The notes below the pieces were generated by a model. The model was not told the DNA's origin, did no database searches, and saw only the letters and a list, made by a program, of their open reading frames with translations. The position numbers and the translations under genes were made by a program. Source: Deltaproteobacteria bacterium (GTDB taxonomy: Bacteria; Desulfobacterota; Desulfomonilia; UBA1062). Taken from it: a DNA stretch of 64,000 nucleotides. The stretch lies in assembly GCA_029547045.1 (NCBI GenBank), contig JAKPQL010000095.1, positions 1 to 64,000 of the forward strand. Direction: 5' to 3'. The first letter of the stretch is position 1. Every line of letters starts with the position of its first letter. Shown here piece after piece: positions 1 to 64,000 of the stretch.

Positions 1-1
1 C

Positions 2-667
2 CCTGGCGAGGAGACGACGCCTGAACAGGCGCCGCAGGAGGCCCCTGCGGCGACGGAATCGGTCATCAGGGACATCGATTCACTCCTCGGCTCAGCACCC
101 GAAGAGGAGATGACAGAAGAAGCCCAGACGGCCGAAGCCGAGGAGAAGAGGAGCCACTTCAAGGTTGTTGCACTGGTGGTGTGTCTCTTCATCGTCTCCC
201 TGGCGCTGCTGTGGCTCTTCAGGGACAAGATCCTGTTCTTCAGGGAGGCCCGGCAGGAGTCCGTCCAGTCCGTCACGGAGAAAGGCCCCTTCTTCACCAT
301 CGAGGAGGATGCCCTTTCCTACGAGATCCTTTCCCATGAACAGGAGGGCAGCGTCCTGGTGATCAAGGGGAACATCAGGAAGATCACCCCCAAGCCCATC
401 GAATCGGTCATGGTGGAGGCCCGGGTATATGATGCACAGGGGGGCCTCATCGAATCCCGCCTCGCCTATGCCGGCATCGTCCCCGACACCAGCGAGTTCA
501 CGAGACAGCCCCAGCGGGACATCGACGCGCTGCTCACATCGGATCCCGCATCCCCCGGCTCCATGCTGCCAGCAGGGGACATCCCCTTTGCCGTGGCCTT
601 TTTCGGAAAACCGGCCCAGGAGGGGACCTCCTTCAAGGTCGAGGTGAAGGAACTCCGCTGGAAGTGA
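2..667 (+). CDS. DUF3426-type single-pass membrane protein (5' part outside window)
   Basis: The frame is open to the left edge, so only the C-terminal 221 residues are visible. An acidic, Glu/Pro/Ala-rich linker is followed by one membrane segment (VVALVVCLFIVSLALLWLF) and then a compact C-terminal domain of about 130 residues. That domain contains 'VLVIKGNIRKITPKPIESV', 'VEARVYDAQGGLIES' and 'FAVAFFGKPAQEGTSFKVEV', which look like the beta-rich DUF3426 domain. Such proteins usually carry an N-terminal zinc ribbon, which would lie outside the window. Their function is unknown. An internal ATG at 110 could be taken as a start but truncates the linker. It lies just upstream of ruvX. Confidence 0.6.
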   Translation, partial: PGEETTPEQAPQEAPAATESVIRDIDSLLGSAPEEEMTEEAQTAEAEEKRSHFKVVALVVCLFIVSLALLWLFRDKILFFREARQESVQSVTEKGPFFTIEEDALSYEILSHEQEGSVLVIKGNIRKITPKPIESVMVEARVYDAQGGLIESRLAYAGIVPDTSEFTRQPQRDIDALLTSDPASPGSMLPAGDIPFAVAFFGKPAQEGTSFKVEVKELRWK

Positions 668-707
668 CGGGGGTTTGCACCGGCACACCTGCAGACTTGT
701 AACCCGT

Positions 708-1121
708 ATGCGCATCATGGGCATTGATTACGGCAGCAAGAGGATCGGCGTCGCCGTGAGCGACCCCGGGTGCACCATGGCGCATCCCCTCCAGACTGTC
801 CAGGTGAATGCCGACGGCTCGCATTTCCGCCACCTCGAGGCCATCGCGCGGGCATACGAGGTGGAAAGAATCGTGGTGGGCATGCCCTACAACATGGACG
901 GAAGCATCGGCTTCAAGGCCGAGGAGGTCCTGGCATGGGCCAGGGACCTCGAAGAGGCCGTCGGCCTGCCCGTGACCTTCTGGGACGAGCGTCTTTCCAC
1001 CCATGAGGCACACGACCTGCTCATGGGGCTGCAGGTCAAGGGAAAGAAGCGCAAGGCCGTCGTGGACAAGATCGCAGCCGGCATCATCCTCCAGGCCTAC
1101 CTGGATGCGGAGCACCCATGA
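708..1121 (+). CDS. ruvX: RuvX/YqgF-family Holliday junction resolvase-like / pre-16S rRNA nuclease
   Basis: This is a 137-residue RNase H-fold protein. The N-terminal 'MGIDYGSKRIGVAVSD' holds the first catalytic Asp. 'RIVVGMPYNMDG' and 'FWDERLSTHEA' match the later conserved blocks of YqgF. Members process the 5' end of 16S rRNA, and a Holliday-junction activity has also been proposed. The frame stays open upstream to a TTG at 675, but the family begins right at the 'MRIMGIDYG' segment, so ATG 708 (or 717) is preferred. No clear Shine-Dalgarno is visible. Its stop overlaps the mltG start by 4 nt (ATGA), so the two genes are translationally coupled. Confidence 0.9.
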   Translation: MRIMGIDYGSKRIGVAVSDPGCTMAHPLQTVQVNADGSHFRHLEAIARAYEVERIVVGMPYNMDGSIGFKAEEVLAWARDLEEAVGLPVTFWDERLSTHEAHDLLMGLQVKGKKRKAVVDKIAAGIILQAYLDAEHP

Positions 1122-2104
1122 ACAGGCGCATGCGGGGAGTCATCCTGGTCCTTCTCTGTCTCGGCGCCCTCGCGTTCATCCATGTGTGGTCCTTTCTCCG
1201 CACCCCCGTCGCACCCCCGAAACCCGTGACCATGAATATCGAGCAGGGCCAGAGCGCATGGGAGATCTCCCGGGCGCTCCATTCCCGGGGCGTGGTGTCC
1301 CGCCCCCTCACCTTCATAGCCGTGGCGGTGCTCACGGGAAAGGCCAGGCGGCTCCAGGCAGGACTGTACGTCTTCGAGGGAAACCATGCCCCCATGGAGG
1401 TCATGGACATCCTGTTCAGAGGGAGGACGCTGCGGTACAAGGTTACCATACCCGAGGGGTTCACCCTCTTCCAGGTCGCCCAGGCCGTTGCAAAGACCGG
1501 CATCATTTCCAGGGAGGCCATCATCGAGAGCGCCTTCGATCCTGCCACCAGGGAGTTCTTCCAGGTGGACGCCCCCTCCATGGAGGGTTTTCTCTTCCCC
1601 GACACCTACTTTTTCGCCCCCAACATGACACCCCTGGAGATCATGGCCCGCATGGTTGGCAGGCACCGGAAGGCCTTCACCCGGGAGATGGAGGAACAGG
1701 CCAAGAGGCTCGGCATGTCCGCCACCGAGGTGATCACCCTGGCGTCCATGATCGAGAAGGAGGCGGTGGCCCCCCAGGAAAAGGTCCTCATCTCGTCGGT
1801 CTTCCACAACAGGCTCAGGAAGGGAATGCGGCTACAGTCGGACCCCACTGCAGTGTACGGGATCGAAGGCTTCTCGGGCAGAATCAGCCCCGATGACCTT
1901 CAGCGGGACACCCCCTACAACACCTACCGCCACCACGGCCTCCCCCCCGGTCCCATCTGCAACCCGGGGACCGATTCCATCCGTGCAGCCCTGTGGCCCG
2001 CCCGGACCAGCTACCTCTACTTCGTCGCCAGGGGTGACGGCACGCATGCGTTTTCGAGTTCCCTGCAGGATCATAACCGCTCGATATCACACCATCTTAG
2101 ATAG
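1118..2104 (+). CDS. mltG: Endolytic murein transglycosylase MltG (YceG-like)
   Basis: A protein of 328 residues with an N-terminal membrane anchor (residues ~5-25) and a periplasmic YceG domain. MltG cleaves nascent glycan strands at the inner membrane and so terminates their growth. The conserved 'ITLASMIEKEA' block carries the catalytic Glu, and 'VFHNRLRKGMRLQSDPTAVYG' style signatures follow it. 'NTYRHHGLPPGPICNPG' is the typical C-terminal block. Length is normal for the family. It overlaps ruvX by 4 nt; the ruvX-mltG pairing is common in bacteria. Confidence 0.93.
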   Translation: MNRRMRGVILVLLCLGALAFIHVWSFLRTPVAPPKPVTMNIEQGQSAWEISRALHSRGVVSRPLTFIAVAVLTGKARRLQAGLYVFEGNHAPMEVMDILFRGRTLRYKVTIPEGFTLFQVAQAVAKTGIISREAIIESAFDPATREFFQVDAPSMEGFLFPDTYFFAPNMTPLEIMARMVGRHRKAFTREMEEQAKRLGMSATEVITLASMIEKEAVAPQEKVLISSVFHNRLRKGMRLQSDPTAVYGIEGFSGRISPDDLQRDTPYNTYRHHGLPPGPICNPGTDSIRAALWPARTSYLYFVARGDGTHAFSSSLQDHNRSISHHLR

Positions 2105-2160
2105 TCTGACCCCTCCGAATTCGCTAAAGTTTCCGCATGTGCCGTTCGATAAGGGTAGGC

Positions 2161-2775
2161 ATGGCGAAAGTCAGTGCAGCCATAGTGGACGACGAAGACG
2201 AAATACTCGATCTCATCGAACAGATCCTCACGGAGGAAGGGCTCAAGACAAGGAGGTTTCACCGGGCCGAAGAAGTCCTTGAAGTCATCGATAAGGAGTC
2301 GTTCGACATCATTATCTCTGACCTCATGCTTCCGGGACTGACCGGGCTTGAGCTGCTGGATGCGCTCCACAAGAGGGGGATGGGGATACCGTTCGTCCTG
2401 ATAACAGGATATGCCTCCCTGGATACCGCCATCGAGGCGGTGAACCGGGGTGCGTTCTCCTATATCAAGAAACCCTTCAACATCGAGGAGATCCGCTTCG
2501 TGGTATCCCGGCTCAGACAGAGGCAGGACCTCCTCGAGGAGATCGCGCAGCTGAAAAAACAGGTTGACCAGCTCCAGGCAAGGCTCACGAAGGAGGGCGG
2601 CGAAGACTTCATCCCGTCGTCAATGCCCCCGGTGATGCACCCCCTGCAGGGAAATCCCGACCTGAGCAAGGCATTTGCGGCCATCGAATACCTGGGAAAG
2701 CTCAAGACCGATGGGCTGATCTCGGAAAAGGAATTCGGTGAATACAAGGGCAGGATCCTCAAGAGGATAGTGTGA
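2161..2775 (+). CDS. Response regulator with receiver, coiled coil and SHOCT-like tail
   Basis: A protein of 204 residues. The receiver domain (1-120) shows the acidic pair in 'IVDDEDEILD', the phospho-acceptor Asp in 'IIISDLMLPGLTGLEL', the conserved Thr/Ala region 'LITGYASLDTA' and the Lys in 'YIKKPFN'. A coiled coil (about 125-155) follows. The last ~35 residues ('IEYLGKLKTDGLISEKEFG') resemble a SHOCT domain, a short oligomerisation or interaction module. No DNA-binding output is present. ATG 2161 is preferred over 2137 because 'AAGGGTAGGC' sits directly upstream. It overlaps the HD-GYP gene by 1 nt, so the two regulators are probably made together. Confidence 0.85.
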   Translation: MAKVSAAIVDDEDEILDLIEQILTEEGLKTRRFHRAEEVLEVIDKESFDIIISDLMLPGLTGLELLDALHKRGMGIPFVLITGYASLDTAIEAVNRGAFSYIKKPFNIEEIRFVVSRLRQRQDLLEEIAQLKKQVDQLQARLTKEGGEDFIPSSMPPVMHPLQGNPDLSKAFAAIEYLGKLKTDGLISEKEFGEYKGRILKRIV

Positions 2776-4199
2776 TGAACGACCGCGTACTCGTCGTAGA
2801 CGACGATCCCGGGATACGGGACACCATCTCCCAGCTCATTGAGGAGCTCGGCTACGGCTGCGACTGCGCGTCCGACGGCATAGAGGCCCTCTCCTGTCTG
2901 AACACCTCCTCGTACCTGTGCGTGTTCACCGACATCATGATGCCCAAGATGACCGGCCTCGAGCTCATCAAGCGGATCAAGGCAAAGGACATCTCCCTGC
3001 CCATCATAGTGATCACGGGTTATGCCTCCCTGGAGATCGCCATCGACGCCATGAAGTGCGGGGCATCGGACTTCCTCTCCAAGCCCTTCAAGGTGAGCCA
3101 GATCCAGCTCCTGCTGGGCAAGATGAGACGCGAGAAGCTCCTGCTGGAGGAAAACCGCAAGTATTCGGATGCGATCCAGCTCTACCGCCTCATCGACAAC
3201 CTCAAAGGCCAGCTGGAGGACAAGAACAACGAGATCACCTCGCTCCAGACCATATCAGAGAAGATCATCAGCCTCAAGGGGATCCGCGACCTGGTGGCTG
3301 CCATTGTGGACGTGTCGAAGCAGCTCCTGGAAGACGTGGACGTGGAGTTCTACCCCCTGAATCGGAAGACCCAGACCCTCATAGACACCAAGCGGGGACA
3401 CCACCGGATCATCAGCACCGACCTGATGGAGGGGAGGATCATGCGGCTGAGCGGTCACCTGACCACCGGCGAGCGCACCTTCCAGACCATCTTTCCCCTC
3501 ATGATCGAGGGCCAGGTCTTCGGTACACTGGACATCCATTCGGATACGGTCCTGGGGGAGGAAAAGGAAGGGAAGATCCTGTACCTGCTCAACCGCTCCG
3601 CCGAGCGCATGGAGAACGTGGCGCTGTACGAGGGGCTCTATGAGAACATGCTCTCCACCCTGAAGAGCATGGCCAAGATCCTCGACGCCCGCGACCCGCA
3701 CACATCCCAGCACTCCACACGGGTGACCAATTTCTCGCTCGCCATAGCGGACGTCCTCGAGCTTCCGCAGGACGAGAAGGACGTGCTCTATATCGCCGCC
3801 TCTCTCCACGACATCGGCAAGGTGGGCATCCCGGACAGTATCCTGCTCAAGCCGGACAAGCTCACGGACGAGGAGTTCACTACCATCAAGCGGCACCCCG
3901 ACATCGGCGCGGACATTCTCAAGCAGCTGCCGCCCATGGCCCGCGAGACCGAGATCATCCGCTTTCACCATGAGCACTACGACGGCAAGGGATACCCCCT
4001 GGGCATCGGCGGCCGGGAGATCCCACTGCTCTCCCGCATCATCACCCTGGCCGATTCGTACGACGCAATGACATCGGATCGGCCCTACCGGAAAGGTCTG
4101 GCCATCAACAAGGCCATCGAAGAAATCCGTCGCTGCACCGGAACGCAGTTCGACCCCGAACTGGCAACTCTGTTCATCAACAAGATCATCGGGCCCTGA
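2775..4199 (+). CDS. Response regulator with HD-GYP (c-di-GMP phosphodiesterase-type) output
   Basis: A protein of 474 residues. The receiver (1-120) has 'LVVDDDPGIRDT' and the Asp in 'VFTDIMMPKMTGLEL'. A coiled coil and a GAF-like region (about 130-280) follow. The HD-GYP domain (about 295-474) has 'LHDIGKVGIPDS' and 'HHEHYDGKGYP', carrying HD metal ligands and an intact GYP motif. Such domains hydrolyse cyclic-di-GMP. ATG 2775 overlaps the stop of the preceding regulator; a GTG at 2772 is the alternative. The receiver is similar to that of the upstream regulator, including the shared 'ITGYASL' segment, which points to duplication. Confidence 0.92.
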   Translation: MNDRVLVVDDDPGIRDTISQLIEELGYGCDCASDGIEALSCLNTSSYLCVFTDIMMPKMTGLELIKRIKAKDISLPIIVITGYASLEIAIDAMKCGASDFLSKPFKVSQIQLLLGKMRREKLLLEENRKYSDAIQLYRLIDNLKGQLEDKNNEITSLQTISEKIISLKGIRDLVAAIVDVSKQLLEDVDVEFYPLNRKTQTLIDTKRGHHRIISTDLMEGRIMRLSGHLTTGERTFQTIFPLMIEGQVFGTLDIHSDTVLGEEKEGKILYLLNRSAERMENVALYEGLYENMLSTLKSMAKILDARDPHTSQHSTRVTNFSLAIADVLELPQDEKDVLYIAASLHDIGKVGIPDSILLKPDKLTDEEFTTIKRHPDIGADILKQLPPMARETEIIRFHHEHYDGKGYPLGIGGREIPLLSRIITLADSYDAMTSDRPYRKGLAINKAIEEIRRCTGTQFDPELATLFINKIIGP

Positions 4200-4203
4200 A
4201 CGC

Positions 4204-4692
4204 CTAGTATCCCGAGGACCCCGGCGGCATGCCCCCGGAGCCCTGCTGCGGAGCCGCCTTCCCGGTCTGCCCTGAGGCATTGACCTGCTCCACCAGCGTC
4301 TGCACGCGCTGGCGCAGCTGCTGGTTCTCCAGCTCAAGTGCCTCCTGCTGAGCCTTCAGCGCCTGCAGGTCTGCGTTCTCCTTCTCCAGGGCGGCCAGCC
4401 GCTCACTGATGCGTGCCTGCTGGTCCCCCTCAGGCGCCGCCAGCTGCTTCTTCAGCGAGGACACGTCATTCTCAAGGGTGCCGATGGTGGCGGTCATCTT
4501 CTCGTTCTTCTCTTCCAGGGTGGAGATGTAGCTGATGGTCTGCCTGAGCATGTCCTTGTAGTCGGGGTGCTGCTGCTTACGGTATCCCCAGATGTAGTAC
4601 CCGACGAAAACCCCCACCAGGAACACGACCAGCACGACCCCGACGATGGCCTTGGCGTGACTCCTGTCAGCCCTTTCTCCCTGTTCCTCCAT
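4204..4692 (-). CDS. Small bitopic coiled-coil membrane protein, function unknown
   Basis: A protein of 162 residues. A short charged N-terminus is followed by one membrane segment (AIVGVVLVVFLVGVFVGYYIW), then a long heptad-rich coiled coil (about residues 50-135, rich in Leu/Glu/Gln) and a Gly/Pro/Ser tail. I do not recognise a family; the architecture resembles envelope scaffold or tether proteins. Start 4692 is chosen because 'GGAGGTGCAAGG' immediately precedes it. It converges with the HD-GYP gene with only 4 nt between the stops. Confidence 0.7.
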   Translation of the reverse strand: MEEQGERADRSHAKAIVGVVLVVFLVGVFVGYYIWGYRKQQHPDYKDMLRQTISYISTLEEKNEKMTATIGTLENDVSSLKKQLAAPEGDQQARISERLAALEKENADLQALKAQQEALELENQQLRQRVQTLVEQVNASGQTGKAAPQQGSGGMPPGSSGY

Positions 4693-4786
4693 CCTTGCAC
4701 CTCCTCGGGGAGCTCTCTCCACGGTGTAAGCGAGTTGCAGTCACCGCGTCAAGGGCAAGTTCAGATTCCTCCAGTCAATCCCCTTC

Positions 4787-6229
4787 TCATGAACCGCCCG
4801 TCCCAGGGGAGTACGGAAGAAGCCCCTTCTTCTGAAACTCCTCCTCCAGGACGCCCCTCATCTCGGGCACATCTCCGCATTCCCCGAGGAACGCGCGCAG
4901 CGACCGCGCCCACCTCCTGTCCGCACGGGTCGCCCTTCCTATTGCATCCAGCCCGCAGAATTCGACATCCCCGTTTGAAACGACTACCTCATGGGGCACC
5001 AACCTGCTGAAGAACAGCCCGAAGGTTTTCATGGTTGCACACGCCCCTGCGAGCCTTTCCGCAACAGAGCCCTTGTCCTCACGCGATATCTCCCCTGAGC
5101 GGAAGAACCCGCACAAGCCTTCACCGCCGACCGGACGGAAGAACACGGAGCAATCGTACCTGAGAACGCCGGTCCCCCTGCAGATCAGGGCAACGGGCAC
5201 GGGCGTCCTGATGCCGAGCCACCTGAGCATGCAGGCGTACTTCCAGATCCTGCATGCGGACCAGAAACCCCTCGCCGGGCCCGGTCCGTACCCCGGCGAG
5301 GAATGAACGAGCAGACGAACGCCATCGGCACACACCTCTCTGAAGACCTCGCCATGGTCGCCCCTTCCCCGACGGGGACGATTCAGGGAAAGCTCCAGGA
5401 GCCTGTCATACGCCACGATGGCACTATGGTGGTCATACACGGACAGAAAGCCCTTCCCTTTCCGCGCCAGATACGGGCCCCATGTCCTGAACACCTTCCC
5501 CATGGTCTTGGAAAAATTCCTCCTCCGTATCCGGAGGATCTCCCCGGAGAGCATGCCCACGTCATTCCCGTTCACCACCCATCCCCTGTTCCGGCAATAC
5601 GCCTCCCACCAGGCCTGAACATCTGATCCGAATGCGTCAAAGTGGTTGGCAAACAGCCATGCGACGTGCATCAGGGACTGCTTCCGGTCCAGGGCACCCG
5701 GCATGCCCCTGACCAGATCCCCGTCAAGGGAAAACACCTCCCCACCCCTCATGACGAAATTCCCCATGTGGATATCCTTCTGGATAATCCCCCGGGAATG
5801 CTGCTTCGCAACGGCCGAAATGAGCGTATCGAGGCATGTCGTCCGTTTCTCCGGATCGCTCGTGCCCTCCATCACCCGGTCGAGGCCGTCTCCTCCCTCG
5901 AGGTACTCGAGGACAATGGCATAGAACCCATATGCGGGAAGGTATCCGGAAAACAGTATCCCGGGCGCGGGGACCCCCCTCTGCAGAAACACCCTGGACC
6001 CGCGGTCGCTCCTCTTCCAGTGTCTGCGCGCCCCCCTCTTCGAAAAGAAGAGCTTCACCACCACGTTCCCCGAGCCGGACACCCCCCTGAACGTGATGCG
6101 CTTCCTGTCGTACACCTCGAAGATCTCGGAACAGGTGACACCCCCGAGTCCGGGGATCTCCATACGGAAGGGAACCGGGCACGGCTGCACCTTGTGCTCT
6201 CTCGTTATGCCACCCAGGGTATCCCGCAT
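4787..6229 (-). CDS. LPS-kinase-like protein (Kdo/WaaP/InaA superfamily) with two kinase-like halves
   Basis: A protein of 480 residues. The first half has a Lys in 'GNVVVKLFFSKRGARRHW', a catalytic-loop-like 'IIQKDIHMGNFVM' and a metal-site-like 'FSLDGDLVRG', as in lipopolysaccharide core kinases. The second half (about 290-470) repeats the layout ('IWKYACMLRWLGIRTPVP', then 'VVVSNGDVEFCGLDAI') without an obvious catalytic Asp-x-x-x-x-Asn, so it is probably a degenerate copy. It is the last gene of the minus-strand surface polysaccharide operon, suggesting phosphorylation of an LPS core sugar. Start 6229 (ATG) is preferred over an upstream TTG. Confidence 0.72.
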   Translation of the reverse strand: MRDTLGGITREHKVQPCPVPFRMEIPGLGGVTCSEIFEVYDRKRITFRGVSGSGNVVVKLFFSKRGARRHWKRSDRGSRVFLQRGVPAPGILFSGYLPAYGFYAIVLEYLEGGDGLDRVMEGTSDPEKRTTCLDTLISAVAKQHSRGIIQKDIHMGNFVMRGGEVFSLDGDLVRGMPGALDRKQSLMHVAWLFANHFDAFGSDVQAWWEAYCRNRGWVVNGNDVGMLSGEILRIRRRNFSKTMGKVFRTWGPYLARKGKGFLSVYDHHSAIVAYDRLLELSLNRPRRGRGDHGEVFREVCADGVRLLVHSSPGYGPGPARGFWSACRIWKYACMLRWLGIRTPVPVALICRGTGVLRYDCSVFFRPVGGEGLCGFFRSGEISREDKGSVAERLAGACATMKTFGLFFSRLVPHEVVVSNGDVEFCGLDAIGRATRADRRWARSLRAFLGECGDVPEMRGVLEEEFQKKGLLPYSPGTGGS

Positions 6230-6343
6230 TGACGCTGCGCCTCTCAAACATACCCCCTCGACACGATATCCTTTGCCCGTTTCCGTGGACCGCTCCCCAA
6301 GGCATGTCCCGTCCAGGGGACCGGCACGATATCCGTGATCCGC

Positions 6344-7405
6344 CTACCCATCTCCAGGATGCCCGCCTGCGGCCTCCAGATAAACCCTTTCGTAAGCGCG
6401 GGCCATGGTTTCCAGGGTAAATCCTTTTGTCAGAACTGCATGGGCCCTTCGGACACATCCCTGCCGCAGGCCGCTGTCACCGAGCATCCTCATGATGCAT
6501 CCGGCAATGCCGAGATCATCCCCGATCCCGGCGAGCAGCCCGGTCTCGCCGTGGGCCACCAGCTCCGGGATGCCCCCCGCATCCGTGGCCACCACGGGGA
6601 CCCCATAGCGGAAGGCGTCAAGGATCGAGCTGCAGAGACCCTCTTCCCGCGACGGCATGACGAATGCGTCGAACACCCCATAGTACGGGAACGGATCTTC
6701 CCTGTACCCTTCGAACACCACGTTCTGAAGCCCCAGGGCAGATGCCTGTTCCTCGAGACGCGCCCTCATGTCTCCATCGCCCACCAGGACGAAGACCACG
6801 TCGGGCATCTCCTCCTGGACAATCTTCGCAGCCCTGAGCAGGGTCGCGTGGTCCTTCCGCTTCTCGAGAGACGCCACGCACCCCACGACCCTGCGATGAC
6901 GGAACCTGCTCTTCAGTGCATCAAGCACTTCACGGTCCAGATCACTTGTATTGGGGACAGAACTGTGGATTACCCGGATATGGTCCGGATCATACCCCCA
7001 CCGGACCATGACGTCGCGTACCCTCCGGGAGATCGCCACAAGGCGGTCCACCTGGCCGAATTTCCACCGATTGAACAGGTGGGAGCCGGGGGGGTTGTCC
7101 ACCCGTCGTGTATAGATGAGGGGCTTCCCGTGTAGTCGTTTCCAGACAGAGGCGATCTGGAGCCCCCTCGTCTCGTGGGCATGGATGATGTCGTAGCCCC
7201 GCGCATGCCGTCCATGGATGACAAAGGGCTTCGATATGACGATCACCGGGAACCCGGCGGCACGGACCCGGGAGAGGAGATCCCTGTTCGACCGTGCCAG
7301 CAGTGCGCTCTCGTGACCGAGCGACCTCAGGCCCTCCATGAGGTAGAGCGTCTGCTGCTCCCCTCCCCGCCATCCACGCTCCAGGTTAATGTGGAGAATC
7401 TTCAT
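6344..7405 (-). CDS. Glycosyltransferase family 4 (GT-B fold)
   Basis: A protein of 353 residues. The N-terminal Rossmann half begins 'MKILHINLERGWRGGEQQT', the typical Gly-rich acceptor-side motif. The C-terminal half has 'FVMPSREEGLCSSILDAF' and 'PVVATDAGGIPELV', the E-x7-E-like nucleotide-sugar binding region of GT4 enzymes. It should transfer a sugar from a nucleotide donor to a surface glycan on the cytoplasmic face of the membrane. Its start overlaps the end of the upstream gene by 20 nt, so it is co-transcribed with it. Confidence 0.9.
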   Translation of the reverse strand: MKILHINLERGWRGGEQQTLYLMEGLRSLGHESALLARSNRDLLSRVRAAGFPVIVISKPFVIHGRHARGYDIIHAHETRGLQIASVWKRLHGKPLIYTRRVDNPPGSHLFNRWKFGQVDRLVAISRRVRDVMVRWGYDPDHIRVIHSSVPNTSDLDREVLDALKSRFRHRRVVGCVASLEKRKDHATLLRAAKIVQEEMPDVVFVLVGDGDMRARLEEQASALGLQNVVFEGYREDPFPYYGVFDAFVMPSREEGLCSSILDAFRYGVPVVATDAGGIPELVAHGETGLLAGIGDDLGIAGCIMRMLGDSGLRQGCVRRAHAVLTKGFTLETMARAYERVYLEAAGGHPGDG

Positions 7406-8384
7406 GCCCGCCTTCTAGCGCAGGGGATCGCTTCGCCCTCATCGCTTCATCACAGAGTTCAAGGACCTTCCGGGCAAAGTGGTGGAACGTGTGGTGTTCG
7501 TGCACATAGGCATACCCGGTCATGGCTATCCTCTTCCTCTCTTCGGGCTTTGCAAGGTATTCACGAACAAGGGAGATACATTCATCGTGGTCATGGTACC
7601 AGACCAGGTGCTTCCTGTTCTCGAAGACCTCTTCCATACCGGGTATGTAGTTCGTCAGATGGAATCCGCCGCATCCGAGGGTCAGCCACAACCGGTTGGT
7701 CCAATGGCCCTCTATGGTGGTCACCGCATCGATGCCAAGCATGATCTTGGCTCCGGAGCACACCTTGGCATATCCCCTGGGGCGGACTTCACGAAGCGTG
7801 GTCCTGAGGTTGAATCGCTGCCAGTCCTTTCCGTATATCCTGACCTTGCATATCTGCGAGAGATCCCGTATCAGCTGTATCCTCGGTTCGTCGGGCCTGG
7901 CGGCCCCGACGAAAGCGACATCGGATTTCCATATGGGCAGCACAGCCTTTCGTATCGTGTGCTCGTGCTTGTCGCACCCCTCGATGATGAAGACCGGGTC
8001 CTTGATCCCCACCTCCCGGAACTGATCGTGAAGGCCTTTCGCATTCTCCAGGAACAGGTCGACCTGCCTTCCCCATTTCGCCACTTCATCGAGCTGATCC
8101 AGCCTCCACCCGTCATGGTAGTACATGACGGTCAGCATGTGGGTTCCGGAGAGCTTTTCCAGAACGGCAAGGGGGAGGTCCATGTTGTGGATGAAGACGA
8201 TGTCGGGGGCAAACCTCTCTATCCGTTTCAGGATGTAGGGATTCGCCCAGGACTTCAGCCATCTCCGGATCCTGTGGGCATTGAGCCAGAGCGTCTCGTT
8301 CCCCAGATCGCTGAACGCCCGGGCGATGTGGGCGACCTTCCGCGTCTTTCTCTTCGATTTCCCGAAAACAATCACCTTCGGCAT
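7386..8384 (-). CDS. CgeB-like glycosyltransferase
   Basis: A protein of 332 residues. 'PDIVFIHNMDLPLAVL' and 'LTVMYYHDGWRLDQLDE' in the N-terminal half, with 'DVAFVGAARPDEPRIQLI', 'IYGKDWQRF' and 'TNRLWLTLGCGGFHLTNYI' in the C-terminal half, match the CgeB-type GT-B proteins that carry the DUF3880 and Glyco_trans_1_2 domains. The donor and acceptor cannot be deduced. It lies in the minus-strand glycan operon and overlaps the GT4 gene. Confidence 0.8.
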   Translation of the reverse strand: MPKVIVFGKSKRKTRKVAHIARAFSDLGNETLWLNAHRIRRWLKSWANPYILKRIERFAPDIVFIHNMDLPLAVLEKLSGTHMLTVMYYHDGWRLDQLDEVAKWGRQVDLFLENAKGLHDQFREVGIKDPVFIIEGCDKHEHTIRKAVLPIWKSDVAFVGAARPDEPRIQLIRDLSQICKVRIYGKDWQRFNLRTTLREVRPRGYAKVCSGAKIMLGIDAVTTIEGHWTNRLWLTLGCGGFHLTNYIPGMEEVFENRKHLVWYHDHDECISLVREYLAKPEERKRIAMTGYAYVHEHHTFHHFARKVLELCDEAMRAKRSPALEGGHEDSPH

Positions 8385-8426
8385 CGTCTCACCCCTGTAT
8401 GGAACTGCCAGAGTGGATGACCCCGG

Positions 8427-9188
8427 TCATCGCATCCTCGCCCTCAGTGTCCGTTTCATGGCCTTCCAGAGGAGTTTCCATGTCCCCTTCACGGTCAGGG
8501 TCGGCTCCATCTTGGGGATGAAGATGCCGGGATGCACCAGCGCAGGCGGAGGGTTCCCTGCAACATATACCTCGAGCCCCCGCTCTCTGAGGCGGTCCTT
8601 CTGCATGAAGAGGAGCAGGTTCTGTCTGTACCACGGACGGATTCCCTCGTCATTCCAGATGGCCATTCTGAAGACGTCGAGGCAGTCGTAGCCGTACCCC
8701 TGGAACAGGCTGTAACAGTACTCCGGCCACTGCTCGTTCACGTGGTTCCTCCCCCCCTGACAGGGGATGGCGGCGGAAAAGAGCACGGTGTCGGACAGCG
8801 ATACCAGGGACCTCGCATAGGTGTGCACCTGCGCGGCCGGGATATGCTCGGCAACCTCGAGGGATATGGCGAGATCGTACCTCTTCGGCAGGATGATCTC
8901 GTCTGACAGGTCGCGAACGAGAAAGCATTCCTCGGGTATCACGAGGAGGCCGCGGTTCACCCATGGGCCGTCGATACCCAGGATGTCCTTCACCCCTTTG
9001 TTCAGGGACACGTGGAGCCAGGTTCCCACCCCGCAGCCCACGTCCACCACGGACCGGATCCCGGGTACCAGGGTGAACAGGCGATCGAGGACGGTCTCTG
9101 CGGAATACACCGTCCTGGAGTGCCTGTTTGCGTAGAAGCGTTGTCTGTAGTCTTCCATCTCCGCCTGCGTCCTCTCCTTACCCGTCAT
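8427..9188 (-). CDS. Class I SAM-dependent methyltransferase
   Basis: A protein of 253 residues. 'SVVDVGCGVGTWLHV' is motif I of the Rossmann-fold SAM methyltransferases, and 'YDLAISLEVAEHIPAAQ' carries the later acidic and hydrophobic motifs. The N-terminal 'YANRHSRTVYSAETVLDRLF' is typical of methyltransferases in polysaccharide loci. It probably methylates a sugar or glycan end. It overlaps the GT11 gene by 4 nt (ATGA). Confidence 0.85.
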   Translation of the reverse strand: MTGKERTQAEMEDYRQRFYANRHSRTVYSAETVLDRLFTLVPGIRSVVDVGCGVGTWLHVSLNKGVKDILGIDGPWVNRGLLVIPEECFLVRDLSDEIILPKRYDLAISLEVAEHIPAAQVHTYARSLVSLSDTVLFSAAIPCQGGRNHVNEQWPEYCYSLFQGYGYDCLDVFRMAIWNDEGIRPWYRQNLLLFMQKDRLRERGLEVYVAGNPPPALVHPGIFIPKMEPTLTVKGTWKLLWKAMKRTLRARMR

Positions 9189-10120
9189 GCACCCGCTAAC
9201 GCGTTGCCGTCAACCCTGAGCCACGCCGGGGGCAGGATCTCCCGCTGGACCCACCCCTGGATCGGCGCGATCACCACCTTGTCCGGATCGGGGTTCAGCC
9301 AGGCCCCCCACCAGTGCAGCGTGCTGTTGGAGATGATGAAGTGCCTGCACAGAGACATCAGCGAGAGATCAGCCACCGCACCGGAGTCCGGATCCTTCTC
9401 GCGGATGAAGGTCACCCTGTGGCGCTCGTGATCGATGTTTCCTTGTGCCCATTCGCGGTCCTGGGTGAAGATGAAGAAGTGGGGGTTCGCGACCCGTTCC
9501 GCCATGATGCGCATGGCCCTGTGGTAGTAGTGGGCATCGAGGATGGTCATCTCACCCTTCTTCCTGCCCGACACGTCCCCGAACCGGCGCACGGCGAGGC
9601 AGACCGCCGTGCACGACCGTATCAGCCGCGCCTCCTCTTCATGCTCCTGCGCCAGTGCCGAACCGATCCTCAGCCGCTCCCGGATCATGCCCTCCACTGC
9701 CTCGAAGTACCGGTATGACTGCCAGTATCCGTCGAAATAGGTGCTGCGGGTAATGGGCATCCGGTATATCCCCTCGTCAAACCCCTTTACCCGTTCCTTC
9801 ACGTAGGATCTCATCCTGAGCGGGAGAATCCTGTTGACCCTCTCCACCAGCTTCCTCCCTGCATCACCCCATGCAGCGAGGGGGGATACATCCTGCGTAT
9901 CGGGGTCCTCCTCGATGGGGAAGTGGTGCAGCTGGTATTGTCTCCTGTAGGCCGTGTCGAGCGCGAACCCGCTCACCGTATCCAGCCTGAGGGGAACCGC
10001 GTTCCTGAAGGCCATGGACTTGGCGAAGGCATACATGAAAAGCTGGTTGCCGAGACCGCCCTTCAGGCGGATGATTACCTGGGGGGAAGCAGAGGGGATC
10101 ATTCGAGCGTACGCTGTCAC
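9185..10120 (-). CDS. Glycosyltransferase family 11 (alpha-1,2-fucosyltransferase-like)
   Basis: A protein of 311 residues. The N-terminal 'IIRLKGGLGNQLFMYAFAKS' and the C-terminal 'HFIISNSTLHWWGAWLN' are the two hallmark blocks of GT11. The middle block 'FFIFTQDREWA' also fits. These enzymes transfer fucose, or a related sugar, from GDP-sugar to galactose. The actual sugar here is unknown, and no GDP-fucose synthesis genes lie in the window. It overlaps both neighbours by 4 nt. Confidence 0.88.
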   Translation of the reverse strand: MTAYARMIPSASPQVIIRLKGGLGNQLFMYAFAKSMAFRNAVPLRLDTVSGFALDTAYRRQYQLHHFPIEEDPDTQDVSPLAAWGDAGRKLVERVNRILPLRMRSYVKERVKGFDEGIYRMPITRSTYFDGYWQSYRYFEAVEGMIRERLRIGSALAQEHEEEARLIRSCTAVCLAVRRFGDVSGRKKGEMTILDAHYYHRAMRIMAERVANPHFFIFTQDREWAQGNIDHERHRVTFIREKDPDSGAVADLSLMSLCRHFIISNSTLHWWGAWLNPDPDKVVIAPIQGWVQREILPPAWLRVDGNALAGA

Positions 10121-10734
10121 AGGATGACCCTGATGACATCATCCTCCACCGTAATGGCCGCGTCCTTCCTCCTGGAAATGATGAACTCGGACAATTCCGC
10201 TATGGACGGATAGTCCGGGTTCGTCCCGAACAGCCGTGCATCGTCGATGAGGAGCACATGGCGGAGATCCTGTGCGTCGAGGATATGGGCGATCTCCGTG
10301 AAGATGGGCGTCTCGCTTACTCCCTTGGCGGTAACGCCCCCTGAATAATGGCTGTCAAGCCAGAACAGGGCCGGCTCGCGCAGGGCGGTGAGAATCTTGC
10401 CCAGCTCCTCGCCGCTGTCACCCTGGATCAGCTCGATGTCCGGTCTCCCCCTGAACTTCTCCCTGGCCTTGGCGTAGAGCTCCGTGCTGAGCTCGATGGA
10501 ATACATCCTGTCGAACAGATCACCCACCGCGTCGAGCATCTCCCCCCGGAAGGTCCCGGTCTCCACGAACACCCTGATCCCGTGACGCTGGGCATATTCC
10601 CTGATGACGAGCTGCTTGACCTTGTGGGGGGGAGGGACGGGCCTGCCCCTTTGGATCCACTGGCCCACCACCTTCCGGTAGCGCATGTTCCGGTACATCC
10701 AGTAGACCTTGTGTAGCAAACCGTTCTTTTCCAT
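10117..10734 (-). CDS. Methyltransferase-like protein of the surface glycan operon
   Basis: A protein of 205 residues. 'IRVFVETGTFRGEMLDAV' matches motif I of class I SAM methyltransferases in an E-T-G-T-x-x-G form. 'MYSIELSTELYAKAREKF' and 'IELIQGDSGEELGKIL' match motifs II and III, and 'ALFWLDSHYSGG' is typical of TylF/FkbM-like members. It is the first gene of the contiguous minus-strand run that continues to 4787. The actual substrate is unknown. Confidence 0.75.
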   Translation of the reverse strand: MEKNGLLHKVYWMYRNMRYRKVVGQWIQRGRPVPPPHKVKQLVIREYAQRHGIRVFVETGTFRGEMLDAVGDLFDRMYSIELSTELYAKAREKFRGRPDIELIQGDSGEELGKILTALREPALFWLDSHYSGGVTAKGVSETPIFTEIAHILDAQDLRHVLLIDDARLFGTNPDYPSIAELSEFIISRRKDAAITVEDDVIRVIL

Positions 10735-10895
10735 GGAACATCAGCCTCTTGCATGGATACGCAGGGGCAACACCCCGCTCTGTCCCTGCGGCGTGCTTGG
10801 CATACCATTATGCATGGCGCGAATCAAGCATATCGCAGCATTGTCTCGGCCGATGGCTTTGTCATCCCGTGCCGACAATGGTATACAGGGGGACC

Positions 10896-11888
10896 ATGGA
10901 CATCCTCATCGTCAAGCTGGGCGCCCTGGGCGACGTGATCAACACCCTGCCTCTGGCCGTGACGCTGAAGGAACGGCTCGGCGCGCGCATCCACTGGCTC
11001 GTGGAACCCCTGAGTCACGCCATCGTGTCCGGACACCCCGCAGTCGACGACGTCATCCTCTTCGACAAGCGAGACTGGCGCAGGGCCCTGCCCGGAGTGC
11101 TTCACAGCCTCCGCTCGCAGCGCTTCGACATCGCGCTGGACCTCCAGCGCATCATCAAGTCCGGTCTGTTCTGCATGGCATCCTCGAGCAGGAGGCGCGT
11201 CGGCTTTGACCGGGCCCGCTGCAAGGAACTCACGTGGATGCTGCCCTTCGAGCGCATCCCGGCGGCCGACCCGGGGGCCCACATGGCCCTGCAGTACCTG
11301 GAGTTCGCATCCCACCTCGGCGCACACCCAGGAGAGATCCGATGGGACATCCCCGTATCGGGGGGCATCCCCGGAGGCATACCCGAGGCATATGTCGTCC
11401 TGAACATCGGCGCCACCAAAGGCGCCAACCGCTGGACCGCAGAGGGGTTTGCAGCCCTGGCAGAGCACCTGTCGCATCACCGGTCCCTCCCGTCCGTACT
11501 CACAGGCGGCCCCGAAGACACAGGAATGGCGCACAGGATAGCATCCCTCGCACGCTGTCCGGTCATCGACATGACGGGGCGGACGACAATCCCCGAGCTC
11601 AAGGAGGTGATCGCCGGGTCCCGGGCAGTCGTGAGCTGCGATACCGGGCCCATGCACCTCGCCGTCGCACTGGGGAAGAAGGTCCTGGCTCTCATGGGAC
11701 CCTCCGACCCGCGAAGGACAGGACCCCTCAAGGGGAAGGTCACCCGGCTCGACCTCGACTGCATGCCCTGTAACAGGAGGCACTGCGATGACCCCAGGTG
11801 CATGCGGGGAATATCCGCGGACATGGTCATCCGTGATCTCGACGGGCTGCTGGACGATCCGTCAGGGTTCCAGCACCCTGCGGCATGA
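10896..11888 (+). CDS. Glycosyltransferase family 9 (heptosyltransferase-like)
   Basis: A protein of 330 residues. 'MDILIVKLGALGDVINTLP' at the start and 'VVSCDTGPMHLAVALGKKV' followed by 'LMGPSDPRRTGP' near the end are the defining blocks of ADP-heptose:LPS heptosyltransferases. 'YVVLNIGATKGANRWTAEGF' is the donor-half block. The frame is open upstream to 10749, but ATG 10896 with 'AGGGGGACC' upstream fits the family start. The end overlaps the convergent GT9 gene by 27 nt, so both C-termini are read from the same DNA. Confidence 0.92.
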   Translation: MDILIVKLGALGDVINTLPLAVTLKERLGARIHWLVEPLSHAIVSGHPAVDDVILFDKRDWRRALPGVLHSLRSQRFDIALDLQRIIKSGLFCMASSSRRRVGFDRARCKELTWMLPFERIPAADPGAHMALQYLEFASHLGAHPGEIRWDIPVSGGIPGGIPEAYVVLNIGATKGANRWTAEGFAALAEHLSHHRSLPSVLTGGPEDTGMAHRIASLARCPVIDMTGRTTIPELKEVIAGSRAVVSCDTGPMHLAVALGKKVLALMGPSDPRRTGPLKGKVTRLDLDCMPCNRRHCDDPRCMRGISADMVIRDLDGLLDDPSGFQHPAA

Positions 11889-12860
11889 CTCGACGACGCT
11901 CGCGGCGTCCAGTTCTTCCAGGCATCTGCGATGGCTGCAATCCTCCCGGAGGTAACATGGCGAGCAGGGAAGATCCTTCCTCACCACCAGGCTCCTGTTG
12001 TTCTGGGGCCCTGAATATCTCGGGTCCGTGGGGCCGAAGATGGCCACGGTGGGGACGTCGAGGGCCGAGGCCATGTGCATGACGCCCGAGTCGATGCCCA
12101 CGAAGAGCTTCGCCTTCTTCAGGACAGCGGCGAGTTCCCTCAGGCTGATCTTCCCGGCGAGATCAACCACCTGCCGGACCCCGCCGTCCAGGGAAGGGTG
12201 AACATGTTCGGAAATCCGTCTGGTGAGGTCGACGGCATCGCCCCCTCCCACGAGGACGCAGCTAAGGCCGAACATCATGGAGAGCTCGGTTATGACGGAG
12301 GCATACTTGCGCTCATCCCACTGCTTCGATTGCCTGCGGCTCGAGGCACCGGGAGAGATCACCGCATAGCGCCACGGGAGTCCTTCCACGCGCAGCGGCT
12401 CGTCCACACGCAGCAGGCCCACATAGGTGTCCTGCGAGACGGGTATGTCCAACCTTGCCAGGAGCTTGGAAAAATTGAACCACGAATAATGCCCCTGCAG
12501 CACCTCCTTCACGTCGAGACCCCGGTCCCAGGGCCAGCGGTAGAACCCGGCCTTCACCTGCGCATTGCTCATCATGGTCAGGAGGAGGGCTTCCTCCGAC
12601 CTCGGCAGGGAGATGACGAGGTCGTAGCGCTCCCGGCGCAGAGACCAGAGGAGCTTGAGCCTCGAGAACAGGGCATCCCTCCTGGGTATGATCCTGTCCA
12701 CGTAGGGACTGTCCTCGAGGAGGCCTGTCAGGGAGGGCCTGAGCAGGGAATGTATCTGGGCCTCGGGGAAGCGGTCCCGGAGGGATTTCAGGAGGGGCAG
12801 AGAAAACATCAGATCTCCGATCTGATTCAGGTGAATGACACAGATCTTCCGGTACGTCAT
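11862..12860 (-). CDS. Glycosyltransferase family 9 (heptosyltransferase-like), second copy
   Basis: A protein of 332 residues. It begins 'MTYRKICVIHLNQIGDLMFS' and has 'VISPGASSRRQSKQWDERKY' and 'LFVGIDSGVMHMASALDVP' followed by 'IFGPTDPRYSGP'. It belongs to the same family as the convergent gene at 10896 but is clearly diverged from it. C-terminal 'LPCSPCYLREDCSHRRCLEE' is a Cys-rich tail seen in several GT9 members. Start 12860 overlaps the stop of the radical SAM gene by 4 nt and is preferred over the longer open frame that would run through that gene. Confidence 0.9.
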   Translation of the reverse strand: MTYRKICVIHLNQIGDLMFSLPLLKSLRDRFPEAQIHSLLRPSLTGLLEDSPYVDRIIPRRDALFSRLKLLWSLRRERYDLVISLPRSEEALLLTMMSNAQVKAGFYRWPWDRGLDVKEVLQGHYSWFNFSKLLARLDIPVSQDTYVGLLRVDEPLRVEGLPWRYAVISPGASSRRQSKQWDERKYASVITELSMMFGLSCVLVGGGDAVDLTRRISEHVHPSLDGGVRQVVDLAGKISLRELAAVLKKAKLFVGIDSGVMHMASALDVPTVAIFGPTDPRYSGPQNNRSLVVRKDLPCSPCYLREDCSHRRCLEELDAASVVESCRRVLEP

Positions 12861-14089
12861 TTCGATATGCCGTGCAGGAAAGAGTCGGTATCCAGTGCCG
12901 CTGGGATGCGGTCGACATCCTCCCCTGAATGAACGAGCTTCTCGACCTGCCAGTTCATGCGATGATAGATGCACGCTGTCATGCAGCACTCCACCCGGGC
13001 GTTGAAGGAACGGATCGAATGCTCCAGGCGGGCCTGGGTGAAATCGAAGTTGGCCTTGCCCTTGTACCCCGCCGCGTCGCCTATCCTGGCATGCTCCACT
13101 CCCCTCAGGGCAGGGCAGTGAAAGATGCCGGAGGGCGTCAGGACTGTCCGGAAGAACTGGCAATGACAGACCTCCGGCTGAACCTTCAGCTCGTGAACCT
13201 TCCTGTCCAGCATTGCCTTGAGATCCAGGCTCTTCAGGATCGTCACATCCCCCCCGGAGACCTCCTCGGCTGCACTCAGGTAATTCCCGATATCTTCCCT
13301 GATCCGTTCCTCGCGATCCGGGTCCGGGGTATCGAAGAGGGTTTCCATCTGGCTGCCCTCGTGGCGCAGGAGGCAGGGTCTGAACATGACATGGTCGAAG
13401 CCGTATTCCCTGGCGTTCTTCACGGCAAGTGCAATCTCAGAGATGTTCGGGGTGAGCTCGTAGCCGTTCACCGTGATCCCCTCCCAGACGATCACGAAGG
13501 AGTACCCGGCCCGGACCCTGGGGTTGAGTCTCTTGATCTCCCGGACAGCTGCCAGGATGCTCTCCAGCCTCACCCTCCCCCGGGGTCGGTGCGACTTGAA
13601 GTAGGTGCTTTCCATACCGGCATCCAGAGAGACCCGCAACCAGTCCGTTTCCTGGAGCACCCCGGACGCCCCGGCCACCTTGTCCAGGTTGGATCCGTTC
13701 GTGACAATACCCGCCTGCAGCGACCGGCCTTTGACAAACCGAAGGATCTCCTCGAAATTCTTGTGCATGGAGGGCTCGCCCCCTCCGGTGATGGTGACCG
13801 AGCGGAGACCGTTTCTCTGGAGGGTGTCGATGCTCTTCTTGATGGTGTCCAGGTCGAGGTAGTCTCCGGTGTTGAGCATCCTCGCATCCAGACAGTGGGG
13901 GCAGGAGAAGCTGCACGCCGTGGTGAGGTCGAGGACGATCGAAACAGGCCCGTGTGAGGGGAGACCTGAGGTATCCCCCTGCGCCCTTACAGCCCGCTGC
14001 CAGGTGATATAGTCCCTCAGGCTGTCAAGGGCTGAGCCGTGCCCCGGCTTCGCCCTGGAGTCATGCCTCTCGCTGTCCGAATGCCCCAT
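12857..14089 (-). CDS. Radical SAM protein with Cys-rich C-terminus (SPASM/twitch-like)
   Basis: A protein of 410 residues. 'LTTACSFSCPHCLDARM' carries the CxxxCxxC motif that binds the SAM [4Fe-4S] cluster, and 'VTITGGGEPSMHKNFEEIL' is the GGE SAM-binding motif. The C-terminal part has clustered cysteines ('EVCHCQFFRTVL', 'HCPALRG', 'VECCMTACIYHRMNW') suggesting a second Fe-S cluster. Start 14089 has 'AAAGGA' 6 nt upstream; 14095 is an alternative. It is translationally coupled to a GT9 gene, so it may modify a surface carbohydrate or a peptide in the same pathway. The substrate is unknown. Confidence 0.82.
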   Translation of the reverse strand: MGHSDSERHDSRAKPGHGSALDSLRDYITWQRAVRAQGDTSGLPSHGPVSIVLDLTTACSFSCPHCLDARMLNTGDYLDLDTIKKSIDTLQRNGLRSVTITGGGEPSMHKNFEEILRFVKGRSLQAGIVTNGSNLDKVAGASGVLQETDWLRVSLDAGMESTYFKSHRPRGRVRLESILAAVREIKRLNPRVRAGYSFVIVWEGITVNGYELTPNISEIALAVKNAREYGFDHVMFRPCLLRHEGSQMETLFDTPDPDREERIREDIGNYLSAAEEVSGGDVTILKSLDLKAMLDRKVHELKVQPEVCHCQFFRTVLTPSGIFHCPALRGVEHARIGDAAGYKGKANFDFTQARLEHSIRSFNARVECCMTACIYHRMNWQVEKLVHSGEDVDRIPAALDTDSFLHGISK

Positions 14090-14479
14090 GTACATCCTTT
14101 GTCTCGGGAATGTCTGTTCCGGGTGCTGTTCATGCCAAACGCTGGAGAACCACAGGGGTATCCCGGATGCGAACATTGCGCGGGAATGGTTCTATGCCCT
14201 GTTCGGCCGCGACCCGATGTCCACGCACAGAAGACCCCGTGGATCAGTTATCTTCAGGATTTTACCTGTGCAAGTCAAGGGGATTGTGCACCCCGCATCA
14301 CGGGCGAGAGGCCCGATGATTTCCTATGCATCAAGGACGCTCCCCAGTGCCCTCCTCACACATGCCTTGACCCGGTCGGGTCTATTGATGCATACTCTCG
14401 AGATACGAATCATCCCGCACGGTATCCATTTCCGGACGCAAGGTCGCTCTTTTCCGAGAACAGACCGAGGGAGGTCCCC
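14090..14479. other. 390-nt divergent intergenic region
   Basis: No convincing gene is visible here, although the frame of the downstream dehydratase stays open through it. It separates the divergent radical SAM and 4-hydroxybutyryl-CoA dehydratase-like genes and should hold promoters for both. One plus-strand candidate is listed separately at 14367-14396. Confidence 0.5.
14367..14396 (+). promoter_or_regulatory. Candidate sigma-70 promoter for the 4HB-CoA dehydratase-like gene
   Basis: TTGACC (14367-14372), an 18-nt spacer and CATACT (14391-14396). The implied transcript start lies near 14403, about 75 nt before the ATG at 14480. The match is moderate and was found by eye. Confidence 0.35.
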
Positions 14480-15937
14480 ATGGCAAAGCTCATGAACGCG
14501 AAGGAATATGAAGAGAGTCTGAGGAAGCTGAAGCTGAACGTGTACATGTTCGGCAGGAAGGTGGAGAACGTGGTGGACGACCCCATCATCAGGCCTTCCA
14601 TGAACGCGGTGGCCGCCACCTACGAGTTCGCGCACAAACCTGAATATGAAGACATCATGACCGCCAAGTCCCACCTCACGGGCAACAGGATCAACCGGTT
14701 CACCCACATCCACCAGAACACCGGCGACCTGGTGAAGAAGAGCAAGATGGGCCGGCTCCTGGGCTCGCTCACCGCCTGCTGCTTCCAGCGGTGCGTGGGC
14801 ATGGACGCGCTGAACGCCCTGTCCATCACGACCCACGCCATCGATGCAAAGTACGGCACCGGGTACAACAAGCGGTTCCTGGAATACCTCGCGTACGTCC
14901 AGGAAAACGACCTGGTCTGCGACGGCGCCATGACCGATCCCAAGGGCGATCGCTCCGCCTCGCCGAAGAAGCAGTTCGACCCGGACCTGTTCATGCGTGT
15001 GGTGGAGGAGACCAGGGACGGCATCGTGGTTTCGGGCGCCAAGGCCCACCAGACCGGAGCGGTGAACTCCCACGAGATCATCGTCATGCCCACCATCACC
15101 ATGCGGGAGGAGGACAGGGACTACGCCATCTCGTTCGCCCTGCCCAGCGACGCACAGGGCATCACCTACATCATGGGCCGGCAGTCCTGCGACACGAGAA
15201 AGCTCGAAGGCATGACCTTCGACCGGGGCAACATGCACTATGGCGGGCACGAGGCGCTCGTGGTGTTCGATCGTGTCTTCGTGCCCTGGGAGCGGGTGTT
15301 CATGTACAGGGAGTACGACTTCACCACCCAGCTCGTGGAGAACTTCGCCGCGTACCACCGCCAGAGCTACGCGTGCAAGGTGGGGGTGGGCGACGTGCTC
15401 ATCGGCGCCGCCCAGACTATTGCGGAGTACAACGGCGCCGAGAAGGCCTCCCACGTGAAGGACAAGATCATCGAGATGAACCAGCTGAACGAGACGCTCT
15501 TCTGCGGCTGCATCGCCTGCGCCGCTGAGGGTCACAAGGAGCCGAGCGGGACGTACCAGAACGACCTGCTGCTGGCCAACGTGCACAAGCAGAACATCAC
15601 CCGGCTCCCCTACGAGATCGCGCGCCTCGCCCAGGACATCGCGGGCGGCCTCGTGGTGACCTGCCCGTCGGAGGCGGACCTCACCTCTCCGGAGGTCGGC
15701 AAGTGGGTGGACAAGTACTTCAAGACCAAGGCGGACGTGCCCACCGAGCACCGCATGCGTATCCTGAGGCTCATCGAGAACATCACCATGGGCACCGCGG
15801 CCGTGGGGTATCTCACCGAGTCCATGCACGGCGCGGGCTCGCCCCAGGCGCAGCGCATCATGATCGCCAGGCTCGTGAACATGAAGCAGAAACAGAAGGT
15901 GGCGAAGTTCCTGTGCGGCATCGACAAGGAAAGATAA
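14480..15937 (+). CDS. 4-hydroxybutyryl-CoA dehydratase / vinylacetyl-CoA isomerase family protein (AbfD-like)
   Basis: A protein of 485 residues, the usual length for the flavin and [4Fe-4S]-containing family. C101 and C105 ('CCFQRC') and H293 and C299 ('HRQSYAC') sit where AbfD has its cluster ligands (Cys99, Cys103, His292, Cys299 in Clostridium aminobutyricum). 'CDGAMTDPKGDRS' and 'SGAKAHQTGAVNSHEI' are family blocks. AbfD converts 4-hydroxybutyryl-CoA to crotonyl-CoA; another substrate is possible here. The start is fixed by 'GGAGG' upstream of ATG 14480. The following small CGGC gene probably overlaps its end. The His-Cys spacing is 6 here against 7 in the reference numbering. Confidence 0.85.
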   Translation: MAKLMNAKEYEESLRKLKLNVYMFGRKVENVVDDPIIRPSMNAVAATYEFAHKPEYEDIMTAKSHLTGNRINRFTHIHQNTGDLVKKSKMGRLLGSLTACCFQRCVGMDALNALSITTHAIDAKYGTGYNKRFLEYLAYVQENDLVCDGAMTDPKGDRSASPKKQFDPDLFMRVVEETRDGIVVSGAKAHQTGAVNSHEIIVMPTITMREEDRDYAISFALPSDAQGITYIMGRQSCDTRKLEGMTFDRGNMHYGGHEALVVFDRVFVPWERVFMYREYDFTTQLVENFAAYHRQSYACKVGVGDVLIGAAQTIAEYNGAEKASHVKDKIIEMNQLNETLFCGCIACAAEGHKEPSGTYQNDLLLANVHKQNITRLPYEIARLAQDIAGGLVVTCPSEADLTSPEVGKWVDKYFKTKADVPTEHRMRILRLIENITMGTAAVGYLTESMHGAGSPQAQRIMIARLVNMKQKQKVAKFLCGIDKER

Positions 15938-16185
15938 GGGTCGGGCTCAAGTACTGCGGCGGGTGCCGCGCAGGCTACGACCGGGTGGAGATGGTCGGCA
16001 CCATCAGGGAACGGCTCGCAGACAAGGTGGAGTTCGTATCGGCCGACAGCGAGGATGCGCAGATGATCCTGATCGTGAGCGGATGTTCAAGCGCCTGCAC
16101 CAGGCTGGAGGATGTTAAGGGCCGGCCGCTGCACTACGTCACGAGTCCGGAAGAAGCCGAACGATGGGTGGCCGGGATCCTGTGA
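15913..16185 (+). CDS. Small CGGC-motif protein, putative metal/redox function
   Basis: About 90 residues, with 'LKYCGGCRAGYDRVEM' at the N-terminus and a second Cys pair in 'IVSGCSSACTRLED'. Small proteins with a K-Y-C-G-G-C block occur beside anaerobic radical or Fe-S enzymes; their role is not established. No ATG precedes the CGGC block. A GTG at 15913, overlapping the preceding gene by 25 nt, is the best start, while ATG 15991 would remove the motif. The position right behind the AbfD-like gene suggests it serves that enzyme or its cluster. Confidence 0.6.
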   Translation: MRHRQGKIRVGLKYCGGCRAGYDRVEMVGTIRERLADKVEFVSADSEDAQMILIVSGCSSACTRLEDVKGRPLHYVTSPEEAERWVAGIL

Positions 16186-16210
16186 TGCAGAAACCGGAGG
16201 TGTCCGGTCC

Positions 16211-16372
16211 TTGAGGCTCCATGCGGGGATCGTTCTGCCTGCCCTGTTTTTCCTCCTCGGACTGGCAGATATTGTCTACGGCGCCATGAGGAAGGACGCG
16301 ACCAGCCTTTCCATGGGAACGCTCATGGCAGGTTTTGCCCTGTACATCCTGGTGAAGAATGCATCCTCCTGA
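16211..16372 (+). CDS. Small two-helix membrane protein
   Basis: About 53 residues from a TTG start, with 'GGAGGT' (16196-16201) 9 nt upstream. Two hydrophobic segments ('IVLPALFFLLGLADIVYGAM' and 'MGTLMAGFALYILV') are separated by a short charged loop. I recognise no family. It could be part of the AbfD-like transcription unit. The main uncertainties are the non-ATG start and the small size. Confidence 0.45.
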   Translation: MRLHAGIVLPALFFLLGLADIVYGAMRKDATSLSMGTLMAGFALYILVKNASS

Positions 16373-16496
16373 CCTGGGTCGCACCTGAGACACCACAGCC
16401 CCTGTCATCATCCTCATTCCACATCTCAAGAACCCGGAACGGACCAAGCGTATACCTACCCTTACCCCGGAGGAGAAATTTTCCCCGTTTTTACCC

Positions 16497-16525
16497 TTGA
16501 CAGGGAGAGTAATAGTAATTATCAT
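16497..16525 (+). promoter_or_regulatory. Strong sigma-70-type promoter of the 16.7-33.4 kb cluster
   Basis: A consensus TTGACA (16497-16502), a 17-nt spacer and TATCAT (16520-16525). This is the best -35/-10 pair seen in the window. It points into the long plus-strand gene run that begins with the acyl-CoA dehydrogenase-like gene at 16723. Confidence 0.65.
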
Positions 16526-16535
16526 TCACCGTAAT

Positions 16536-16559
16536 GAAACCTCATTATCATGAGGGTTC
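16536..16559. promoter_or_regulatory. Palindromic operator candidate overlapping the transcript start
   Basis: The arms GAAACCTCAT (16536-16545) and ATGAGGGTTC (16550-16559) are inverted copies with one mismatch and a 4-nt centre. The site begins 10 nt after the -10 box, so a bound repressor would block transcription. The TetR-family gene at 20336 in the same run is the obvious candidate ligand; this is inference. Confidence 0.5.
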
Positions 16560-16722
16560 ATGCTGGTTTGGCATCTTGATCACCCTGAAGGGGGTTTGCC
16601 GTGAAGGACCTGTGTGGGGATACCCGTCATGCCCGTGAATTTCCTTCCCCTTCCCTCTGCCCTCATGCACGGCTCAGGCGCACACCGGCATATCAATCAT
16701 ATCCCTCTTGCGAGGAGGATCT

Positions 16723-17961
16723 ATGAGCAGAAATCTCGATGAGCTTTTTCTGTCCCCGAAGAAGAGCATGGACGAGGAGTCTCTGAGCGTTGCGCGGCTC
16801 GTCAGGCAGTGGGCCGACAAGGAGATCGTCTCAAAGCGCATGGAATACCGGGAGGGCTATGAGCGGCTCTTTACGGAGAAGAGGAAGAAGCTCTCCCTGG
16901 ACATCGGCATCCAGAAGCTCGCCATCCCGGCAGACCACGGGGGCTTCGGCTGGAACAGCCCCTCGAAGGCCCCCGCCCTGCTCACCCTTGCCTGCGAGAT
17001 CGGCCGCGCCGACGCCTCCATCGGCTTCCTTTCCGCAGCGACCTGGGCCCTGTCCCTGGCCGCCGATGCACACGGAAAAGGGAAGGAGCGGTTCGGTATC
17101 CTGGCCGACATCGCTGCGGATGAAACAGTGAGGACCCCGGCCCTCATCCTGACCGGCCCGGGCTTCACCGGAGTGCAGACTCCCCTTTTCCTCGGAAGGT
17201 CCATCCTGGCAAGCGCAAAGAAATCGGAGCACGGCTTCACACTGAACGGCAGAGGCCTCAGGCCCCTCGTCGCAGGCGGCATGGCAGACCTCTTCTGCGT
17301 GGTATGCGCCAGGGGTGACAATACGCCGTGCCTCGCCATTGTCCCGGGAGACGCACAGGGAGTGAAGCGGGGAGCCCCCATCCTCATGACCGGACTCAAT
17401 GCCTGCGGCAATGCCCAGATAGACCTCTACGACACGCCTGTGCCTGCGGAAGGCTTCCTGGAGGGGGAAGAAATCACTGCGGGTCTCTTCGCCTGGCTCA
17501 ACCTGCTCCTGGCGGGCGTGGGCGTGGGGGCTGCAACGAACTTCTTCGAACTGCTCGCCGACTGGAGCGATCACCGGGTCATCAAGGGAGGCTCCATCCT
17601 GAAGGAGAACCCCCTGTGCGCATCGGTCCTTGCCGATGTCGCCGAGGAGATTGCCGTGGCCAAGCTCCTTCTCTACGACCTGGCGGAGATCATGGCGACG
17701 CAGGCCGAATCGTGGCGCACAGACCTCCGCCGCACCTTCGCCTATGCCGGGATGATCGGGCAGCGGGCGGTCCAGGGGGCCCTGAAGGCCATGAACCGCG
17801 GCCTGGAGCTCATGGGTTCCGCGGGCTACGCCAAGGAGTGGCACGTGGAAAAGCACTGGAGGGATGTGAAGACCATAGGCTCCCTGCTATGCGGGGTTGG
17901 CGCCGATGCGCCGGTGAAGATGGACACGGCCAGGTTCTTCTACGACTGCTCCGAGATCTGA
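16723..17961 (+). CDS. Acyl-CoA dehydrogenase-like protein with divergent FAD and catalytic regions
   Basis: A protein of 412 residues with the overall acyl-CoA dehydrogenase layout: N-terminal helical domain, middle beta domain, and C-terminal helices ending 'LMGSAGYAKEWHVEKHWRDVK'. The middle-domain FAD motif, usually T-E-P-x-A-G-S-D, reads 'ILTGPGFTGVQ'. At the position of the classical catalytic Glu (E of Y-E-G-T) it has 'LLCGVGA', so no Glu. It may have lost or changed catalytic function, or act as the partner of the next gene's product. 'GAGGAGGATCT' precedes ATG 16723. It is first in the cluster. Confidence 0.75.
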   Translation: MSRNLDELFLSPKKSMDEESLSVARLVRQWADKEIVSKRMEYREGYERLFTEKRKKLSLDIGIQKLAIPADHGGFGWNSPSKAPALLTLACEIGRADASIGFLSAATWALSLAADAHGKGKERFGILADIAADETVRTPALILTGPGFTGVQTPLFLGRSILASAKKSEHGFTLNGRGLRPLVAGGMADLFCVVCARGDNTPCLAIVPGDAQGVKRGAPILMTGLNACGNAQIDLYDTPVPAEGFLEGEEITAGLFAWLNLLLAGVGVGAATNFFELLADWSDHRVIKGGSILKENPLCASVLADVAEEIAVAKLLLYDLAEIMATQAESWRTDLRRTFAYAGMIGQRAVQGALKAMNRGLELMGSAGYAKEWHVEKHWRDVKTIGSLLCGVGADAPVKMDTARFFYDCSEI

Positions 17962-17976
17962 GGAGGTGATGAAACC

Positions 17977-19251
17977 ATGAAGCATATCGACGAATTCTCC
18001 CGTCCGGAAGAATACATATCCCCCTTCGACCGGCACTTCAGGCGCCTCCTCAGGAAGCACCTGGAGGAGTGGGTCATGCCCGAACGCAGGAACTACGACG
18101 AGGACTGGAAAGACCACCGCCTCATCGAGCCGGCCTTCGACAGGCTCATGGCCGAGCTCGGCCTGCAGAAATCGCTCTTCCCCCTCAAACACGGGGGTTG
18201 GGGCCTGGCCGACTCCGACTATGTCTTCCGGGGAGGCTACATGCTCTGCGAGGAGCTCGGCAGGGCGGACACGGGTATGGCCGTGGCCCTGGCCGTCACC
18301 TTCTGGCCGCTCCTGGTCATCATGGTGGAACCCTACAAGAACGAGCGCCTCATCGCCGAGTTCGCGCCCATGTTCTGCACGGCGGACAAGGCCGTGTTCG
18401 CGGCCAACGCCATGACCGAGCCCCAGGGGGGTGCGGACATCGAGAACCTGGGGCTGCTCGGCGGCAGGACCATCCGCACCACGGCCAGGCTCGACGGCGA
18501 CGAGTGGGTCATCAACGGCCACAAGCTCTGGCCCACCAACTCGGGCGGCGTCTCAAAGCTTTTCGGCGTGCCCTGCACCACGAAGCCTGGGTCCAGCGAT
18601 CCCAGGGACTTCGCCTTCATCTACGTCCCGGCCGACCTTCCCGGCGTGACCCAGGGCGGCGCCTACGAGAAGGCGGGCATGGCTGCGGACAAGAACGGCG
18701 ACATCTGGTTCGAGGACGTCCGCGTCCCCTCCTGGTACCGGGCACACGGACCCGGGAGGGACGCCGAGGCCTTCTACCAGCTCATATCCTTCGGCCAGGT
18801 CATGAGCTGCGCCTTCCTCACCGGCGCCATGATGAACCTCTACGAGCGGCTCTACGAGTTCGTCTCCACCCGCACCTACAATAACGCCCCGATCAAGGAG
18901 AACGACGCCGTTGCAGGCATCATCGGCCGCATCGCGGGCGATATCGACATCTGCCGCATCCTCGGCTACGAGGCCGCCATGATCGGGGACCGGAGGAACA
19001 AGCCCTATGGCAAGCCCCTGATTTCCGAGGACGTGGTGGGCAGGATCCGCAACATCAAGGACTTCGTGTCCGACCGCGCGGTGGAAAACTTCGGCAAGGC
19101 CATGGACGTGCTGGGCCTGTTCGGAGCGGATCGCGACTGGGACATCGAGAAGCACTGGCGCGACGTCAAGATCGTACAGCTCTGGATGGGCGGCAAGCAG
19201 CTCTGCCAGATGGAAGCCGCCCGGTACTTCTTCAACTGCGAGACCCTCTGA
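17977..19251 (+). CDS. Acyl-CoA dehydrogenase family protein lacking the Y-E-G-T glutamate
   Basis: A protein of 424 residues with a normal FAD region ('AMTEPQGGADIENL', 'LWPTNSGGVSKLF') and the C-terminal 'WDIEKHWRDVKIVQLWMGG'. The classical catalytic Glu position reads Met (L-W-M-G-G instead of I-Y-E-G-T). By eye, an Asp falls near the alternative helix-G position used by isovaleryl- and long-chain-type enzymes ('FVSDRAVENFG'). It probably oxidises, or otherwise handles, a CoA thioester with electron transfer through ETF; the substrate is unknown. It follows the first acyl-CoA dehydrogenase-like gene by 15 nt with a strong 'GAGGAGGTGATG' signal. Confidence 0.85.
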   Translation: MKHIDEFSRPEEYISPFDRHFRRLLRKHLEEWVMPERRNYDEDWKDHRLIEPAFDRLMAELGLQKSLFPLKHGGWGLADSDYVFRGGYMLCEELGRADTGMAVALAVTFWPLLVIMVEPYKNERLIAEFAPMFCTADKAVFAANAMTEPQGGADIENLGLLGGRTIRTTARLDGDEWVINGHKLWPTNSGGVSKLFGVPCTTKPGSSDPRDFAFIYVPADLPGVTQGGAYEKAGMAADKNGDIWFEDVRVPSWYRAHGPGRDAEAFYQLISFGQVMSCAFLTGAMMNLYERLYEFVSTRTYNNAPIKENDAVAGIIGRIAGDIDICRILGYEAAMIGDRRNKPYGKPLISEDVVGRIRNIKDFVSDRAVENFGKAMDVLGLFGADRDWDIEKHWRDVKIVQLWMGGKQLCQMEAARYFFNCETL

Positions 19252-19260
19252 GGTGATGCC

Positions 19261-19692
19261 ATGGACGAAGCCGCGAACACGGGATTGATCGAAGGCAGGA
19301 CGAGGGTGGCCGAGGAGCTCCTTGCCAGCACCACCTTCAAGGACAGCCTGCGCATGTTCCTCAGGAACATTGACCCCGGGGCCGGGCCTGGGCTCGTCAG
19401 GACCATTCTGGGCAAGGACACCGAGGTGCCCCTGGCCGTGATGAGCTCCCTGCCGGCTATGGCGAACTGCCTCATCGGGATCGCCATGGAGCTCGTGGTG
19501 CAGGTCCGGAGCATATACCCGCCTCCCCTGCTCGCGGGTATGGTGGCATCCCTCCTGGAAGACGTGGACCGTCGGTCCCTCGCATGCCTGATCCATGAGC
19601 TCAGGGATCTCGGCAGAGACCTTGCGCCTGCCTTCAGCGCCTTTGCGAAGGCCGTGGAGGAACAGTCCCTGAAGGGAAAGGAGAGCACATGA
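19261..19692 (+). CDS. Helical protein of unknown family, copy 1 of 3
   Basis: A protein of 143 residues, nearly all predicted helix. The stretch from 'FKDSLRMFLRNIDPGAG' through 'YPPPLLAGMVASLLEDVD' is matched in order by the next gene's product and, more weakly, by the product at 21028. No catalytic motif or signal is visible, and I do not recognise the family. It lies 9 nt after the acyl-CoA dehydrogenase gene and overlaps the next copy by 4 nt, so it belongs to the same operon. A scaffold or accessory role is a guess. Confidence 0.7.
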   Translation: MDEAANTGLIEGRTRVAEELLASTTFKDSLRMFLRNIDPGAGPGLVRTILGKDTEVPLAVMSSLPAMANCLIGIAMELVVQVRSIYPPPLLAGMVASLLEDVDRRSLACLIHELRDLGRDLAPAFSAFAKAVEEQSLKGKEST

Positions 19693-20339
19693 CACAGGCA
19701 GGACCATCCGCACAGAACCGGGGGGGCATCCTGAAGGCGCTCATGCGCTCCACGCTGACAAAGGATCTCCTCCGGATCAACGTGAGCTCCATGAGCCCGG
19801 ATTCGGGAAGGAGAACGGTGAAGACCCTCCTTGGGGACGACCCGGAGGTCTTCTTCGGGATATCCGGCGGCCTTCCCGTCTTCATAAACAGCATGACAGG
19901 CGCACTCACCGAGCTGGCCACCCAGCTGAAGGACAAGTACCCGCCCGAGCTCCTGAAGTCGTTCATGGCAAGCCTTGCCCACGACATCGACAGGGAGGCC
20001 GCCAGGGAGTGCGGCAGGGCCTGGGCCGACCTTGCATCCGCCATGATCAAGGCCTCGCCTGAGTTGAGAACAATCCTTATCAGGGCCATCCTCTCCGAAG
20101 GTCCCGCGATCAAGGCCGGCGCCGTCAACGCCCTCTCCCGGTTCGTGAACGGCATTACCCGGGACGACCCTCAGGCCATGAGCAGGTTCGTCGCCGCCGT
20201 GATGGAAAAGGTCGATCATGAAGAGCTGGGCAGGGCCGGCGCTGCCCTGACCAATGCCCTCCTCGACCAGAAATGGCGCCTGGCGTCCTGGACATGGAAA
20301 TTGGTGCGGGGCAGGGTAAAAAAGAGGTTCGGCATATGA
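19689..20339 (+). CDS. Helical protein of unknown family, copy 2 of 3
   Basis: A protein of 216 residues. Its first ~110 residues parallel the preceding protein: 'LTKDLLRINVSSMSPDSG', 'VKTLLGDDPEVFFGI', 'YPPELLKSFMASLAHDID'. A further helical ~90 residues and a basic C-terminus ('WKLVRGRVKKRFGI') follow. There is no known motif. It overlaps both neighbours by 4 nt, so its output is tied to the upstream paralog and the TetR regulator. Confidence 0.7.
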   Translation: MTQAGPSAQNRGGILKALMRSTLTKDLLRINVSSMSPDSGRRTVKTLLGDDPEVFFGISGGLPVFINSMTGALTELATQLKDKYPPELLKSFMASLAHDIDREAARECGRAWADLASAMIKASPELRTILIRAILSEGPAIKAGAVNALSRFVNGITRDDPQAMSRFVAAVMEKVDHEELGRAGAALTNALLDQKWRLASWTWKLVRGRVKKRFGI

Positions 20340-21031
20340 AGGGCATGGGGGCAACTCCCGTGAACAAACTCCTGGAAAAGAAGAAGCAGCTCATCCGGGA
20401 CATGATCATGGAGGCCGCCGAAGAGCTCTTCAGCAGGCGCGGCTACCACAACACCCAGGTCATGGACATCGTCAAGGCCGTGGGCATGTCGGCGGGAACC
20501 TTCTACAACTACTTCAAGGACAAGCGCGACCTCTTCGGGCAGATCACACACCGGAACCTGGAAGAACTGCGGCTGCGCATCAGGAAACTCAGGGAGCCCG
20601 TGAACATATGGGACCACGGAGACAGGGTGGACAAGCTCAATCAGAGCTACGGCGCCTACTTCGACTACATCACCTCCCACCGCCAGCAGTTCCTCATGGT
20701 GCTCCGCGGCAGCTTCGGCGTGGACGAGGAGATGGACGTCACCATCTGGAAGCACTACAGCGACATCGCCCAGGACCTGGCCGAGGACATCCAGAGCTGG
20801 CTGGACATGGGAGTCATCGAGGGCGTGAACCCCATCACCATGGCATATGCCGTGGTGGGAATGACCATGCACCTCGGTCACAGCTTTCTCATGGAGGAGA
20901 AGTTCAGCCGCGAGGAGGCCATCGCGACGCTCACCACCATGAGCCACCTCATGTTCGAGACCCACATGACAGAGGCTGGAAGAAAGGCCCTGGAAGAGAT
21001 GCGGAAAAACGAGGCGGAGGGTTTGGAATGA
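20336..21031 (+). CDS. TetR/AcrR-family transcriptional regulator
   Basis: A protein of 231 residues. The N-terminal helix-turn-helix reads 'AAEELFSRRGYHNTQVMDIV' then 'VGMSAGTFYNYFKDKRDLF', a textbook TetR DNA-binding domain. The C-terminal part is a helical ligand domain. TetR proteins in acyl-CoA pathways often sense CoA thioesters. ATG 20336 overlaps the upstream stop, and the gene overlaps the next by 4 nt. Being inside the operon, it is a candidate autoregulator acting on the palindrome at 16536-16559. Confidence 0.93.
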   Translation: MKGMGATPVNKLLEKKKQLIRDMIMEAAEELFSRRGYHNTQVMDIVKAVGMSAGTFYNYFKDKRDLFGQITHRNLEELRLRIRKLREPVNIWDHGDRVDKLNQSYGAYFDYITSHRQQFLMVLRGSFGVDEEMDVTIWKHYSDIAQDLAEDIQSWLDMGVIEGVNPITMAYAVVGMTMHLGHSFLMEEKFSREEAIATLTTMSHLMFETHMTEAGRKALEEMRKNEAEGLE

Positions 21032-22281
21032 CGACCACTGATCATCAGGCTGCCTGCAACAAGGCCCTGGCCCGCATCATCGGAAGGAACATGCGGTCTG
21101 CGGGCGCCAGAGCCATGGTTTTAGAGATCGTGAAGGAAGCCATCAACAGCTGGGCGAAGGAGAGCACTCTCAAAAAGAGACTTGCCGCCCCAGCCCTGTG
21201 GGCCGCCTCCAGAATGGGCAGGCCGGGTACGGATGAACCCGACGGAAGCATGGCGGCCGATGTGGGGATCCTCCTGACCGCCCTGGCCAGGAAGGCGAAT
21301 GCCCAGCGCACTTCGGGGACTCGGGGCCCTGGCGCGGAGCAGGGGGAGGGCATCGACGCATTCCTCAGAAACGTCGACTTCGGGGAGATCCTGGAGATGG
21401 TCGAAGGGGCAGGCCCGCAGGTGATCGAATCCATCAGGGCCGTCAACGAGCAGCTCTGGAAGTACCCGGCCAAGGTCGGCACGCTCGCTGTCATGGCCAT
21501 TGCACTCATGAACACCGCCATACAGGCTGCCCGGGAGATCATGCGTCCCATCGAGGAGCAGTTCAGCCCTGATCTCCTGGCCGACCTCATCCTCTCCATG
21601 GTCCGGGACTTGAGCGGGTCACATGCCGCAAAGCTCGTCAATACGGTATTCGAGCTCATCCGGAGGGTCCACACCGGGAGCCTCCTGCTCGGCAAGGGCG
21701 GCAAACCACTGTTCCAGACGTATCTCACTGGCTTCCTCAAGGAATGCCTTCCGGTGATCGACCCCGAGCTGGCGAAAAAGGTACGGATCTGCCTGGCGGA
21801 AGATGCAGAGGCAGTTGCGAACGCCACGTCCGACGCCCTCGATGCCAACCCCGGCATCGTGCTGTCCGCGCTTTCCTGTCTGGGAGGAACAGCAAGCTCT
21901 CGGGCGCGGGGCCAGTCCCGTAAGCTGAAAGTCCTGGAAGACATCGACAGGTCAGGGTTCAACGACGCCGTGTCGGAAAGCGTTTCTCACCTCGACACCT
22001 ACGAGGTTGCCGGTCTCATCAACGCGGCATGTCGGGTAATCGACCGGGTCCATGACGCCAGGCCAGATATCGTGAACAACCTGGCGGGAGGGATCGTGGA
22101 CTCGGTGGATACGGAGCAGGTCCGGCGGGTCGCCCGGTGGCTCATCCCGGACCTGGTGGAAGCGCTCAGGCCGCTCGCCCCTGCAATCGTGCCCGAGCTC
22201 GTCAAAGGGCTCCAGGTGCTGGCGGCCGGTGAAGAGGGATCGGGCATCTCCGTATCCTTTTGCGCAGGGGGTGAGACATGA
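21028..22281 (+). CDS. Helical-repeat protein of unknown family, copy 3 of 3 (long form)
   Basis: A protein of 417 residues, helix-rich throughout. The segment from 'IDAFLRNVDFGEILEMV' through 'QFSPDLLADLILSMVRDLSG' parallels the modules of the proteins at 19261 and 19689. The C-terminal third holds more repeats ('YEVAGLINAACRVIDRV', 'PALVELVKGL'-like ends). There is no transmembrane segment of convincing quality, no catalytic motif and no recognised family. It sits between the TetR gene and the first HgdB-like gene, overlapping both by 4 nt. The longer open frame from 20608 overlaps the TetR gene and is not preferred. Confidence 0.7.
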   Translation: MTTTDHQAACNKALARIIGRNMRSAGARAMVLEIVKEAINSWAKESTLKKRLAAPALWAASRMGRPGTDEPDGSMAADVGILLTALARKANAQRTSGTRGPGAEQGEGIDAFLRNVDFGEILEMVEGAGPQVIESIRAVNEQLWKYPAKVGTLAVMAIALMNTAIQAAREIMRPIEEQFSPDLLADLILSMVRDLSGSHAAKLVNTVFELIRRVHTGSLLLGKGGKPLFQTYLTGFLKECLPVIDPELAKKVRICLAEDAEAVANATSDALDANPGIVLSALSCLGGTASSRARGQSRKLKVLEDIDRSGFNDAVSESVSHLDTYEVAGLINAACRVIDRVHDARPDIVNNLAGGIVDSVDTEQVRRVARWLIPDLVEALRPLAPAIVPELVKGLQVLAAGEEGSGISVSFCAGGET

Positions 22282-23474
22282 TCGGTACGATGAGAGAGGC
22301 GGCGCAGAACCTGCAGAACGCCTTTGTCCGGGAATGGAAAAAAGACGGCGGCAAGACCGTGGGCTACTCGTGCACCTTCATACCGGAAGAAATCATCCAC
22401 GCAGCGGGACTGCTGCCGTTCAGGCTGCGGGGCATCGGGACCACCTCGATGTCCATCGGCGATTCCTACTTCGGGGCGGTAAACTGCAGCCTGCCCAAGT
22501 GCATCCTGCAGCTGGCAGGCCAGGGCTCGTACACGTTCCTCGACGGCGCCATCATCACGAACGGCTGCGACTCCATGCGCAGGCTCGAGGAGTGCTGGAG
22601 AAAGGCGAGCGAGGATCACCGGGGCACCCTGCCGGAATACTACGAGTACTTCTCGGTCCCCCACAAGTCGGTGGACTACAGTGTGGAGTTCTACGAAGAA
22701 GAGCTCAGGAACATGGTTGGGACCCTGGAAAGGCATTTCAGATGCACGGTCTCGGAGCAGTCCCTGAAGAAGTCCATCTCGCTGTACAACAAAGGGAGGA
22801 CGCTCCTCCAGAAGCTCGATGAGCTGAGGTTCGGCAGGGACGTGCCCATCAGCGGCGAAGACGCCATGGCCGTTCTCATCGCTGCCCATGCAATGCCCCA
22901 GGAGCGGTTCATCGAGATGCTCGAGGGGGTCATTGAAGGGCTGGGCAAGGCACCGTCCGTGTCCGGAGGGAAGAAACGGCTCATGCTCATGGGGAGCGCC
23001 AGCGACGACATGGACTTCATCCACGTCATAGAAGAGGCAGGCGCCATAGTGGTGGCGGATACCGTGTGTTACGGGTCGCGCACCTACAGCGCCCTGGTCG
23101 ATGAGGAATCCGACCCCCTCCACGCCCTGTCCTCCCATTACCTGAAGCACAGCATCTGCCCCCGCATGCTCGGTTACTACAGGACCAGGCTCTCCTATGT
23201 GATGGACCTGATCAGAAAGGCGCGGGTGGATGGGGTGATCCTCCAGAACGTGCGGTTCTGCGACCTCCATGGATCTGAGAACGGTATCTTCGAGAGGGAC
23301 CTCGAGGCTGCGGGCATCCCCTGCATGCGGCTCGAGCGTGAGTATGGGCCCCTGACCGAGACCGGCAGGATCAGCATGCGCATCGATGCCTTCATGGAGA
23401 GGATCTCTACTCACTGCTCCTCCATCGGAGAGACAACGTCCGATGCCGCCAGGACGAGGCAGCAGACCATATGA
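22278..23474 (+). CDS. 2-hydroxyacyl-CoA dehydratase / benzoyl-CoA reductase small subunit-like (HgdB/BcrC family)
   Basis: A protein of 398 residues. C32 in 'VGYSCTFIPEEIIHAAGL', C97 in 'ITNGCDSMRRLEEC' and the Cys in 'VRFCDLHGSE' are the three conserved Cys positions that hold a [4Fe-4S] or double-cubane cluster in this family. 'IVVADTVCYGSRT', 'SICPRMLGYYRTRL' and 'GIPCMRLEREYG' are further family blocks. These proteins remove water from 2-hydroxyacyl-CoA, or reduce aromatic CoA esters, after ATP-driven electron injection. It pairs with the large subunit at 23772 and the activators at 25175 and 25957. Confidence 0.9.
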   Translation: MIGTMREAAQNLQNAFVREWKKDGGKTVGYSCTFIPEEIIHAAGLLPFRLRGIGTTSMSIGDSYFGAVNCSLPKCILQLAGQGSYTFLDGAIITNGCDSMRRLEECWRKASEDHRGTLPEYYEYFSVPHKSVDYSVEFYEEELRNMVGTLERHFRCTVSEQSLKKSISLYNKGRTLLQKLDELRFGRDVPISGEDAMAVLIAAHAMPQERFIEMLEGVIEGLGKAPSVSGGKKRLMLMGSASDDMDFIHVIEEAGAIVVADTVCYGSRTYSALVDEESDPLHALSSHYLKHSICPRMLGYYRTRLSYVMDLIRKARVDGVILQNVRFCDLHGSENGIFERDLEAAGIPCMRLEREYGPLTETGRISMRIDAFMERISTHCSSIGETTSDAARTRQQTI

Positions 23475-23518
23475 GATGAAATGCCGGTCAGGAGGGAACT
23501 GCCGGCGGGGAGGGTAGC

Positions 23519-23758
23519 ATGTGTGAGGTGAACAAGGTGGAAGTGGCAATGGAGGTGCTCTGCGATATCGCGATGGATGACAGCAGGATGCTGGCGGAGC
23601 GTCAGCGGGCCATCGATGCCCTGACGCTCTTCAGGGAATCCCTGAAGACGCTGGAATACATCTCCCGCAAGACCGACCTGGATGTCCTGAAGCAGCGTGC
23701 CGGGCTCTACATCCAGCGCATGAGATCCGGCGCCCACATGAGCATGTCGGCAGTGTGA
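23519..23758 (+). CDS. Small conserved-looking protein between the two dehydratase subunits
   Basis: A protein of 79 residues, mainly helical, with 'VLCDIAMDDSRMLAERQRAI' and 'LKQRAGLYIQRMRSG'. There is no known motif. It has a good 'GGGAGGGTAGC' ribosome site and stands alone in the 298-nt gap between the small and large subunit genes, with coding-like composition. It could be an assembly or stability factor for the complex. Confidence 0.6.
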   Translation: MCEVNKVEVAMEVLCDIAMDDSRMLAERQRAIDALTLFRESLKTLEYISRKTDLDVLKQRAGLYIQRMRSGAHMSMSAV

Positions 23759-23771
23759 GAAAGGGGCCTCC

Positions 23772-25178
23772 ATGAAGAGAGAGACGAGGGAGTACAACCT
23801 CGACTGGATGCTCTGGTCGAGCGTAGTTTCAGGAAGCAAGGTCATGGACGGGACGGACAAGGAGTACCAGGCTCTGCTTCGGCTCATACCCAACTTCAGG
23901 GGCATCATCGACACCATCCTGAGGCAGGGCGAGCCAGGCAGGCTTTTCATGAAGATGGGCGCGGAATACCTGGACGACATCAAGGCCGTGCATGAAAAGG
24001 GCAAGAAGCTCTGCTTCGGCACCTTCGTTGCGTCAAAGGATCTTTTCTACGCCTTTGACAACGTCGTCCCTGCATGGGCCGAAATCCTGACCGTGTTCGC
24101 CACCATGATGATGAGAAAGGGCACGGCGGAATACATGGACTACTGCTGCGAGGCAGGGTTCACCGAGACCTCGTGCTCGGCCCAGCGCGGGTCGGTGGGT
24201 GCATACCTGGCAGGTCTTGCGGAGAAGCCCGATTTTCTCGTGTGCGGCGCGCCGGGCATATGCGACACGAATGCGAACGCCATGCAGTTCATGTCCGAGT
24301 ATCTCGACATCCCGCTCTTCCAGCTCACCTTCCCTTCGAATCTCACGGGCAGGAGAATCACCGACTACCAGCGTAAAGACTACAGGGCACTGATCGCATT
24401 CGTCGAAGAGCACGCCGGATCCCGCCTGGACGAGGATCGACTGAGGTCCGTCCTCGCGGAGCACAGGCGCCAGGACGAGATCATCAACGAGATCTTCGAC
24501 CTTACACGGCTGAAGCCCTGCCCCATGCCGCCCATCTTCAACCTGTTCCTGTACGCAGGCAGGCTCCAGTCTTCAGGCAGGAAATCCCTCACGGCCCTGC
24601 TCGAATCCATGCTCCGCGTCGTGCGCGAGAATGCGAAGGCCGGAAGGGCCGGGACAGTTTCGGGCAGGGAGCGGGCGCGGCTCCTCATGTGCTACATCGA
24701 CCACTACACCACGGACGGAAGGTTCTGGCAATGGGTCGACTCCCAGGACATCAGCCTCTTGCCCACACTGATCTTCACCTTCTTCAACAGGGGCATCAAC
24801 TATGCAGAAGAACGCCAGGACCAGACCTATGAGATCGACACCTCCACCATGGATGCCATGATCGATTCTCTGGCGGACATCAACTCGCGCATGCCCATGG
24901 TCAAACAGCTCAGGGGGCCGTACGATGCCGCCGGCATGTGGCGGGAAGACCTCTTCTGCATGACCAGGCTCATGAAGCCTGACTTCGCGGTCTACCTCGG
25001 CAGCATGGGGTGCCGGAACAGCTATGGCGTGAACAAGCTGATCCAGCGCGACGCGGAACGGTTCGGGCTGCCCACCCTGCTCCTGTTTGCGGATGCCTTC
25101 GACGACCGTGTGGCATCCTGGGAATTCTGCGTGGAAAAGATCAGCGAGTTCATGCACGTGAGGGGGATCGTCTCATGA
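23772..25178 (+). CDS. 2-hydroxyacyl-CoA dehydratase / benzoyl-CoA reductase large subunit-like (HgdA/BcrB family)
   Basis: A protein of 468 residues. Three Cys blocks, 'TETSCSAQRGSVGAYLA', 'GAPGICDTNANAMQFM' and 'YLGSMGCRNSYGVNKL', match the spacing and flanks of the three Cys in the two larger paralogs at 29423 and 31010, and are the probable Fe-S ligands. The C-terminal 'RFGLPTLLLFADAFDDRVAS' is the family's terminal block. It likely forms the heterodimer with the HgdB-like protein at 22278. It overlaps the activator gene by 4 nt. Confidence 0.85.
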   Translation: MKRETREYNLDWMLWSSVVSGSKVMDGTDKEYQALLRLIPNFRGIIDTILRQGEPGRLFMKMGAEYLDDIKAVHEKGKKLCFGTFVASKDLFYAFDNVVPAWAEILTVFATMMMRKGTAEYMDYCCEAGFTETSCSAQRGSVGAYLAGLAEKPDFLVCGAPGICDTNANAMQFMSEYLDIPLFQLTFPSNLTGRRITDYQRKDYRALIAFVEEHAGSRLDEDRLRSVLAEHRRQDEIINEIFDLTRLKPCPMPPIFNLFLYAGRLQSSGRKSLTALLESMLRVVRENAKAGRAGTVSGRERARLLMCYIDHYTTDGRFWQWVDSQDISLLPTLIFTFFNRGINYAEERQDQTYEIDTSTMDAMIDSLADINSRMPMVKQLRGPYDAAGMWREDLFCMTRLMKPDFAVYLGSMGCRNSYGVNKLIQRDAERFGLPTLLLFADAFDDRVASWEFCVEKISEFMHVRGIVS

Positions 25179-25957
25179 TTGCCGCTGGATGCGATGTCGG
25201 ATCACTCACCACCAAGGCGGTCATCCTGAACAATGCGCGCCTGCTCGGCCATGCGCTCGTCAGGTCCTCGTTCAACCCAGAGAAATCGGCATCCGAGGTG
25301 ATGGAAAAGGCCCTTGCGTCCGCACGGCTCACCATGGACGACATCAGCCTGTGCGTGGGCACGGGTTACGGCAGGGAGCGGATCGGTTTCGTGAAGAAGA
25401 CCGTCTCGGAGATCTCCTGCCATGCAAAGGGCGCCCATTTCCTCCAGCCGTCCATCCGCACGATCATCGACATCGGGGGCCAGGACTGCAAGGCCATCCG
25501 CCTTGATGCGAAGGGTGAGATCGTAAAGTTCATCACCAACGACAAGTGCGCCTCCGGCACCGGCAGGTTCCTGGAGGTCATGGCAAAGCTCCTGGGCCTG
25601 GAACTCGGCGAACTGGGGAGAATCTCCGGCCAGGCCACACACCCCATCACCCTTGCCTCCACCTGTACGGTGTGGGCCCAGGCAGAGGTCATCATGCACC
25701 TCAACGAAGGCATGCCGAAGGCGGACCTGGCAGCAGGCATCAACGAGGCCATGGCCGCACGGGTGGCCATTCTTGCACGCTCGGTGGGGATCGAGCAGGA
25801 CGTGTGCATGACCGGCGGTGTTGCAAAGAACCCCGGGGTTGTGGAGGCCATGGAAAAACAGCTGGGCGTGCCCATGCGCAGGCTCAGGCTGGATCCCCAG
25901 CTCATGGGAGCCCTGGGGGCCGCCGTGTTCGCCCGGGAAAGGTTGGGGGTGAGCTGA
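25175..25957 (+). CDS. BadF/HgdC-type ATP-dependent activator (dehydratase activase / BcrA-D-like), copy 1
   Basis: A protein of 260 residues with the acetate kinase/Hsp70 fold. Phosphate-1 motif 'GCDVGSLTTKAVIL' begins the chain. 'TIIDIGGQDCKAIRLD' is the phosphate-2 block. The two cluster Cys, in 'NDKCASGTGRFLEVM' and 'ASTCTVWAQAEVI', bind one [4Fe-4S] cluster between the subunits of a dimer. These ATPases inject one low-potential electron into the dehydratase or reductase per ATP cycle. It overlaps neighbours by 4 and 1 nt. With the next gene it may form a BcrA/BcrD-like heterodimer. Confidence 0.93.
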   Translation: MIAAGCDVGSLTTKAVILNNARLLGHALVRSSFNPEKSASEVMEKALASARLTMDDISLCVGTGYGRERIGFVKKTVSEISCHAKGAHFLQPSIRTIIDIGGQDCKAIRLDAKGEIVKFITNDKCASGTGRFLEVMAKLLGLELGELGRISGQATHPITLASTCTVWAQAEVIMHLNEGMPKADLAAGINEAMAARVAILARSVGIEQDVCMTGGVAKNPGVVEAMEKQLGVPMRRLRLDPQLMGALGAAVFARERLGVS

Positions 25958-26742
25958 TGTACGTTGCAGGATGCGATGTAGGATCTCTGAGCGCCAAGGC
26001 AGTCATCATGAAGGACGACAACATCGTGGCCTCCCACATCATGTTCGCTCGGCCCGAACCTTCAGAATCGGCCCGGGTGGTCATGGAAGAAACGCTGAGG
26101 AAGGTCGGGCTGTCCATGGAGGATATCGCTTGCTGCGTGGGTACCGGCTACGGCAGGAACGCCATCCCCTTTGCCCAGGCATGTGAATCGGAGATCGCCT
26201 GCCACGGGAAGGCCGCCCAGTGGCTGAAACCTCAGGTCCGCATGGTGATAGACATCGGGGGCCAGGACGCCAAGGCCATCAGGGTCGACGAGACGGGCAC
26301 GGTGGTCCGCTACGCCTACAACGACCGGTGCGCCTCCGGCACGGGCAGGTTCCTGGAGGTCATGGCCGGCGCCATGGGGATCGACATCGAAGCCATGGGC
26401 GACATTTCTGCTCAGGCCAGAGAGCCGGTCACGCTCTCGAACCAGTGCGTGGTCTTTGCAGAGACCGAGATCATCTCGCTCATCAATGCGGGCAGGGAAC
26501 TTCCGGACATCGTGGGGGGCCTGCACAGGGCCCTGTCCCACCGGGTGGCGTCCCTTGCCAGGAGCATCGAGCTCGAGGGCGAGATCACCATGACAGGTGG
26601 CGTGGCGAAGAACCGGGGCATGTTCACCGCCCTTGAAGAAGCCCTCGGGGTGAAGCTTGTCCGGATGGACACGGACCCCCAGATCATCGGCGCCGTCGGG
26701 GCCGCCCTCATGGCCCGGCAGACAGCTGCCGGGAACGGGTGA
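25957..26742 (+). CDS. BadF/HgdC-type ATP-dependent activator, copy 2
   Basis: A protein of 261 residues, closely related to the preceding activator: 'GCDVGSLSAKAVIMKDD', 'MVIDIGGQDAKAIRVD', and cluster Cys in 'NDRCASGTGRFLEVM' and 'SNQCVVFAETEIIS'. Both activators keep both Cys, so each could be a functional homodimer or they could combine. Tandem BcrA/BcrD-type pairs occur in class I benzoyl-CoA reductases, which favours a two-electron-type reductase over a simple dehydratase, but length alone (both ~260) fits HgdC too. It overlaps the next gene by 4 nt (GTGA). Confidence 0.93.
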   Translation: MYVAGCDVGSLSAKAVIMKDDNIVASHIMFARPEPSESARVVMEETLRKVGLSMEDIACCVGTGYGRNAIPFAQACESEIACHGKAAQWLKPQVRMVIDIGGQDAKAIRVDETGTVVRYAYNDRCASGTGRFLEVMAGAMGIDIEAMGDISAQAREPVTLSNQCVVFAETEIISLINAGRELPDIVGGLHRALSHRVASLARSIELEGEITMTGGVAKNRGMFTALEEALGVKLVRMDTDPQIIGAVGAALMARQTAAGNG

Positions 26743-27488
26743 GAGGCATCGTGGAGCTCTTTTCCGACACCATATCCGCCGTACGAGGCTTTGTCTCGGA
26801 GACATCGGGCCGAAGAGCATGGACCGCAGACAATGGCCTCTCCTGGCCCAAGGGCGGCGCGAGGAACATCGTGCTGAAGGAGGATCTGGGCCTGGAACTG
26901 GGCAGCCCGCAGATGGAATCCGTGTCCTGCCTCCTGTGGACCCACGACATCTCCGCCATCAAAGACGGGACCATAACCCTCCTGGGGCCCGACTTCCCGG
27001 AAAGCATGGGACAGAACCTCCCCTTCGGCAAGGTGGTGCTGGCAGGGGTGGAGGGCTTCACGCAAGACAATGCCTATGACCTGCACAAGGACCTGGATTT
27101 TCTCCGCTACAGCATCGACATGGAGGGCTTCATGATGCGGTCCGTATCCCAGTACCTGAGGGAGTGGTGCAGGATCAGTGCTGAAGCGATCCGACGGGGA
27201 TTTTCAGCCAGGATCCTGGGCTCGGCGCTCATCGGCCTGTTCCGTGAAAGGCCCTTCGTGAAGAGCGTCGAGGTGATCTACGTCACCTCCAGCCCCGCCG
27301 ATGTGGTGAGGCTCAGGGAGATCACCGCCCCTGCGGAGAGGATCATCGCGGCCATGAACAAGATGGCCCAGGAGATGGATTTCGAATGTTCCAGCTGTGA
27401 CTATCGGGACGTGTGCGATGAGGCAGACGGCCTGAAGGGCATGAGGGAGAGGCTTATGGACAAGTCAAGAGAGGCGCTCCATGGCTGA
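26739..27488 (+). CDS. Small CODH/acetyl-CoA synthase beta-subunit-like protein (CdhC/AcsB-related)
   Basis: A protein of 249 residues. 'LELGSPQMESVSCLLWTHD', 'ITLLGPDFPESMGQNLPFG' and 'YLREWCRISAEAIRRGF' recall the acetyl-CoA-synthase beta subunit region ahead of its A-cluster. Near the end C217, C220 and C226 form CxxC-x5-C, whereas A-cluster proteins have four ligand Cys and a longer C-terminal domain. So this is a shortened relative, not a complete ACS. Its role is unknown. It is locked between an activator (4-nt overlap) and a CooC-like ATPase (8-nt overlap), implying a Ni or Fe-S cofactor job. The start is GTG. Confidence 0.65.
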   Translation: MRGIVELFSDTISAVRGFVSETSGRRAWTADNGLSWPKGGARNIVLKEDLGLELGSPQMESVSCLLWTHDISAIKDGTITLLGPDFPESMGQNLPFGKVVLAGVEGFTQDNAYDLHKDLDFLRYSIDMEGFMMRSVSQYLREWCRISAEAIRRGFSARILGSALIGLFRERPFVKSVEVIYVTSSPADVVRLREITAPAERIIAAMNKMAQEMDFECSSCDYRDVCDEADGLKGMRERLMDKSREALHG

Positions 27489-28251
27489 GGCGAGGATCAT
27501 TGCCGTATGCGGCAAGGGCGGTGTGGGCAAGACCTCCGTCTCGGCCCTCATGGTAAGCCTGCTGGCAAGAAACGGCCACGGGAAGATCCTGGCCATCGAT
27601 GCCGACCCCGCCGTGGGTCTCGCGACGTCACTCGGTATCTCTGTCCGGAAGACCGTGGACGACATCAGGAAGGATCTCATTGCACAGATCCAGAAGGGTG
27701 ATGCCCCAGGAAACCGTCAGACCCTGGAGCTCCTTGACTACGAGATCTTCGACGCCCTTCAGGAGCAGAACGGGTACGCCCTGCTGGCCATCGGCAGGCC
27801 CGAGGACGAGGGCTGCTTCTGCAGGGTGAACAACCTGCTCAAGGACATCATAGCGGACCTGGCCCACAGGTTCGACATCGTGCTCATCGATGGCGAGGCG
27901 GGAATCGAGCAGATCAACAGGCGGGTCATGAAGACCGTGAATCACCTCGTCCTGGTATCGGACACCTCGGCCAAGGGCATCAACGTGGCCAATGCCATTG
28001 CGCTGGTGGCAGGAGAGAGGAAAGCGGTGGACTATCGGGACATCGGCCTTGTGCTCAACAGGGTGAGGAGCGAGGAGGAGGCCCGTGACATAGGCTCTAG
28101 GACAAGGCTCGAGGTCTACGGATGGATCGCAGACGACGAGGACATCAGGGACTTCGACTTCAGAGGCGCTCCCCTGACCGGGATTCCGGACTCCTCGCCT
28201 GCACTGGTCACGGTCTCGGACATCATGAGGAAGCTGCGCCTCATTCCGTGA
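27481..28251 (+). CDS. CooC-type ATPase (nickel/cofactor insertion factor-like)
   Basis: A protein of 256 residues of the MinD/NifH (SIMIBI) class. The deviant Walker A is 'GKGGVGKTSVSALM', with the switch region 'AIDADPAVGLATSLG' and 'IVLIDGEAGIEQINRR'. C112 and C114 in 'DEGCFCRVNNLLK' form the CxC metal site known from CooC, the ATPase that matures the Ni-Fe-S cluster of CO dehydrogenase. No CODH gene lies in the window. Its overlap with the ACS-beta-like gene and position among activators suggest it matures a metal centre of this cluster. Confidence 0.9.
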   Translation: MAEARIIAVCGKGGVGKTSVSALMVSLLARNGHGKILAIDADPAVGLATSLGISVRKTVDDIRKDLIAQIQKGDAPGNRQTLELLDYEIFDALQEQNGYALLAIGRPEDEGCFCRVNNLLKDIIADLAHRFDIVLIDGEAGIEQINRRVMKTVNHLVLVSDTSAKGINVANAIALVAGERKAVDYRDIGLVLNRVRSEEEARDIGSRTRLEVYGWIADDEDIRDFDFRGAPLTGIPDSSPALVTVSDIMRKLRLIP

Positions 28252-28279
28252 GTGCCGTATGTGCAAGGAGGGCAATACT

Positions 28280-29419
28280 GTGAAGACAGCGGACAGGAAG
28301 GCGCTGAAGGTCTTTCAAGAGCTCCTGGAGAATCCCGTGAACCGTCTCGTGGAGCAGGCGGCCGGAGATGGGCGCATACCCCTCGGGTATTCCTGCTCCT
28401 TCGTGCCCGAGCCCCTGCTCATGGCGGACAGGCTCTTTCCCGTACGCCTCCATGCCACAGGCATCGCGGGCACGGAGATCGCCGACAACTACCTCTCCAG
28501 CCTGGTCTGCTCCTACACCCGGAGCATCCTGGAGTTCGCCTTCGACGACCGCTACGACCTCCTTCAGGGATGGGTCTTCGTGCCGTCCTGCGCCCACATG
28601 CAACGCCTGCAGGACAACCTCGAATACCTGAAGAAGCCCGGCTTCGTCCACACCATCGACGTGCCCCGGAAGGTTTCTGAGGCCACCCTCGACTGGATGG
28701 AGGAGGAGCTCCACATGCTCTCGGACAGGCTGGCCTCCCACTTCCAGGTGGACATGGGCCCGGATTCCCTCGACAAGGCCATAGCGTCGTGGAACGAGTA
28801 CGCCGAGACCGTGAAGGCGGTGGGCGAGCTCAGGAAGCGTCCCGACCCCCCGCTCACCGGCACCGAGTTCCACGCGATGCTCATGGCCTCGCTGGCCTCG
28901 CCCAAGGACCTCATCATGCCCGAGATCAGGGCCTTCAGGGACGAGGTCGAGCAGCAAGGGGACATCACCGGCCACCGTGCCCGCCTCATGGTGGTGGGCG
29001 GACACCTCCACGATCCCGACTTCATCCGCGTCATCGAGTCCCAGGGTGGGCTCGTGGTGGCGGACCGGTTCTGCACCGGCTCCATCCCGGGGCTCATGCC
29101 CGTGGAGACGAACGGCAGAGGCCCTGTACGGGCCCTGGCAGAGCACGCATTCAGGAAGACTCTCTGCCCCCGCATGATGGAGGACTTCGACCGGAGGCTC
29201 CAGTCCGTCATCGACATCGTCCGGGAATACAACGTGGACGGGGTGGTCATCGAGGTCATCAAGTTCTGCGACCTCTGGGGGGTGGACTCCATGCCCCTGG
29301 TGACGGCCCTCAGGGACAAAGGCATTCCCGTGCTCAAGCTGGAGCGGGAGTACCGCCTGGGCGGAGAGGGTCAGCTGCGCACCCGGGTGCAGGCCTTCCT
29401 CGAGAGCATGGGCAGGTGA
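28280..29419 (+). CDS. HgdB/BcrC-family subunit, copy 2
   Basis: A protein of about 379 residues. The conserved Cys lie in 'IPLGYSCSFVPEPLLMADRL', 'FVPSCAHMQRLQDN' and 'VIKFCDLWGVDSM', matching the three of the protein at 22278. 'LVVADRFCTGSIPGLMP', 'TLCPRMMEDFDRRL' and 'GEGQLRTRVQAFLESM' are family blocks. It starts the second module (small subunit, two large subunits, activator). GTG 28280 has 'AAGGAGGG' 7 nt upstream and is preferred; ATG 28259 is the alternative. Confidence 0.9.
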   Translation: MKTADRKALKVFQELLENPVNRLVEQAAGDGRIPLGYSCSFVPEPLLMADRLFPVRLHATGIAGTEIADNYLSSLVCSYTRSILEFAFDDRYDLLQGWVFVPSCAHMQRLQDNLEYLKKPGFVHTIDVPRKVSEATLDWMEEELHMLSDRLASHFQVDMGPDSLDKAIASWNEYAETVKAVGELRKRPDPPLTGTEFHAMLMASLASPKDLIMPEIRAFRDEVEQQGDITGHRARLMVVGGHLHDPDFIRVIESQGGLVVADRFCTGSIPGLMPVETNGRGPVRALAEHAFRKTLCPRMMEDFDRRLQSVIDIVREYNVDGVVIEVIKFCDLWGVDSMPLVTALRDKGIPVLKLEREYRLGGEGQLRTRVQAFLESMGR

Positions 29420-29422
29420 CGC

Positions 29423-30961
29423 ATGGGATTCAGGATCGACACTGTCCTGTCACACACCCCCATCGGGGCACGCTCCCTCGTGAACCGGGTATCCGCAGCC
29501 GCGGGATACGCATTTCGGGGCTTGAGGGAGTTGATCCTGGACCTGTCGTCGTTCTCGGCAGCCGATTTCCTCGTCTATGCGAAATACTCCCTCCTCGTCT
29601 GGGGCTGCATTGCGAGGGTGGTGATCAGACGCGGCCCCATAGGCTTCATCCATGAGCTCATCCGCTATCCGTGGATGCTCCACCTCCTCCGTGCCACGGC
29701 CCTGATGCGCCGGTTCGCCCGCGGGAGGAGCGGGCTCTATCTCGAGTCCATGTGCATGGTCGTGCACTCGGTGGCCGAGCTGCTCTCCGAGTTGCTTGAG
29801 GACCTATTCTACCACAGGGACCGTCTCATCATCACCGAGGAGATGGTGCCTCCGGACATCGCCCGGGCCATGGGACTCAAGGTCTGGATGCTGGAGGCCA
29901 TGGGCATCCTCCTGCCCATGATGACGCCCGAATTCTGCCTGAAGTACATCGACGAGGCGGAGAACGCCGGGGTCAACCCCGACGCCTGCAGTCTGCCCAA
30001 GGCCACCATGGGCATGGTCATGAAGGGCCACATGCCCGACGGGCTCGCCCTGGTGAGTTCCAACATGCCCTGCGACGCCGGCATGGCGTCGTACTCCTAC
30101 ATCCAGCGCGCCTACAAGCTGCCTACCTACCGCCTGGACGTGCCGAACAACTTCACCAACGACCGTGCGGAGCGGCTCTTTTCCGAGGACCTCAAGGGCA
30201 TGATCGCGTTCCTGGAGGAGCACACGCCCGGTCGCATGGACTGGAACGAGCTGAAGAGGATCTGCGAGGGCAGGAACCGCATGCTGGATCTGGAGCTGGA
30301 GCTCTGGGACATGATCCGGCTCAGGCCGGCGCCCCTTGCAGCCGAGGCCGTGATCCTGAGCCACATGTGGCACTTCAACCTCTTCGCGGGCCACCCGAAG
30401 TCCGTCCGGCACTATGAGCGGCTGGTGGAGATGGCAAGGAAAAACCTCGAGGAAGGAAGACCGGCAACGGAGAAGGAGCGTTTCCGGACCGTGCTCTGGA
30501 ACCCGCCCTTCCCCCACTTCGTCGACATCTTCAACAAAGCCGAGCGTCTCTTCGGCGTGACGCTCATCAACGACAGCATGACCTACAACCACCATACGCC
30601 CATCGACACCTCCTCACCCGAGACCATGTTGAAGGGACTGAGTATGGTCATCATGCAGGGCCCCATGGTCCGCCACACCCGGGGGCCCGCCGACAACTAC
30701 CTGGACGACATCTTCCGCATGGTCAGGCAGTTCGACCTGGACATGGTGTGGGTGGCCAATCACGTGGGGTGCAAGAGCGGACAGGCCATGAACGGCATCC
30801 TGAGGGAGCTGTGCCGGGAGAGGAAGATCCCCCTGCTCGTCCTGGACTACGACCTGCTGGATCCGCGCATAGCGTCCAGGGACAGCATGATGAGACAGCT
30901 GGAGTTCTTCATGGAGAACGTCATGAAGGTCGACCGCCTGGAAGCAAGGAGAACGGGATGA
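29423..30961 (+). CDS. HgdA/BcrB-family large subunit, copy 2 (long form)
   Basis: A protein of 512 residues, with an N-terminal helical extension compared with the 468-residue copy at 23772. The Cys blocks are 'NPDACSLPKATMGMVMKGH', 'SSNMPCDAGMASYSYIQ' and 'WVANHVGCKSGQAMNG'. 'INDSMTYNHHTPIDTSSPE' and 'GPMVRHTRGPADNYLDDIF' are long blocks shared almost word for word with the next gene. It should bind the second HgdB-like protein; the precise substrate is unknown. It lies 3 nt after the upstream gene. Confidence 0.85.
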   Translation: MGFRIDTVLSHTPIGARSLVNRVSAAAGYAFRGLRELILDLSSFSAADFLVYAKYSLLVWGCIARVVIRRGPIGFIHELIRYPWMLHLLRATALMRRFARGRSGLYLESMCMVVHSVAELLSELLEDLFYHRDRLIITEEMVPPDIARAMGLKVWMLEAMGILLPMMTPEFCLKYIDEAENAGVNPDACSLPKATMGMVMKGHMPDGLALVSSNMPCDAGMASYSYIQRAYKLPTYRLDVPNNFTNDRAERLFSEDLKGMIAFLEEHTPGRMDWNELKRICEGRNRMLDLELELWDMIRLRPAPLAAEAVILSHMWHFNLFAGHPKSVRHYERLVEMARKNLEEGRPATEKERFRTVLWNPPFPHFVDIFNKAERLFGVTLINDSMTYNHHTPIDTSSPETMLKGLSMVIMQGPMVRHTRGPADNYLDDIFRMVRQFDLDMVWVANHVGCKSGQAMNGILRELCRERKIPLLVLDYDLLDPRIASRDSMMRQLEFFMENVMKVDRLEARRTG

Positions 30962-31009
30962 TGACCCGGAGCAGGGGCGGCGGACTGAACGGCGCCGCCG
31001 GGAGAATGC

Positions 31010-32524
31010 ATGGAAGGTAACCTTACTGCAACAGTCAGGTCGCTTGTCGCAAAGCTGCCGGAGACCGCGATGAAGCACTGGAGGTCATCCCTGCCGGAAT
31101 ACCTCCTCAGCGCGAAGGACCTGAACTCCGCCCTCATCTACCTGAAATACTGGGCACTCAATTACTTCGTCATCGCCAGGTTCATGGCGGAGATGGATCT
31201 ACGGCTTGGCCCCGTGGGATCCCTCAGGACGCTCGTGGGCAACCCCTGGATGTTCACCCTGCTGAAGGTGAACGCCCTGATGAGACGGTATGGGCGGGGC
31301 AGGACCGGCCGCTACCTGGAGTCTGTCTGTTTGGCCCTGCACACCGTCGTCACCGGCATCATCGACATGCTGAGGCAGATGTTCTACCACCCCGAGCGCA
31401 TGGTCGTCAGCGAGGATCTGGTGCCCATTGACATTATCCATGCCATGGGTCTGGACGGCTATCTCCTGGAGGGGATGGGGATCATTCTCCCCATCGTGGA
31501 CCCCGGATCGGCCACGAAGTACATCGACACGGCGGAGAACGAGGGCATGAATCCCGATGCCTGCAGCCTGCCCAAGACCACGGTGGGCATGGTCATCAGG
31601 GGCCATATGCCCAAGGGCGTGGCCATGCTGAGCTCCAACCTGCCCTGCGACGCGGGTGCTGCCTCGTACGCCGTGATCCAGCGCATCTTCGACATCCCCA
31701 CCTACCGCCTTGACGTGCCGTACAACTTCCACGGCGAGCGGGCCGAGAACCTCTTCATGAAAGACGTGAAGGCCATGATCGCATGGCTGGAGGAGCACAC
31801 GCCGGGCCGCATGGACTGGGGCCGCTTCAGGAGGATCTGCGAGAACCGGAACCGTATCCTGGAACTGGAGCTGGAGCTGTGGGACATGATCCGGCTGAGG
31901 CCTGCCCCCCTGGCCTCGGAGGCCGTATGGCTGAGCCACCTCTGGAACGTGAATGTCACCCCGGACTACGAGAAGTCGGTCCGGCACTATGAGAAGATAG
32001 TGGCCCTGGCGAGGAAAAACCTTGAAAGCAGCACTCCTGCCACCGTGAACGAACGGTACCGGTCCATCGTGTGGAACCCCCCCTTCCTCCACTTCTCCGA
32101 CATCTTCAACTGGGCGGAGCGAACCTACGGCCTGACACTGATCAACGACAGCATGACCTACCACCACCACATCCCCATCGACACCTCCACGCCCGAGACC
32201 ATGCTGCGCGGGTGGTGCAGGACCGTCATGGAGGGACCCATGGTGCGACACACGAGGGGTCCTGCCGAGAACTACCTGGACGACATCTTCCGCATGGTGA
32301 AGCAGTTCGACCTCGACATGGTCTGGGTCGCCAACCACGTGGGCTGCAAGGGTGGCCAGGCCATGAACGGCATCCTGCGCGAGAAGTGCAGGGAGATGGG
32401 GATACCGCTGCTCATCCTCGACTACGACCTGAGCGACCCGAGGATCGTGTCCCACGACAACATGAAGCGGCAGGTGGAGCACTTCATGGAGAATGTCATG
32501 AAGGCGGAACGCCTCGACCACTAG
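31010..32524 (+). CDS. HgdA/BcrB-family large subunit, copy 3 (tandem duplicate)
   Basis: A protein of 504 residues and a clear tandem paralog of the preceding gene, with the same Cys blocks ('NPDACSLPKTTVGMV', 'SSNLPCDAGAASYAVIQ', 'WVANHVGCKGGQAMNG'), the same 'EEHTPGRMDW' and 'ELELELWDMIRLRPAPLA' stretches and the same C-terminus. The likeness is strong over the full length, while the N-terminal 130 residues diverge more. The two copies could give alternative large subunits or an A-B-C type trimer. Confidence 0.85.
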   Translation: MEGNLTATVRSLVAKLPETAMKHWRSSLPEYLLSAKDLNSALIYLKYWALNYFVIARFMAEMDLRLGPVGSLRTLVGNPWMFTLLKVNALMRRYGRGRTGRYLESVCLALHTVVTGIIDMLRQMFYHPERMVVSEDLVPIDIIHAMGLDGYLLEGMGIILPIVDPGSATKYIDTAENEGMNPDACSLPKTTVGMVIRGHMPKGVAMLSSNLPCDAGAASYAVIQRIFDIPTYRLDVPYNFHGERAENLFMKDVKAMIAWLEEHTPGRMDWGRFRRICENRNRILELELELWDMIRLRPAPLASEAVWLSHLWNVNVTPDYEKSVRHYEKIVALARKNLESSTPATVNERYRSIVWNPPFLHFSDIFNWAERTYGLTLINDSMTYHHHIPIDTSTPETMLRGWCRTVMEGPMVRHTRGPAENYLDDIFRMVKQFDLDMVWVANHVGCKGGQAMNGILREKCREMGIPLLILDYDLSDPRIVSHDNMKRQVEHFMENVMKAERLDH

Positions 32525-32563
32525 GCACGGTACAACCATTCAAGAAACGAAAGGGGCGAGAAC

Positions 32564-33370
32564 ATGGCACAGAGATACTTCGGCGGCTGCGACGTAGGGT
32601 CCACCACGGGCAAGGCGATAATCCTCGACGAGAAGGGGGCCATCCTGGCCTCGGTCATCATCCCCAGCGAGATCGATCCGGAGCTGACATCCAGGCTTGC
32701 CCTCGAGCAGGCATGCGCCCAGGTTCCCGGGCTCGGCGACTACAAGGACCTCTCCTATCTGATCGGTACCGGTTACGGCAGGAACGAGGTGCCCTTTGCC
32801 GACGAGAACATCTCGGAGATCAGCTGCCATGCCATGGGGACCTTCTCCTGCAGTCCGGACATAAAGACCATCGTGGACATCGGCGGCCAGGACGTGAAGG
32901 CCATCGCCATCGACGACAGGGGAGCGGTCCTGGAGTTCGCCATGAACGACAAGTGCGCGGCGGGCACAGGCCGGTTCTTCGAGGCCATGAGCAGGGTTTT
33001 CCGCATGGACCTCGAGGCGTTCTCCGCGCTTTCCCTGAAGGCGGGCAGGGTGATCCCCGTGACCTCCCAGTGCAGCGTCTTCGCCGAGAGCGAGGTCATC
33101 AGCCTCCTGGCGAAAAGGAACCCGCCCGAGGAGATAGCGGCAGGCATCCAGACCGCCGTGTCCAAGCGGTGCTTCACCCTGCTCAAGCGCATCGGCATGC
33201 GCCCCAGGGTGACGGTCACGGGCGGGTGCGCGAAGAACAGGGGCCTCATCAGGGCGCTCTCGAAGATGCTCGCCATGGAGGTGGCCGAACTCCCGGTGGA
33301 CCCGCAGATCATCGGTGCCCTGGGGGCCGCTGTGTATGCCCGGCAGCGCTCGAACGGGACTGGCGGTTGA
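32564..33370 (+). CDS. BadF/HgdC-type ATP-dependent activator, copy 3
   Basis: A protein of 268 residues. Motifs: 'GCDVGSTTGKAIILDEKG', 'TIVDIGGQDVKAIAIDD', and cluster Cys in 'NDKCAAGTGRFFEAM' and 'TSQCSVFAESEVISLLA'. It is more like HgdC/dehydratase activases than the tandem pair at 25175 and 25957, and is separated from them by six genes, so it probably serves the second module. It is preceded by 'AAAGGGGCGAGAAC'. It is the last gene of the plus-strand run and converges with the PAS/LuxR gene. Confidence 0.93.
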   Translation: MAQRYFGGCDVGSTTGKAIILDEKGAILASVIIPSEIDPELTSRLALEQACAQVPGLGDYKDLSYLIGTGYGRNEVPFADENISEISCHAMGTFSCSPDIKTIVDIGGQDVKAIAIDDRGAVLEFAMNDKCAAGTGRFFEAMSRVFRMDLEAFSALSLKAGRVIPVTSQCSVFAESEVISLLAKRNPPEEIAAGIQTAVSKRCFTLLKRIGMRPRVTVTGGCAKNRGLIRALSKMLAMEVAELPVDPQIIGALGAAVYARQRSNGTGG

Positions 33371-33424
33371 ACGGACCTTCAGAGGAACAGAGGGCAAGGC
33401 CGCACTCACCGCATAAGGCAATCC

Positions 33425-34741
33425 CTATTCCAGCGACCGCAGGTAGGTCTGCAGGTTGACCCGCCGGTTCTTGATCTTCAGCTTGGCGCGGATGTTGTCC
33501 CGGTGGAAGTCCACGGTGCTGGGGGCGATATTCATGAACTCGGCGATCTCCTTGGTCTTCTTCCCCTGCTTGATGAGATTGACCACCTGTATCTCGCTGG
33601 GGGTCATGTCCACAAGGTCGCGGGAAACGCCCTTCAGCAGGGGCTGGACGATGTCGTTCAGGTTCCTGGTGATCACCTCCACATAGGTCCTCTGCTCCGG
33701 GGAGAGCCCACTGTTCTTCAGCTTGTTCAGGGCGGGCATCACCAGCTCGCCCACGTTCCTGCGCATGGCATCTTCCAGTTTGAACCTCGTTTCGTCCTTC
33801 TTCTCGAGGAGCACCTGCAGGGCAATGTTCGTTCTCTCGAGGGTCGTGTTGGCCTGCATCAGTTCTGCGGTCCGTTCCTTCAGGAGGGCATCGAGGCGTT
33901 CCTGCACCTCCTTACTCTCGGTGATGTCTCTGCCGAAACCGCAGAATCCCGCGGGCCGGCCCGCTGCATCGGTCAACAGGAGGACAGAGAGATCGAGCTG
34001 CCTCCGACCCCCCCGTCTGGTCCTGATGGTGCACTCGATCCCCTTTGCGGGCTGACGGGTCAGGTATACCCGATGGAAGACATCGAATATCGCCCTGGCA
34101 TCGGGTTCATCGAGAAACTGCCGGTAGTTCATCCCGGGGAGCTCGGACCGGGAATACCCGGTGATGTCTGCGGTGGTATCGTTGCAGGAGAGGAGGTTGC
34201 CGGCGAGGTCGAACTCGCAGTAGGCCTCCCTGATCGTTTCGATGATATGCCGATACTTCTCTTCGCTCTGGCGGAGCCGTATCTCAGCCTCCTTGCGTAG
34301 CGTGCAGTCCCGCGCCACCCCCACGATGCCGATGGCCTTCTCCCTCTCGTTGCGGTAGAACCGGGCCGAGGCCTCCAGCCAGATCATGTGCCCATCCTTG
34401 TGATACATCTGGAAATCAATGGTCCGGGAATCGGAGACCTTCTGCTTCTCCTTCTCGTATTCCTGCAGGAAGACCTCCTGGATCTGGGCCATTCCCTCCT
34501 GCGTCACGAACCGGTCCAGCCTGGTGCCGACTGCTTCCTCCGGCGTGTATCCCGTGACGAGCTCAGAGGAGGGGCTCACGTACTCAAGGCGGAAGGTCTT
34601 GAGGTCGAGCACCCAGATGATATCCGTAATCCTGTTCGCCAGAAAGCGGTACCTCCTGTCGTTCTCCAGAAGCAGCTTCTTGGCGTGGTTCCCTGTGCTC
34701 TTCCTTGTCGGGCGAACGGCCCCGGGCATGGGTGTCAGCAT
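33425..34741 (-). CDS. PAS-domain regulator with LuxR-type DNA-binding domain
   Basis: A protein of 438 residues. Two PAS/PAC regions (about 25-160 and 165-280; '[19 protein letters not shown]', '[18 protein letters not shown]') are followed by a coiled coil ('[19 protein letters not shown]') and a C-terminal LuxR helix-turn-helix (about 380-438, '[20 protein letters not shown]', '[16 protein letters not shown]'). There is no kinase domain, so it senses and binds DNA itself. It has no transmembrane segment and is probably cytoplasmic. Start 34741 has 'AAGGAGTTCCT' upstream. It is encoded beside and opposite the dehydratase cluster, making it a possible regulator of it. Confidence 0.85.
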
Positions 34742-34972
34742 AGGAACTCCTTCGAGGGGACATGGAAACGGCTTCCCATAGGGGTCATTGCCCCCCATTC
34801 TCCCCATATTAATTTCATGTTGTTATCCGCATATATCATTCTATATTATTCTTATTGATCTATATTAATATGTTATGAGTCCCAGGTCCAGAGCACTCTT
34901 GTATATCACGGCAAGAGGCGGCACTGACTGTCAGGTGGGCGTGCCGCACACATCTTTCAAGGAGGAGGCGTG
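34742..34972. other. AT-rich divergent promoter region
   Basis: There is no gene. The segment 34800-34880 is strikingly AT-rich in an otherwise GC-rich window, with several TATATT/TATTAA-like boxes on both strands. It should carry promoters for the PAS/LuxR gene (minus) and the lipoprotein (plus), but I cannot assign -35/-10 pairs with confidence. Confidence 0.45.
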
Positions 34973-35656
34973 ATGAGACTTTTCAGGATCCTTTTGGTAA
35001 TTGGGATGGCGGGGGGATTGACCCTGGGGACGATCGGATGTTCGTTTGATTTCAACAACCCCACACCAAGCGAATGGGATGTCCAGATCATCGGTGACTC
35101 GGTCTTCGACCTGTCGGGTGAAATCCAGCTATACCTCAAGACCCTGTCCGGCAAGATGTACAAGGACCGGTCCGTGAGCGGCGCAAAGATCGCGGCGATC
35201 CAGAGCCAGATGAACACCGCGCTGAAAAGAACGACCCTCAAGACCCTCATCGCCGACGGCGGGGCAAATGACATCCTCCAGGGCAGCATGGACTGCGATT
35301 CCGACCCGCTGACCTCAGGGTGCCTCGATGTGCTCAACTACGTTGGCGACAAGATGGAGGCCATGCTCTACACCATGTACACCAAGTCGCCCAACGACTG
35401 CGTGTGGCTCGGTTACTATCACGTGAAGGGTAGCGAAGCCGAGAAGAACGAGGCCATCGACTACACCTATGACTGGCTCTATCCGGGCATCTTCGGAACG
35501 GTCTACTCCGGGTTCAAGGCAACCCTCGTAGACCCGAGGGCCGTCATTGTGGACTCGGACATTAAGTCAGATGATATCCACCCCACTTCCAGTGGGTCGC
35601 AGAAGCTGGCCAACCTGATCTGGAACGCCATGGTTGCAGGGAACATGTACCGCTGA
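34973..35656 (+). CDS. SGNH/GDSL-like hydrolase lipoprotein
   Basis: A protein of 227 residues. The N-terminal signal peptide ends in a lipobox-like 'LTLGTIGC', so it is a likely lipoprotein. 'VQIIGDSVFDLSG' resembles the GDS block I, 'LIADGGANDILQG' the G-x-N-D block III, and 'DIKSDDIHPTSSGSQKLANL' the D-x-x-H catalytic block V of SGNH hydrolases. These are esterases or deacylases; the substrate here is unknown. 'GGAGGAGGCGTG' precedes ATG 34973 (an in-frame GTG at 34970 is the alternative). Confidence 0.75.
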   Translation: MRLFRILLVIGMAGGLTLGTIGCSFDFNNPTPSEWDVQIIGDSVFDLSGEIQLYLKTLSGKMYKDRSVSGAKIAAIQSQMNTALKRTTLKTLIADGGANDILQGSMDCDSDPLTSGCLDVLNYVGDKMEAMLYTMYTKSPNDCVWLGYYHVKGSEAEKNEAIDYTYDWLYPGIFGTVYSGFKATLVDPRAVIVDSDIKSDDIHPTSSGSQKLANLIWNAMVAGNMYR

Positions 35657-35674
35657 GCTGTTCGAGGCGTCCGT

Positions 35675-35708
35675 CCTGGAGGCAGGGCCCCATGGCACTG
35701 CCTCCAGG
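35675..35708 (+). terminator. Perfect 11-bp stem-loop after the SGNH-like gene
   Basis: CCTGGAGGCAG (35675-35685), a 12-nt loop and CTGCCTCCAGG (35698-35708). It lies 19 nt after the stop codon at 35656. There is no T-run, so it could be a transcript-stabilising or Rho-dependent end rather than an intrinsic terminator. Confidence 0.4.
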
Positions 35709-35818
35709 CAAGCATGGGGGGGCGCTTCGGATGCATGAGACTGCCGGTCACAGCTGGCAGGCCAGTGTGACACCACTGGAAATGTGACCATTCCTGTGGC
35801 ATCTAGAAGATCAGCTCG

Positions 35819-36490
35819 ATGAAGAAAAAACACGCGATATTTGTTGCCGTCAGCATCCTTCTCCTGGGCGCTGGTCTGTATTTCTACCACGCCAGAGCCG
35901 TCCCGGATATCTCAGAGGGCCTTGTCGAGCCTTCATCCCCGCAGCAAGCAGCCCCGAACCGGGCAGTCGTTGATCATACCCCGGACCAGGTCGGGGCTGC
36001 CCCGCAGAGCCGGGAGCCCCAGACCGCCGTGGACCATCCCAGGGACATCGAGGACATCAAGCAGCAGATCTACGACCTCAACATCGAGTCCGTGCAGGAC
36101 ATCCCCCTGCTGGACCGCGTCATCCAGACGGGAAACGCGCCCGTGCAGGAGTACTGGAAGGGCGACTGGGTGAGCGTGGACGACAACAAGGAAGACAAGA
36201 ACGGCTTCTACCTGCAACCCCAGGCGGACGGGACCTTCATCTACTTCCCGGACGAGAACTCCACCCGGACGTACACCTTCTTCGAGACCCCCAAGACCTA
36301 CACCTACGACCCGGTGAGGAGGGAGTTCTCATGGCAGCTGGATTATTACGGCAAGACCATCTCCCACAGGGCGAGGTTCGTCAACGAGGATGTCCTCGTG
36401 ACCATGCTCATCAGCGGGGAGAAGGTCACGCTGGACATCTACACCAGGGGAACCGGGGTCCAGAGGGATATCTCTAGCACCGACTATTAG
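35819..36490 (+). CDS. Exported or membrane-anchored protein of unknown function
   Basis: A protein of 223 residues with an N-terminal membrane segment (KHAIFVAVSILLLGAGLYFY), a Pro/Gln-rich linker (about 30-75) and a beta-rich C-terminal domain (about 100-220; 'EYWKGDWVSVDDNKEDKNGF', 'YTFFETPKTYTYDPVRREF'). I do not recognise the family. The domain looks like a small lipocalin-like or copper-chaperone-like beta barrel, but that is only a visual impression. It stands as a single gene between the SGNH gene and the DUF1573 gene. Confidence 0.65.
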   Translation: MKKKHAIFVAVSILLLGAGLYFYHARAVPDISEGLVEPSSPQQAAPNRAVVDHTPDQVGAAPQSREPQTAVDHPRDIEDIKQQIYDLNIESVQDIPLLDRVIQTGNAPVQEYWKGDWVSVDDNKEDKNGFYLQPQADGTFIYFPDENSTRTYTFFETPKTYTYDPVRREFSWQLDYYGKTISHRARFVNEDVLVTMLISGEKVTLDIYTRGTGVQRDISSTDY

Positions 36491-36524
36491 CCGCGCCGCT
36501 GGCGCTCCCGGTTCACCGCAGCAC

Positions 36525-37295
36525 TCAGTCGGTCACTTTGCCAAGCACCCGGACGATGAACTCAGGCCTGGCCGGATTGTCTGTCTGCACATAGATAGTG
36601 TCGCGGATCACGCCGGGATTCTTCCTGATATTCTTCGCCCAGACGAGATAGCCCTTCTTCCCGTCCCGCATCGTCTCCTTGTATCCGAATGTGATGTCCT
36701 GCCCCTTCTTTGCCTTCACGCCGGTGATCCTGAACGGATATTCCCTGGTGGGGATGATCACGGACGAGCCTTCAATGGAAGTGCGCAGAGACCCCGACAG
36801 CATGATGGTGTGCTCGGAGATGTCGGCAAACTTCTTCACGTAGCAGGAGATTTCGATGGTCCACTCCGGATTCACGGGATCGTTCGTCAGCAGGTGGATG
36901 GTGCCCTGGATCTCCTCGCCCCCGCGGCGCTCGGTGAGGAGCACGGTCTTGACGACACCCTCCTGGCCCGGCAGGATGTGGTCGCTGTATGCCTCCACCA
37001 GGGTTCCGCAGCATGCCTTCACCTTCTTCAGCTCCAGGACCTGTTTCGACGTGTTTCTGACCATGAAGTCGTGCCTCACCAGGTCGAACTGCAGGACGGG
37101 GTCGAAGACGTAACGGCTCCTGGGCGAGTCTACGACGGATTTCGAGTACACGGGCCTTTCAGGGAGTCCAAAGTAGAAGACGGTCCTTGGCTCCTCCTTC
37201 TTCGGTGCGGCATCCTTGACCGAACCCCAGCCCCAGGCGATGACAAGGGCCCCCATCAGAACGAAAAGACCTGCAAGGACGAGTTTCTTCTTCAT
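36525..37295 (-). CDS. DUF1573-domain exported protein
   Basis: A protein of 256 residues with an N-terminal signal anchor (KKKLVLAGLFVLMGALVIAW). It has an Ig-like DUF1573 region (about 65-160): 'VRHDFMVRNTSKQVLELKKV', 'KACCGTLVEAYSDHILPGQ', 'TIHLLTNDPVNPEWTIEI', ending in a second beta region. Such proteins are periplasmic and of unknown function. Start 37295 is chosen because the signal anchor begins there and a GGGGG tract precedes it. The open frame runs on upstream to 37745 without supporting features. Confidence 0.75.
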   Translation of the reverse strand: MKKKLVLAGLFVLMGALVIAWGWGSVKDAAPKKEEPRTVFYFGLPERPVYSKSVVDSPRSRYVFDPVLQFDLVRHDFMVRNTSKQVLELKKVKACCGTLVEAYSDHILPGQEGVVKTVLLTERRGGEEIQGTIHLLTNDPVNPEWTIEISCYVKKFADISEHTIMLSGSLRTSIEGSSVIIPTREYPFRITGVKAKKGQDITFGYKETMRDGKKGYLVWAKNIRKNPGVIRDTIYVQTDNPARPEFIVRVLGKVTD

Positions 37296-37559
37296 GACGC
37301 CCCCTTTTCCATCAGGACATGGCCCCCCATGAAGAGGGCCGGCCGTATACCATGGAATCGTCCGGACATGCACTGTGATGATCTCTTCAGGCATCCCGGA
37401 CAGATCTAAGATATATTGTGCTGAAGCTTCTGGCAATACCATAGTATATGGCGGCCTGTTCAGGCATCTGCCCCATCGGATTGTGCCCCATGAGCGTCGC
37501 GGTTGCATTTTCCCCCGGGGATGCCTATTCTTCCTCAAGAACGCTTCAGAGGTCCGTGC

Positions 37560-38465
37560 ATGGCCATAACCTACAGACCGGCAGCCGAACACGACATCCG
37601 GGCCGTATCGGATGTGTACTGGGCATCCCTCCTGGACGCCTACCAGCGGCACGGGTTTGATGCGCAGCAGGATACCCTGACCGTGAATCCTTTCTATGCC
37701 TTTGCGCTGCGGGAAGAGCCCCAGGGGTTCTTCGTGGCGGAGCATAAGGGAAAGGTGGTGGCCTCCTCCATCAGCTGGGTGAGGGGGTCATTCTGGTTCC
37801 TCTCCCACCTCTTCGTGCTCCCGGACTTCCAGGGCAAGGGTATCGGCCGCTCCCTGCTGGAACGGACCATGAACTACTCAAGGATCGCCAACTGTACGCA
37901 CCGGGCGGTGATCACCATGGCCTTCAACCCGGCTTCCATTTCCCTGTATCTGAAGAACGGCCTGTTCCCTGCAGAAGACATCTACCTCATGCGGCTTGGT
38001 ACGCAACGGGAGGGGCCCTCCCCGGGGAAGCGCCGGGAGACCTTCCAGGAGGCCATCCACCTGTCCAAACAGCAGCAGGAAGACCTGGCCGCCATTGACA
38101 GGGAAATACTCGGCACGTCCCGGGAGGGTCATCACCGCTTCTTCCTCACGGACCGCATGGCCACGGGCTATCTCATCAGGTACAGGGGAAGACCTGCAGC
38201 CTATGCCTACCTCTGGCCCGACGGCCGCATCGGGCCCATGGCAGCACTGAAGGACGTGCCGTACCGGGACCTCCTGAAGCTCATCGTCCGGCACGCCGGG
38301 GACGATTCCCGCTTCCTCACCCTGATGATACCCGGCAGCAACCATACGGCCCTGGAAACGGCATTCTCACTGGGATTCACGGTCCGCATGCCCTACGTGC
38401 TCCTGGCCTCCGAGCGGTTCGGCTCCCTGGACAGGTACCTCTTCCACTCGCCCGGGCTGATGTGA
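37560..38465 (+). CDS. GNAT acetyltransferase with two GNAT-like domains
   Basis: A protein of 301 residues. The N-terminal domain (1-150) has 'FVLPDFQGKGIGRSLLERTM', the acetyl-CoA binding motif (Q/R-x-x-G-x-G/A), and 'NPASISLYLKNGLFP'. The C-terminal part (about 190-300) has a second, weaker GNAT-like region ending 'TALETAFSLGFTVRMPYVLL'. The substrate is unknown. 'AGAGGTCCGTGC' lies before ATG 37560. It overlaps the next open frame by only 4 nt. Confidence 0.85.
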   Translation: MAITYRPAAEHDIRAVSDVYWASLLDAYQRHGFDAQQDTLTVNPFYAFALREEPQGFFVAEHKGKVVASSISWVRGSFWFLSHLFVLPDFQGKGIGRSLLERTMNYSRIANCTHRAVITMAFNPASISLYLKNGLFPAEDIYLMRLGTQREGPSPGKRRETFQEAIHLSKQQQEDLAAIDREILGTSREGHHRFFLTDRMATGYLIRYRGRPAAYAYLWPDGRIGPMAALKDVPYRDLLKLIVRHAGDDSRFLTLMIPGSNHTALETAFSLGFTVRMPYVLLASERFGSLDRYLFHSPGLM

Positions 38466-38557
38466 TGGCGGGCGGCTCACGGGAGGACCCTTGCAGATGC
38501 ATCAGGCCGTGGCGGAAAACGCCTTTCCGTGGTAGAGAAACGGATACAGAGGTTTCC

Positions 38558-39820
38558 GTGCAGATAAGACCGACCGTCCCCCGTATAGGGATCATTGTCC
38601 TCCTGTCGACCCTCCTCGTCTTCGGTGCATGGATGGAGGTCCGGGCGGGCAAGGTGGCCGAGGTGAAGATCGGGAACATCCTTCCCCTTTCCGGACCGTC
38701 TGCGAGCGCGGGCAGGCAGTGCAGGGCGGCCATAGAGCTGGCCACCGACTCCATCAACGCGGCGGGAGGCATCAGGTCCCTGGGCGGGGCCAGGCTGGTG
38801 AATGTCTGGGCAGACAGCAGGGGGGAGGCGTCCTTCGGCATCACGGCAGCAGAGCAGCTCATCGCCACGGACAAGGTGGCCGTCATCTCCGGTGCGTGGA
38901 ACTCGGCCGTCACCTACCCCACCACCCAGGTGGCGGAGAAGGCCAGGGTTCCCTACGTGGTGCCGGTCTCGGTGCGGGACAGCATAACGGAACGGGGCTT
39001 CAAGTACACCTTCCGCATCGCGCCCAAGGACAGCTGGCGATCCCGGGACCAGTTCCGGTTCCTCAAGGACATGCGCAAGGCGAGCAACACGAAGATCGAG
39101 ACCGTCGCCTTCGTGTTCGAGGACGGTCCCTGGGGCACGTCCATGAAGGACCAGTGGGCCCGGCTCGTCGTGTCCGACGGCTATAAGGTGGTCCTGGCGG
39201 TGCCGTATGCGAGCACAGCAGGCGACATGACCGAGACGGCCCTGAAGATCAGGAACGCCCGGCCCGACGTGGTCTTGCTCGCCTCATTCACCCAGGACGC
39301 GGTACTGCTGGCGGGCGCCATGTCGGCGCTGAACGTCCGGGTCAAGGCGGTGGTGGGAAGCGGCGGGGGACACTCCTCTCCCGCCTTCCTCAAGAGGGCG
39401 GGCAAGGCGTGCGAGTACGTCTTCGACACCTCGGGGTGGGAGCCCGACATGAACCGCCCGCAGATCGGGGCCATCAACGCAGCGTTCAAGGGCCGGACCG
39501 GCTCCGACCTCAGCGCCGAGACCGTGGACGCCTTCGCCTCGGTCTATGTCATCGCCAGCGCCCTGGAGGAGGCGGGATCCATCGACCGCGAGGACATCCG
39601 GGACGAGCTCGCCGACACCGAGCTGTGCCGGGGCGAGGGCAGGCCGGGCATGGATATCCTGGCCTACCGGTGCATCGAGTTCGACAAGACGGGCCAGAAC
39701 GAGCATGCCGGTTATGTGGTGACCCAGTTCAGGGACGTGGACGGCACCATGGAGCGCGTTACCGTGTGGCCCAAGGAGGCAGCCCGGAAGGGGTTTGCGC
39801 CGGTGTTCCCCGCGCCGTGA
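38558..39820 (+). CDS. ABC-type substrate-binding protein (branched-chain amino acid type, orphan)
   Basis: A protein of 420 residues with a signal peptide (IGIIVLLSTLLVFGAWMEVRA) and a type I periplasmic-binding fold: 'VKIGNILPLSGPSASAGRQ', 'AVISGAWNSAVTYPTTQVAE', 'EDGPWGTSMKDQWARLVV', 'SAETVDAFASVYVIASALEE'. It resembles LivJ-like receptors, but no permease or ATPase gene lies nearby, so the ligand and partner are unknown. GTG 38558 with 'AGAGGTTTCC' upstream is preferred to ATG 38462, which adds a non-signal-like stretch. Confidence 0.85.
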   Translation: MQIRPTVPRIGIIVLLSTLLVFGAWMEVRAGKVAEVKIGNILPLSGPSASAGRQCRAAIELATDSINAAGGIRSLGGARLVNVWADSRGEASFGITAAEQLIATDKVAVISGAWNSAVTYPTTQVAEKARVPYVVPVSVRDSITERGFKYTFRIAPKDSWRSRDQFRFLKDMRKASNTKIETVAFVFEDGPWGTSMKDQWARLVVSDGYKVVLAVPYASTAGDMTETALKIRNARPDVVLLASFTQDAVLLAGAMSALNVRVKAVVGSGGGHSSPAFLKRAGKACEYVFDTSGWEPDMNRPQIGAINAAFKGRTGSDLSAETVDAFASVYVIASALEEAGSIDREDIRDELADTELCRGEGRPGMDILAYRCIEFDKTGQNEHAGYVVTQFRDVDGTMERVTVWPKEAARKGFAPVFPAP

Positions 39821-39841
39821 CAGGGGACATGCCCCTGACAC
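39817..39841. terminator. Convergent-gene hairpin
   Basis: GTG-a-CAGGGG (39817-39826), a 5-nt loop and CCCCTG-a-CAC (39832-39841). A hairpin with one A-A mismatch between the ends of two convergent genes. It has no T-run, so it is a weak or Rho-assisted terminator at best. Confidence 0.35.
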
Positions 39842-39848
39842 TGTTCCA

Positions 39849-41021
39849 TTACGCCCACACCCCGGGTATCCGCGTCCTGCAGAACCTGCAGGCATTCCCT
39901 GAAAGGTTGTTGACCGGCAGGATGTAGCCCCTGCGCTCTATGAGGAGTCTGCCGCAGGCATGGCAGTAGGTGTTGTTCCCCTCGTGGGAGGGGATGTTGC
40001 CCACGTACACGTACCGGATCCCCTCCTGCATGGCCAGCGAGCGGAACCGCTCGATGACGGCTATGGGCGTGGGTGGGAGCCGGTCGAGCTTGTACTTGGG
40101 GAAGAACCGCAGGAAGTGCAGCGGGTGATCCTGGCCCAGGTTCCTGACGATCCAGCCGCACATGCGCCTGGTCATCTCCTCGTCATCGGTGTATCCCGGC
40201 ACCACCAGGGTGGTGATTTCCAGGTGCACCCCGCGCTCGTGGAGGGTCTTCAGCGTGGAGAGGACGGGCTCCAGCCTGGCGCCGTTGAGCCTCCGGTACA
40301 CCTCGTCGCTGAATGACTTGAGGTTGATGTTGGCGGCATCCAGCACCGTGCAGAGCTTCAGCAGCGGCTTCGGATTGATGTAGCCGTTGGAGATGAACAC
40401 GTTGGTGATCCCGGCGCTGCGGGCGGCCCGGGCGGTGTCGAACATGTACTCGTAGAAGGATATGGGCTCCGAGTAGGTGTACGCGATGGAGGACGACCCC
40501 GATGACCGGGCCGCCTTCACCACACCTGCGGGGAAGAGCTCGATGAAACGGACGTCCTCGGGCCTGGCCTGGGAGATCTCCCAGTTCTGGCAGTTGAGGC
40601 ACCTGATGTTGCAGCCCGCTGCGGCGATGGAGAAGGCCTTCGTGCAAGGCCTGAAGTGATACAGCGGCTTCTTCTCGATGGGGTCCACATTGGCCGAGCA
40701 CGGGTTGCCGTAGGCGATGCTGTGGAGTCTGCCCCCGATATTCACCTTGGACCGGCACACGCTGCGGTCGCCCGGATTCAGGATGCAGTGGTTGGGACAG
40801 ACATCGCAGGCCACCTTGTTCCCGTAGCTCTTCGTATAGAAGTATCCCTCCCGCGAATACTTCCAGAGCCTCTTCGGGGCGTCTCCGCGGAACACGCTTC
40901 CCTTGATGTCCGCCCCGGAAGCCGCGTGGGCGCACGGAACGCCCCCCTCGCAGAGGTCCCTGCAGGAGTGCATGAGGACGAGCGCCGCGCCGGCGCGCAG
41001 GAACGACCGCCTAGTGATCAT
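39849..41021 (-). CDS. AmmeMemoRadiSam-system radical SAM enzyme with Tat-type leader
   Basis: A protein of 390 residues. 'MITRRSFLRAGAALVLMHS' is a twin-arginine-type leader, suggesting export. The radical SAM motif is 'AAAGCNIRCLNCQNWEIS' (CxxxCxxC). 'YGNPCSANVDPIEKKPLYHF' and 'VCPNHCILNPGDRSVC' are typical of the AmmeMemoRadiSam radical SAM family (PflA-like). 'SSIAYTYSEPISFYEYMF' is another family block. The third gene of a three-gene minus-strand operon, overlapping the previous gene by 11 nt. The system's function is not established; it may modify a partner protein or cofactor. Confidence 0.85.
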   Translation of the reverse strand: MITRRSFLRAGAALVLMHSCRDLCEGGVPCAHAASGADIKGSVFRGDAPKRLWKYSREGYFYTKSYGNKVACDVCPNHCILNPGDRSVCRSKVNIGGRLHSIAYGNPCSANVDPIEKKPLYHFRPCTKAFSIAAAGCNIRCLNCQNWEISQARPEDVRFIELFPAGVVKAARSSGSSSIAYTYSEPISFYEYMFDTARAARSAGITNVFISNGYINPKPLLKLCTVLDAANINLKSFSDEVYRRLNGARLEPVLSTLKTLHERGVHLEITTLVVPGYTDDEEMTRRMCGWIVRNLGQDHPLHFLRFFPKYKLDRLPPTPIAVIERFRSLAMQEGIRYVYVGNIPSHEGNNTYCHACGRLLIERRGYILPVNNLSGNACRFCRTRIPGVWA

Positions 41022-43137
41022 GTGCACTGACCGCCTGCACCATGATACTCGCGACCTTGAGCCCGATCAAGGCCAGGCATGCGCTCACGATGCCGAGGAA
41101 GGGGATGAACAGCGCGCTCACGAGGATGCAGCCGAAGGCCGCCCCCACGAGATCCACGGAAAATGCCCGGGCCGCCATCGAATCCTGGCCGGGCGTGATC
41201 CCCGCCACCAGGGGGAACTGGAGTCCGCACAGGACGGATATGACGAAGCCGAAAGCGTAGAAGAACCACTGGGAGAGCAGCCCGGGTTCACTGGCGAGAA
41301 TAGCGGCCAGGATGCCCAGGATTCCTGCAATGCCCGCGTCGGTGGCCATGAGCACCCCGCGCACACCCCGGCTGAGGCGGCCCGCTACCCAGGCGCCCGG
41401 CATGAGGCCGGCAAGGAACACGGTGACGATGAGGCCGATGCGGTAGTAGAGGTATCCGAAGAGGATCTGGAAGAGCACGATGGTGAGGATCTCGCTGCCC
41501 AGGTTGACGCAGCCCGTGGTGAACAGGGTGAATTCCCGCGACGTCAGGCGGGGCAGGTACAGGGCGCAGAACACCCCCAGGCCGAGGATGAGGATGAGGA
41601 TCCAGGGCCGCGCCGCATGCTTCAGCGCCCAGGAGTCGAGGGCGAGCCTGACAAGGTAGGGCTCGAAGTCCGTGTTCAGGGGCGCGGCCGGGTCAAGTTG
41701 TGCCATGAGGCCGTGGATCCGGTCCGGACTGACATCCCCTGAGAAGTAGCCGCTGATATAGTCCGTCCGGATTTCCTTTCGTTCGAGCAGGGAGGGGATG
41801 TCCGCGTCCATGGGCCTGTCGCCTGCGATGAGGAACACCCTCTGTCCCGGCAGGACCAGCACGTGGCCGAACACGGCCCCGGCGGTATTGAAAAGGGAAG
41901 ACACCCGTCTGCGGGCTGGCTCCGAGATATAGCTCTCATAGCCTTCCACCGACAGGGAGAGCACCCCGCCCTCATTCAGGTGCGCCCTGGCAAGTTCCAT
42001 GAACTCCCGGGTAAAGAACCGGTTGGACTGGAAGGTCCTGGGTTCGGGTTCGTCGACGCAGATGGCGTCATAGGTCTTGGTGGTCCCCTTGAGGTAAACC
42101 CGGGGATCCTCGGGGACCACCCGGAGCCCCGCGTGAGCGCCGAGGAGTCCATGGGCAAGTTCCAGGCTGATCACCGTAGGGTCAGTTCGTGCATAGTCGA
42201 TGCTCACAGGCCCGTGCCTGAGCACCTCCTCCACCATGCCGCCCCCGGGGGAGATGAGCAGGACATGCCTCGGCCTTCTCACCTGAGCCAGGGCAAAGTG
42301 GGCGGCCTCCTCGGCCGCGACGCGGTCCTGCCCGGAGATCGCGGGCATCCCGTCCAGAAAGATCGTGTGCAGCCCGTGATCCCGCACCAGGGTGACCCTG
42401 CCAAAGCGCGATTCGCGATACTCAACGAGGTGGGCACCCCTGGGCGCGAGGGTGAAGGCCTCGAGCCCCACCCCTGCGATGCCTGCGGCAAGGACCATGA
42501 AGACCATCGCAGCGGCCGTGATCATGCCGGCCTGCGCGACGGACAGCAGTCGAAGCAGGGCCGCAAGGAGCACGATGCTCGACACGACCAAGATGCCCAT
42601 GGGCGTGACCCACTCCACGAGCACCCAGGTAAAGACCAGTCCGCCGAGGGTCGCCCCCATGCAGTCGACGATGTAGAGCCTTCCCGCAGGATACCGGCCG
42701 TCTCCGGTTCTGATGACGTACAGGCTCCAGGGAAGGATGAATCCCACGACCAGGGCGAAGGGGCCGGTCATGAAGGCCGTGCAGGAAATGGTGGGCAGGA
42801 ACCCTGTCGACGCTCCCTCCACCAGGACCTGTGAGCGTATGGCACGGACGGTCAGGACCTGGAGGACCGGGAGCACTGCCAACGGAAAGGACGCCAGGGC
42901 GAGCGACCTGGCCGACGGTGCGCCGAAGACGACCCGTGCCCACCAGGCGGCCAGCGACCCGAGGCCTCCCGCCGCGAGCCAGCAAAGCAGGGCCAGGGAG
43001 ACCACGAACTCGTTGCCCTCGAACCCGGCCAGGAGTTCGCGGATCATGGTGAGCTGCACCATCACCGAGCTGCACCCCGCGGCGAGGATGATGAGGAGGA
43101 CGGAACTGTGTCTGCGGGCCCTACCTGTCCTCTTCAA
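41011..43137 (-). CDS. Membrane-fused spermidine-synthase-like protein
   Basis: About 708 residues. An N-terminal helical membrane domain (about 10-230) is followed by a cytoplasmic-type Rossmann domain (about 240-460, 'ISPGGGMVEEVLRHGP', 'IDYARTDPTVISLELAHGLL', 'AICVDEPEPRTFQSNRFF') and more membrane segments (about 480-705). The Rossmann part resembles spermidine synthases but lacks an obvious complete substrate set, so a methyl- or aminopropyl-transfer role is uncertain. It is often seen with AmmeMemoRadiSam genes. TTG 43137 is chosen, overlapping the Memo-AMMECR1 stop by 17 nt; other starts are possible. Confidence 0.75.
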   Translation of the reverse strand: MKRTGRARRHSSVLLIILAAGCSSVMVQLTMIRELLAGFEGNEFVVSLALLCWLAAGGLGSLAAWWARVVFGAPSARSLALASFPLAVLPVLQVLTVRAIRSQVLVEGASTGFLPTISCTAFMTGPFALVVGFILPWSLYVIRTGDGRYPAGRLYIVDCMGATLGGLVFTWVLVEWVTPMGILVVSSIVLLAALLRLLSVAQAGMITAAAMVFMVLAAGIAGVGLEAFTLAPRGAHLVEYRESRFGRVTLVRDHGLHTIFLDGMPAISGQDRVAAEEAAHFALAQVRRPRHVLLISPGGGMVEEVLRHGPVSIDYARTDPTVISLELAHGLLGAHAGLRVVPEDPRVYLKGTTKTYDAICVDEPEPRTFQSNRFFTREFMELARAHLNEGGVLSLSVEGYESYISEPARRRVSSLFNTAGAVFGHVLVLPGQRVFLIAGDRPMDADIPSLLERKEIRTDYISGYFSGDVSPDRIHGLMAQLDPAAPLNTDFEPYLVRLALDSWALKHAARPWILILILGLGVFCALYLPRLTSREFTLFTTGCVNLGSEILTIVLFQILFGYLYYRIGLIVTVFLAGLMPGAWVAGRLSRGVRGVLMATDAGIAGILGILAAILASEPGLLSQWFFYAFGFVISVLCGLQFPLVAGITPGQDSMAARAFSVDLVGAAFGCILVSALFIPFLGIVSACLALIGLKVASIMVQAVSAHDH

Positions 43138-44587
43138 AGTACTGCACCTGGTAGGTCTGGACCTCGAGGTCCCCCTTGGTCCAGGCGTCATGGGGTAGGC
43201 CCGCCTTCATGCACAGGTGCTCGAGGAATTCCTTCTTGTCAGGCAGCTGGTCCCACACCTGGGGGAGGAAGGTGGCCGCGGCAAACCCCTTGCGGATTAT
43301 GAGACCGTCGATGCCGGGCCTGATCTTGTTCAGGAGATCCTGGGCATCGGTGTATGCCAGGGGTCTGGGCTCGGTGAGCACGCTCACCTCGATACGGACC
43401 CTGTCCAGTTCCTTCCTCGTCAGGGCCGGGAACCTGGGATCCCTGAAGGCCGCGTTCAGGGCGTTGTGCCTCACCCCGTCCACGATGGAATCCCGGGCCT
43501 CCAGGCTGCCGATGCACCCCCTGAGCTCTCCCCCCATGGTGAGCGTCACGAAGGTGCCCGCCTTGGTCTGGAGGGCCGCGTCCTTGAGCGCCTGTTCCTG
43601 GGCAGGGCTCTGAGTCACCGGCACCCCGAGCTTCTCCTGGATGGTGCTCCGCGCCAGGGTCACCAGCGCCCTGCCCTGCTCCTTGGTATAGCTCTGTTCC
43701 ATGCTCGTACCTCCGAAGAATGCGATTGTGGCATACCCCACCACCCTGCCGGTATCCCCGGACGCATCGGCGCTGGTGGCATAGTGGAGGAGCCGCGCCT
43801 TCCAGCCCCGAGACCTTGCGCATTCGAGAATCACGCGGATGGGGATGGCGCCGCAGGCACGGTTGTCATCAGCGGCAAGGCCCCTGCCGTTGAGGTCGGT
43901 TATGAGGGAGATGGTCCGGGCGTCCCGGGCAGCGGCCCTTTCCCGGGGCAGGAAATGGGACAGGTCCGAGCTGGCCACGAGCAGGGTGTCCTCATTCGCG
44001 AGCGCACAGACCGACCGGGCATACGCCATGACATCTCCGGGGCCCATGACCAGGGGAACCAGGGTGAAGGAACCCACATAGGTCTGGAGAAACGGCAAGA
44101 TAACCTCCAGGGAGTGCTCCGCGGCATCGGATGCGGGCACTGTCCTGAACATACCCCCGCCCATCCTGAGTCTTGCCGCGTCCTCGTGCAGCCTGACGAG
44201 GCCCAATGGGGTCTCGTAGGCGTCGGCCGCACTCACCGAGATGTTGCTGAACCCCACCCGGTGGTCCGGCCCCATGAGGACCACCCGGGAGAACCGCTGC
44301 CCCTTCAGCGCGAGGGAGGCATAGGCGGCGGTCCTGCCCGAATAGACATAGCCCGCATGCGGCATGATGAGGGCCCTGAGCTTCATGCCCCGGGGGACCG
44401 TCACGGGCGCCGATCGGGCCTCGCGGGTATACCGGGCAATGTCCCTCCTGAGCTCATCGGCTGAGGCGGGGTAGAACGAACCCGCACAGACGGGCTTGCG
44501 CACCGTCATGGCGGCATCGCACGGTGCTGGAAGTGCCAGCACGGCCGCCACGCAGATCAGGAAAACGGGGAAGACCCTGCGGATCAT
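43121..44587 (-). CDS. Memo-AMMECR1 fusion protein with signal peptide (AmmeMemoRadiSam system)
   Basis: A protein of 488 residues. A signal peptide (VFPVFLICVAAVLALPAPCDA) is followed by a Memo-like domain (about 30-290; 'MPHAGYVYSGRTAAYASL', 'AAEHSLEVILPFLQTYVG', 'LVASSDLSHFLPRE'), then an AMMECR1 domain (about 300-485; 'LTMGGELRGCIGSLEARDS', 'NAAFRDPRFPALTRKELD'). In other bacteria these are often separate genes. It leads the operon with the spermidine-synthase-like protein and the radical SAM enzyme, and appears to be exported. Confidence 0.9.
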   Translation of the reverse strand: MIRRVFPVFLICVAAVLALPAPCDAAMTVRKPVCAGSFYPASADELRRDIARYTREARSAPVTVPRGMKLRALIMPHAGYVYSGRTAAYASLALKGQRFSRVVLMGPDHRVGFSNISVSAADAYETPLGLVRLHEDAARLRMGGGMFRTVPASDAAEHSLEVILPFLQTYVGSFTLVPLVMGPGDVMAYARSVCALANEDTLLVASSDLSHFLPRERAAARDARTISLITDLNGRGLAADDNRACGAIPIRVILECARSRGWKARLLHYATSADASGDTGRVVGYATIAFFGGTSMEQSYTKEQGRALVTLARSTIQEKLGVPVTQSPAQEQALKDAALQTKAGTFVTLTMGGELRGCIGSLEARDSIVDGVRHNALNAAFRDPRFPALTRKELDRVRIEVSVLTEPRPLAYTDAQDLLNKIRPGIDGLIIRKGFAAATFLPQVWDQLPDKKEFLEHLCMKAGLPHDAWTKGDLEVQTYQVQYFEEDR

Positions 44588-44687
44588 CCTGACCCTCCTC
44601 CTTGTCCTACAAGAATGCGCTCATGGGGACCGATGTTCAAGGGGCAAGACGTGTATGGGACAGACAGGAAAGGTGATTCTTTCTGCA

Positions 44688-44720
44688 CCAGGTGACACGG
44701 TATCGACCTGTGTCACCTGG
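44688..44720. repeat. Perfect 11-bp inverted repeat / stem-loop
   Basis: CCAGGTGACAC (44688-44698), an 11-nt loop and GTGTCACCTGG (44710-44720). It sits between the response regulator's stop (44770) and the Memo-AMMECR1 start (44587), both minus strand. It could end the response-regulator transcript or act as an operator for the Memo operon. No T-run follows on the minus strand. Confidence 0.45.
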
Positions 44721-44769
44721 TCCCTGCATGCAAGGCCGGTGAGCGTCTGAGACGTTCAGACCCGGTCCG

Positions 44770-45168
44770 TCATGCCTGGGCGGCCAGCGCTGTGAACGGG
44801 TGCTCCTGGGGCCCTAGCAGCTCGCTGATGGCCTCCCTGAGCCTGGTGAAGTCGTGGGACTTTACCACATAGGCGTCCGCGGCCATGGTGAGCGGGTGGT
44901 TCCGGTACCCCGAGTAGGCCGAGTGGATGATGATGGGCGAGTCCACCTTGGACTTGAGGATGTGTCCCATGGTCTCGAAGCCGTCCATCCTGGGCATGCG
45001 GATGTCCAGGATGATGAGGTCGGGGTGCGGCGCCCCCTCGGCCCTGAGCATGGACATGGCCTCCACGCCGTCCGAGGCGATTACAACTTCGTAGCCCTGC
45101 TCGACAAGTTCTTCCCTGATGAGGAACTGGAGATGCTCATCGTCTTCCACCAGCAGAATCCGTTTCAT
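44770..45168 (-). CDS. Single-domain response regulator
   Basis: A protein of 132 residues consisting of a receiver only: 'RILLVEDDEHLQFLIREEL', phospho-acceptor Asp in 'LIILDIRMPRMDGFETM', 'IIHSAYSGYRNH' and Lys in 'DAYVVKSHDFTRL'. No output domain or adjacent kinase is encoded, so it acts through partner proteins elsewhere. Start 45168 has 'GGGGAGGTAGAGAA' upstream. A short C-terminal tail follows the receiver. Confidence 0.9.
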   Translation of the reverse strand: MKRILLVEDDEHLQFLIREELVEQGYEVVIASDGVEAMSMLRAEGAPHPDLIILDIRMPRMDGFETMGHILKSKVDSPIIIHSAYSGYRNHPLTMAADAYVVKSHDFTRLREAISELLGPQEHPFTALAAQA

Positions 45169-45575
45169 TTCTCTACCTCCCCGTAACCACATATCTTTCC
45201 TTGATAGTGTGGCCCTCATAGCATACATGCCTCGTGGTGTGTCTCACTGGGCCTGTGTTCATGTGTTCCTGGCTTGCATGAAAGATGCCAGAATGGACAG
45301 AAATTATAATTCAATTATATTATATGGTTAAACAACGCCAGGGGAATACCCGTTGTGATATGAACGGGTTTTGCCCCGCATTGTCAAAATATTGACATTT
45401 GACCCGCGCCATACGCTGCCGCGCCTGAGAAAGAGTCACCACGCGCTTTGCGGTGCGATACAACGTACTCCCTTGTTATTGCATGATGTGAGGGCAGAAC
45501 CACCTTGTCTTGGCACCATGACCTGAGCCTCCTTCGTGTTGCATCAGCATGCATCTCACGAGAGAGGACAAAAAG
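45169..45575. other. Intergenic region of about 400 nt with an AT-rich block
   Basis: There is no supported gene. 45300-45330 is very AT-rich ('TTATAATTC' type). It contains a possible plus-strand pair TGGACA (45294-45299), 18 nt, TATTAT (45318-45323), but the next gene is about 250 nt away. A 6-bp inverted repeat lies at 45382-45397. Confidence 0.4.
45382..45397. repeat. Short palindrome, operator candidate
   Basis: TGTCAA (45382-45387), AATA, TTGACA (45392-45397): perfect 6-bp arms, with another TTGAC three nt further on. It is suggestive of a repressor site, but nothing else supports it. Confidence 0.3.
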
Positions 45576-45704
45576 ATGTCAGTGACTATGACGAAGCGGG
45601 GCATCGGGCCCAAGGTCACCCTCTATCCGGCCATCGTCTGCGCCCCGCTGGGGGCGTTGACCTGTTACTATGACCCGCTTGACCTCGTCCGCATATGGGA
45701 TTAA
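45576..45704 (+). pseudogene. Short ORF resembling the N-terminus of a flavin-reductase-like protein
   Basis: A 42-residue reading frame with a good 'GAGAGGA' ribosome site. 'KRGIGPKVTLYPAIVCAPLG' looks like the beginning of flavin reductase-domain proteins, after which the frame ends. It is therefore either a truncated remnant or a tiny leader gene for the MBL-fold hydrolase that follows. A weak call. Confidence 0.3.
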
Positions 45705-45718
45705 TACTCTCCCTCACC

Positions 45719-46654
45719 ATGACAGTGCAGAGGTTATCTTCCCTCGGCGTCCGCATCACCAGTGTCACGGACAGGATCCACGTGATCCACGGCAACAACC
45801 GCGGCCGCTCCCCCTTCTGCAACTCCTTCCTGGTTTTGGACACCGTGAACATGCTCTTCGACACGGGGTGCGGCATCGACATCCTCGAGAAGCTGCTCGC
45901 CGAGGTGCGCATCGACCGCGTGTTTGTGTCCCACTCGCACCTGGACCACACTGCCGGCTGCCGTTTCCTCCAGGAAAGGGGCTGCGAGATCATGGTGCCG
46001 GAGGAGGACAGCGACACCATCGCCACGGCCGAACTCCTGGCCACGCGGTTCGTGGGTGACGGACTCTTCGATACCTGGATGGAGACCTACCCGGCCCTCA
46101 CCGGGTTCAGGGACTTCGAGATAACCGGCACCTTCAGCCACGACCAGGAGTTCTCGTCAGGACACGCGAGCTTCGTTGCCATCTCCACGCCGGGGCACCT
46201 GAACGATCACTACTGCTTCTGGTTTCCTGGAGAGAAGGTGCTCATGGGATTCGACATCGACCTGAGCCCCTTCGGGCCGTGGTACGGCAACCCGGAGTGC
46301 GACATCGACCTGTTCAGGGACTCCATCGGGAAGGTCATGGCCATGCCGGCGGAGGTTTACCTGTCCGCCCATGCCAGGCCGCTGAAGAACCCCTACATCT
46401 CCAGGCGCCTCAATGCCTTTGCCTCGTTCTTCGACGAGCGTGACCGGATGATCATGAGCCTCCTCGAAGACGCACCGTCCATGAGCGTCGAGGACCTCGT
46501 GAGGGTCTCCCCCTTCTACGACGCGGACCATGCATGCCTGACGGACGAACTCCTCTGGTTCGGCGAGGAGCAGATGATCAGGAAGCACCTCGTCAGGCTC
46601 CAAGAAAAGGGCTTGATCCGCGAGGAGGGGGAGCGATACGGCATCAGGCGCTGA
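45719..46654 (+). CDS. MBL-fold metallo-hydrolase
   Basis: About 311 residues (ATG 45695 is the longer alternative; neither has a clear ribosome site). 'VSHSHLDHTAGCRFL' is the H-x-H-x-D-H metal motif, here with Ser-His-Leu-Asp-His, and 'ISTPGHLNDHYCFWFPG' supplies the next His. 'MGFDIDLSPFGPWYG' and 'VYLSAHARPL' carry the later metal residues. The C-terminal ~70 residues form a winged-helix-like tail ('EEQMIRKHLVRLQEKGLI'), as in lactamase-like thioesterase/hydrolase members. The substrate is unknown. Confidence 0.85.
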   Translation: MTVQRLSSLGVRITSVTDRIHVIHGNNRGRSPFCNSFLVLDTVNMLFDTGCGIDILEKLLAEVRIDRVFVSHSHLDHTAGCRFLQERGCEIMVPEEDSDTIATAELLATRFVGDGLFDTWMETYPALTGFRDFEITGTFSHDQEFSSGHASFVAISTPGHLNDHYCFWFPGEKVLMGFDIDLSPFGPWYGNPECDIDLFRDSIGKVMAMPAEVYLSAHARPLKNPYISRRLNAFASFFDERDRMIMSLLEDAPSMSVEDLVRVSPFYDADHACLTDELLWFGEEQMIRKHLVRLQEKGLIREEGERYGIRR

Positions 46655-46673
46655 GCCCTGTTCCCGCGCCCCC

Positions 46674-47765
46674 CTAGAAGATAAACCTCCTCCACGCCAC
46701 GTTCAGCACGATGCCCACGCAGACGAGGTTGATGAGCATGAAGGAGCCGCCGTAGCTCACGAAGGGCAGGGGCACGCCCACCACCGGGAAGATACCGATG
46801 GCCATGGAGATATTGATAAACACGTGCAGGGTGAAGTAGGCGGCGATGCCGAAGCACAGCAGCGCCCCGAACCGGTCCTTGGCCTTGAGACCCACGGTGA
46901 TGATCTTGGTGATGAGCATCAGGTAGAGGAACAGCAGCAGGCCAGAGCCCAGAAAACCCCACTCTTCTGCCACCACAGAGAAGATGAAGTCCGTGTGATG
47001 CTCGGGGAGGAACCTGAGCTGGGTCTGGGTGCCGTGGAGGAATCCCTTTCCGATGAGCCCGCCCGATCCCACTGCTATCTTGGACTGGATGGCATGGTAT
47101 CCGCTCCCCAGCGGATCCCTGGACGGGTCCAGGAAGGTAAGGATGCGCAGTCGCTGGTAGTCCTTGAGCGAGAACCACAGAAAGGGCAGCCCCGCGATGG
47201 AGGTTCCCCCCAGGGTCAGCAGGGTGGAGCGCCTGATGCCCAGCATGAGGAACATGGTCGCCGCGATGAACGACACGATCCCCGCAGTGCCCAGGTCGGG
47301 CTGCAGGAGGATCAGCGCCACGGGCACCATGATGACCGCCGCCGGAAAGACGAGCTCCCGCATGCCGTGGACAAGGATGTGCTTCTTCTTTTCCGCCCAG
47401 TAGGCCACCCAGATGATGACGAAGACCTTGGCGAGCTCCGAGGGCTGCATGCGCAGAGGCCCGAGGCCGATCCACCGCCTGGCGCCGGAAATCTCGCGGC
47501 CGATGACGAACACGAGCACCAGCGCGATCACCACGGCGGCGTACAGGGGCCATGCGGAGTACATGAGGTTCCGGTAGTCCACGGCGAAGGCGACCACCAT
47601 GAACATGGTCCCGATGCAGATCCACAGGAGCTGCCTGATGAAGATCCCGCTCCCCGTGCCCGAGGTGGAGCTGAAAACGCAGAGCAGCCCGATGCAGATG
47701 AGGAAGACCACGGTGAGCAGGATGCCCCAGTCGAGGTTTTCAGTGATCTTGGCGTAACGGCTCAC
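46674..47765 (-). CDS. rodA: Peptidoglycan glycosyltransferase RodA
   Basis: A protein of 363 residues with about ten membrane segments, a SEDS-family protein. 'GVPLPFVSYGGSFMLINL' and 'LQPDLGTAGIVSFIAATMF' are hallmark blocks. It polymerises glycan strands during elongation with PBP2. It overlaps mrdA by 26 nt and ends the mreBCD-mrdA-rodA operon. Confidence 0.95.
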   Translation of the reverse strand: MSRYAKITENLDWGILLTVVFLICIGLLCVFSSTSGTGSGIFIRQLLWICIGTMFMVVAFAVDYRNLMYSAWPLYAAVVIALVLVFVIGREISGARRWIGLGPLRMQPSELAKVFVIIWVAYWAEKKKHILVHGMRELVFPAAVIMVPVALILLQPDLGTAGIVSFIAATMFLMLGIRRSTLLTLGGTSIAGLPFLWFSLKDYQRLRILTFLDPSRDPLGSGYHAIQSKIAVGSGGLIGKGFLHGTQTQLRFLPEHHTDFIFSVVAEEWGFLGSGLLLFLYLMLITKIITVGLKAKDRFGALLCFGIAAYFTLHVFINISMAIGIFPVVGVPLPFVSYGGSFMLINLVCVGIVLNVAWRRFIF

Positions 47766-49560
47766 GCGGCGTCTCCTTGAGGAGGTAATATCCCTTTATC
47801 ACGTCCCTGACAATGGGGCCGCACACGGCACCCCCGTGGCCCCCGTGCTCCAGGAGCGCCACCACCACGATCTCCGGCTTCTCCACGGGGGAAAACCCGA
47901 AGAACCAGGCATGATCCCTGAGCCGGAACGGGATGTCCGATTCGTCCGGCCTTTTCGACACGATGCCCCGGGCCACCTGGGCTGTACCGGTCTTGCCGCC
48001 CATGGAGATGCCCCTGTCCCAGATGGAGTGAGCCGTGCCGTGCGGATCCTCCACCACTCCCTTGAGCCCCTCCTTGATGATCTCGATCTGACGCTGCGGG
48101 ATGTTCAGGTCCCGTTCGAGGACGCTCTTTTCCGTGGCGATGATCCGCGGGGTGTAGACGCGGCCGCCGTTGACCACGGCGCTCATGGCCTTGGCGACCT
48201 GCAGCGGCGTCACCAGGGTATACCCCTGCCCGATGGCCGCAATGACGTGTTCGCCCGGGTGCCAGGGCTGCTTGAACCGCTCCCGCTTCCACTTCCTGGT
48301 GGGCATGAGACCAGGGGATTCGTCCTTGAGTATGATGCCGGTCCTCCTCCCGAGCCCGAGCCGGAATCCCATATCAGCCATGGCGTCTATGCCGAGGGTC
48401 CTGCCCAAGGTATAGAAGTACACGTCGCAGGACTTGGTAATGGCCTCCACCAGGGCGACATTGCCGTGGCCCTCGGGCTTCCAGCACCCGTAGCTCACCC
48501 TTCCCAGATAGAAGCGCCCAGGGCAGTACACCGCGGCATCAGGGTCGAGGACGCCCGCATGGAAGCCCGCCAGCGCCACCACGATCTTGAAGACCGAGCC
48601 CGGGGGGTAGGCGCCCCGCATGGCCCTGTTCTCCAGGGGGTGCATGGGATCGTCCATGATGCCCTTCCACTGCTCGGTGGTCAGGATCCCGGCAAACAGG
48701 GCCGGATCGAACCCCGGCGTGCTCTCCATGGCCAGTATCTCCCCGGTGTCGGGCCGCATGGCCACCACCGCGCCGGCCCTCTGCCCCAGGGCCTGCAGCG
48801 CGATCGTTTGGAGGCCCTGGTCCAGGGTGAGCATGACGTCCCTGCCCTCCACTGCATCCCGTTCGTCCAGGACCCTGACGCGCCTGCCCAGGGCATCCAC
48901 CTCGAAGACCCGCTTGCCCTTGACGCCCCGGAGCGTGTCCTCCCTGACGAGTTCGATCCCGGCCTTACCCACCATGTCTCCCGGGGCGTAGATCCCCTCC
49001 TCGTCCTGTTCGAGCCTGCGCTTGGAAACTTCCCCGATGAACCCCAGCACATGGCAGCTCAGGTCCCCGAAGAGGTACTCCCGCTCCGGGATCGTCTCGA
49101 TGGACACGCCGGGAAGGTTGAAGATCTCCATCTCCACCTTGGCCACCTGCTCAAAGGTTATGTCCCTGGCCACGACGAGGGGATCATAGGGCTTGCCCTT
49201 GCCCTTGAGTATGGCCTTCTCTATCTCTGCAGCAGGTTTGTCCAGCAGGGGCGAGAGCCTCGTCGCCGTGTCCGAAGGGCTGGAGATGTCCTCGGGAAGG
49301 ACCATGACATTGAAGGCGGGCCTGTTGTCGGCGAGCACCACGCCGTTGCGGTCCATGATCTTGCCCCTCGGGGGTGGGGTCGATACGATGCGGATGCGGT
49401 TGTTCCGGGACAGCTCCTCGTAGAACGCGCCATGGATGATCTGCATGGTGAAGAGCCTGAGCGCAAGGATCCCCAGCAGGACAAAGACGAGCGCGAACAG
49501 ATACTTCGTCTTCTTCCTGAGGTCCTCGTCCACCAGGGGATTGGTGATGTTAGCCTTCAT
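47740..49560 (-). CDS. mrdA: Penicillin-binding protein 2 (elongation transpeptidase)
   Basis: A protein of 606 residues. One N-terminal membrane anchor precedes a dimerisation domain and a C-terminal transpeptidase. The active-site Ser is in 'YPPGSVFKIVVALAGF' (S-x-x-K), the second motif is 'ITKSCDVYFYTLGRTLG', and the third is 'ISMGGKTGTAQVARG' (K-T-G). It crosslinks side-wall peptidoglycan with RodA. It overlaps mreD by 11 nt and rodA by 26 nt. Confidence 0.95.
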   Translation of the reverse strand: MKANITNPLVDEDLRKKTKYLFALVFVLLGILALRLFTMQIIHGAFYEELSRNNRIRIVSTPPPRGKIMDRNGVVLADNRPAFNVMVLPEDISSPSDTATRLSPLLDKPAAEIEKAILKGKGKPYDPLVVARDITFEQVAKVEMEIFNLPGVSIETIPEREYLFGDLSCHVLGFIGEVSKRRLEQDEEGIYAPGDMVGKAGIELVREDTLRGVKGKRVFEVDALGRRVRVLDERDAVEGRDVMLTLDQGLQTIALQALGQRAGAVVAMRPDTGEILAMESTPGFDPALFAGILTTEQWKGIMDDPMHPLENRAMRGAYPPGSVFKIVVALAGFHAGVLDPDAAVYCPGRFYLGRVSYGCWKPEGHGNVALVEAITKSCDVYFYTLGRTLGIDAMADMGFRLGLGRRTGIILKDESPGLMPTRKWKRERFKQPWHPGEHVIAAIGQGYTLVTPLQVAKAMSAVVNGGRVYTPRIIATEKSVLERDLNIPQRQIEIIKEGLKGVVEDPHGTAHSIWDRGISMGGKTGTAQVARGIVSKRPDESDIPFRLRDHAWFFGFSPVEKPEIVVVALLEHGGHGGAVCGPIVRDVIKGYYLLKETPREPLRQDH

Positions 49561-50003
49561 AGGCCCTCTTCACCCTCCCCACCAGTGCGGCCATGAGGGG
49601 GCTGGCACAGCCGGTGAGCACCGTGCCCAGGGTGACGGCGGCGAGTTCCCGGGACGTCAGGGAGATGTCCAGGAAAAGCACCAGGGCTCCGGCCCCCAGG
49701 GCGGAAAAGGCCGCGGCCAGCATCAGCTGGGTCATGATGTTCTCCAGGTATATGATATCCTTGATGATATTCAGGACAACAAAGGTGAACAGGTAGAACA
49801 GGGGCAGGAGTCCGGGCCGTGCGCCGGTGAAGGCCTGGAGGAGAACAGACGTGACCATGACGAAGAGGAGGCCCTGGGAGAAGCCCAGGTGGATGATCAC
49901 ACCGATGATCATACCCAGGAACAGGTCACAGCGAAGCGTTCCCCAGACCTCCGGCACGAGCACGGTCTCGATGAAGGCAACCAGGAGGATGATGCCCAGG
50001 AGG

Positions 50004-50023
<20 letters not shown>
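49550..50023 (-). CDS. mreD: Rod-shape determining membrane protein MreD
   Basis: A protein of 157 residues with about five membrane segments, in the canonical position between mreC and mrdA. 'RCDLFLGMIIGVIIHLGFSQ' and 'ARPGLLPLFYLFTFVVLN' are typical of the family. It links the MreB cytoskeleton to the wall-synthesis enzymes. It overlaps mreC by 20 nt. Confidence 0.9.
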
Positions 50024-51925
<1,902 letters not shown>

Positions 51926-52043
51926 TTACAAGGGCTTGGCCGGGTCTCTCGGACAGAGGGGAAACAGACCCTGTTCCAAGCGTTTCCCGGTGCATCCCGC
52001 CGCGGTTGCAGAATCCTCCCCGTTGTGATACCAAGGCACCTCG

Positions 52044-53054
52044 ATGGACACCACTTGTAGCATAATCCTCGCAGCCGGGAAAGGCACGAGATTGAAATCG
52101 GACCTTCCCAAGGTCCTCCACGAGATCCTCGGCCAACCCCTCATATCCTACTCCCTCGCCCTGGTGCGCGACTTTTCGGAGAGCGTCATCGCCGTGGTCG
52201 GTCACGGCCGCGAGCAGGTCCTCCACTACCTCGAGCCCTACCACGTCAGGAGCGTGGTCCAGGAGCCCCAGCTCGGCACCGGCCATGCCATCCTCATGGC
52301 CGGGAATGCGCTTGCGCAGGCCCATGCACGGGACGTCCTCATCCTGCCCGGCGACATGCCGCTCATCAGGAGCGAGTCCCTCGCCGGCCTCATGGGGGCC
52401 TACCACGCTTCCGGCGCGGACGTGGGCATCCTCACGGCCCGTATCGCCGAGCCCTTCGGCTATGGCCGGGTGGTGCGCGACCGGAAGGGGTCGGTGGAAC
52501 GCATCGTGGAGCACAACGATGCCAGCGAAAAAGAACGCAGGATCGACGAGATCAACACCAGTGTGTACATCATGAACAAGGAGTTCCTCCTGGATGCGGT
52601 GTCGCGCCTGCGCCCCGACAACGTCAAGGGAGAGTTCTACCTCACGGACGTGGTGCCCATGGCGAAGAAGGCCATCTCCTTTCTGGTCACTGAGCCCGAC
52701 GAGGCCCACGGGATAAACTCCCGGGCACAGCTCGCCTTTGCCCAGGACCGCCTCCAGCAGCGCATCAACCTCGCCCACATGGAGGCAGGCGTCACCATCG
52801 AGGACCCGAAGACCACCTGGATCGGACCGGAGGTCGTGGTGGAACGGGATGTGCGCATCTGGCCCGGGACGCATATCATGGGCAGGAGCACCATCGGGGG
52901 CGGCACGAGCATCCTGCCGAACTGCTGGATCAGGGACTCCCATATCGGCCGGGGGGGCTCCATCGGGGCCGGGTGCGTCATCGAGGACGCCTCGATCCGG
53001 CCGGGAGCGGTCCTCGCGCCGCACACCCGACTGAGCCGGGGGGCACCTGCCTGA
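52044..53054 (+). CDS. GlmU-like nucleotidyltransferase, short C-terminal domain
   Basis: A protein of 336 residues. The N-terminal uridylyltransferase domain is complete: 'ILAAGKGTRLKSDLPKVLHE', 'QLGTGHAILMAGNALA' and 'ILPGDMPLIRSESLAG'. GlmU of the usual ~450 residues continues with about ten left-handed hexapeptide turns and the acetyltransferase site. Here only about four to five turns ('IWPGTHIMGRSTIGGGTSI' to 'IRPGAVLAPHTRLSRGAPA') remain. It should make UDP-GlcNAc from GlcNAc-1-phosphate but lacks the acetyltransferase half, which must then be supplied by another protein. Confidence 0.88.
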   Translation: MDTTCSIILAAGKGTRLKSDLPKVLHEILGQPLISYSLALVRDFSESVIAVVGHGREQVLHYLEPYHVRSVVQEPQLGTGHAILMAGNALAQAHARDVLILPGDMPLIRSESLAGLMGAYHASGADVGILTARIAEPFGYGRVVRDRKGSVERIVEHNDASEKERRIDEINTSVYIMNKEFLLDAVSRLRPDNVKGEFYLTDVVPMAKKAISFLVTEPDEAHGINSRAQLAFAQDRLQQRINLAHMEAGVTIEDPKTTWIGPEVVVERDVRIWPGTHIMGRSTIGGGTSILPNCWIRDSHIGRGGSIGAGCVIEDASIRPGAVLAPHTRLSRGAPA

Positions 53055-53059
53055 TCACG

Positions 53060-53085
53060 CCGGCCACCGGTATTCCCGTGGCCGG
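53060..53085. terminator. Stem-loop between glmU-like gene and lon
   Basis: CCGGCCAC (53060-53067), a 10-nt loop and GTGGCCGG (53078-53085), starting 5 nt after the GlmU-like stop. It has a strong GC stem but no T-run. Confidence 0.4.
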
Positions 53086-53133
53086 ACTTCACCACGGATT
53101 GACTTTCCGCCGATCTCGACCTACAAGACAGGC

Positions 53134-55569
53134 ATGGACTGGTTGAAGAACATTTTCAAGAACACCAACGACGAGACCGACGTCATGGACATCGACGAGC
53201 TGTTCGAGGTCCTGCCCGTACTCCCCCTGAAGGACGCCATCCTCATGCCAGGCGCCATCCTGCCGCTCATCGTGACGAACCCGACGTCGGCCTCCCTCAT
53301 CAAGGACTTCCACGGCACGAACAGCTCCATCGTGGCGGTGGGGATGAGAAAACCCCACGAGCCGGTCCCAGCGGTGTGGGAAAACATGTACCGCATCGGG
53401 TGCGTGGCCAAGATCACCAAGGTGGCATCCACCAAGCCCGGCGAGCTCTCCATCATGATCAAGGGGTTCAAGAAGGTGGTACTCGAGGAGAAGATCACCG
53501 ACGTGCCCTACATGAAGGTGCGCGTCACCTACCTGGACGAGAACATGGAACCCACCCGCCAGGTCTTCGCCCTGGCCCTGTCCACCCGGGACATCCTCTC
53601 CCAGCTCGCACGCCTGTCCTACCAGAACATGGAGTCGGTCCTGTCCAACCTCGCCAGGCTCAAGGACCCCGCCATGCTGCTGGCCACCGCGGCCACCAAC
53701 CTGCCCATACCCGCCTCCAAGAAACAGCGGATCCTCGAAGAAAACGACATGGAGCGCAAGTACACCCTCCTGTATGAGGCGCTGAGGGAGGAGCTGGACA
53801 TACTGGAGCTCTCCTCAAAGATCACTGAGAAGGCCAGGGGCGAGATCAACCATGCCCAGCGGGAGTACTACCTCCGGCAGCAGCTCAAGGCCATCAAGAA
53901 GGAGCTCGGCGAAGCCGGGGGCGATCTCGACGACGAGATGGAAGAGCTCCGCAAGGACCTCGACGCCAAGCAGCTGCCCGAGGAGGTCAAGGCGGAGGTG
54001 GACAAGGACCTCAAGCGCATCTCCCGCATGCAGCCGTCGTCATCCGAGTACGTCACCATCCGCACCTACCTTGACTGGATCCTCGACCTACCCTGGCAGG
54101 AGTGCTCCGAGGACAACCTCGACATCGACAACGTGGAGAAGATCCTGGACGAAGACCACTTCGACCTGAAGAAACCCAAGAAGCGCATCGTCGAGTACCT
54201 CTCGGTGAAGAAGCTGAAGGACGACCTCAAGGGGCCCATCCTCTGTTTCGTGGGACCTCCCGGCGTGGGGAAGACATCGCTCGGCAAGTCCATAGCCCGG
54301 GCCATGGGCAGGAAGTTCGTCCGCATCTCATTGGGCGGCGTACGGGACGAGGCAGAGATACGGGGGCACCGCAGGACCTACATCGGCGCCCTGCCTGGCA
54401 GGATCATCAACGGCATCAAGACAGCGGGGACCACCAATCCGGTCTTCATGCTCGACGAGATCGACAAGCTCACCCGGGACATCCACGGGGACCCGGCATC
54501 GGCCCTCCTGGAGGCCCTCGATCCGGAGCAGAACACCCACTTCACCGACCACTACCTGAACGTGCCCTACGACCTCTCAAGGGTCTTCTTCATCACCACG
54601 GCCAACATGGTGGACACCATCCCGCCGGCGCTGAAGGACCGTATGGAGATCGTGGAGATCGAGGGGTACACCCACGAGGACAAGATCCAGATCGCCAGGA
54701 ACTACCTGATCCCCAAGGAGATCGAGGCCAACGGGCTTGCGGGCAGGTGCATCGACTTCACCGACGAGGCTGTGGCCCACATCATCCGCCACTACACCAG
54801 GGAGTCCGGTGTCAGGAACCTCCAGCGGGAGATCGCCTCGGCGCTTCGGACAATCGCCTTCCAGGTGGCGAAGGGATGCACCGACTCCTTCGGCGTCGAT
54901 GCCGCGTTCATCGAGAAGGCCCTTGGTCCCATACGGTACCAGCCCGAGGCCAAGCAGCGTACCCGGATCCCCGGGGTGGCCACGGGGCTGGCCTGGACAC
55001 CCTTCGGGGGAGAGGTCCTGTTCGTGGAGTCCGCCCTGGTGGAGGGGAAGGACGAGATGATCCTCACCGGTCAGATGGGCGATGTCATGAAGGAGTCGGC
55101 CCGGCTGGCGCTGAGTATCACCAAGGCCATGGGCCGGCCCATCGAGAAGGACCACGGGCTCCACATCCACGTTCCCGCAGGCGCCATCCCCAAGGACGGC
55201 CCGTCCGCCGGCGTGACCATCGTCACCTCCATCATCTCGCTGCTCACGGACCGGGTGGTGAGGGAAGACCTGGCCATGACCGGGGAGATCACGCTCAGGG
55301 GCGTCGTACTGCCCGTGGGGGGCATCAAGGAAAAGGTGCTGGCAGCGCGCAGGGCGGGGTTCACCCGTCTCATCCTGCCGAAAATGAACGAGAAGGACCT
55401 GCGGGACATCGAATCCTATGTCACCTGTGACCTCACCATCCACTTCGTGGAGAGCATCGAGGAGGTCCTGGCCATCGCCTTTGCCGGGACCGACCAGGAC
55501 ATCTTCCAGGCCTTCCCCAACCCGGACGTGGACGTTGCCGCCGTGGATGCACCGAGGCCGCGGGCCTAG
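53134..55569 (+). CDS. lon: ATP-dependent protease Lon
   Basis: A protein of 811 residues. The N-terminal substrate domain is 'LPVLPLKDAILMPGAILPLI'. Walker A is 'GPPGVGKTSLGKS', Walker B 'PVFMLDEIDKLTRD'. The proteolytic domain has Ser in 'KDGPSAGVTIVTSIISLL' and Lys in 'GGIKEKVLAARRAG', the Ser-Lys dyad. Its length matches bacterial LonA. It degrades damaged and regulatory proteins in the cytoplasm. Its stop overlaps the convergent lipoprotein gene by 4 nt. The short gap upstream (about 80 nt) leaves room for a promoter. Confidence 0.97.
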   Translation: MDWLKNIFKNTNDETDVMDIDELFEVLPVLPLKDAILMPGAILPLIVTNPTSASLIKDFHGTNSSIVAVGMRKPHEPVPAVWENMYRIGCVAKITKVASTKPGELSIMIKGFKKVVLEEKITDVPYMKVRVTYLDENMEPTRQVFALALSTRDILSQLARLSYQNMESVLSNLARLKDPAMLLATAATNLPIPASKKQRILEENDMERKYTLLYEALREELDILELSSKITEKARGEINHAQREYYLRQQLKAIKKELGEAGGDLDDEMEELRKDLDAKQLPEEVKAEVDKDLKRISRMQPSSSEYVTIRTYLDWILDLPWQECSEDNLDIDNVEKILDEDHFDLKKPKKRIVEYLSVKKLKDDLKGPILCFVGPPGVGKTSLGKSIARAMGRKFVRISLGGVRDEAEIRGHRRTYIGALPGRIINGIKTAGTTNPVFMLDEIDKLTRDIHGDPASALLEALDPEQNTHFTDHYLNVPYDLSRVFFITTANMVDTIPPALKDRMEIVEIEGYTHEDKIQIARNYLIPKEIEANGLAGRCIDFTDEAVAHIIRHYTRESGVRNLQREIASALRTIAFQVAKGCTDSFGVDAAFIEKALGPIRYQPEAKQRTRIPGVATGLAWTPFGGEVLFVESALVEGKDEMILTGQMGDVMKESARLALSITKAMGRPIEKDHGLHIHVPAGAIPKDGPSAGVTIVTSIISLLTDRVVREDLAMTGEITLRGVVLPVGGIKEKVLAARRAGFTRLILPKMNEKDLRDIESYVTCDLTIHFVESIEEVLAIAFAGTDQDIFQAFPNPDVDVAAVDAPRPRA

Positions 55570-56303
55570 GGACGCACGGCTCCCCCGGAAGGGGACTCAT
55601 CCCGTCTCTTGTCTCCCGTAGGCACGGCTCCCTTCGGGTGAACCCGTTCGAAGGTGCCGAGCAGATCGTTGAACACCCTCTTCGGCCCGCAGGATCTGAT
55701 GAAGCGGACAAGGCCGTCCGTAGCCTCGGTGATCCTGGTGCAGCTTACCTTGGATATGCGGAGCCCGGACGTCTCGTCCATCGGGATGTCCTGGAAAGTT
55801 ATCTCGCCCTTCAGCTCGTCTTTCCCTATCGCCTCCTCGATGAGGCGCTCGTCCCAGCAGTACACGGAGAGGGTTGCATCGTCATCGGACAGCTCATACC
55901 TGACCAGGATGTATTCGGCCGTCGAACCATTCTCCAGACCTGACGACGTGTAGACCACGTTGAGGAAGTCATGCCCGGAGATGCTCGCGGGAAAGACCCG
56001 GAGCGGTTCGCTCACCCGCACCGAACCGCCCGTGTGATGCTCCACCACATGGACCTCGGTGAGGGCGTCGTCCCGCTTCCCCACATGGATGTAGACATCT
56101 TCACGCTCATCCCCCGCGTACCAGACCCCCAGGAGCCGCTCGTCGCACCGCAGGGTTGCGGGGTCAGAGAGCGGGTGCCGAGACGTGGTGGGGCAGCAGC
56201 CTGCCTGTAGGCACCAGCAGAGAAAGGTGCACAGCAGCGAAACGCGCACCGCAGAGTGCGGACAGGAACGAACCGTGATCACCCGACTCTGAGAACAGCG
56301 CAT
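55566..56303 (-). CDS. Lipoprotein of unknown function
   Basis: A protein of 245 residues. A long N-region is followed by 'LLCTFLCWCLQAGCCPTTS', with a lipobox 'LQAGC'. The mature part is beta-rich ('ERLLGVWYAGDEREDVYIHV', 'YILVRYELSDDDATLSVYCW'). I recognise no family. ATG 56303 has 'GGGAGGTGAAGG' directly upstream, though the signal peptide then starts unusually late, about residue 19. It overlaps the end of lon by 4 nt, convergent. Confidence 0.65.
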   Translation of the reverse strand: MRCSQSRVITVRSCPHSAVRVSLLCTFLCWCLQAGCCPTTSRHPLSDPATLRCDERLLGVWYAGDEREDVYIHVGKRDDALTEVHVVEHHTGGSVRVSEPLRVFPASISGHDFLNVVYTSSGLENGSTAEYILVRYELSDDDATLSVYCWDERLIEEAIGKDELKGEITFQDIPMDETSGLRISKVSCTRITEATDGLVRFIRSCGPKRVFNDLLGTFERVHPKGAVPTGDKRRDESPSGGAVRP

Positions 56304-56365
56304 CCTTCACCTCCCGGACAGCCCGCCACGCAGGGGGCCCGTCATCCTCGCCGCATATCCCCTCA

Positions 56366-57646
56366 TCACGCACCCATGCGTTCCATGACCCCGGCCGCGG
56401 CCGCCAGGGCCTGATCCATGACATCGCTCGTGTGGGCCGTGCTGATGAATGCCGCCTCGAAAGGCGACGGCGCCAGGTACACCCCCGCCTCGAGCATGGC
56501 GTGGAAAAACCTCGCATAGCGCTCCGCATCGCTCGCCATGACGTCTGCAAAGCCTTCCACCGGGCCCTGTCTGAAGAAGATCCCTGCCATGGACCCCACG
56601 CGGTTCACGGTCAGGGGAATGCCCGAGCGCTCAGCCAGCTCGCAGAGCCTGCCCATGAACGCGGCCATGGCCCTGTCCAGGCCTTCATAGGGGTCCTCGT
56701 CCCTGAGCGTCTTCAGGGTGGCGATCCCTGCGGCCATTGCCACGGGGTTCCCCGAAAGGGTCCCTGCCTGATAGACCGGGCCTGCGGGCGCCAGCATGTC
56801 CATGAGTTCCGCCCTGCCGCCGAAGGCGCCCACCGGCATGCCGCCGCCGATGATCTTTCCCAGGCAGGTGATGTCCGGCCTGATCCCTGCGATGTCCTGG
56901 TACCCGCCGAACCGGAAGCGGAACCCCGTGATGACCTCGTCGAAGATGAGCAGGGCACCACAGCGGGCGGTCTGCGCACGCAGGGTTTCGAGGAAGCCTG
57001 GCCCCGGCAGGACCACCCCCATGTTCCCTGCCACCGGCTCCACGATGACCGAGGCAACCTCAGAGCCCTGTGACTGCATGAAGGATGAGAAGGCATCCAG
57101 ATCGTTGTAGGGAAGCACTGCGGTGGTGGAGGCGATGGCCTCGGGTACGCCGGACGAGTCCGGGATGCCCAGCGTGAGCGCCCCGGAGCCAGCCTTGACC
57201 AGGAGGCTGTCCGCATGCCCGTGGTAGCACCCCTCGAACTTCACTGTGACGCGTCTCCCCGTGGCCGCCCGGGCAAGGCGGATGGCGCTCATGCAGGCCT
57301 CGGTCCCGGAGCTCGTGAAGCGGACCTTCTCTACGGATGCAAAGGCGGAGCACACGAGCCGGGCCATCTCCACCTCGAGGCGGGTGGGGGCGCCGTAGCT
57401 CATGCCCAGAGCTGCCTGTTCCCTCACGGCCTCGACCACGGCACGGTGGGCGTGGCCGAGGATCAGGGGCCCCCACGACAGGACGAAATCGATGAAGCGG
57501 CTGCCCTGCGCATCCCAGAGATACGGCCCGTGGGCCTTTTCAATGAAGCTGGGAACACCACCCACCTTCCTGAACGCGCGCACGGGTGAGTTCACCCCGC
57601 CGGGTATCACCTTGAGGGCCGCTTCGAACAGCTCCTCATTCTTCAC
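56366..57646 (-). CDS. hemL: Glutamate-1-semialdehyde 2,1-aminomutase
   Basis: A protein of 426 residues, a PLP class III aminotransferase. 'GGVNSPVRAFRKVGGVPSF' is the N-terminal signature, 'VIVEPVAGNMGVVLP' precedes 'LLIFDEVITGFRF', and the PLP lysine is in 'ITCLGKIIGGGMPVGAFGG'. It makes 5-aminolevulinate for tetrapyrroles. The start is GTG 57646 with 'GGAGGAGACCGGAC' upstream; the longer ATG start at 57688 lacks support. It lies 76 nt after the AhbA/B-like gene. Confidence 0.96.
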   Translation of the reverse strand: MKNEELFEAALKVIPGGVNSPVRAFRKVGGVPSFIEKAHGPYLWDAQGSRFIDFVLSWGPLILGHAHRAVVEAVREQAALGMSYGAPTRLEVEMARLVCSAFASVEKVRFTSSGTEACMSAIRLARAATGRRVTVKFEGCYHGHADSLLVKAGSGALTLGIPDSSGVPEAIASTTAVLPYNDLDAFSSFMQSQGSEVASVIVEPVAGNMGVVLPGPGFLETLRAQTARCGALLIFDEVITGFRFRFGGYQDIAGIRPDITCLGKIIGGGMPVGAFGGRAELMDMLAPAGPVYQAGTLSGNPVAMAAGIATLKTLRDEDPYEGLDRAMAAFMGRLCELAERSGIPLTVNRVGSMAGIFFRQGPVEGFADVMASDAERYARFFHAMLEAGVYLAPSPFEAAFISTAHTSDVMDQALAAAAGVMERMGA

Positions 57647-57722
57647 GTCCGGTCTCCTCCTCCAGGCACCGGGTCCCCGGGGGGACAAGGCTATACCACC
57701 CCCCGCAGACCCTGATCATGCC

Positions 57723-58196
57723 TCACGTCTTATGAAACGAATACCGCATGGACGTCTTCTTGAGCTCGGTGACGCTCCGGTAGATCCGGTAATCGTCCAC
57801 CGCCGTCTCCGCCGCCATGGCGCGGACCGCGTCATCGAGCTCCGCGTCGCTGTGCGCATGAACCATGGAGAAGACGGTGTAGGGGGCAAAGCCCTCCCGC
57901 TCGTAGCAGTGGCTCACCTCGGGCCGGGCCGCGATGGCCGCGCCCACCTCGTCCACCCTGTCCCCGCTCACCGCCCATACCACCATGGCGTTGGCGGCAA
58001 ACCCCGCCTTGCGGTGCCGAAGCACGGCCTTGATCTCCCGGATGACGCCCTGCTCCTTCATTGCCCGCAGGCGGGTTATGACCTCGGCTATGCCGATCCC
58101 GAGCCTTTCGGCCAGAGGGGCGAAGGGGGCCTCGCAGATCTCGAGGTCGCCCTGGACATGGTCGAGGAGCTCCCTGTCGATGTCATCGAGCTTCAT
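57723..58196 (-). CDS. Siroheme decarboxylase subunit-like (AhbA/AhbB, Lrp-type fold)
   Basis: A protein of 157 residues with an Lrp/AsnC-type helix-turn-helix ('PLAERLGIGIAEVITRLRAM', 'EQGVIREIKAVLRHRKAGFA') and a C-terminal domain ending 'YRIYRSVTELKKTSMRYSFH', which is typical of AhbA/AhbB. These proteins decarboxylate siroheme to didecarboxysiroheme in the alternative heme pathway of sulfate reducers and other anaerobes. The neighbouring hemL supports a tetrapyrrole role. Which of the two subunits it is cannot be told here. Confidence 0.8.
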   Translation of the reverse strand: MKLDDIDRELLDHVQGDLEICEAPFAPLAERLGIGIAEVITRLRAMKEQGVIREIKAVLRHRKAGFAANAMVVWAVSGDRVDEVGAAIAARPEVSHCYEREGFAPYTVFSMVHAHSDAELDDAVRAMAAETAVDDYRIYRSVTELKKTSMRYSFHKT

Positions 58197-58275
58197 GGCG
58201 GGGATTTCACCACAGCTGCGCCGATGATGCAACCCAAGAAAGCACGTCTGTGCCGCTGGGTCTCCCCGCCCTGCA

Positions 58276-59433
58276 TCAGTTCGTGTATAGAGACGGTGTC
58301 TCCTGGGGGCTCATGGTGTATCTCATGCCTTCCCATGTCCCGGGCAGCACGATGAGGTACGCATCCAGGGCGAAGAGCCCGTCGGACTTCCTCCGGGCGG
58401 ACACTATGATCCGGTTCGTCTTGCGCATGAGGTGGATGGGCCCCCTGCAGCTCAGAAGGCCCGTCTTGGGGTCGAAGTGCGCATCGAGTCTGCCCTTTTC
58501 CGAGAGGAACAGGTTCACCTGGCCCTGTGCGTAGAGCCCGGGGTTCCTGAGGATGATGCTCACTCCGGGAATGGTGGCCGTGGCAAGGGTCCCGCTGGCA
58601 GGGCTGCGGCCGGAAATCTCGAGAGGCGGGTTCATGAGCTTTGCGGCAAAGTCCTTCATGCTCATCCCGGCACCCACGATGGCCTGGCGGGGGATGCGGT
58701 CGGCCTCGGTCCCAAGGCCAACGCTTCCGGGATCGGAGCTCAGCATGAGACGGAATCCCCCCGCACGCACCGCCTTCCTGACCTCATTGTCGTACTGCCC
58801 GAAGGGATAGGCTAAGTAGCGCGCCTTACGGCCGAGGTTCCTCTGGAGGATCTGCTGGGAGAGCGCGATCTCCCGTTCCAGGGCGTGCCGGGAGAGGTTG
58901 ATGAGTCTCGGGTGGGTGTGCGTGTGGTTCCCCACGACCCCTCCCCAGCCCTCCACCTGCCTGAGCTGGTCCCAGGTCATGTATCCTTTGGCGCCCACGC
59001 CGTTGGTGAAGACGAAGATGCAGAAGGGGTAGCGGTAGCGCCTGAGAATGGGCACGGCCCGTTCATACTCCGAGATGAACCCGTCGTCGATGGTGATGAC
59101 CACGGCCTTCTCTGGGACCGGGCGCGAACCTTCCACGCACTCGGCGAGCTGGTCCATGGACAGGACCGTATACCCGTTCGAGTGCAGGTACTCCATCTGG
59201 TGCTCGAACTGGGCCGACGAGGTGGTGGTGGTGGGATACCGGTCCTCGTCAAAGCGGTGGTAGAGGAGGACCGAGATGTACGCATGCAGAGGGGCGATGG
59301 AGCCAAGGACCAGACATATGACCCCTATGCATGATACGAGAAGCGCGGCTGGAAACGGATGGGTCGGAAACGACCGGACGGGGTGACGCTGGGTCAACGG
59401 ATCACAGGATCTACTGGAGCCGGTATTCGTCAT
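58276..59433 (-). CDS. Polysaccharide deacetylase (NodB-like), exported
   Basis: A protein of 385 residues. A late signal segment (about 28-50) precedes the NodB domain: 'KAVVITIDDGFISEYERAV' holds the catalytic/metal Asp pair and 'GGVVGNHTHTHPRLINLS' the two metal His. 'SVLLYHRFDEDRYPTTTTS' is the PgaB-like N-terminal block. A beta-rich C-terminal domain follows, of unknown role. It probably removes acetyl groups from surface GlcNAc polymers. It overlaps the Bax-like gene by 23 nt, so the two are co-transcribed. Confidence 0.88.
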   Translation of the reverse strand: MTNTGSSRSCDPLTQRHPVRSFPTHPFPAALLVSCIGVICLVLGSIAPLHAYISVLLYHRFDEDRYPTTTTSSAQFEHQMEYLHSNGYTVLSMDQLAECVEGSRPVPEKAVVITIDDGFISEYERAVPILRRYRYPFCIFVFTNGVGAKGYMTWDQLRQVEGWGGVVGNHTHTHPRLINLSRHALEREIALSQQILQRNLGRKARYLAYPFGQYDNEVRKAVRAGGFRLMLSSDPGSVGLGTEADRIPRQAIVGAGMSMKDFAAKLMNPPLEISGRSPASGTLATATIPGVSIILRNPGLYAQGQVNLFLSEKGRLDAHFDPKTGLLSCRGPIHLMRKTNRIIVSARRKSDGLFALDAYLIVLPGTWEGMRYTMSPQETPSLYTN

Positions 59434-60205
59434 ATTCCTTCAGCGCATTGTAGCTGATGAGGTTCTCGACCTTGCGCACGTATTCGCTCCCCTGCTCCGA
59501 ATAGTTCTTCAACCCGTGGACCAGGGCATAGGAATTGTAGGGTCCGGAGCTCCTGCTCCGGATATACCTCAGCTCCTCGTACTTCGGGTTCGTGTTGATG
59601 TTCCAGAGGTAGTAGTCGATGCAGGACTGCAGGTCGTCGAAGACGGACACCGCGAACCGCTCTCCCTCCGGCCGCTGACTGGGGACCATGCCGTAGCCGC
59701 TGAAGGTGCGCATGCCGAAGATGTTGTTCCCTTTGATGCTGAACCTCGATGTGCCCCACCCCGACTCGATGGCCGCCTGGGCGAGAACGAGGGAGACCGG
59801 GAGCACATCCACGCGCATGAGGAGCTCTTCCACCATCACCTCGGGCGGGCCTTGCGGCACGAGGTACAGCCTGGCCAGGGAGTTCAGAATCTCCTCGTCT
59901 TCCCGGCTCAGGTAGGGAAGTCTGCCCTTGATGTCGTCCACCATGAGACGCTGCTTCAGGATCGTCTCGTTGGCGCGCAGAACGAGCGGCAGGAGGATCT
60001 CGATGAGGCACTGTTTCCTCTCCTGCACGTCCTGTATCTGCAGAATCCGCTCGGGCAGACTCGCAGTATACATATACTGGATTGATTGGGTCTCTTCGGG
60101 GACTTCTGTCGGTGTCTGCGTACCCGGTGTCCATCGGACGGGTATCAATGCTGCCCCAATACCTGATGCTATAAAACACACACAAACAATCGTGAGTTTC
60201 CGCAT
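59411..60205 (-). CDS. Bax-like N-acetylglucosaminidase family protein
   Basis: A protein of 264 residues with an N-terminal signal anchor (LTIVCVCFIASGIGAALIP). The glucosaminidase-type domain has 'LVLAQAAIESGWGTSRFSI' with the catalytic Glu, 'NNIFGMRTFSGYGMVPSQ' and 'FDDLQSCIDYYLWNINTN'. It probably cuts peptidoglycan in the periplasm. ATG 60205 has 'AAGGGTCAG' upstream and is preferred to ATG 60235. A minus-strand promoter candidate precedes it. Confidence 0.85.
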   Translation of the reverse strand: MRKLTIVCVCFIASGIGAALIPVRWTPGTQTPTEVPEETQSIQYMYTASLPERILQIQDVQERKQCLIEILLPLVLRANETILKQRLMVDDIKGRLPYLSREDEEILNSLARLYLVPQGPPEVMVEELLMRVDVLPVSLVLAQAAIESGWGTSRFSIKGNNIFGMRTFSGYGMVPSQRPEGERFAVSVFDDLQSCIDYYLWNINTNPKYEELRYIRSRSSGPYNSYALVHGLKNYSEQGSEYVRKVENLISYNALKEYDEYRLQ

Positions 60206-60274
60206 CTGACCCTTGTTACGTTGTGTACCGTCCATAGTGCACTCTGTAGTGTAGTCATCTGCTTAAACTCGTAC

Positions 60275-60303
60275 TCTTTACCGGAATTATTTTCACATGA
60301 CAA
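60275..60303 (-). promoter_or_regulatory. Candidate sigma-70 promoter for the Bax-like/deacetylase pair
   Basis: On the minus strand, TTGTCA (60303-60298), a 17-nt spacer and TAAAGA (60280-60275). The predicted start is near 60268, about 60 nt ahead of ATG 60205. Confidence 0.45.
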
Positions 60304-60389
60304 GAAAAAAATGACTCGCCACGTCCGCGCTCCCCATATCTTGTCCAGGAGCCGCTTTCCAGGCTGCCATGAAGGCCAGAAAATCGGCC

Positions 60390-60418
60390 TTGCATTATGA
60401 ATCACGATTCAGTAATAT
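60390..60418 (+). promoter_or_regulatory. Candidate promoter of the F0 operon with an internal palindrome
   Basis: TTGCAT (60390-60395), a 17-nt spacer and TAATAT (60413-60418), about 30 nt before the first F0 gene at 60452. The spacer holds a perfect GAATC-ac-GATTC palindrome (60399-60410), a possible operator. Confidence 0.45.
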
Positions 60419-60451
60419 GGCCGAAATACATTTCAGGACAGGCCTGTACAC

Positions 60452-60709
60452 ATGGCGGACGACAGGGAAAAGAGAGAACGGAAGAAGATGTACCTCACGG
60501 TGGCGGACCTGAGCACCATGGGGTTCGCCATGGTGGCATCCATCGTCCTGGGCCTCATCGGCGGGTTCTATCTCGACCAATATCTCGGCACCGAGCCCAT
60601 CTTCACCTTCATTCTCCTCTTCGGCGGCATCATGGCGGGGTTCCGCATGATGTACAAGACCTACATGCGCTTTTTCAGCGAGGAAAAGAGCAGTGAAAAA
60701 CATAAGTAA
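60452..60709 (+). CDS. AtpZ/AtpI-like small membrane protein of the F0 operon
   Basis: A protein of 85 residues with two membrane segments ('LSTMGFAMVASIVLGLIGGF', 'FTFILLFGGIMAGFRMMYKT') and a charged tail. It matches the AtpZ/AtpI type with the 'GFYLDQYLGTEP' loop. Such proteins accompany F-type ATP synthase and have been linked to Mg2+/Ca2+ handling or assembly. It overlaps the next gene by 17 nt. Confidence 0.85.
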   Translation: MADDREKRERKKMYLTVADLSTMGFAMVASIVLGLIGGFYLDQYLGTEPIFTFILLFGGIMAGFRMMYKTYMRFFSEEKSSEKHK

Positions 60710-61076
60710 GGACCCTGTCCAGAAGAGGATCGAATTCATCGCCCTGGCACTGTGGGCCGGGTTCTGCATCGCCAGCCTCCCCATCGCGGGCTGGCAGTTC
60801 GCCCTGGGAGTGCTCGCAGGGGGCGGGGTCTGCCTGGCCAACTACCAGCTGCTCTGGCGCCATGCCAGGTCCTCCATCACGCTGACCGCCAAACAGGGCT
60901 CTTCCTATATGATCAAACGCTACATACTCCGGCTCGCCCTCACGGGGGCCGTGCTCTACGTGCTCGTCGCCGTGGTCCGTGTCGACGTCCTCGGCCTGCT
61001 CCTGGGCCTGTCCGTCATCATGCTCGGCGTCATGAGCTACGCGTGCTACACCTACATCTGTGCAGGAGGACATTAG
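60693..61076 (+). CDS. ATP synthase subunit I-like (AtpI) membrane protein
   Basis: A protein of 127 residues with four predicted membrane segments ('IEFIALALWAGFCIASLPIA', 'FALGVLAGGGVCLANYQLLW', 'LALTGAVLYVLVAVV', 'LLLGLSVIMLGVMSYACY'). Its location directly before atpB marks it as an ATP synthase subunit I family member, thought to assist c-ring assembly. GTG 60693 has 'GAGGAAAAGAGCA' upstream, and the gene overlaps the preceding one by 17 nt. Confidence 0.8.
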   Translation: MKNISKDPVQKRIEFIALALWAGFCIASLPIAGWQFALGVLAGGGVCLANYQLLWRHARSSITLTAKQGSSYMIKRYILRLALTGAVLYVLVAVVRVDVLGLLLGLSVIMLGVMSYACYTYICAGGH

Positions 61077-61077
61077 T

Positions 61078-61785
61078 ATGGAACACGGATTTCTCGTCCT
61101 GGACTTCATCACCCACCCCATGTACGAATTCATCCACGAGGCCACCGGATGGTCGGACGGCAATCACTTCTACCAGGTCACATTCACCTGGCTGTACATG
61201 ATCTTCCTCGTCGTCATGGGGTTCATCGTCTCCAAGAGCCTGACGCTCGTGCCCGGAAGGCTCCAGAACTTCCTGGAGGTCATCATCGGCGGGCTCAAGG
61301 GGCTGCTCGTTGACACCATGGGCGAGCACGGCATGCGGTTCTTTCCGCTGATCGCCACCATCGCCCTGTTCATCTTCACCTGCAACATGGCGGGCATCAT
61401 CCCGGGCTTCTATTCACCCACCGCGAACCTGAACACCAACCTGTCCATGGCGCTCACCGTGTTCCTGCTGACCCACATCGTGGGCGTGAAGATCCACGGC
61501 ATGAAGTACCTCAAGCACTTCATGGGCCCGGTGTGGTGGATGGCCCCCATCATGGTGCCGGTGGAGCTCATCGGCCACCTGGCACGGCCGCTGTCGCTGA
61601 CCATGCGCCTCTTCGGCAACATCTTCGGCGAAGATCTGGTGCTCGTGGTGCTCCTGGCACTGGTCCCGTTCCTCATCCCCATGCCCATGCTGGTGCTCAT
61701 GATCTTCACCTCGGTCCTGCAGGCCTTCGTGTTCACCCTGCTGGCCATGATGTACATCAGCGGCGCCATGGAGGAGGCGCACTGA
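61078..61785 (+). CDS. atpB: F0F1 ATP synthase subunit a
   Basis: A protein of 235 residues with about six membrane segments. The essential Arg lies in 'RPLSLTMRLFGNIFGEDLVL', and 'NMAGIIPGFYSPTANLNTNL' is a family block. Subunit a forms the ion half-channels next to the c-ring. Start 61078 has 'AGGAGG' upstream. A perfect intrinsic terminator follows, separating it from atpE. Confidence 0.96.
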   Translation: MEHGFLVLDFITHPMYEFIHEATGWSDGNHFYQVTFTWLYMIFLVVMGFIVSKSLTLVPGRLQNFLEVIIGGLKGLLVDTMGEHGMRFFPLIATIALFIFTCNMAGIIPGFYSPTANLNTNLSMALTVFLLTHIVGVKIHGMKYLKHFMGPVWWMAPIMVPVELIGHLARPLSLTMRLFGNIFGEDLVLVVLLALVPFLIPMPMLVLMIFTSVLQAFVFTLLAMMYISGAMEEAH

Positions 61786-61819
61786 CCGGGACGGACGAAT
61801 CCACAGACAACATGGATAA

Positions 61820-61856
61820 CCGAGGCGGGCAGCACATGCCCGCCTCGGTTTTTTTT
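61820..61856 (+). terminator. Intrinsic terminator after atpB
   Basis: CCGAGGCGGGC (61820-61830), a 7-nt loop, GCCCGCCTCGG (61838-61848) and eight T residues (61849-61856): a perfect 11-bp stem and the best intrinsic terminator in the window. It lies between atpB and atpE. Confidence 0.9.
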
Positions 61857-61879
61857 GCAATCCTCTTGATAAACGGGTA

Positions 61880-61909
61880 TTGACGGCTGCCGGAAAAGCC
61901 GGGTAGAAT
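61880..61909 (+). promoter_or_regulatory. Sigma-70-type promoter of atpE
   Basis: TTGACG (61880-61885), an 18-nt spacer and TAGAAT (61904-61909). It sits after the atpB terminator and about 58 nt before the atpE ATG, so atpE can be transcribed separately. Confidence 0.6.
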
Positions 61910-61966
61910 GCATGCGAGGCCGGATGTTCCGGCACAACGCATTGAATAAAATTCGTGGAGGATAGT

Positions 61967-62323
61967 ATGAAAAGATTTGTATGGTTTTCAGGGGTTTCAG
62001 TATTCTTTGTCCTGGCACTCGCATCAGTGGTCTTCGCAGCAGAAGGGGCAGCAAGCCCTGAGGCCATAGGGTTCTTCTCCTGGATCGCAGTCGCCACGGG
62101 TATCGGCATGGCCATTGCCGCTGCGGGAACGGGCATCGGCCAGGGCAACGGCGTACGGGGCGCCTGCGACGGCATCGCCCGCAATCCAGACGCATCGGGC
62201 AAGATCCTCACAGCCCTCATCCTGGGCCTGGCCATGATCGAGTCCCTGGCCATCTACACGCTGGTCATCTGCCTCATCCTGATCTTCGCCAACCCGTTCC
62301 TCAAGCTCATGGGGCTCGGCTAA
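61967..62323 (+). CDS. atpE: F0F1 ATP synthase subunit c
   Basis: A protein of 118 residues, longer than the usual ~80 because of a signal-like N-terminus ([20 protein letters not shown], then A-A-E). The two c-ring helices follow. E92 in '[17 protein letters not shown]' is the ion-binding carboxylate. Q59 ('GIGQG'), S93 and Y97 match the Na+ ligand positions Q32, S66 and Y70 of the Ilyobacter tartaricus c-ring, but Leu replaces T67 and Met V63. Start 61967 follows 'GTGGAGGATAGT'. It has its own promoter and terminator. Confidence 0.93.
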
Positions 62324-62376
62324 ACGGACCCGGGAGCAGCCTCACCTTCCACATCAGCGGTATCTGACGGCACCAG

Positions 62377-64000
62377 TCAGAAAAGGGGGCCCTCCACCGG
62401 GAGGGCCCTTTTCACATCCCCCGATGCATGATCCCTGTCCATACGGGCACGGGGAAATTTCAGGTAGGGGATCACCGACTGGTTCTTGGGGCTCAATGTC
62501 CCGTCATAGGTGACGTTCACCATGGGCACGCCCGTGTGGAGTTCGATCTGTTCCCTCATGGCCTCCGTCACCAGGCCGGGGCAGCAGAACGCGGGGTTTG
62601 CGAGGACAAACAGGGCAACGTCCGGGTGGTGCTTGACGATGTAGTGGACCTTGAGGATGGTGTCCATTGACTCGCCCGTGTGCTCGGGGAGGAGGCTGTA
62701 GCGCGCGAGCACCCGGTCGGCCTTCTCGTCGAATGCATGGTCGGGTTCAGCAAGGATGCGCTGGAAATAGCGGTAGTATCTCTTTTCCAGCTGCTGCAGC
62801 GTGGCGAGCATGGCACGCGAAGACAGGGAGAACAGGATCTTGCCCTCGGCGATCCATTTCCTCAGGTACGGCCGGGCGATCATCTTGGCGTACGTGGTGT
62901 ACGGGGTGGTGATGACCTCGCCTCCGTGTCCCTCGATGAAATGCACCAGGTCCTGGTTCATGAGGTCGTTGTCACGCACGTAGAGGTCGCCGATGATGGC
63001 GACCTTGGTTCGCCTGCCCGGGTTCGTCTTGATCCCCTCGAAGATCGCGATAACCTCCCGGAGCGTCTCCTCCTTGGACCCGTTCCCCGCAAAGGCGCGT
63101 TCGAACATGTCCATGGCCCTGGCCACGGCATCGTCCACCGCCCCCTTGTCCAGCTCATAGGGCCTGATCCTGCAGGCGACCCTGCGAAGCAGTCCGCCGA
63201 ACATGAAGGCGAAGTACGTGTTCAGGGCGGCACGCACCGAGATGTCCACCATGGAAACCTCGCCCTGGTACACACCTGCCTTTTCCATCCCGCCCCCATA
63301 GCCGTTCAGCACGTTCTTGATGTGGTGTGGGATGAGCTTGATATTGCAGGCGATGTCGCTCTTGAGCATCCACAGCACACACCGCGACGGGTCCAGACCG
63401 TTCCGCTCGATGGCGTCGATGTATTCCTGGGCCATGATGTTGATGGGGATGCACTGTCCCGAGTTGTGCCGAAGCCCCTTGAGCATGCATGCGGGCGACG
63501 GCTCAAGGAGCCTCGCGTCCAGTCCCTCCCTGACGAGGTTCGCCACGAGCAGTCTGCACGAGAGCGTGTCCCAGTTGGGGAAGAACACGGTCTTGCCGGC
63601 AAGGCCCCTGGCGGGAAGGAGGGACGGGAAGCCCTCGGGCCTCGGTGTGCCGCCCTTGCCACGGTGGTTTCTGAATGCGCGTACCGCCGCCTCGATCCGT
63701 GTCTCATAGCCCACCGACGAGTCGTGCTCGTCGAGCTGCAGGATGAGATACGGCTTGCGGTGCGCATGCATGACCTTCTTGAAATATTCCATGGCAAAGG
63801 CGTCAGGGGTGCACTTGAAGGAGGTGACCAGCACCGGGTAAATGCCCTTCGCGGCCGCCACGACCTCGGCCGTTTTGAGGACTGTGGATGCATATTTCCA
63901 GGGCAGGTCTTCCAGGAGCGGCTGCAGTGAGGACCCCCCGCCTGCTTCCACGGGCACCATGTCCTGGAAAAACGTCTTGATCCCCAGGGAGGCGAAGATG
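62377..64000 (-). CDS. Large HgdC/BadF-associated DUF2229-type protein (start outside window)
   Basis: The C-terminal 540 or so residues are visible; the frame continues past the right edge, so the start of the protein is missing. 'GHRKPYLILQLDEHDSSVG'-like and 'MLKGLRHNSGQCIPINIMA' blocks, 'MLKSDIACNIKLIPHHIKN' and 'VALFVLANPAFCCPGLVTEA' match the long DUF2229/CoA-activase proteins (often ~1400 residues with BadF domains in front). Their role is unclear; one is often found in anaerobes beside dehydratase genes. It lies far from the 22-33 kb cluster. Confidence 0.8.
   Translation of the reverse strand, partial: IFASLGIKTFFQDMVPVEAGGGSSLQPLLEDLPWKYASTVLKTAEVVAAAKGIYPVLVTSFKCTPDAFAMEYFKKVMHAHRKPYLILQLDEHDSSVGYETRIEAAVRAFRNHRGKGGTPRPEGFPSLLPARGLAGKTVFFPNWDTLSCRLLVANLVREGLDARLLEPSPACMLKGLRHNSGQCIPINIMAQEYIDAIERNGLDPSRCVLWMLKSDIACNIKLIPHHIKNVLNGYGGGMEKAGVYQGEVSMVDISVRAALNTYFAFMFGGLLRRVACRIRPYELDKGAVDDAVARAMDMFERAFAGNGSKEETLREVIAIFEGIKTNPGRRTKVAIIGDLYVRDNDLMNQDLVHFIEGHGGEVITTPYTTYAKMIARPYLRKWIAEGKILFSLSSRAMLATLQQLEKRYYRYFQRILAEPDHAFDEKADRVLARYSLLPEHTGESMDTILKVHYIVKHHPDVALFVLANPAFCCPGLVTEAMREQIELHTGVPMVNVTYDGTLSPKNQSVIPYLKFPRARMDRDHASGDVKRALPVEGPLF
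62381..62412. terminator. Bidirectional terminator at the end of atpE
   Basis: GGGCCCTC (62387-62394), a 6-nt loop, GAGGGCCC (62401-62408) and TTTT, with AAAAGG on the other side, so it can serve both strands. It overlaps the final codons of the minus-strand gene. Confidence 0.75.

Follow-up and report, generated by a model that had tools for sequence, protein, structure and literature searches.

The window, meaning the whole 64,000-nt stretch of DNA that was analysed, carries a single plus-strand operon at positions 16723-33370. It encodes five PF06050 subunits, three activases, a fragment of acetyl-CoA synthase (ACS) beta, a CooC ATPase, two acyl-CoA dehydrogenase (ACAD)-like proteins, three helical proteins and a TetR regulator (Table 1). 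This gene inventory had been proposed in a sequence-only reading, and every gene named there was found at its coordinates and in its frame, with matches in Pfam, NCBIfam and PDB. Most genes had been said to overlap by 1-8 nt; this holds for 8 of the 15 junctions counted, the others being spaced by 3-48 nt except for a 297-nt gap between hgd1 and hgd2. The gap contains an ORF of 79 amino acids that the reading had missed, and with it the gene count reaches the approximately 17 that had been estimated. The ORF recurs at this position in 14 distinct loci of relatives (58-89% identity, one match partial), and a family search with its product gave no match. An HpaB-family gene at 14480 was considered as a cluster member and dropped, as it is not conserved beside the cluster.

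Table 1. Features of the operon and its upstream region (window coordinates).
Feature	Position	Strand	Details
Sigma-70-like promoter, TTGACA-17-TATCAT	16497..16525	+	Consensus scan, 11/12 match; promoter function inferred
Candidate operator, TAATGA-N4-TCATTA	16532..16547	.	Overlaps 28-nt palindrome (16534-16561)
acad1, degenerate ACAD-fold protein	16723..17961	+	Weak Pfam ACAD domains; middle domain unmatched
acad2, ACAD-fold protein	17977..19251	+	Flavin-site motif kept; Met in place of catalytic Glu
hel1, helical protein	19261..19692	+	No Pfam match; paralogue of hel2 by alignment
hel2, helical protein	19689..20339	+	Paralogue of hel1 (alignment)
TetR-family regulator	20336..21031	+	PF00440 (TetR_N), 1.5e-17
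hel3, all-helical protein	21028..22281	+	In nearly all complete module 1 loci (alignment)
hgd1, N-type (BzdN-like)	22278..23474	+	C32, C70, C97, C264, C294, C328; [8Fe-9S] double cubane predicted
79-aa small protein, conserved	23519..23758	+	ORF between hgd1 and hgd2
hgd2, O-type (BzdO-like) catalytic subunit	23772..25178	+	Glu104, Cys135, Cys164, Cys414
act1, BadF/HgdC-type ATP-dependent activase	25175..25957	+	PF01869 1.8e-60; TIGR00241 3.5e-73
act2, second activase	25957..26742	+	PF01869 2.7e-55; TIGR00241 1.1e-70
acsl, ACS middle (CoA-contacting) domain and partial A-cluster stub	26739..27488	+	C217-x2-C220-x5-C226
cooC, CooC-type P-loop ATPase	27481..28251	+	Conserved CXC metal-binding motif
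hgd3, second N-type, module 2	28280..29419	+	Six Cys; double cubane predicted
hgd4, O-type	29423..30961	+	~140-aa N-terminal extension; Glu158, Cys189, Cys217, Cys450
hgd5, O-type, resembles hgd4	31010..32524	+	Glu154, Cys185, Cys213, Cys446
act3, module 2 activase	32564..33370	+	PF01869 3.7e-52; TIGR00241 1.2e-65

The gene order of the operon is conserved rather than scattered in relatives, recurring across the host's family, in other Desulfobacterota and in one Spirochaetota genome. PF06050-type subunits are encoded on the same strand at 38 of 42 ACS-like loci, and CooC lies directly beside acsl in 33 of the 42. Together with the recurring order, these counts indicate clustering beyond chance. 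Three acsl loci (L051, L094, L095) have an ACAD gene alone and no PF06050 subunit, and acsl was not found on plasmids. Modules 1 and 2 were found apart in other genomes, which suggests that they are probably two reductases with shared accessory proteins.

The products of acad1 and acad2, described earlier as unusual, have Pfam ACAD domains, and both lack the canonical catalytic Glu, judged by the MCAD Glu376-type position only: acad2 has Met there, and in acad1 the residue is absent. For acad1 this loss, like that of the FAD-loop motif, is seen in the window copy and in its orthologues. The three helical proteins reported as unknown are present but are not unrelated to one another, being mutual paralogues (hel1 and hel2 by alignment, hel3 by eye). 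The AF2 model of hel3 is all-helical (pLDDT 63), and a fold search with this model returned no match.

All five subunits described as HgdA/HgdB-type match PF06050, with E values of 6.7e-84 (hgd1), 4.6e-40 (hgd2), 1.8e-81 (hgd3), 3.4e-50 (hgd4) and 1.9e-54 (hgd5). The six cysteines that BzdN shares with the double-cubane cluster protein (DCCP) are all present in the N-type subunits hgd1 and hgd3, and this pattern (CCCCCC) is retained in 29-30 of 30 orthologues of hgd1 and in 16 of 16 of hgd3; three of the six are missing in MbdN. A proven [8Fe-9S] cluster is known from two proteins, BzdN and DCCP (PMC11971306), and from the six conserved cysteines we predict that hgd1 and hgd3 carry this double cubane. 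Their overall identity to BzdN and DCCP is low, and the N-type subunits of such clusters form a single clade (support 100/98, 25 rows) outside BzdN, DCCP, MbdN and HadC. The O-type subunits hgd2, hgd4 and hgd5 have the three cysteines and Glu of BzdO, with the Glu 31 residues ahead of the first Cys (few exceptions); in BzdO the corresponding spacing, Glu65 to Cys95, is 30. This Glu was assigned by spacing because the printed BzdO fragment begins beyond residue 65. His131 of BzdO is not kept: three positions beyond the counterpart of Cys128, hgd2 has Asn, whereas hgd4 and hgd5 have Gly.

The three proposed HgdC/BadF activators all match PF01869 and exceed the TIGR00241 cut-off. Both cluster-ligand cysteine motifs are present in act1 (KCASGTGRF and STCTVWAQAE). 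The second activase cysteine was read directly in the window's three activases only; among relatives an over-strict regular expression matched 27 of 76, a figure that we did not use. With one N-type subunit, one O-type subunit and two activases, module 1 has the gene set of a class I benzoyl-CoA reductase (BCR). No ferredoxin gene was recognised within the window's own cluster. Relatives have two inserted genes: one for a 2x[4Fe-4S] ferredoxin-domain protein follows hgd5 and precedes act3, and one for a flavodoxin+2Fer4 protein separates cooC from hgd3. Both products are plausible electron donors.

The product of acsl matches PF03598 (CdhC) at 2.8e-11, its top 23 Foldseek matches are all ACS, and hhalign aligns it to the ACS middle domain and the first three A-cluster cysteines, C217, C220 and C226, which are invariant among 22 homologues. 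Unlike ACS/CdhC, it lacks the N-terminal domain, the fourth A-cluster Cys and the nickel-binding CGC part. The label ACS-beta-like was right as to sequence and fold, but the protein is truncated and falls short of a complete ACS beta subunit. An interaction of CoA with the middle domain of ACS has been observed (PMC12289521). The neighbouring ATPase was also correctly named: its closest solved relative is CooC1 of C. hydrogenoformans (PDB 3KJE, 9e-18), which it matches over its full length, and it has the deviant Walker A and the CXC motif, the latter present in 59 of 59 CooC rows. The cluster CooCs, however, form their own clade (99/96) apart from CODH/ACS-linked CooC, and their neighbours are PF06050 reductases, not cooS or acs. 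Both CODH and full-length ACS are absent from this genome; CODH is absent from 20 of 24 family genomes (this one counted) and from all four family f32 genomes searched. A complete ACS or a residual CODH/ACS system is thus rejected. The link between the subunits and the CooC/ACS-like pair is real and conserved, but the view that the cluster had merged with CODH/ACS maturation genes was not quite right, as the genome has no CODH, the CooC clade is separate and acsl is a truncated ACS, not a maturation factor. CooC also lies beside N-type, O-type and activase genes at two loci (L169, L170) where acsl is absent from the stretch examined, which points to the reductase as the CooC client.

Our favoured reading, held with moderate confidence, is that the operon specifies a pair of ATP-driven reductases working at very low potential, of the same kind as class I BCR and DCCP, which act on a CoA thioester and share accessory proteins and a CooC metallochaperone. 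By analogy with characterised relatives, an activase dimer (act1/act2 for module 1, act3 for module 2) would hydrolyse ATP to energise electrons supplied by ferredoxin. These would pass to the [8Fe-9S] double cubane of the N-type subunit (hgd1, hgd3) and from there to the O-type subunit (hgd2; hgd4/hgd5), whose [4Fe-4S]-OH2-type site, with a Glu close by, would reduce the substrate. The remaining assignments are guesses: CooC may be a metallochaperone-type ATPase dedicated to the reductase machinery, acsl may be a subunit derived from ACS that handles CoA and holds a metal or cluster through its three cysteines, the metal might be nickel, and the substrate might be a CoA ester, as for BzdN/BzdO (PMC11971306). 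The retention of ACS-like and CooC-type genes in a BCR-related cluster of a CODH-less genome suggests that this is probably an uncharacterised enzyme machine. The earlier proposal of an uncharacterised low-potential reductase is well supported by the six-Cys N-type and three-Cys O-type subunits, the activases and the donor genes of relatives. Several observations count against our favoured reading, namely the nine acsl loci without an adjacent CooC, the three without PF06050 subunits, the absence of a recognised ferredoxin gene from the window's own cluster, the changed His131, the low identity to BzdN and DCCP, and double_cubane scores of hgd1 and hgd3 that stay below the model's cut-off. We know of no requirement for CooC in the BzdNO family. 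A further point against is that BzdNO has been made in E. coli (PMC11971306).

An extra metal centre in the cluster enzyme, as also proposed earlier, is possible. Compatible with our favoured reading, but less probable, is a variant in which CooC inserts nickel into acsl or the reductase, creating a hetero-metal low-potential site. The cluster CooCs all keep the CXC motif, and CooC1, which is linked to CODH, uses these cysteines to bind one Ni per dimer (PMC6006190); this genome offers neither CODH nor full-length ACS as a Ni recipient, and acsl keeps CxxC-x5-C. Against this, acsl lacks the part that holds nickel in ACS, no Ni-binding site is recognisable from sequence in hgd1-5, tight Ni binding is not universal among CooCs, and CooC1 takes Zn at the same site (PMC6006190). 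We therefore offer only tentatively the idea of a hetero-metal branch of the BCR/double-cubane family that combines CooC-delivered nickel (or another metal), an ACS-derived subunit and ATP-driven double-cubane electron transfer; if it exists, it would reduce CoA esters in a manner known for no enzyme.

The cluster might instead encode duplicated, ordinary 2-hydroxyacyl-CoA dehydratases, to which CooC and the ACS-like gene would be mere bystanders. Such dehydratases, for example HadBC (PDB 3O3M), share the PF06050 fold and use HgdC-type activases, and the HadC and HadB NCBIfam models match below cut-off. HadC, however, lacks two of the six cysteines, and its pattern (P C C A C C) was not found in hgd1 or hgd3. 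A pair elsewhere in the same genome (contig C6) has exactly this pattern and groups with HadC (94/87), and so serves as an internal control. As acsl and CooC are also conserved neighbours in many genomes, we consider dehydratases unlikely and reject that half of the earlier proposal of a reductase or dehydratase. A DCCP system, in which small molecules are reduced at the double cubane itself and not at an O-type site, had been named as a strong alternative, and we find it similarly improbable. DCCP (PDB 6ENO, C. hydrogenoformans) is activase-driven and shares all six cysteines, and the NCBIfam double_cubane model is the top model for both hgd1 and hgd3, although at 177 and 156 bits neither reaches the cut-off of 350 of this equivalog (NF040772). 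DCCP is described as homodimeric (PMC11971306) and has no O-type partner, whereas complete clusters here have a distinct three-Cys O-type subunit and are predicted to form N/O heteromers. Plain DCCP is further rejected because the genome's single DCCP-like gene (C69:141616) lies elsewhere and falls outside the cluster clade, in a group with DCCP (100/100).

Growth on aromatic acids with a class I BCR proper is very unlikely: the subunit set, including BcrAD/BadF-type ATPases, resembles BzdNOPQ (PDB 8S02), but matches to the BCR models stay below cut-off (bzdN 137 vs 454 bits, bcrC 127 vs 421), BzdN falls outside the cluster clade, His131 is lost, the cluster adds O-type subunits, a second module, CooC, acsl, ACAD-like and helical proteins, and 6-oxocyclohex-1-ene-1-carbonyl-CoA hydrolase is above cut-off in 0 of 24 family genomes (best 98.5 vs 464 bits), which rejects the canonical benzoyl-CoA pathway. 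The thn-type tetrahydronaphthoyl-CoA reductase operon was also considered as a candidate identity; its gene table as shown has no CooC- or ACS-type gene (PMC12016498).

The cluster marks a separate clade, present in Desulfobacterota as well as Spirochaetota and equipped with activases of its own. Under our favoured reading, it ties reductase chemistry to CooC and an ACS relic in CODH-less genomes. This suggests that CooC-type chaperones probably serve beyond CODH/ACS. In the literature searched we found nothing relevant on PF06050 and activase genes together with CooC, and an earlier description may exist.

Upstream of the operon, a consensus scan identified one strong sigma-70-like site in the region 16200-33600. 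The candidate operator at 16532-16547 had also been missed in the sequence-only reading. Its motif has one match in the window, against 0 expected from shuffles. Among 172 loci examined, it recurs once upstream of the cluster in seven other family genomes and in none of the remaining loci. From this candidate operator, the TetR-family regulator is a probable autoregulator of the operon.

The assembly that contains the window is 2.97 Mb long (148 contigs, 92% completeness). The gene cluster described in the sequence-only reading was confirmed, except that a 79-aa gene between hgd1 and hgd2 had been left off the gene list. Genes overlap by 1-8 nt at eight junctions, and the sole large gap (297 nt, hgd1-hgd2) contains this 79-aa ORF, which occupies the same position in 14 distinct related loci (58-89% identity). 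The order acad1-acad2-hel1-hel2-tetR-hel3-hgd1-hgd2-act1-act2-acsl-cooC is repeated throughout the window's family, and most of the order from acad1 to cooC also occurs in two other families (f32, f62), as well as in the SURF_33 Desulfobacteraceae MAG and one Spirochaetota MAG. In a sample of Spirochaetota genomes, acsl was present in 12 of 198. The HpaB-family gene, whose product resembles 4-hydroxybutyryl-CoA dehydratase by eye and falls under the NCBIfam HpaB cut-offs, was not kept beside the cluster in relatives.

Features of the cluster and its surroundings (acad, ACAD-fold; hel, helical; hgd, PF06050 subunit; act, activase; acsl, ACS-like)
Feature	Position	Strand	Details
Radical SAM protein	12857-14176	-	PF04055
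HpaB-family protein	14480-15937	+	PF11794/PF03241; directly upstream of cluster
Sigma-70-like site	16497-16525		TTGACA-17-TATCAT, near-consensus; upstream of acad1
Candidate operator	16532-16547		TAATGAAACCTCATTA; directly after sigma-70-like site
Gene cluster	16723-33370	+	acad1, acad2, hel1, hel2, tetR, hel3, hgd1, 79-aa gene, hgd2, act1, act2, acsl, cooC, hgd3, hgd4, hgd5, act3
PAS/LuxR-like regulator	33425-34807	-	convergent with act3 (by eye)

In class I benzoyl-CoA reductase, BzdN holds a double cubane [8Fe-9S] and BzdO a catalytic [4Fe-4S]-OH2 with Cys95, Cys128, Cys380 and Glu65, and HAD dehydratases have single clusters (PMC11971306). The N-type subunits hgd1 and hgd3 and their orthologues were aligned against BzdN, DCCP, HadC and MbdN, with reference sequences entered as stretches. 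Six columns are Cys in BzdN, DCCP and the cluster proteins alike (C32, C70, C97, C264, C294 and C328 in hgd1, and likewise all six in hgd3), and these are kept in 29-30/30 hgd1 and 16/16 hgd3 orthologues. In contrast, two of these Cys are replaced by P and A in HadC, and MbdN lacks three of the six. Elsewhere in the window's genome (L001, L004-L008) there are three more PF06050 pairs and a single gene; two of the pairs are of the six-Cys type and one is HadC-type, and the single gene is DCCP-like. The Cys pattern therefore discriminates types inside one genome: the pair C6:73666-75940 is PCCACC, identical to HadC, with which it groups (94/87), whereas the pairs C69:8419-10652 and C19:16791-19030 and the single gene C69:141616-142650 are CCCCCC. 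Three Cys are conserved in each of the O-type subunits hgd2, hgd4 and hgd5, together with a Glu that lies 31 residues ahead of the first Cys (30 in BzdO); the residue equivalent to BzdO His131 is not retained. Of the two activities proposed earlier, a low-potential reductase or dehydratase, the reductase is supported by the six-Cys N-type and three-Cys-plus-Glu O-type subunits, and the dehydratase is disfavoured, as in this genome PCCACC occurs in the C6 pair and not in hgd1 or hgd3.

In a maximum-likelihood tree, N-type subunits from clusters with acsl and/or CooC formed one clade (100/98, 25 rows), with BzdN, MbdN, HadC and DCCP all outside it; the DCCP-like gene C69:141616 paired with DCCP. 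The individual parts are already known; of their combination and the clade defined by it we found no description in the literature searched, many subscription papers falling outside that search. Three O-type subunits (L050 8401-9729, L050 4530-5885 and L093 3908-5209) have lost the catalytic Glu and have His for the third cluster Cys (ICCH, MCCH and LCCH, respectively), and could be an altered-ligand or non-catalytic variant.

Module 2 (hgd3, hgd4/5, act3) comes after cooC in a subset of loci, and acsl-cooC-hgd3-hgd5-act3 stands on its own in L101, L103 and L104, and likewise in L100, where hgd3 is split. The modules are thus separable and are probably two enzymes. Some relatives have a 2x[4Fe-4S] ferredoxin-domain protein between hgd5 and act3, or a protein with a flavodoxin and two Fer4 domains between cooC and hgd3, which fits a low-potential reductase.

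Similarity of acsl to ACS/CdhC is confined to the middle domain, and the top 23 PDB matches of its AlphaFold model (pLDDT 86) are all ACS structures. In a profile alignment against full-length ACS of related genomes, similarity runs on into the A-cluster motif, where C217, C220 and C226, in a stub modelled at low confidence, align with CxxC...HVC. These three are invariant across 22 homologues, but unlike ACS the protein stops after the C226 stub, without the fourth A-cluster Cys or the later CGC. Because CoA has been observed interacting with the ACS middle domain (PMC12289521), CoA handling would be a reasonable role for acsl.

The closest solved relative of the cluster CooC is CooC1 of C. 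hydrogenoformans, in which the CXC pair Cys112/Cys114 binds metal at the dimer interface, with one Ni per dimer and Zn competing (PMC6006190). This pair is retained in 59/59 CooC rows examined. In a tree, cluster CooCs fall within a 43-row clade (99/96) apart from CODH- and ACS-linked CooCs, and the window's genome has a single CooC (next-best match, 23 bits). CODH was not found in this genome or in any of four f32 genomes; it is present in 4/24 family genomes, above cut-off in two of the 18 that carry acsl, and in several acsl carriers outside the window's family and f32. Among 42 acsl loci, 38 have same-strand PF06050 subunits, 36 an activase and 33 an adjoining cooC. L169 and L170 have a cluster-clade CooC beside N/O/activase genes with no acsl within the fetched stretch, and L050, L093, L097 and L102 have acsl with N/O genes and without cooC. 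Each accessory protein is thus tied independently to the reductase, which favours the reductase as the CooC client. Nickel in the system is a testable possibility, not a result.

The cluster ACAD-fold proteins lack the canonical catalytic Glu, and thiolase, CoA transferase, acyl-CoA ligase and carboxylase genes lie close to some acsl loci, which together point to a CoA thioester as the substrate class. None of the family genomes searched contained the benzoyl-CoA pathway's ring hydrolase. In L051, L094 and L095, acsl lies beside an acad2-like ACAD with the Glu kept, without a PF06050 subunit or CooC; the L094 pair is near thiolase, SCP2, CoA-transferase III and DctP genes.

The palindrome TAATGA-N4-TCATTA occurs once in the window (0 in 100 shuffles) and in 7/172 fetched loci, all seven of which belong to other family genomes and carry it upstream of their copy of the cluster. 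It probably serves as the operator for the operon-encoded TetR, which would bind there. In six family genomes (L145, L149, L159, L160, L162 and L164), the region upstream of acad1 also encodes an SBP_bac_3-type ABC transporter and a second TetR.
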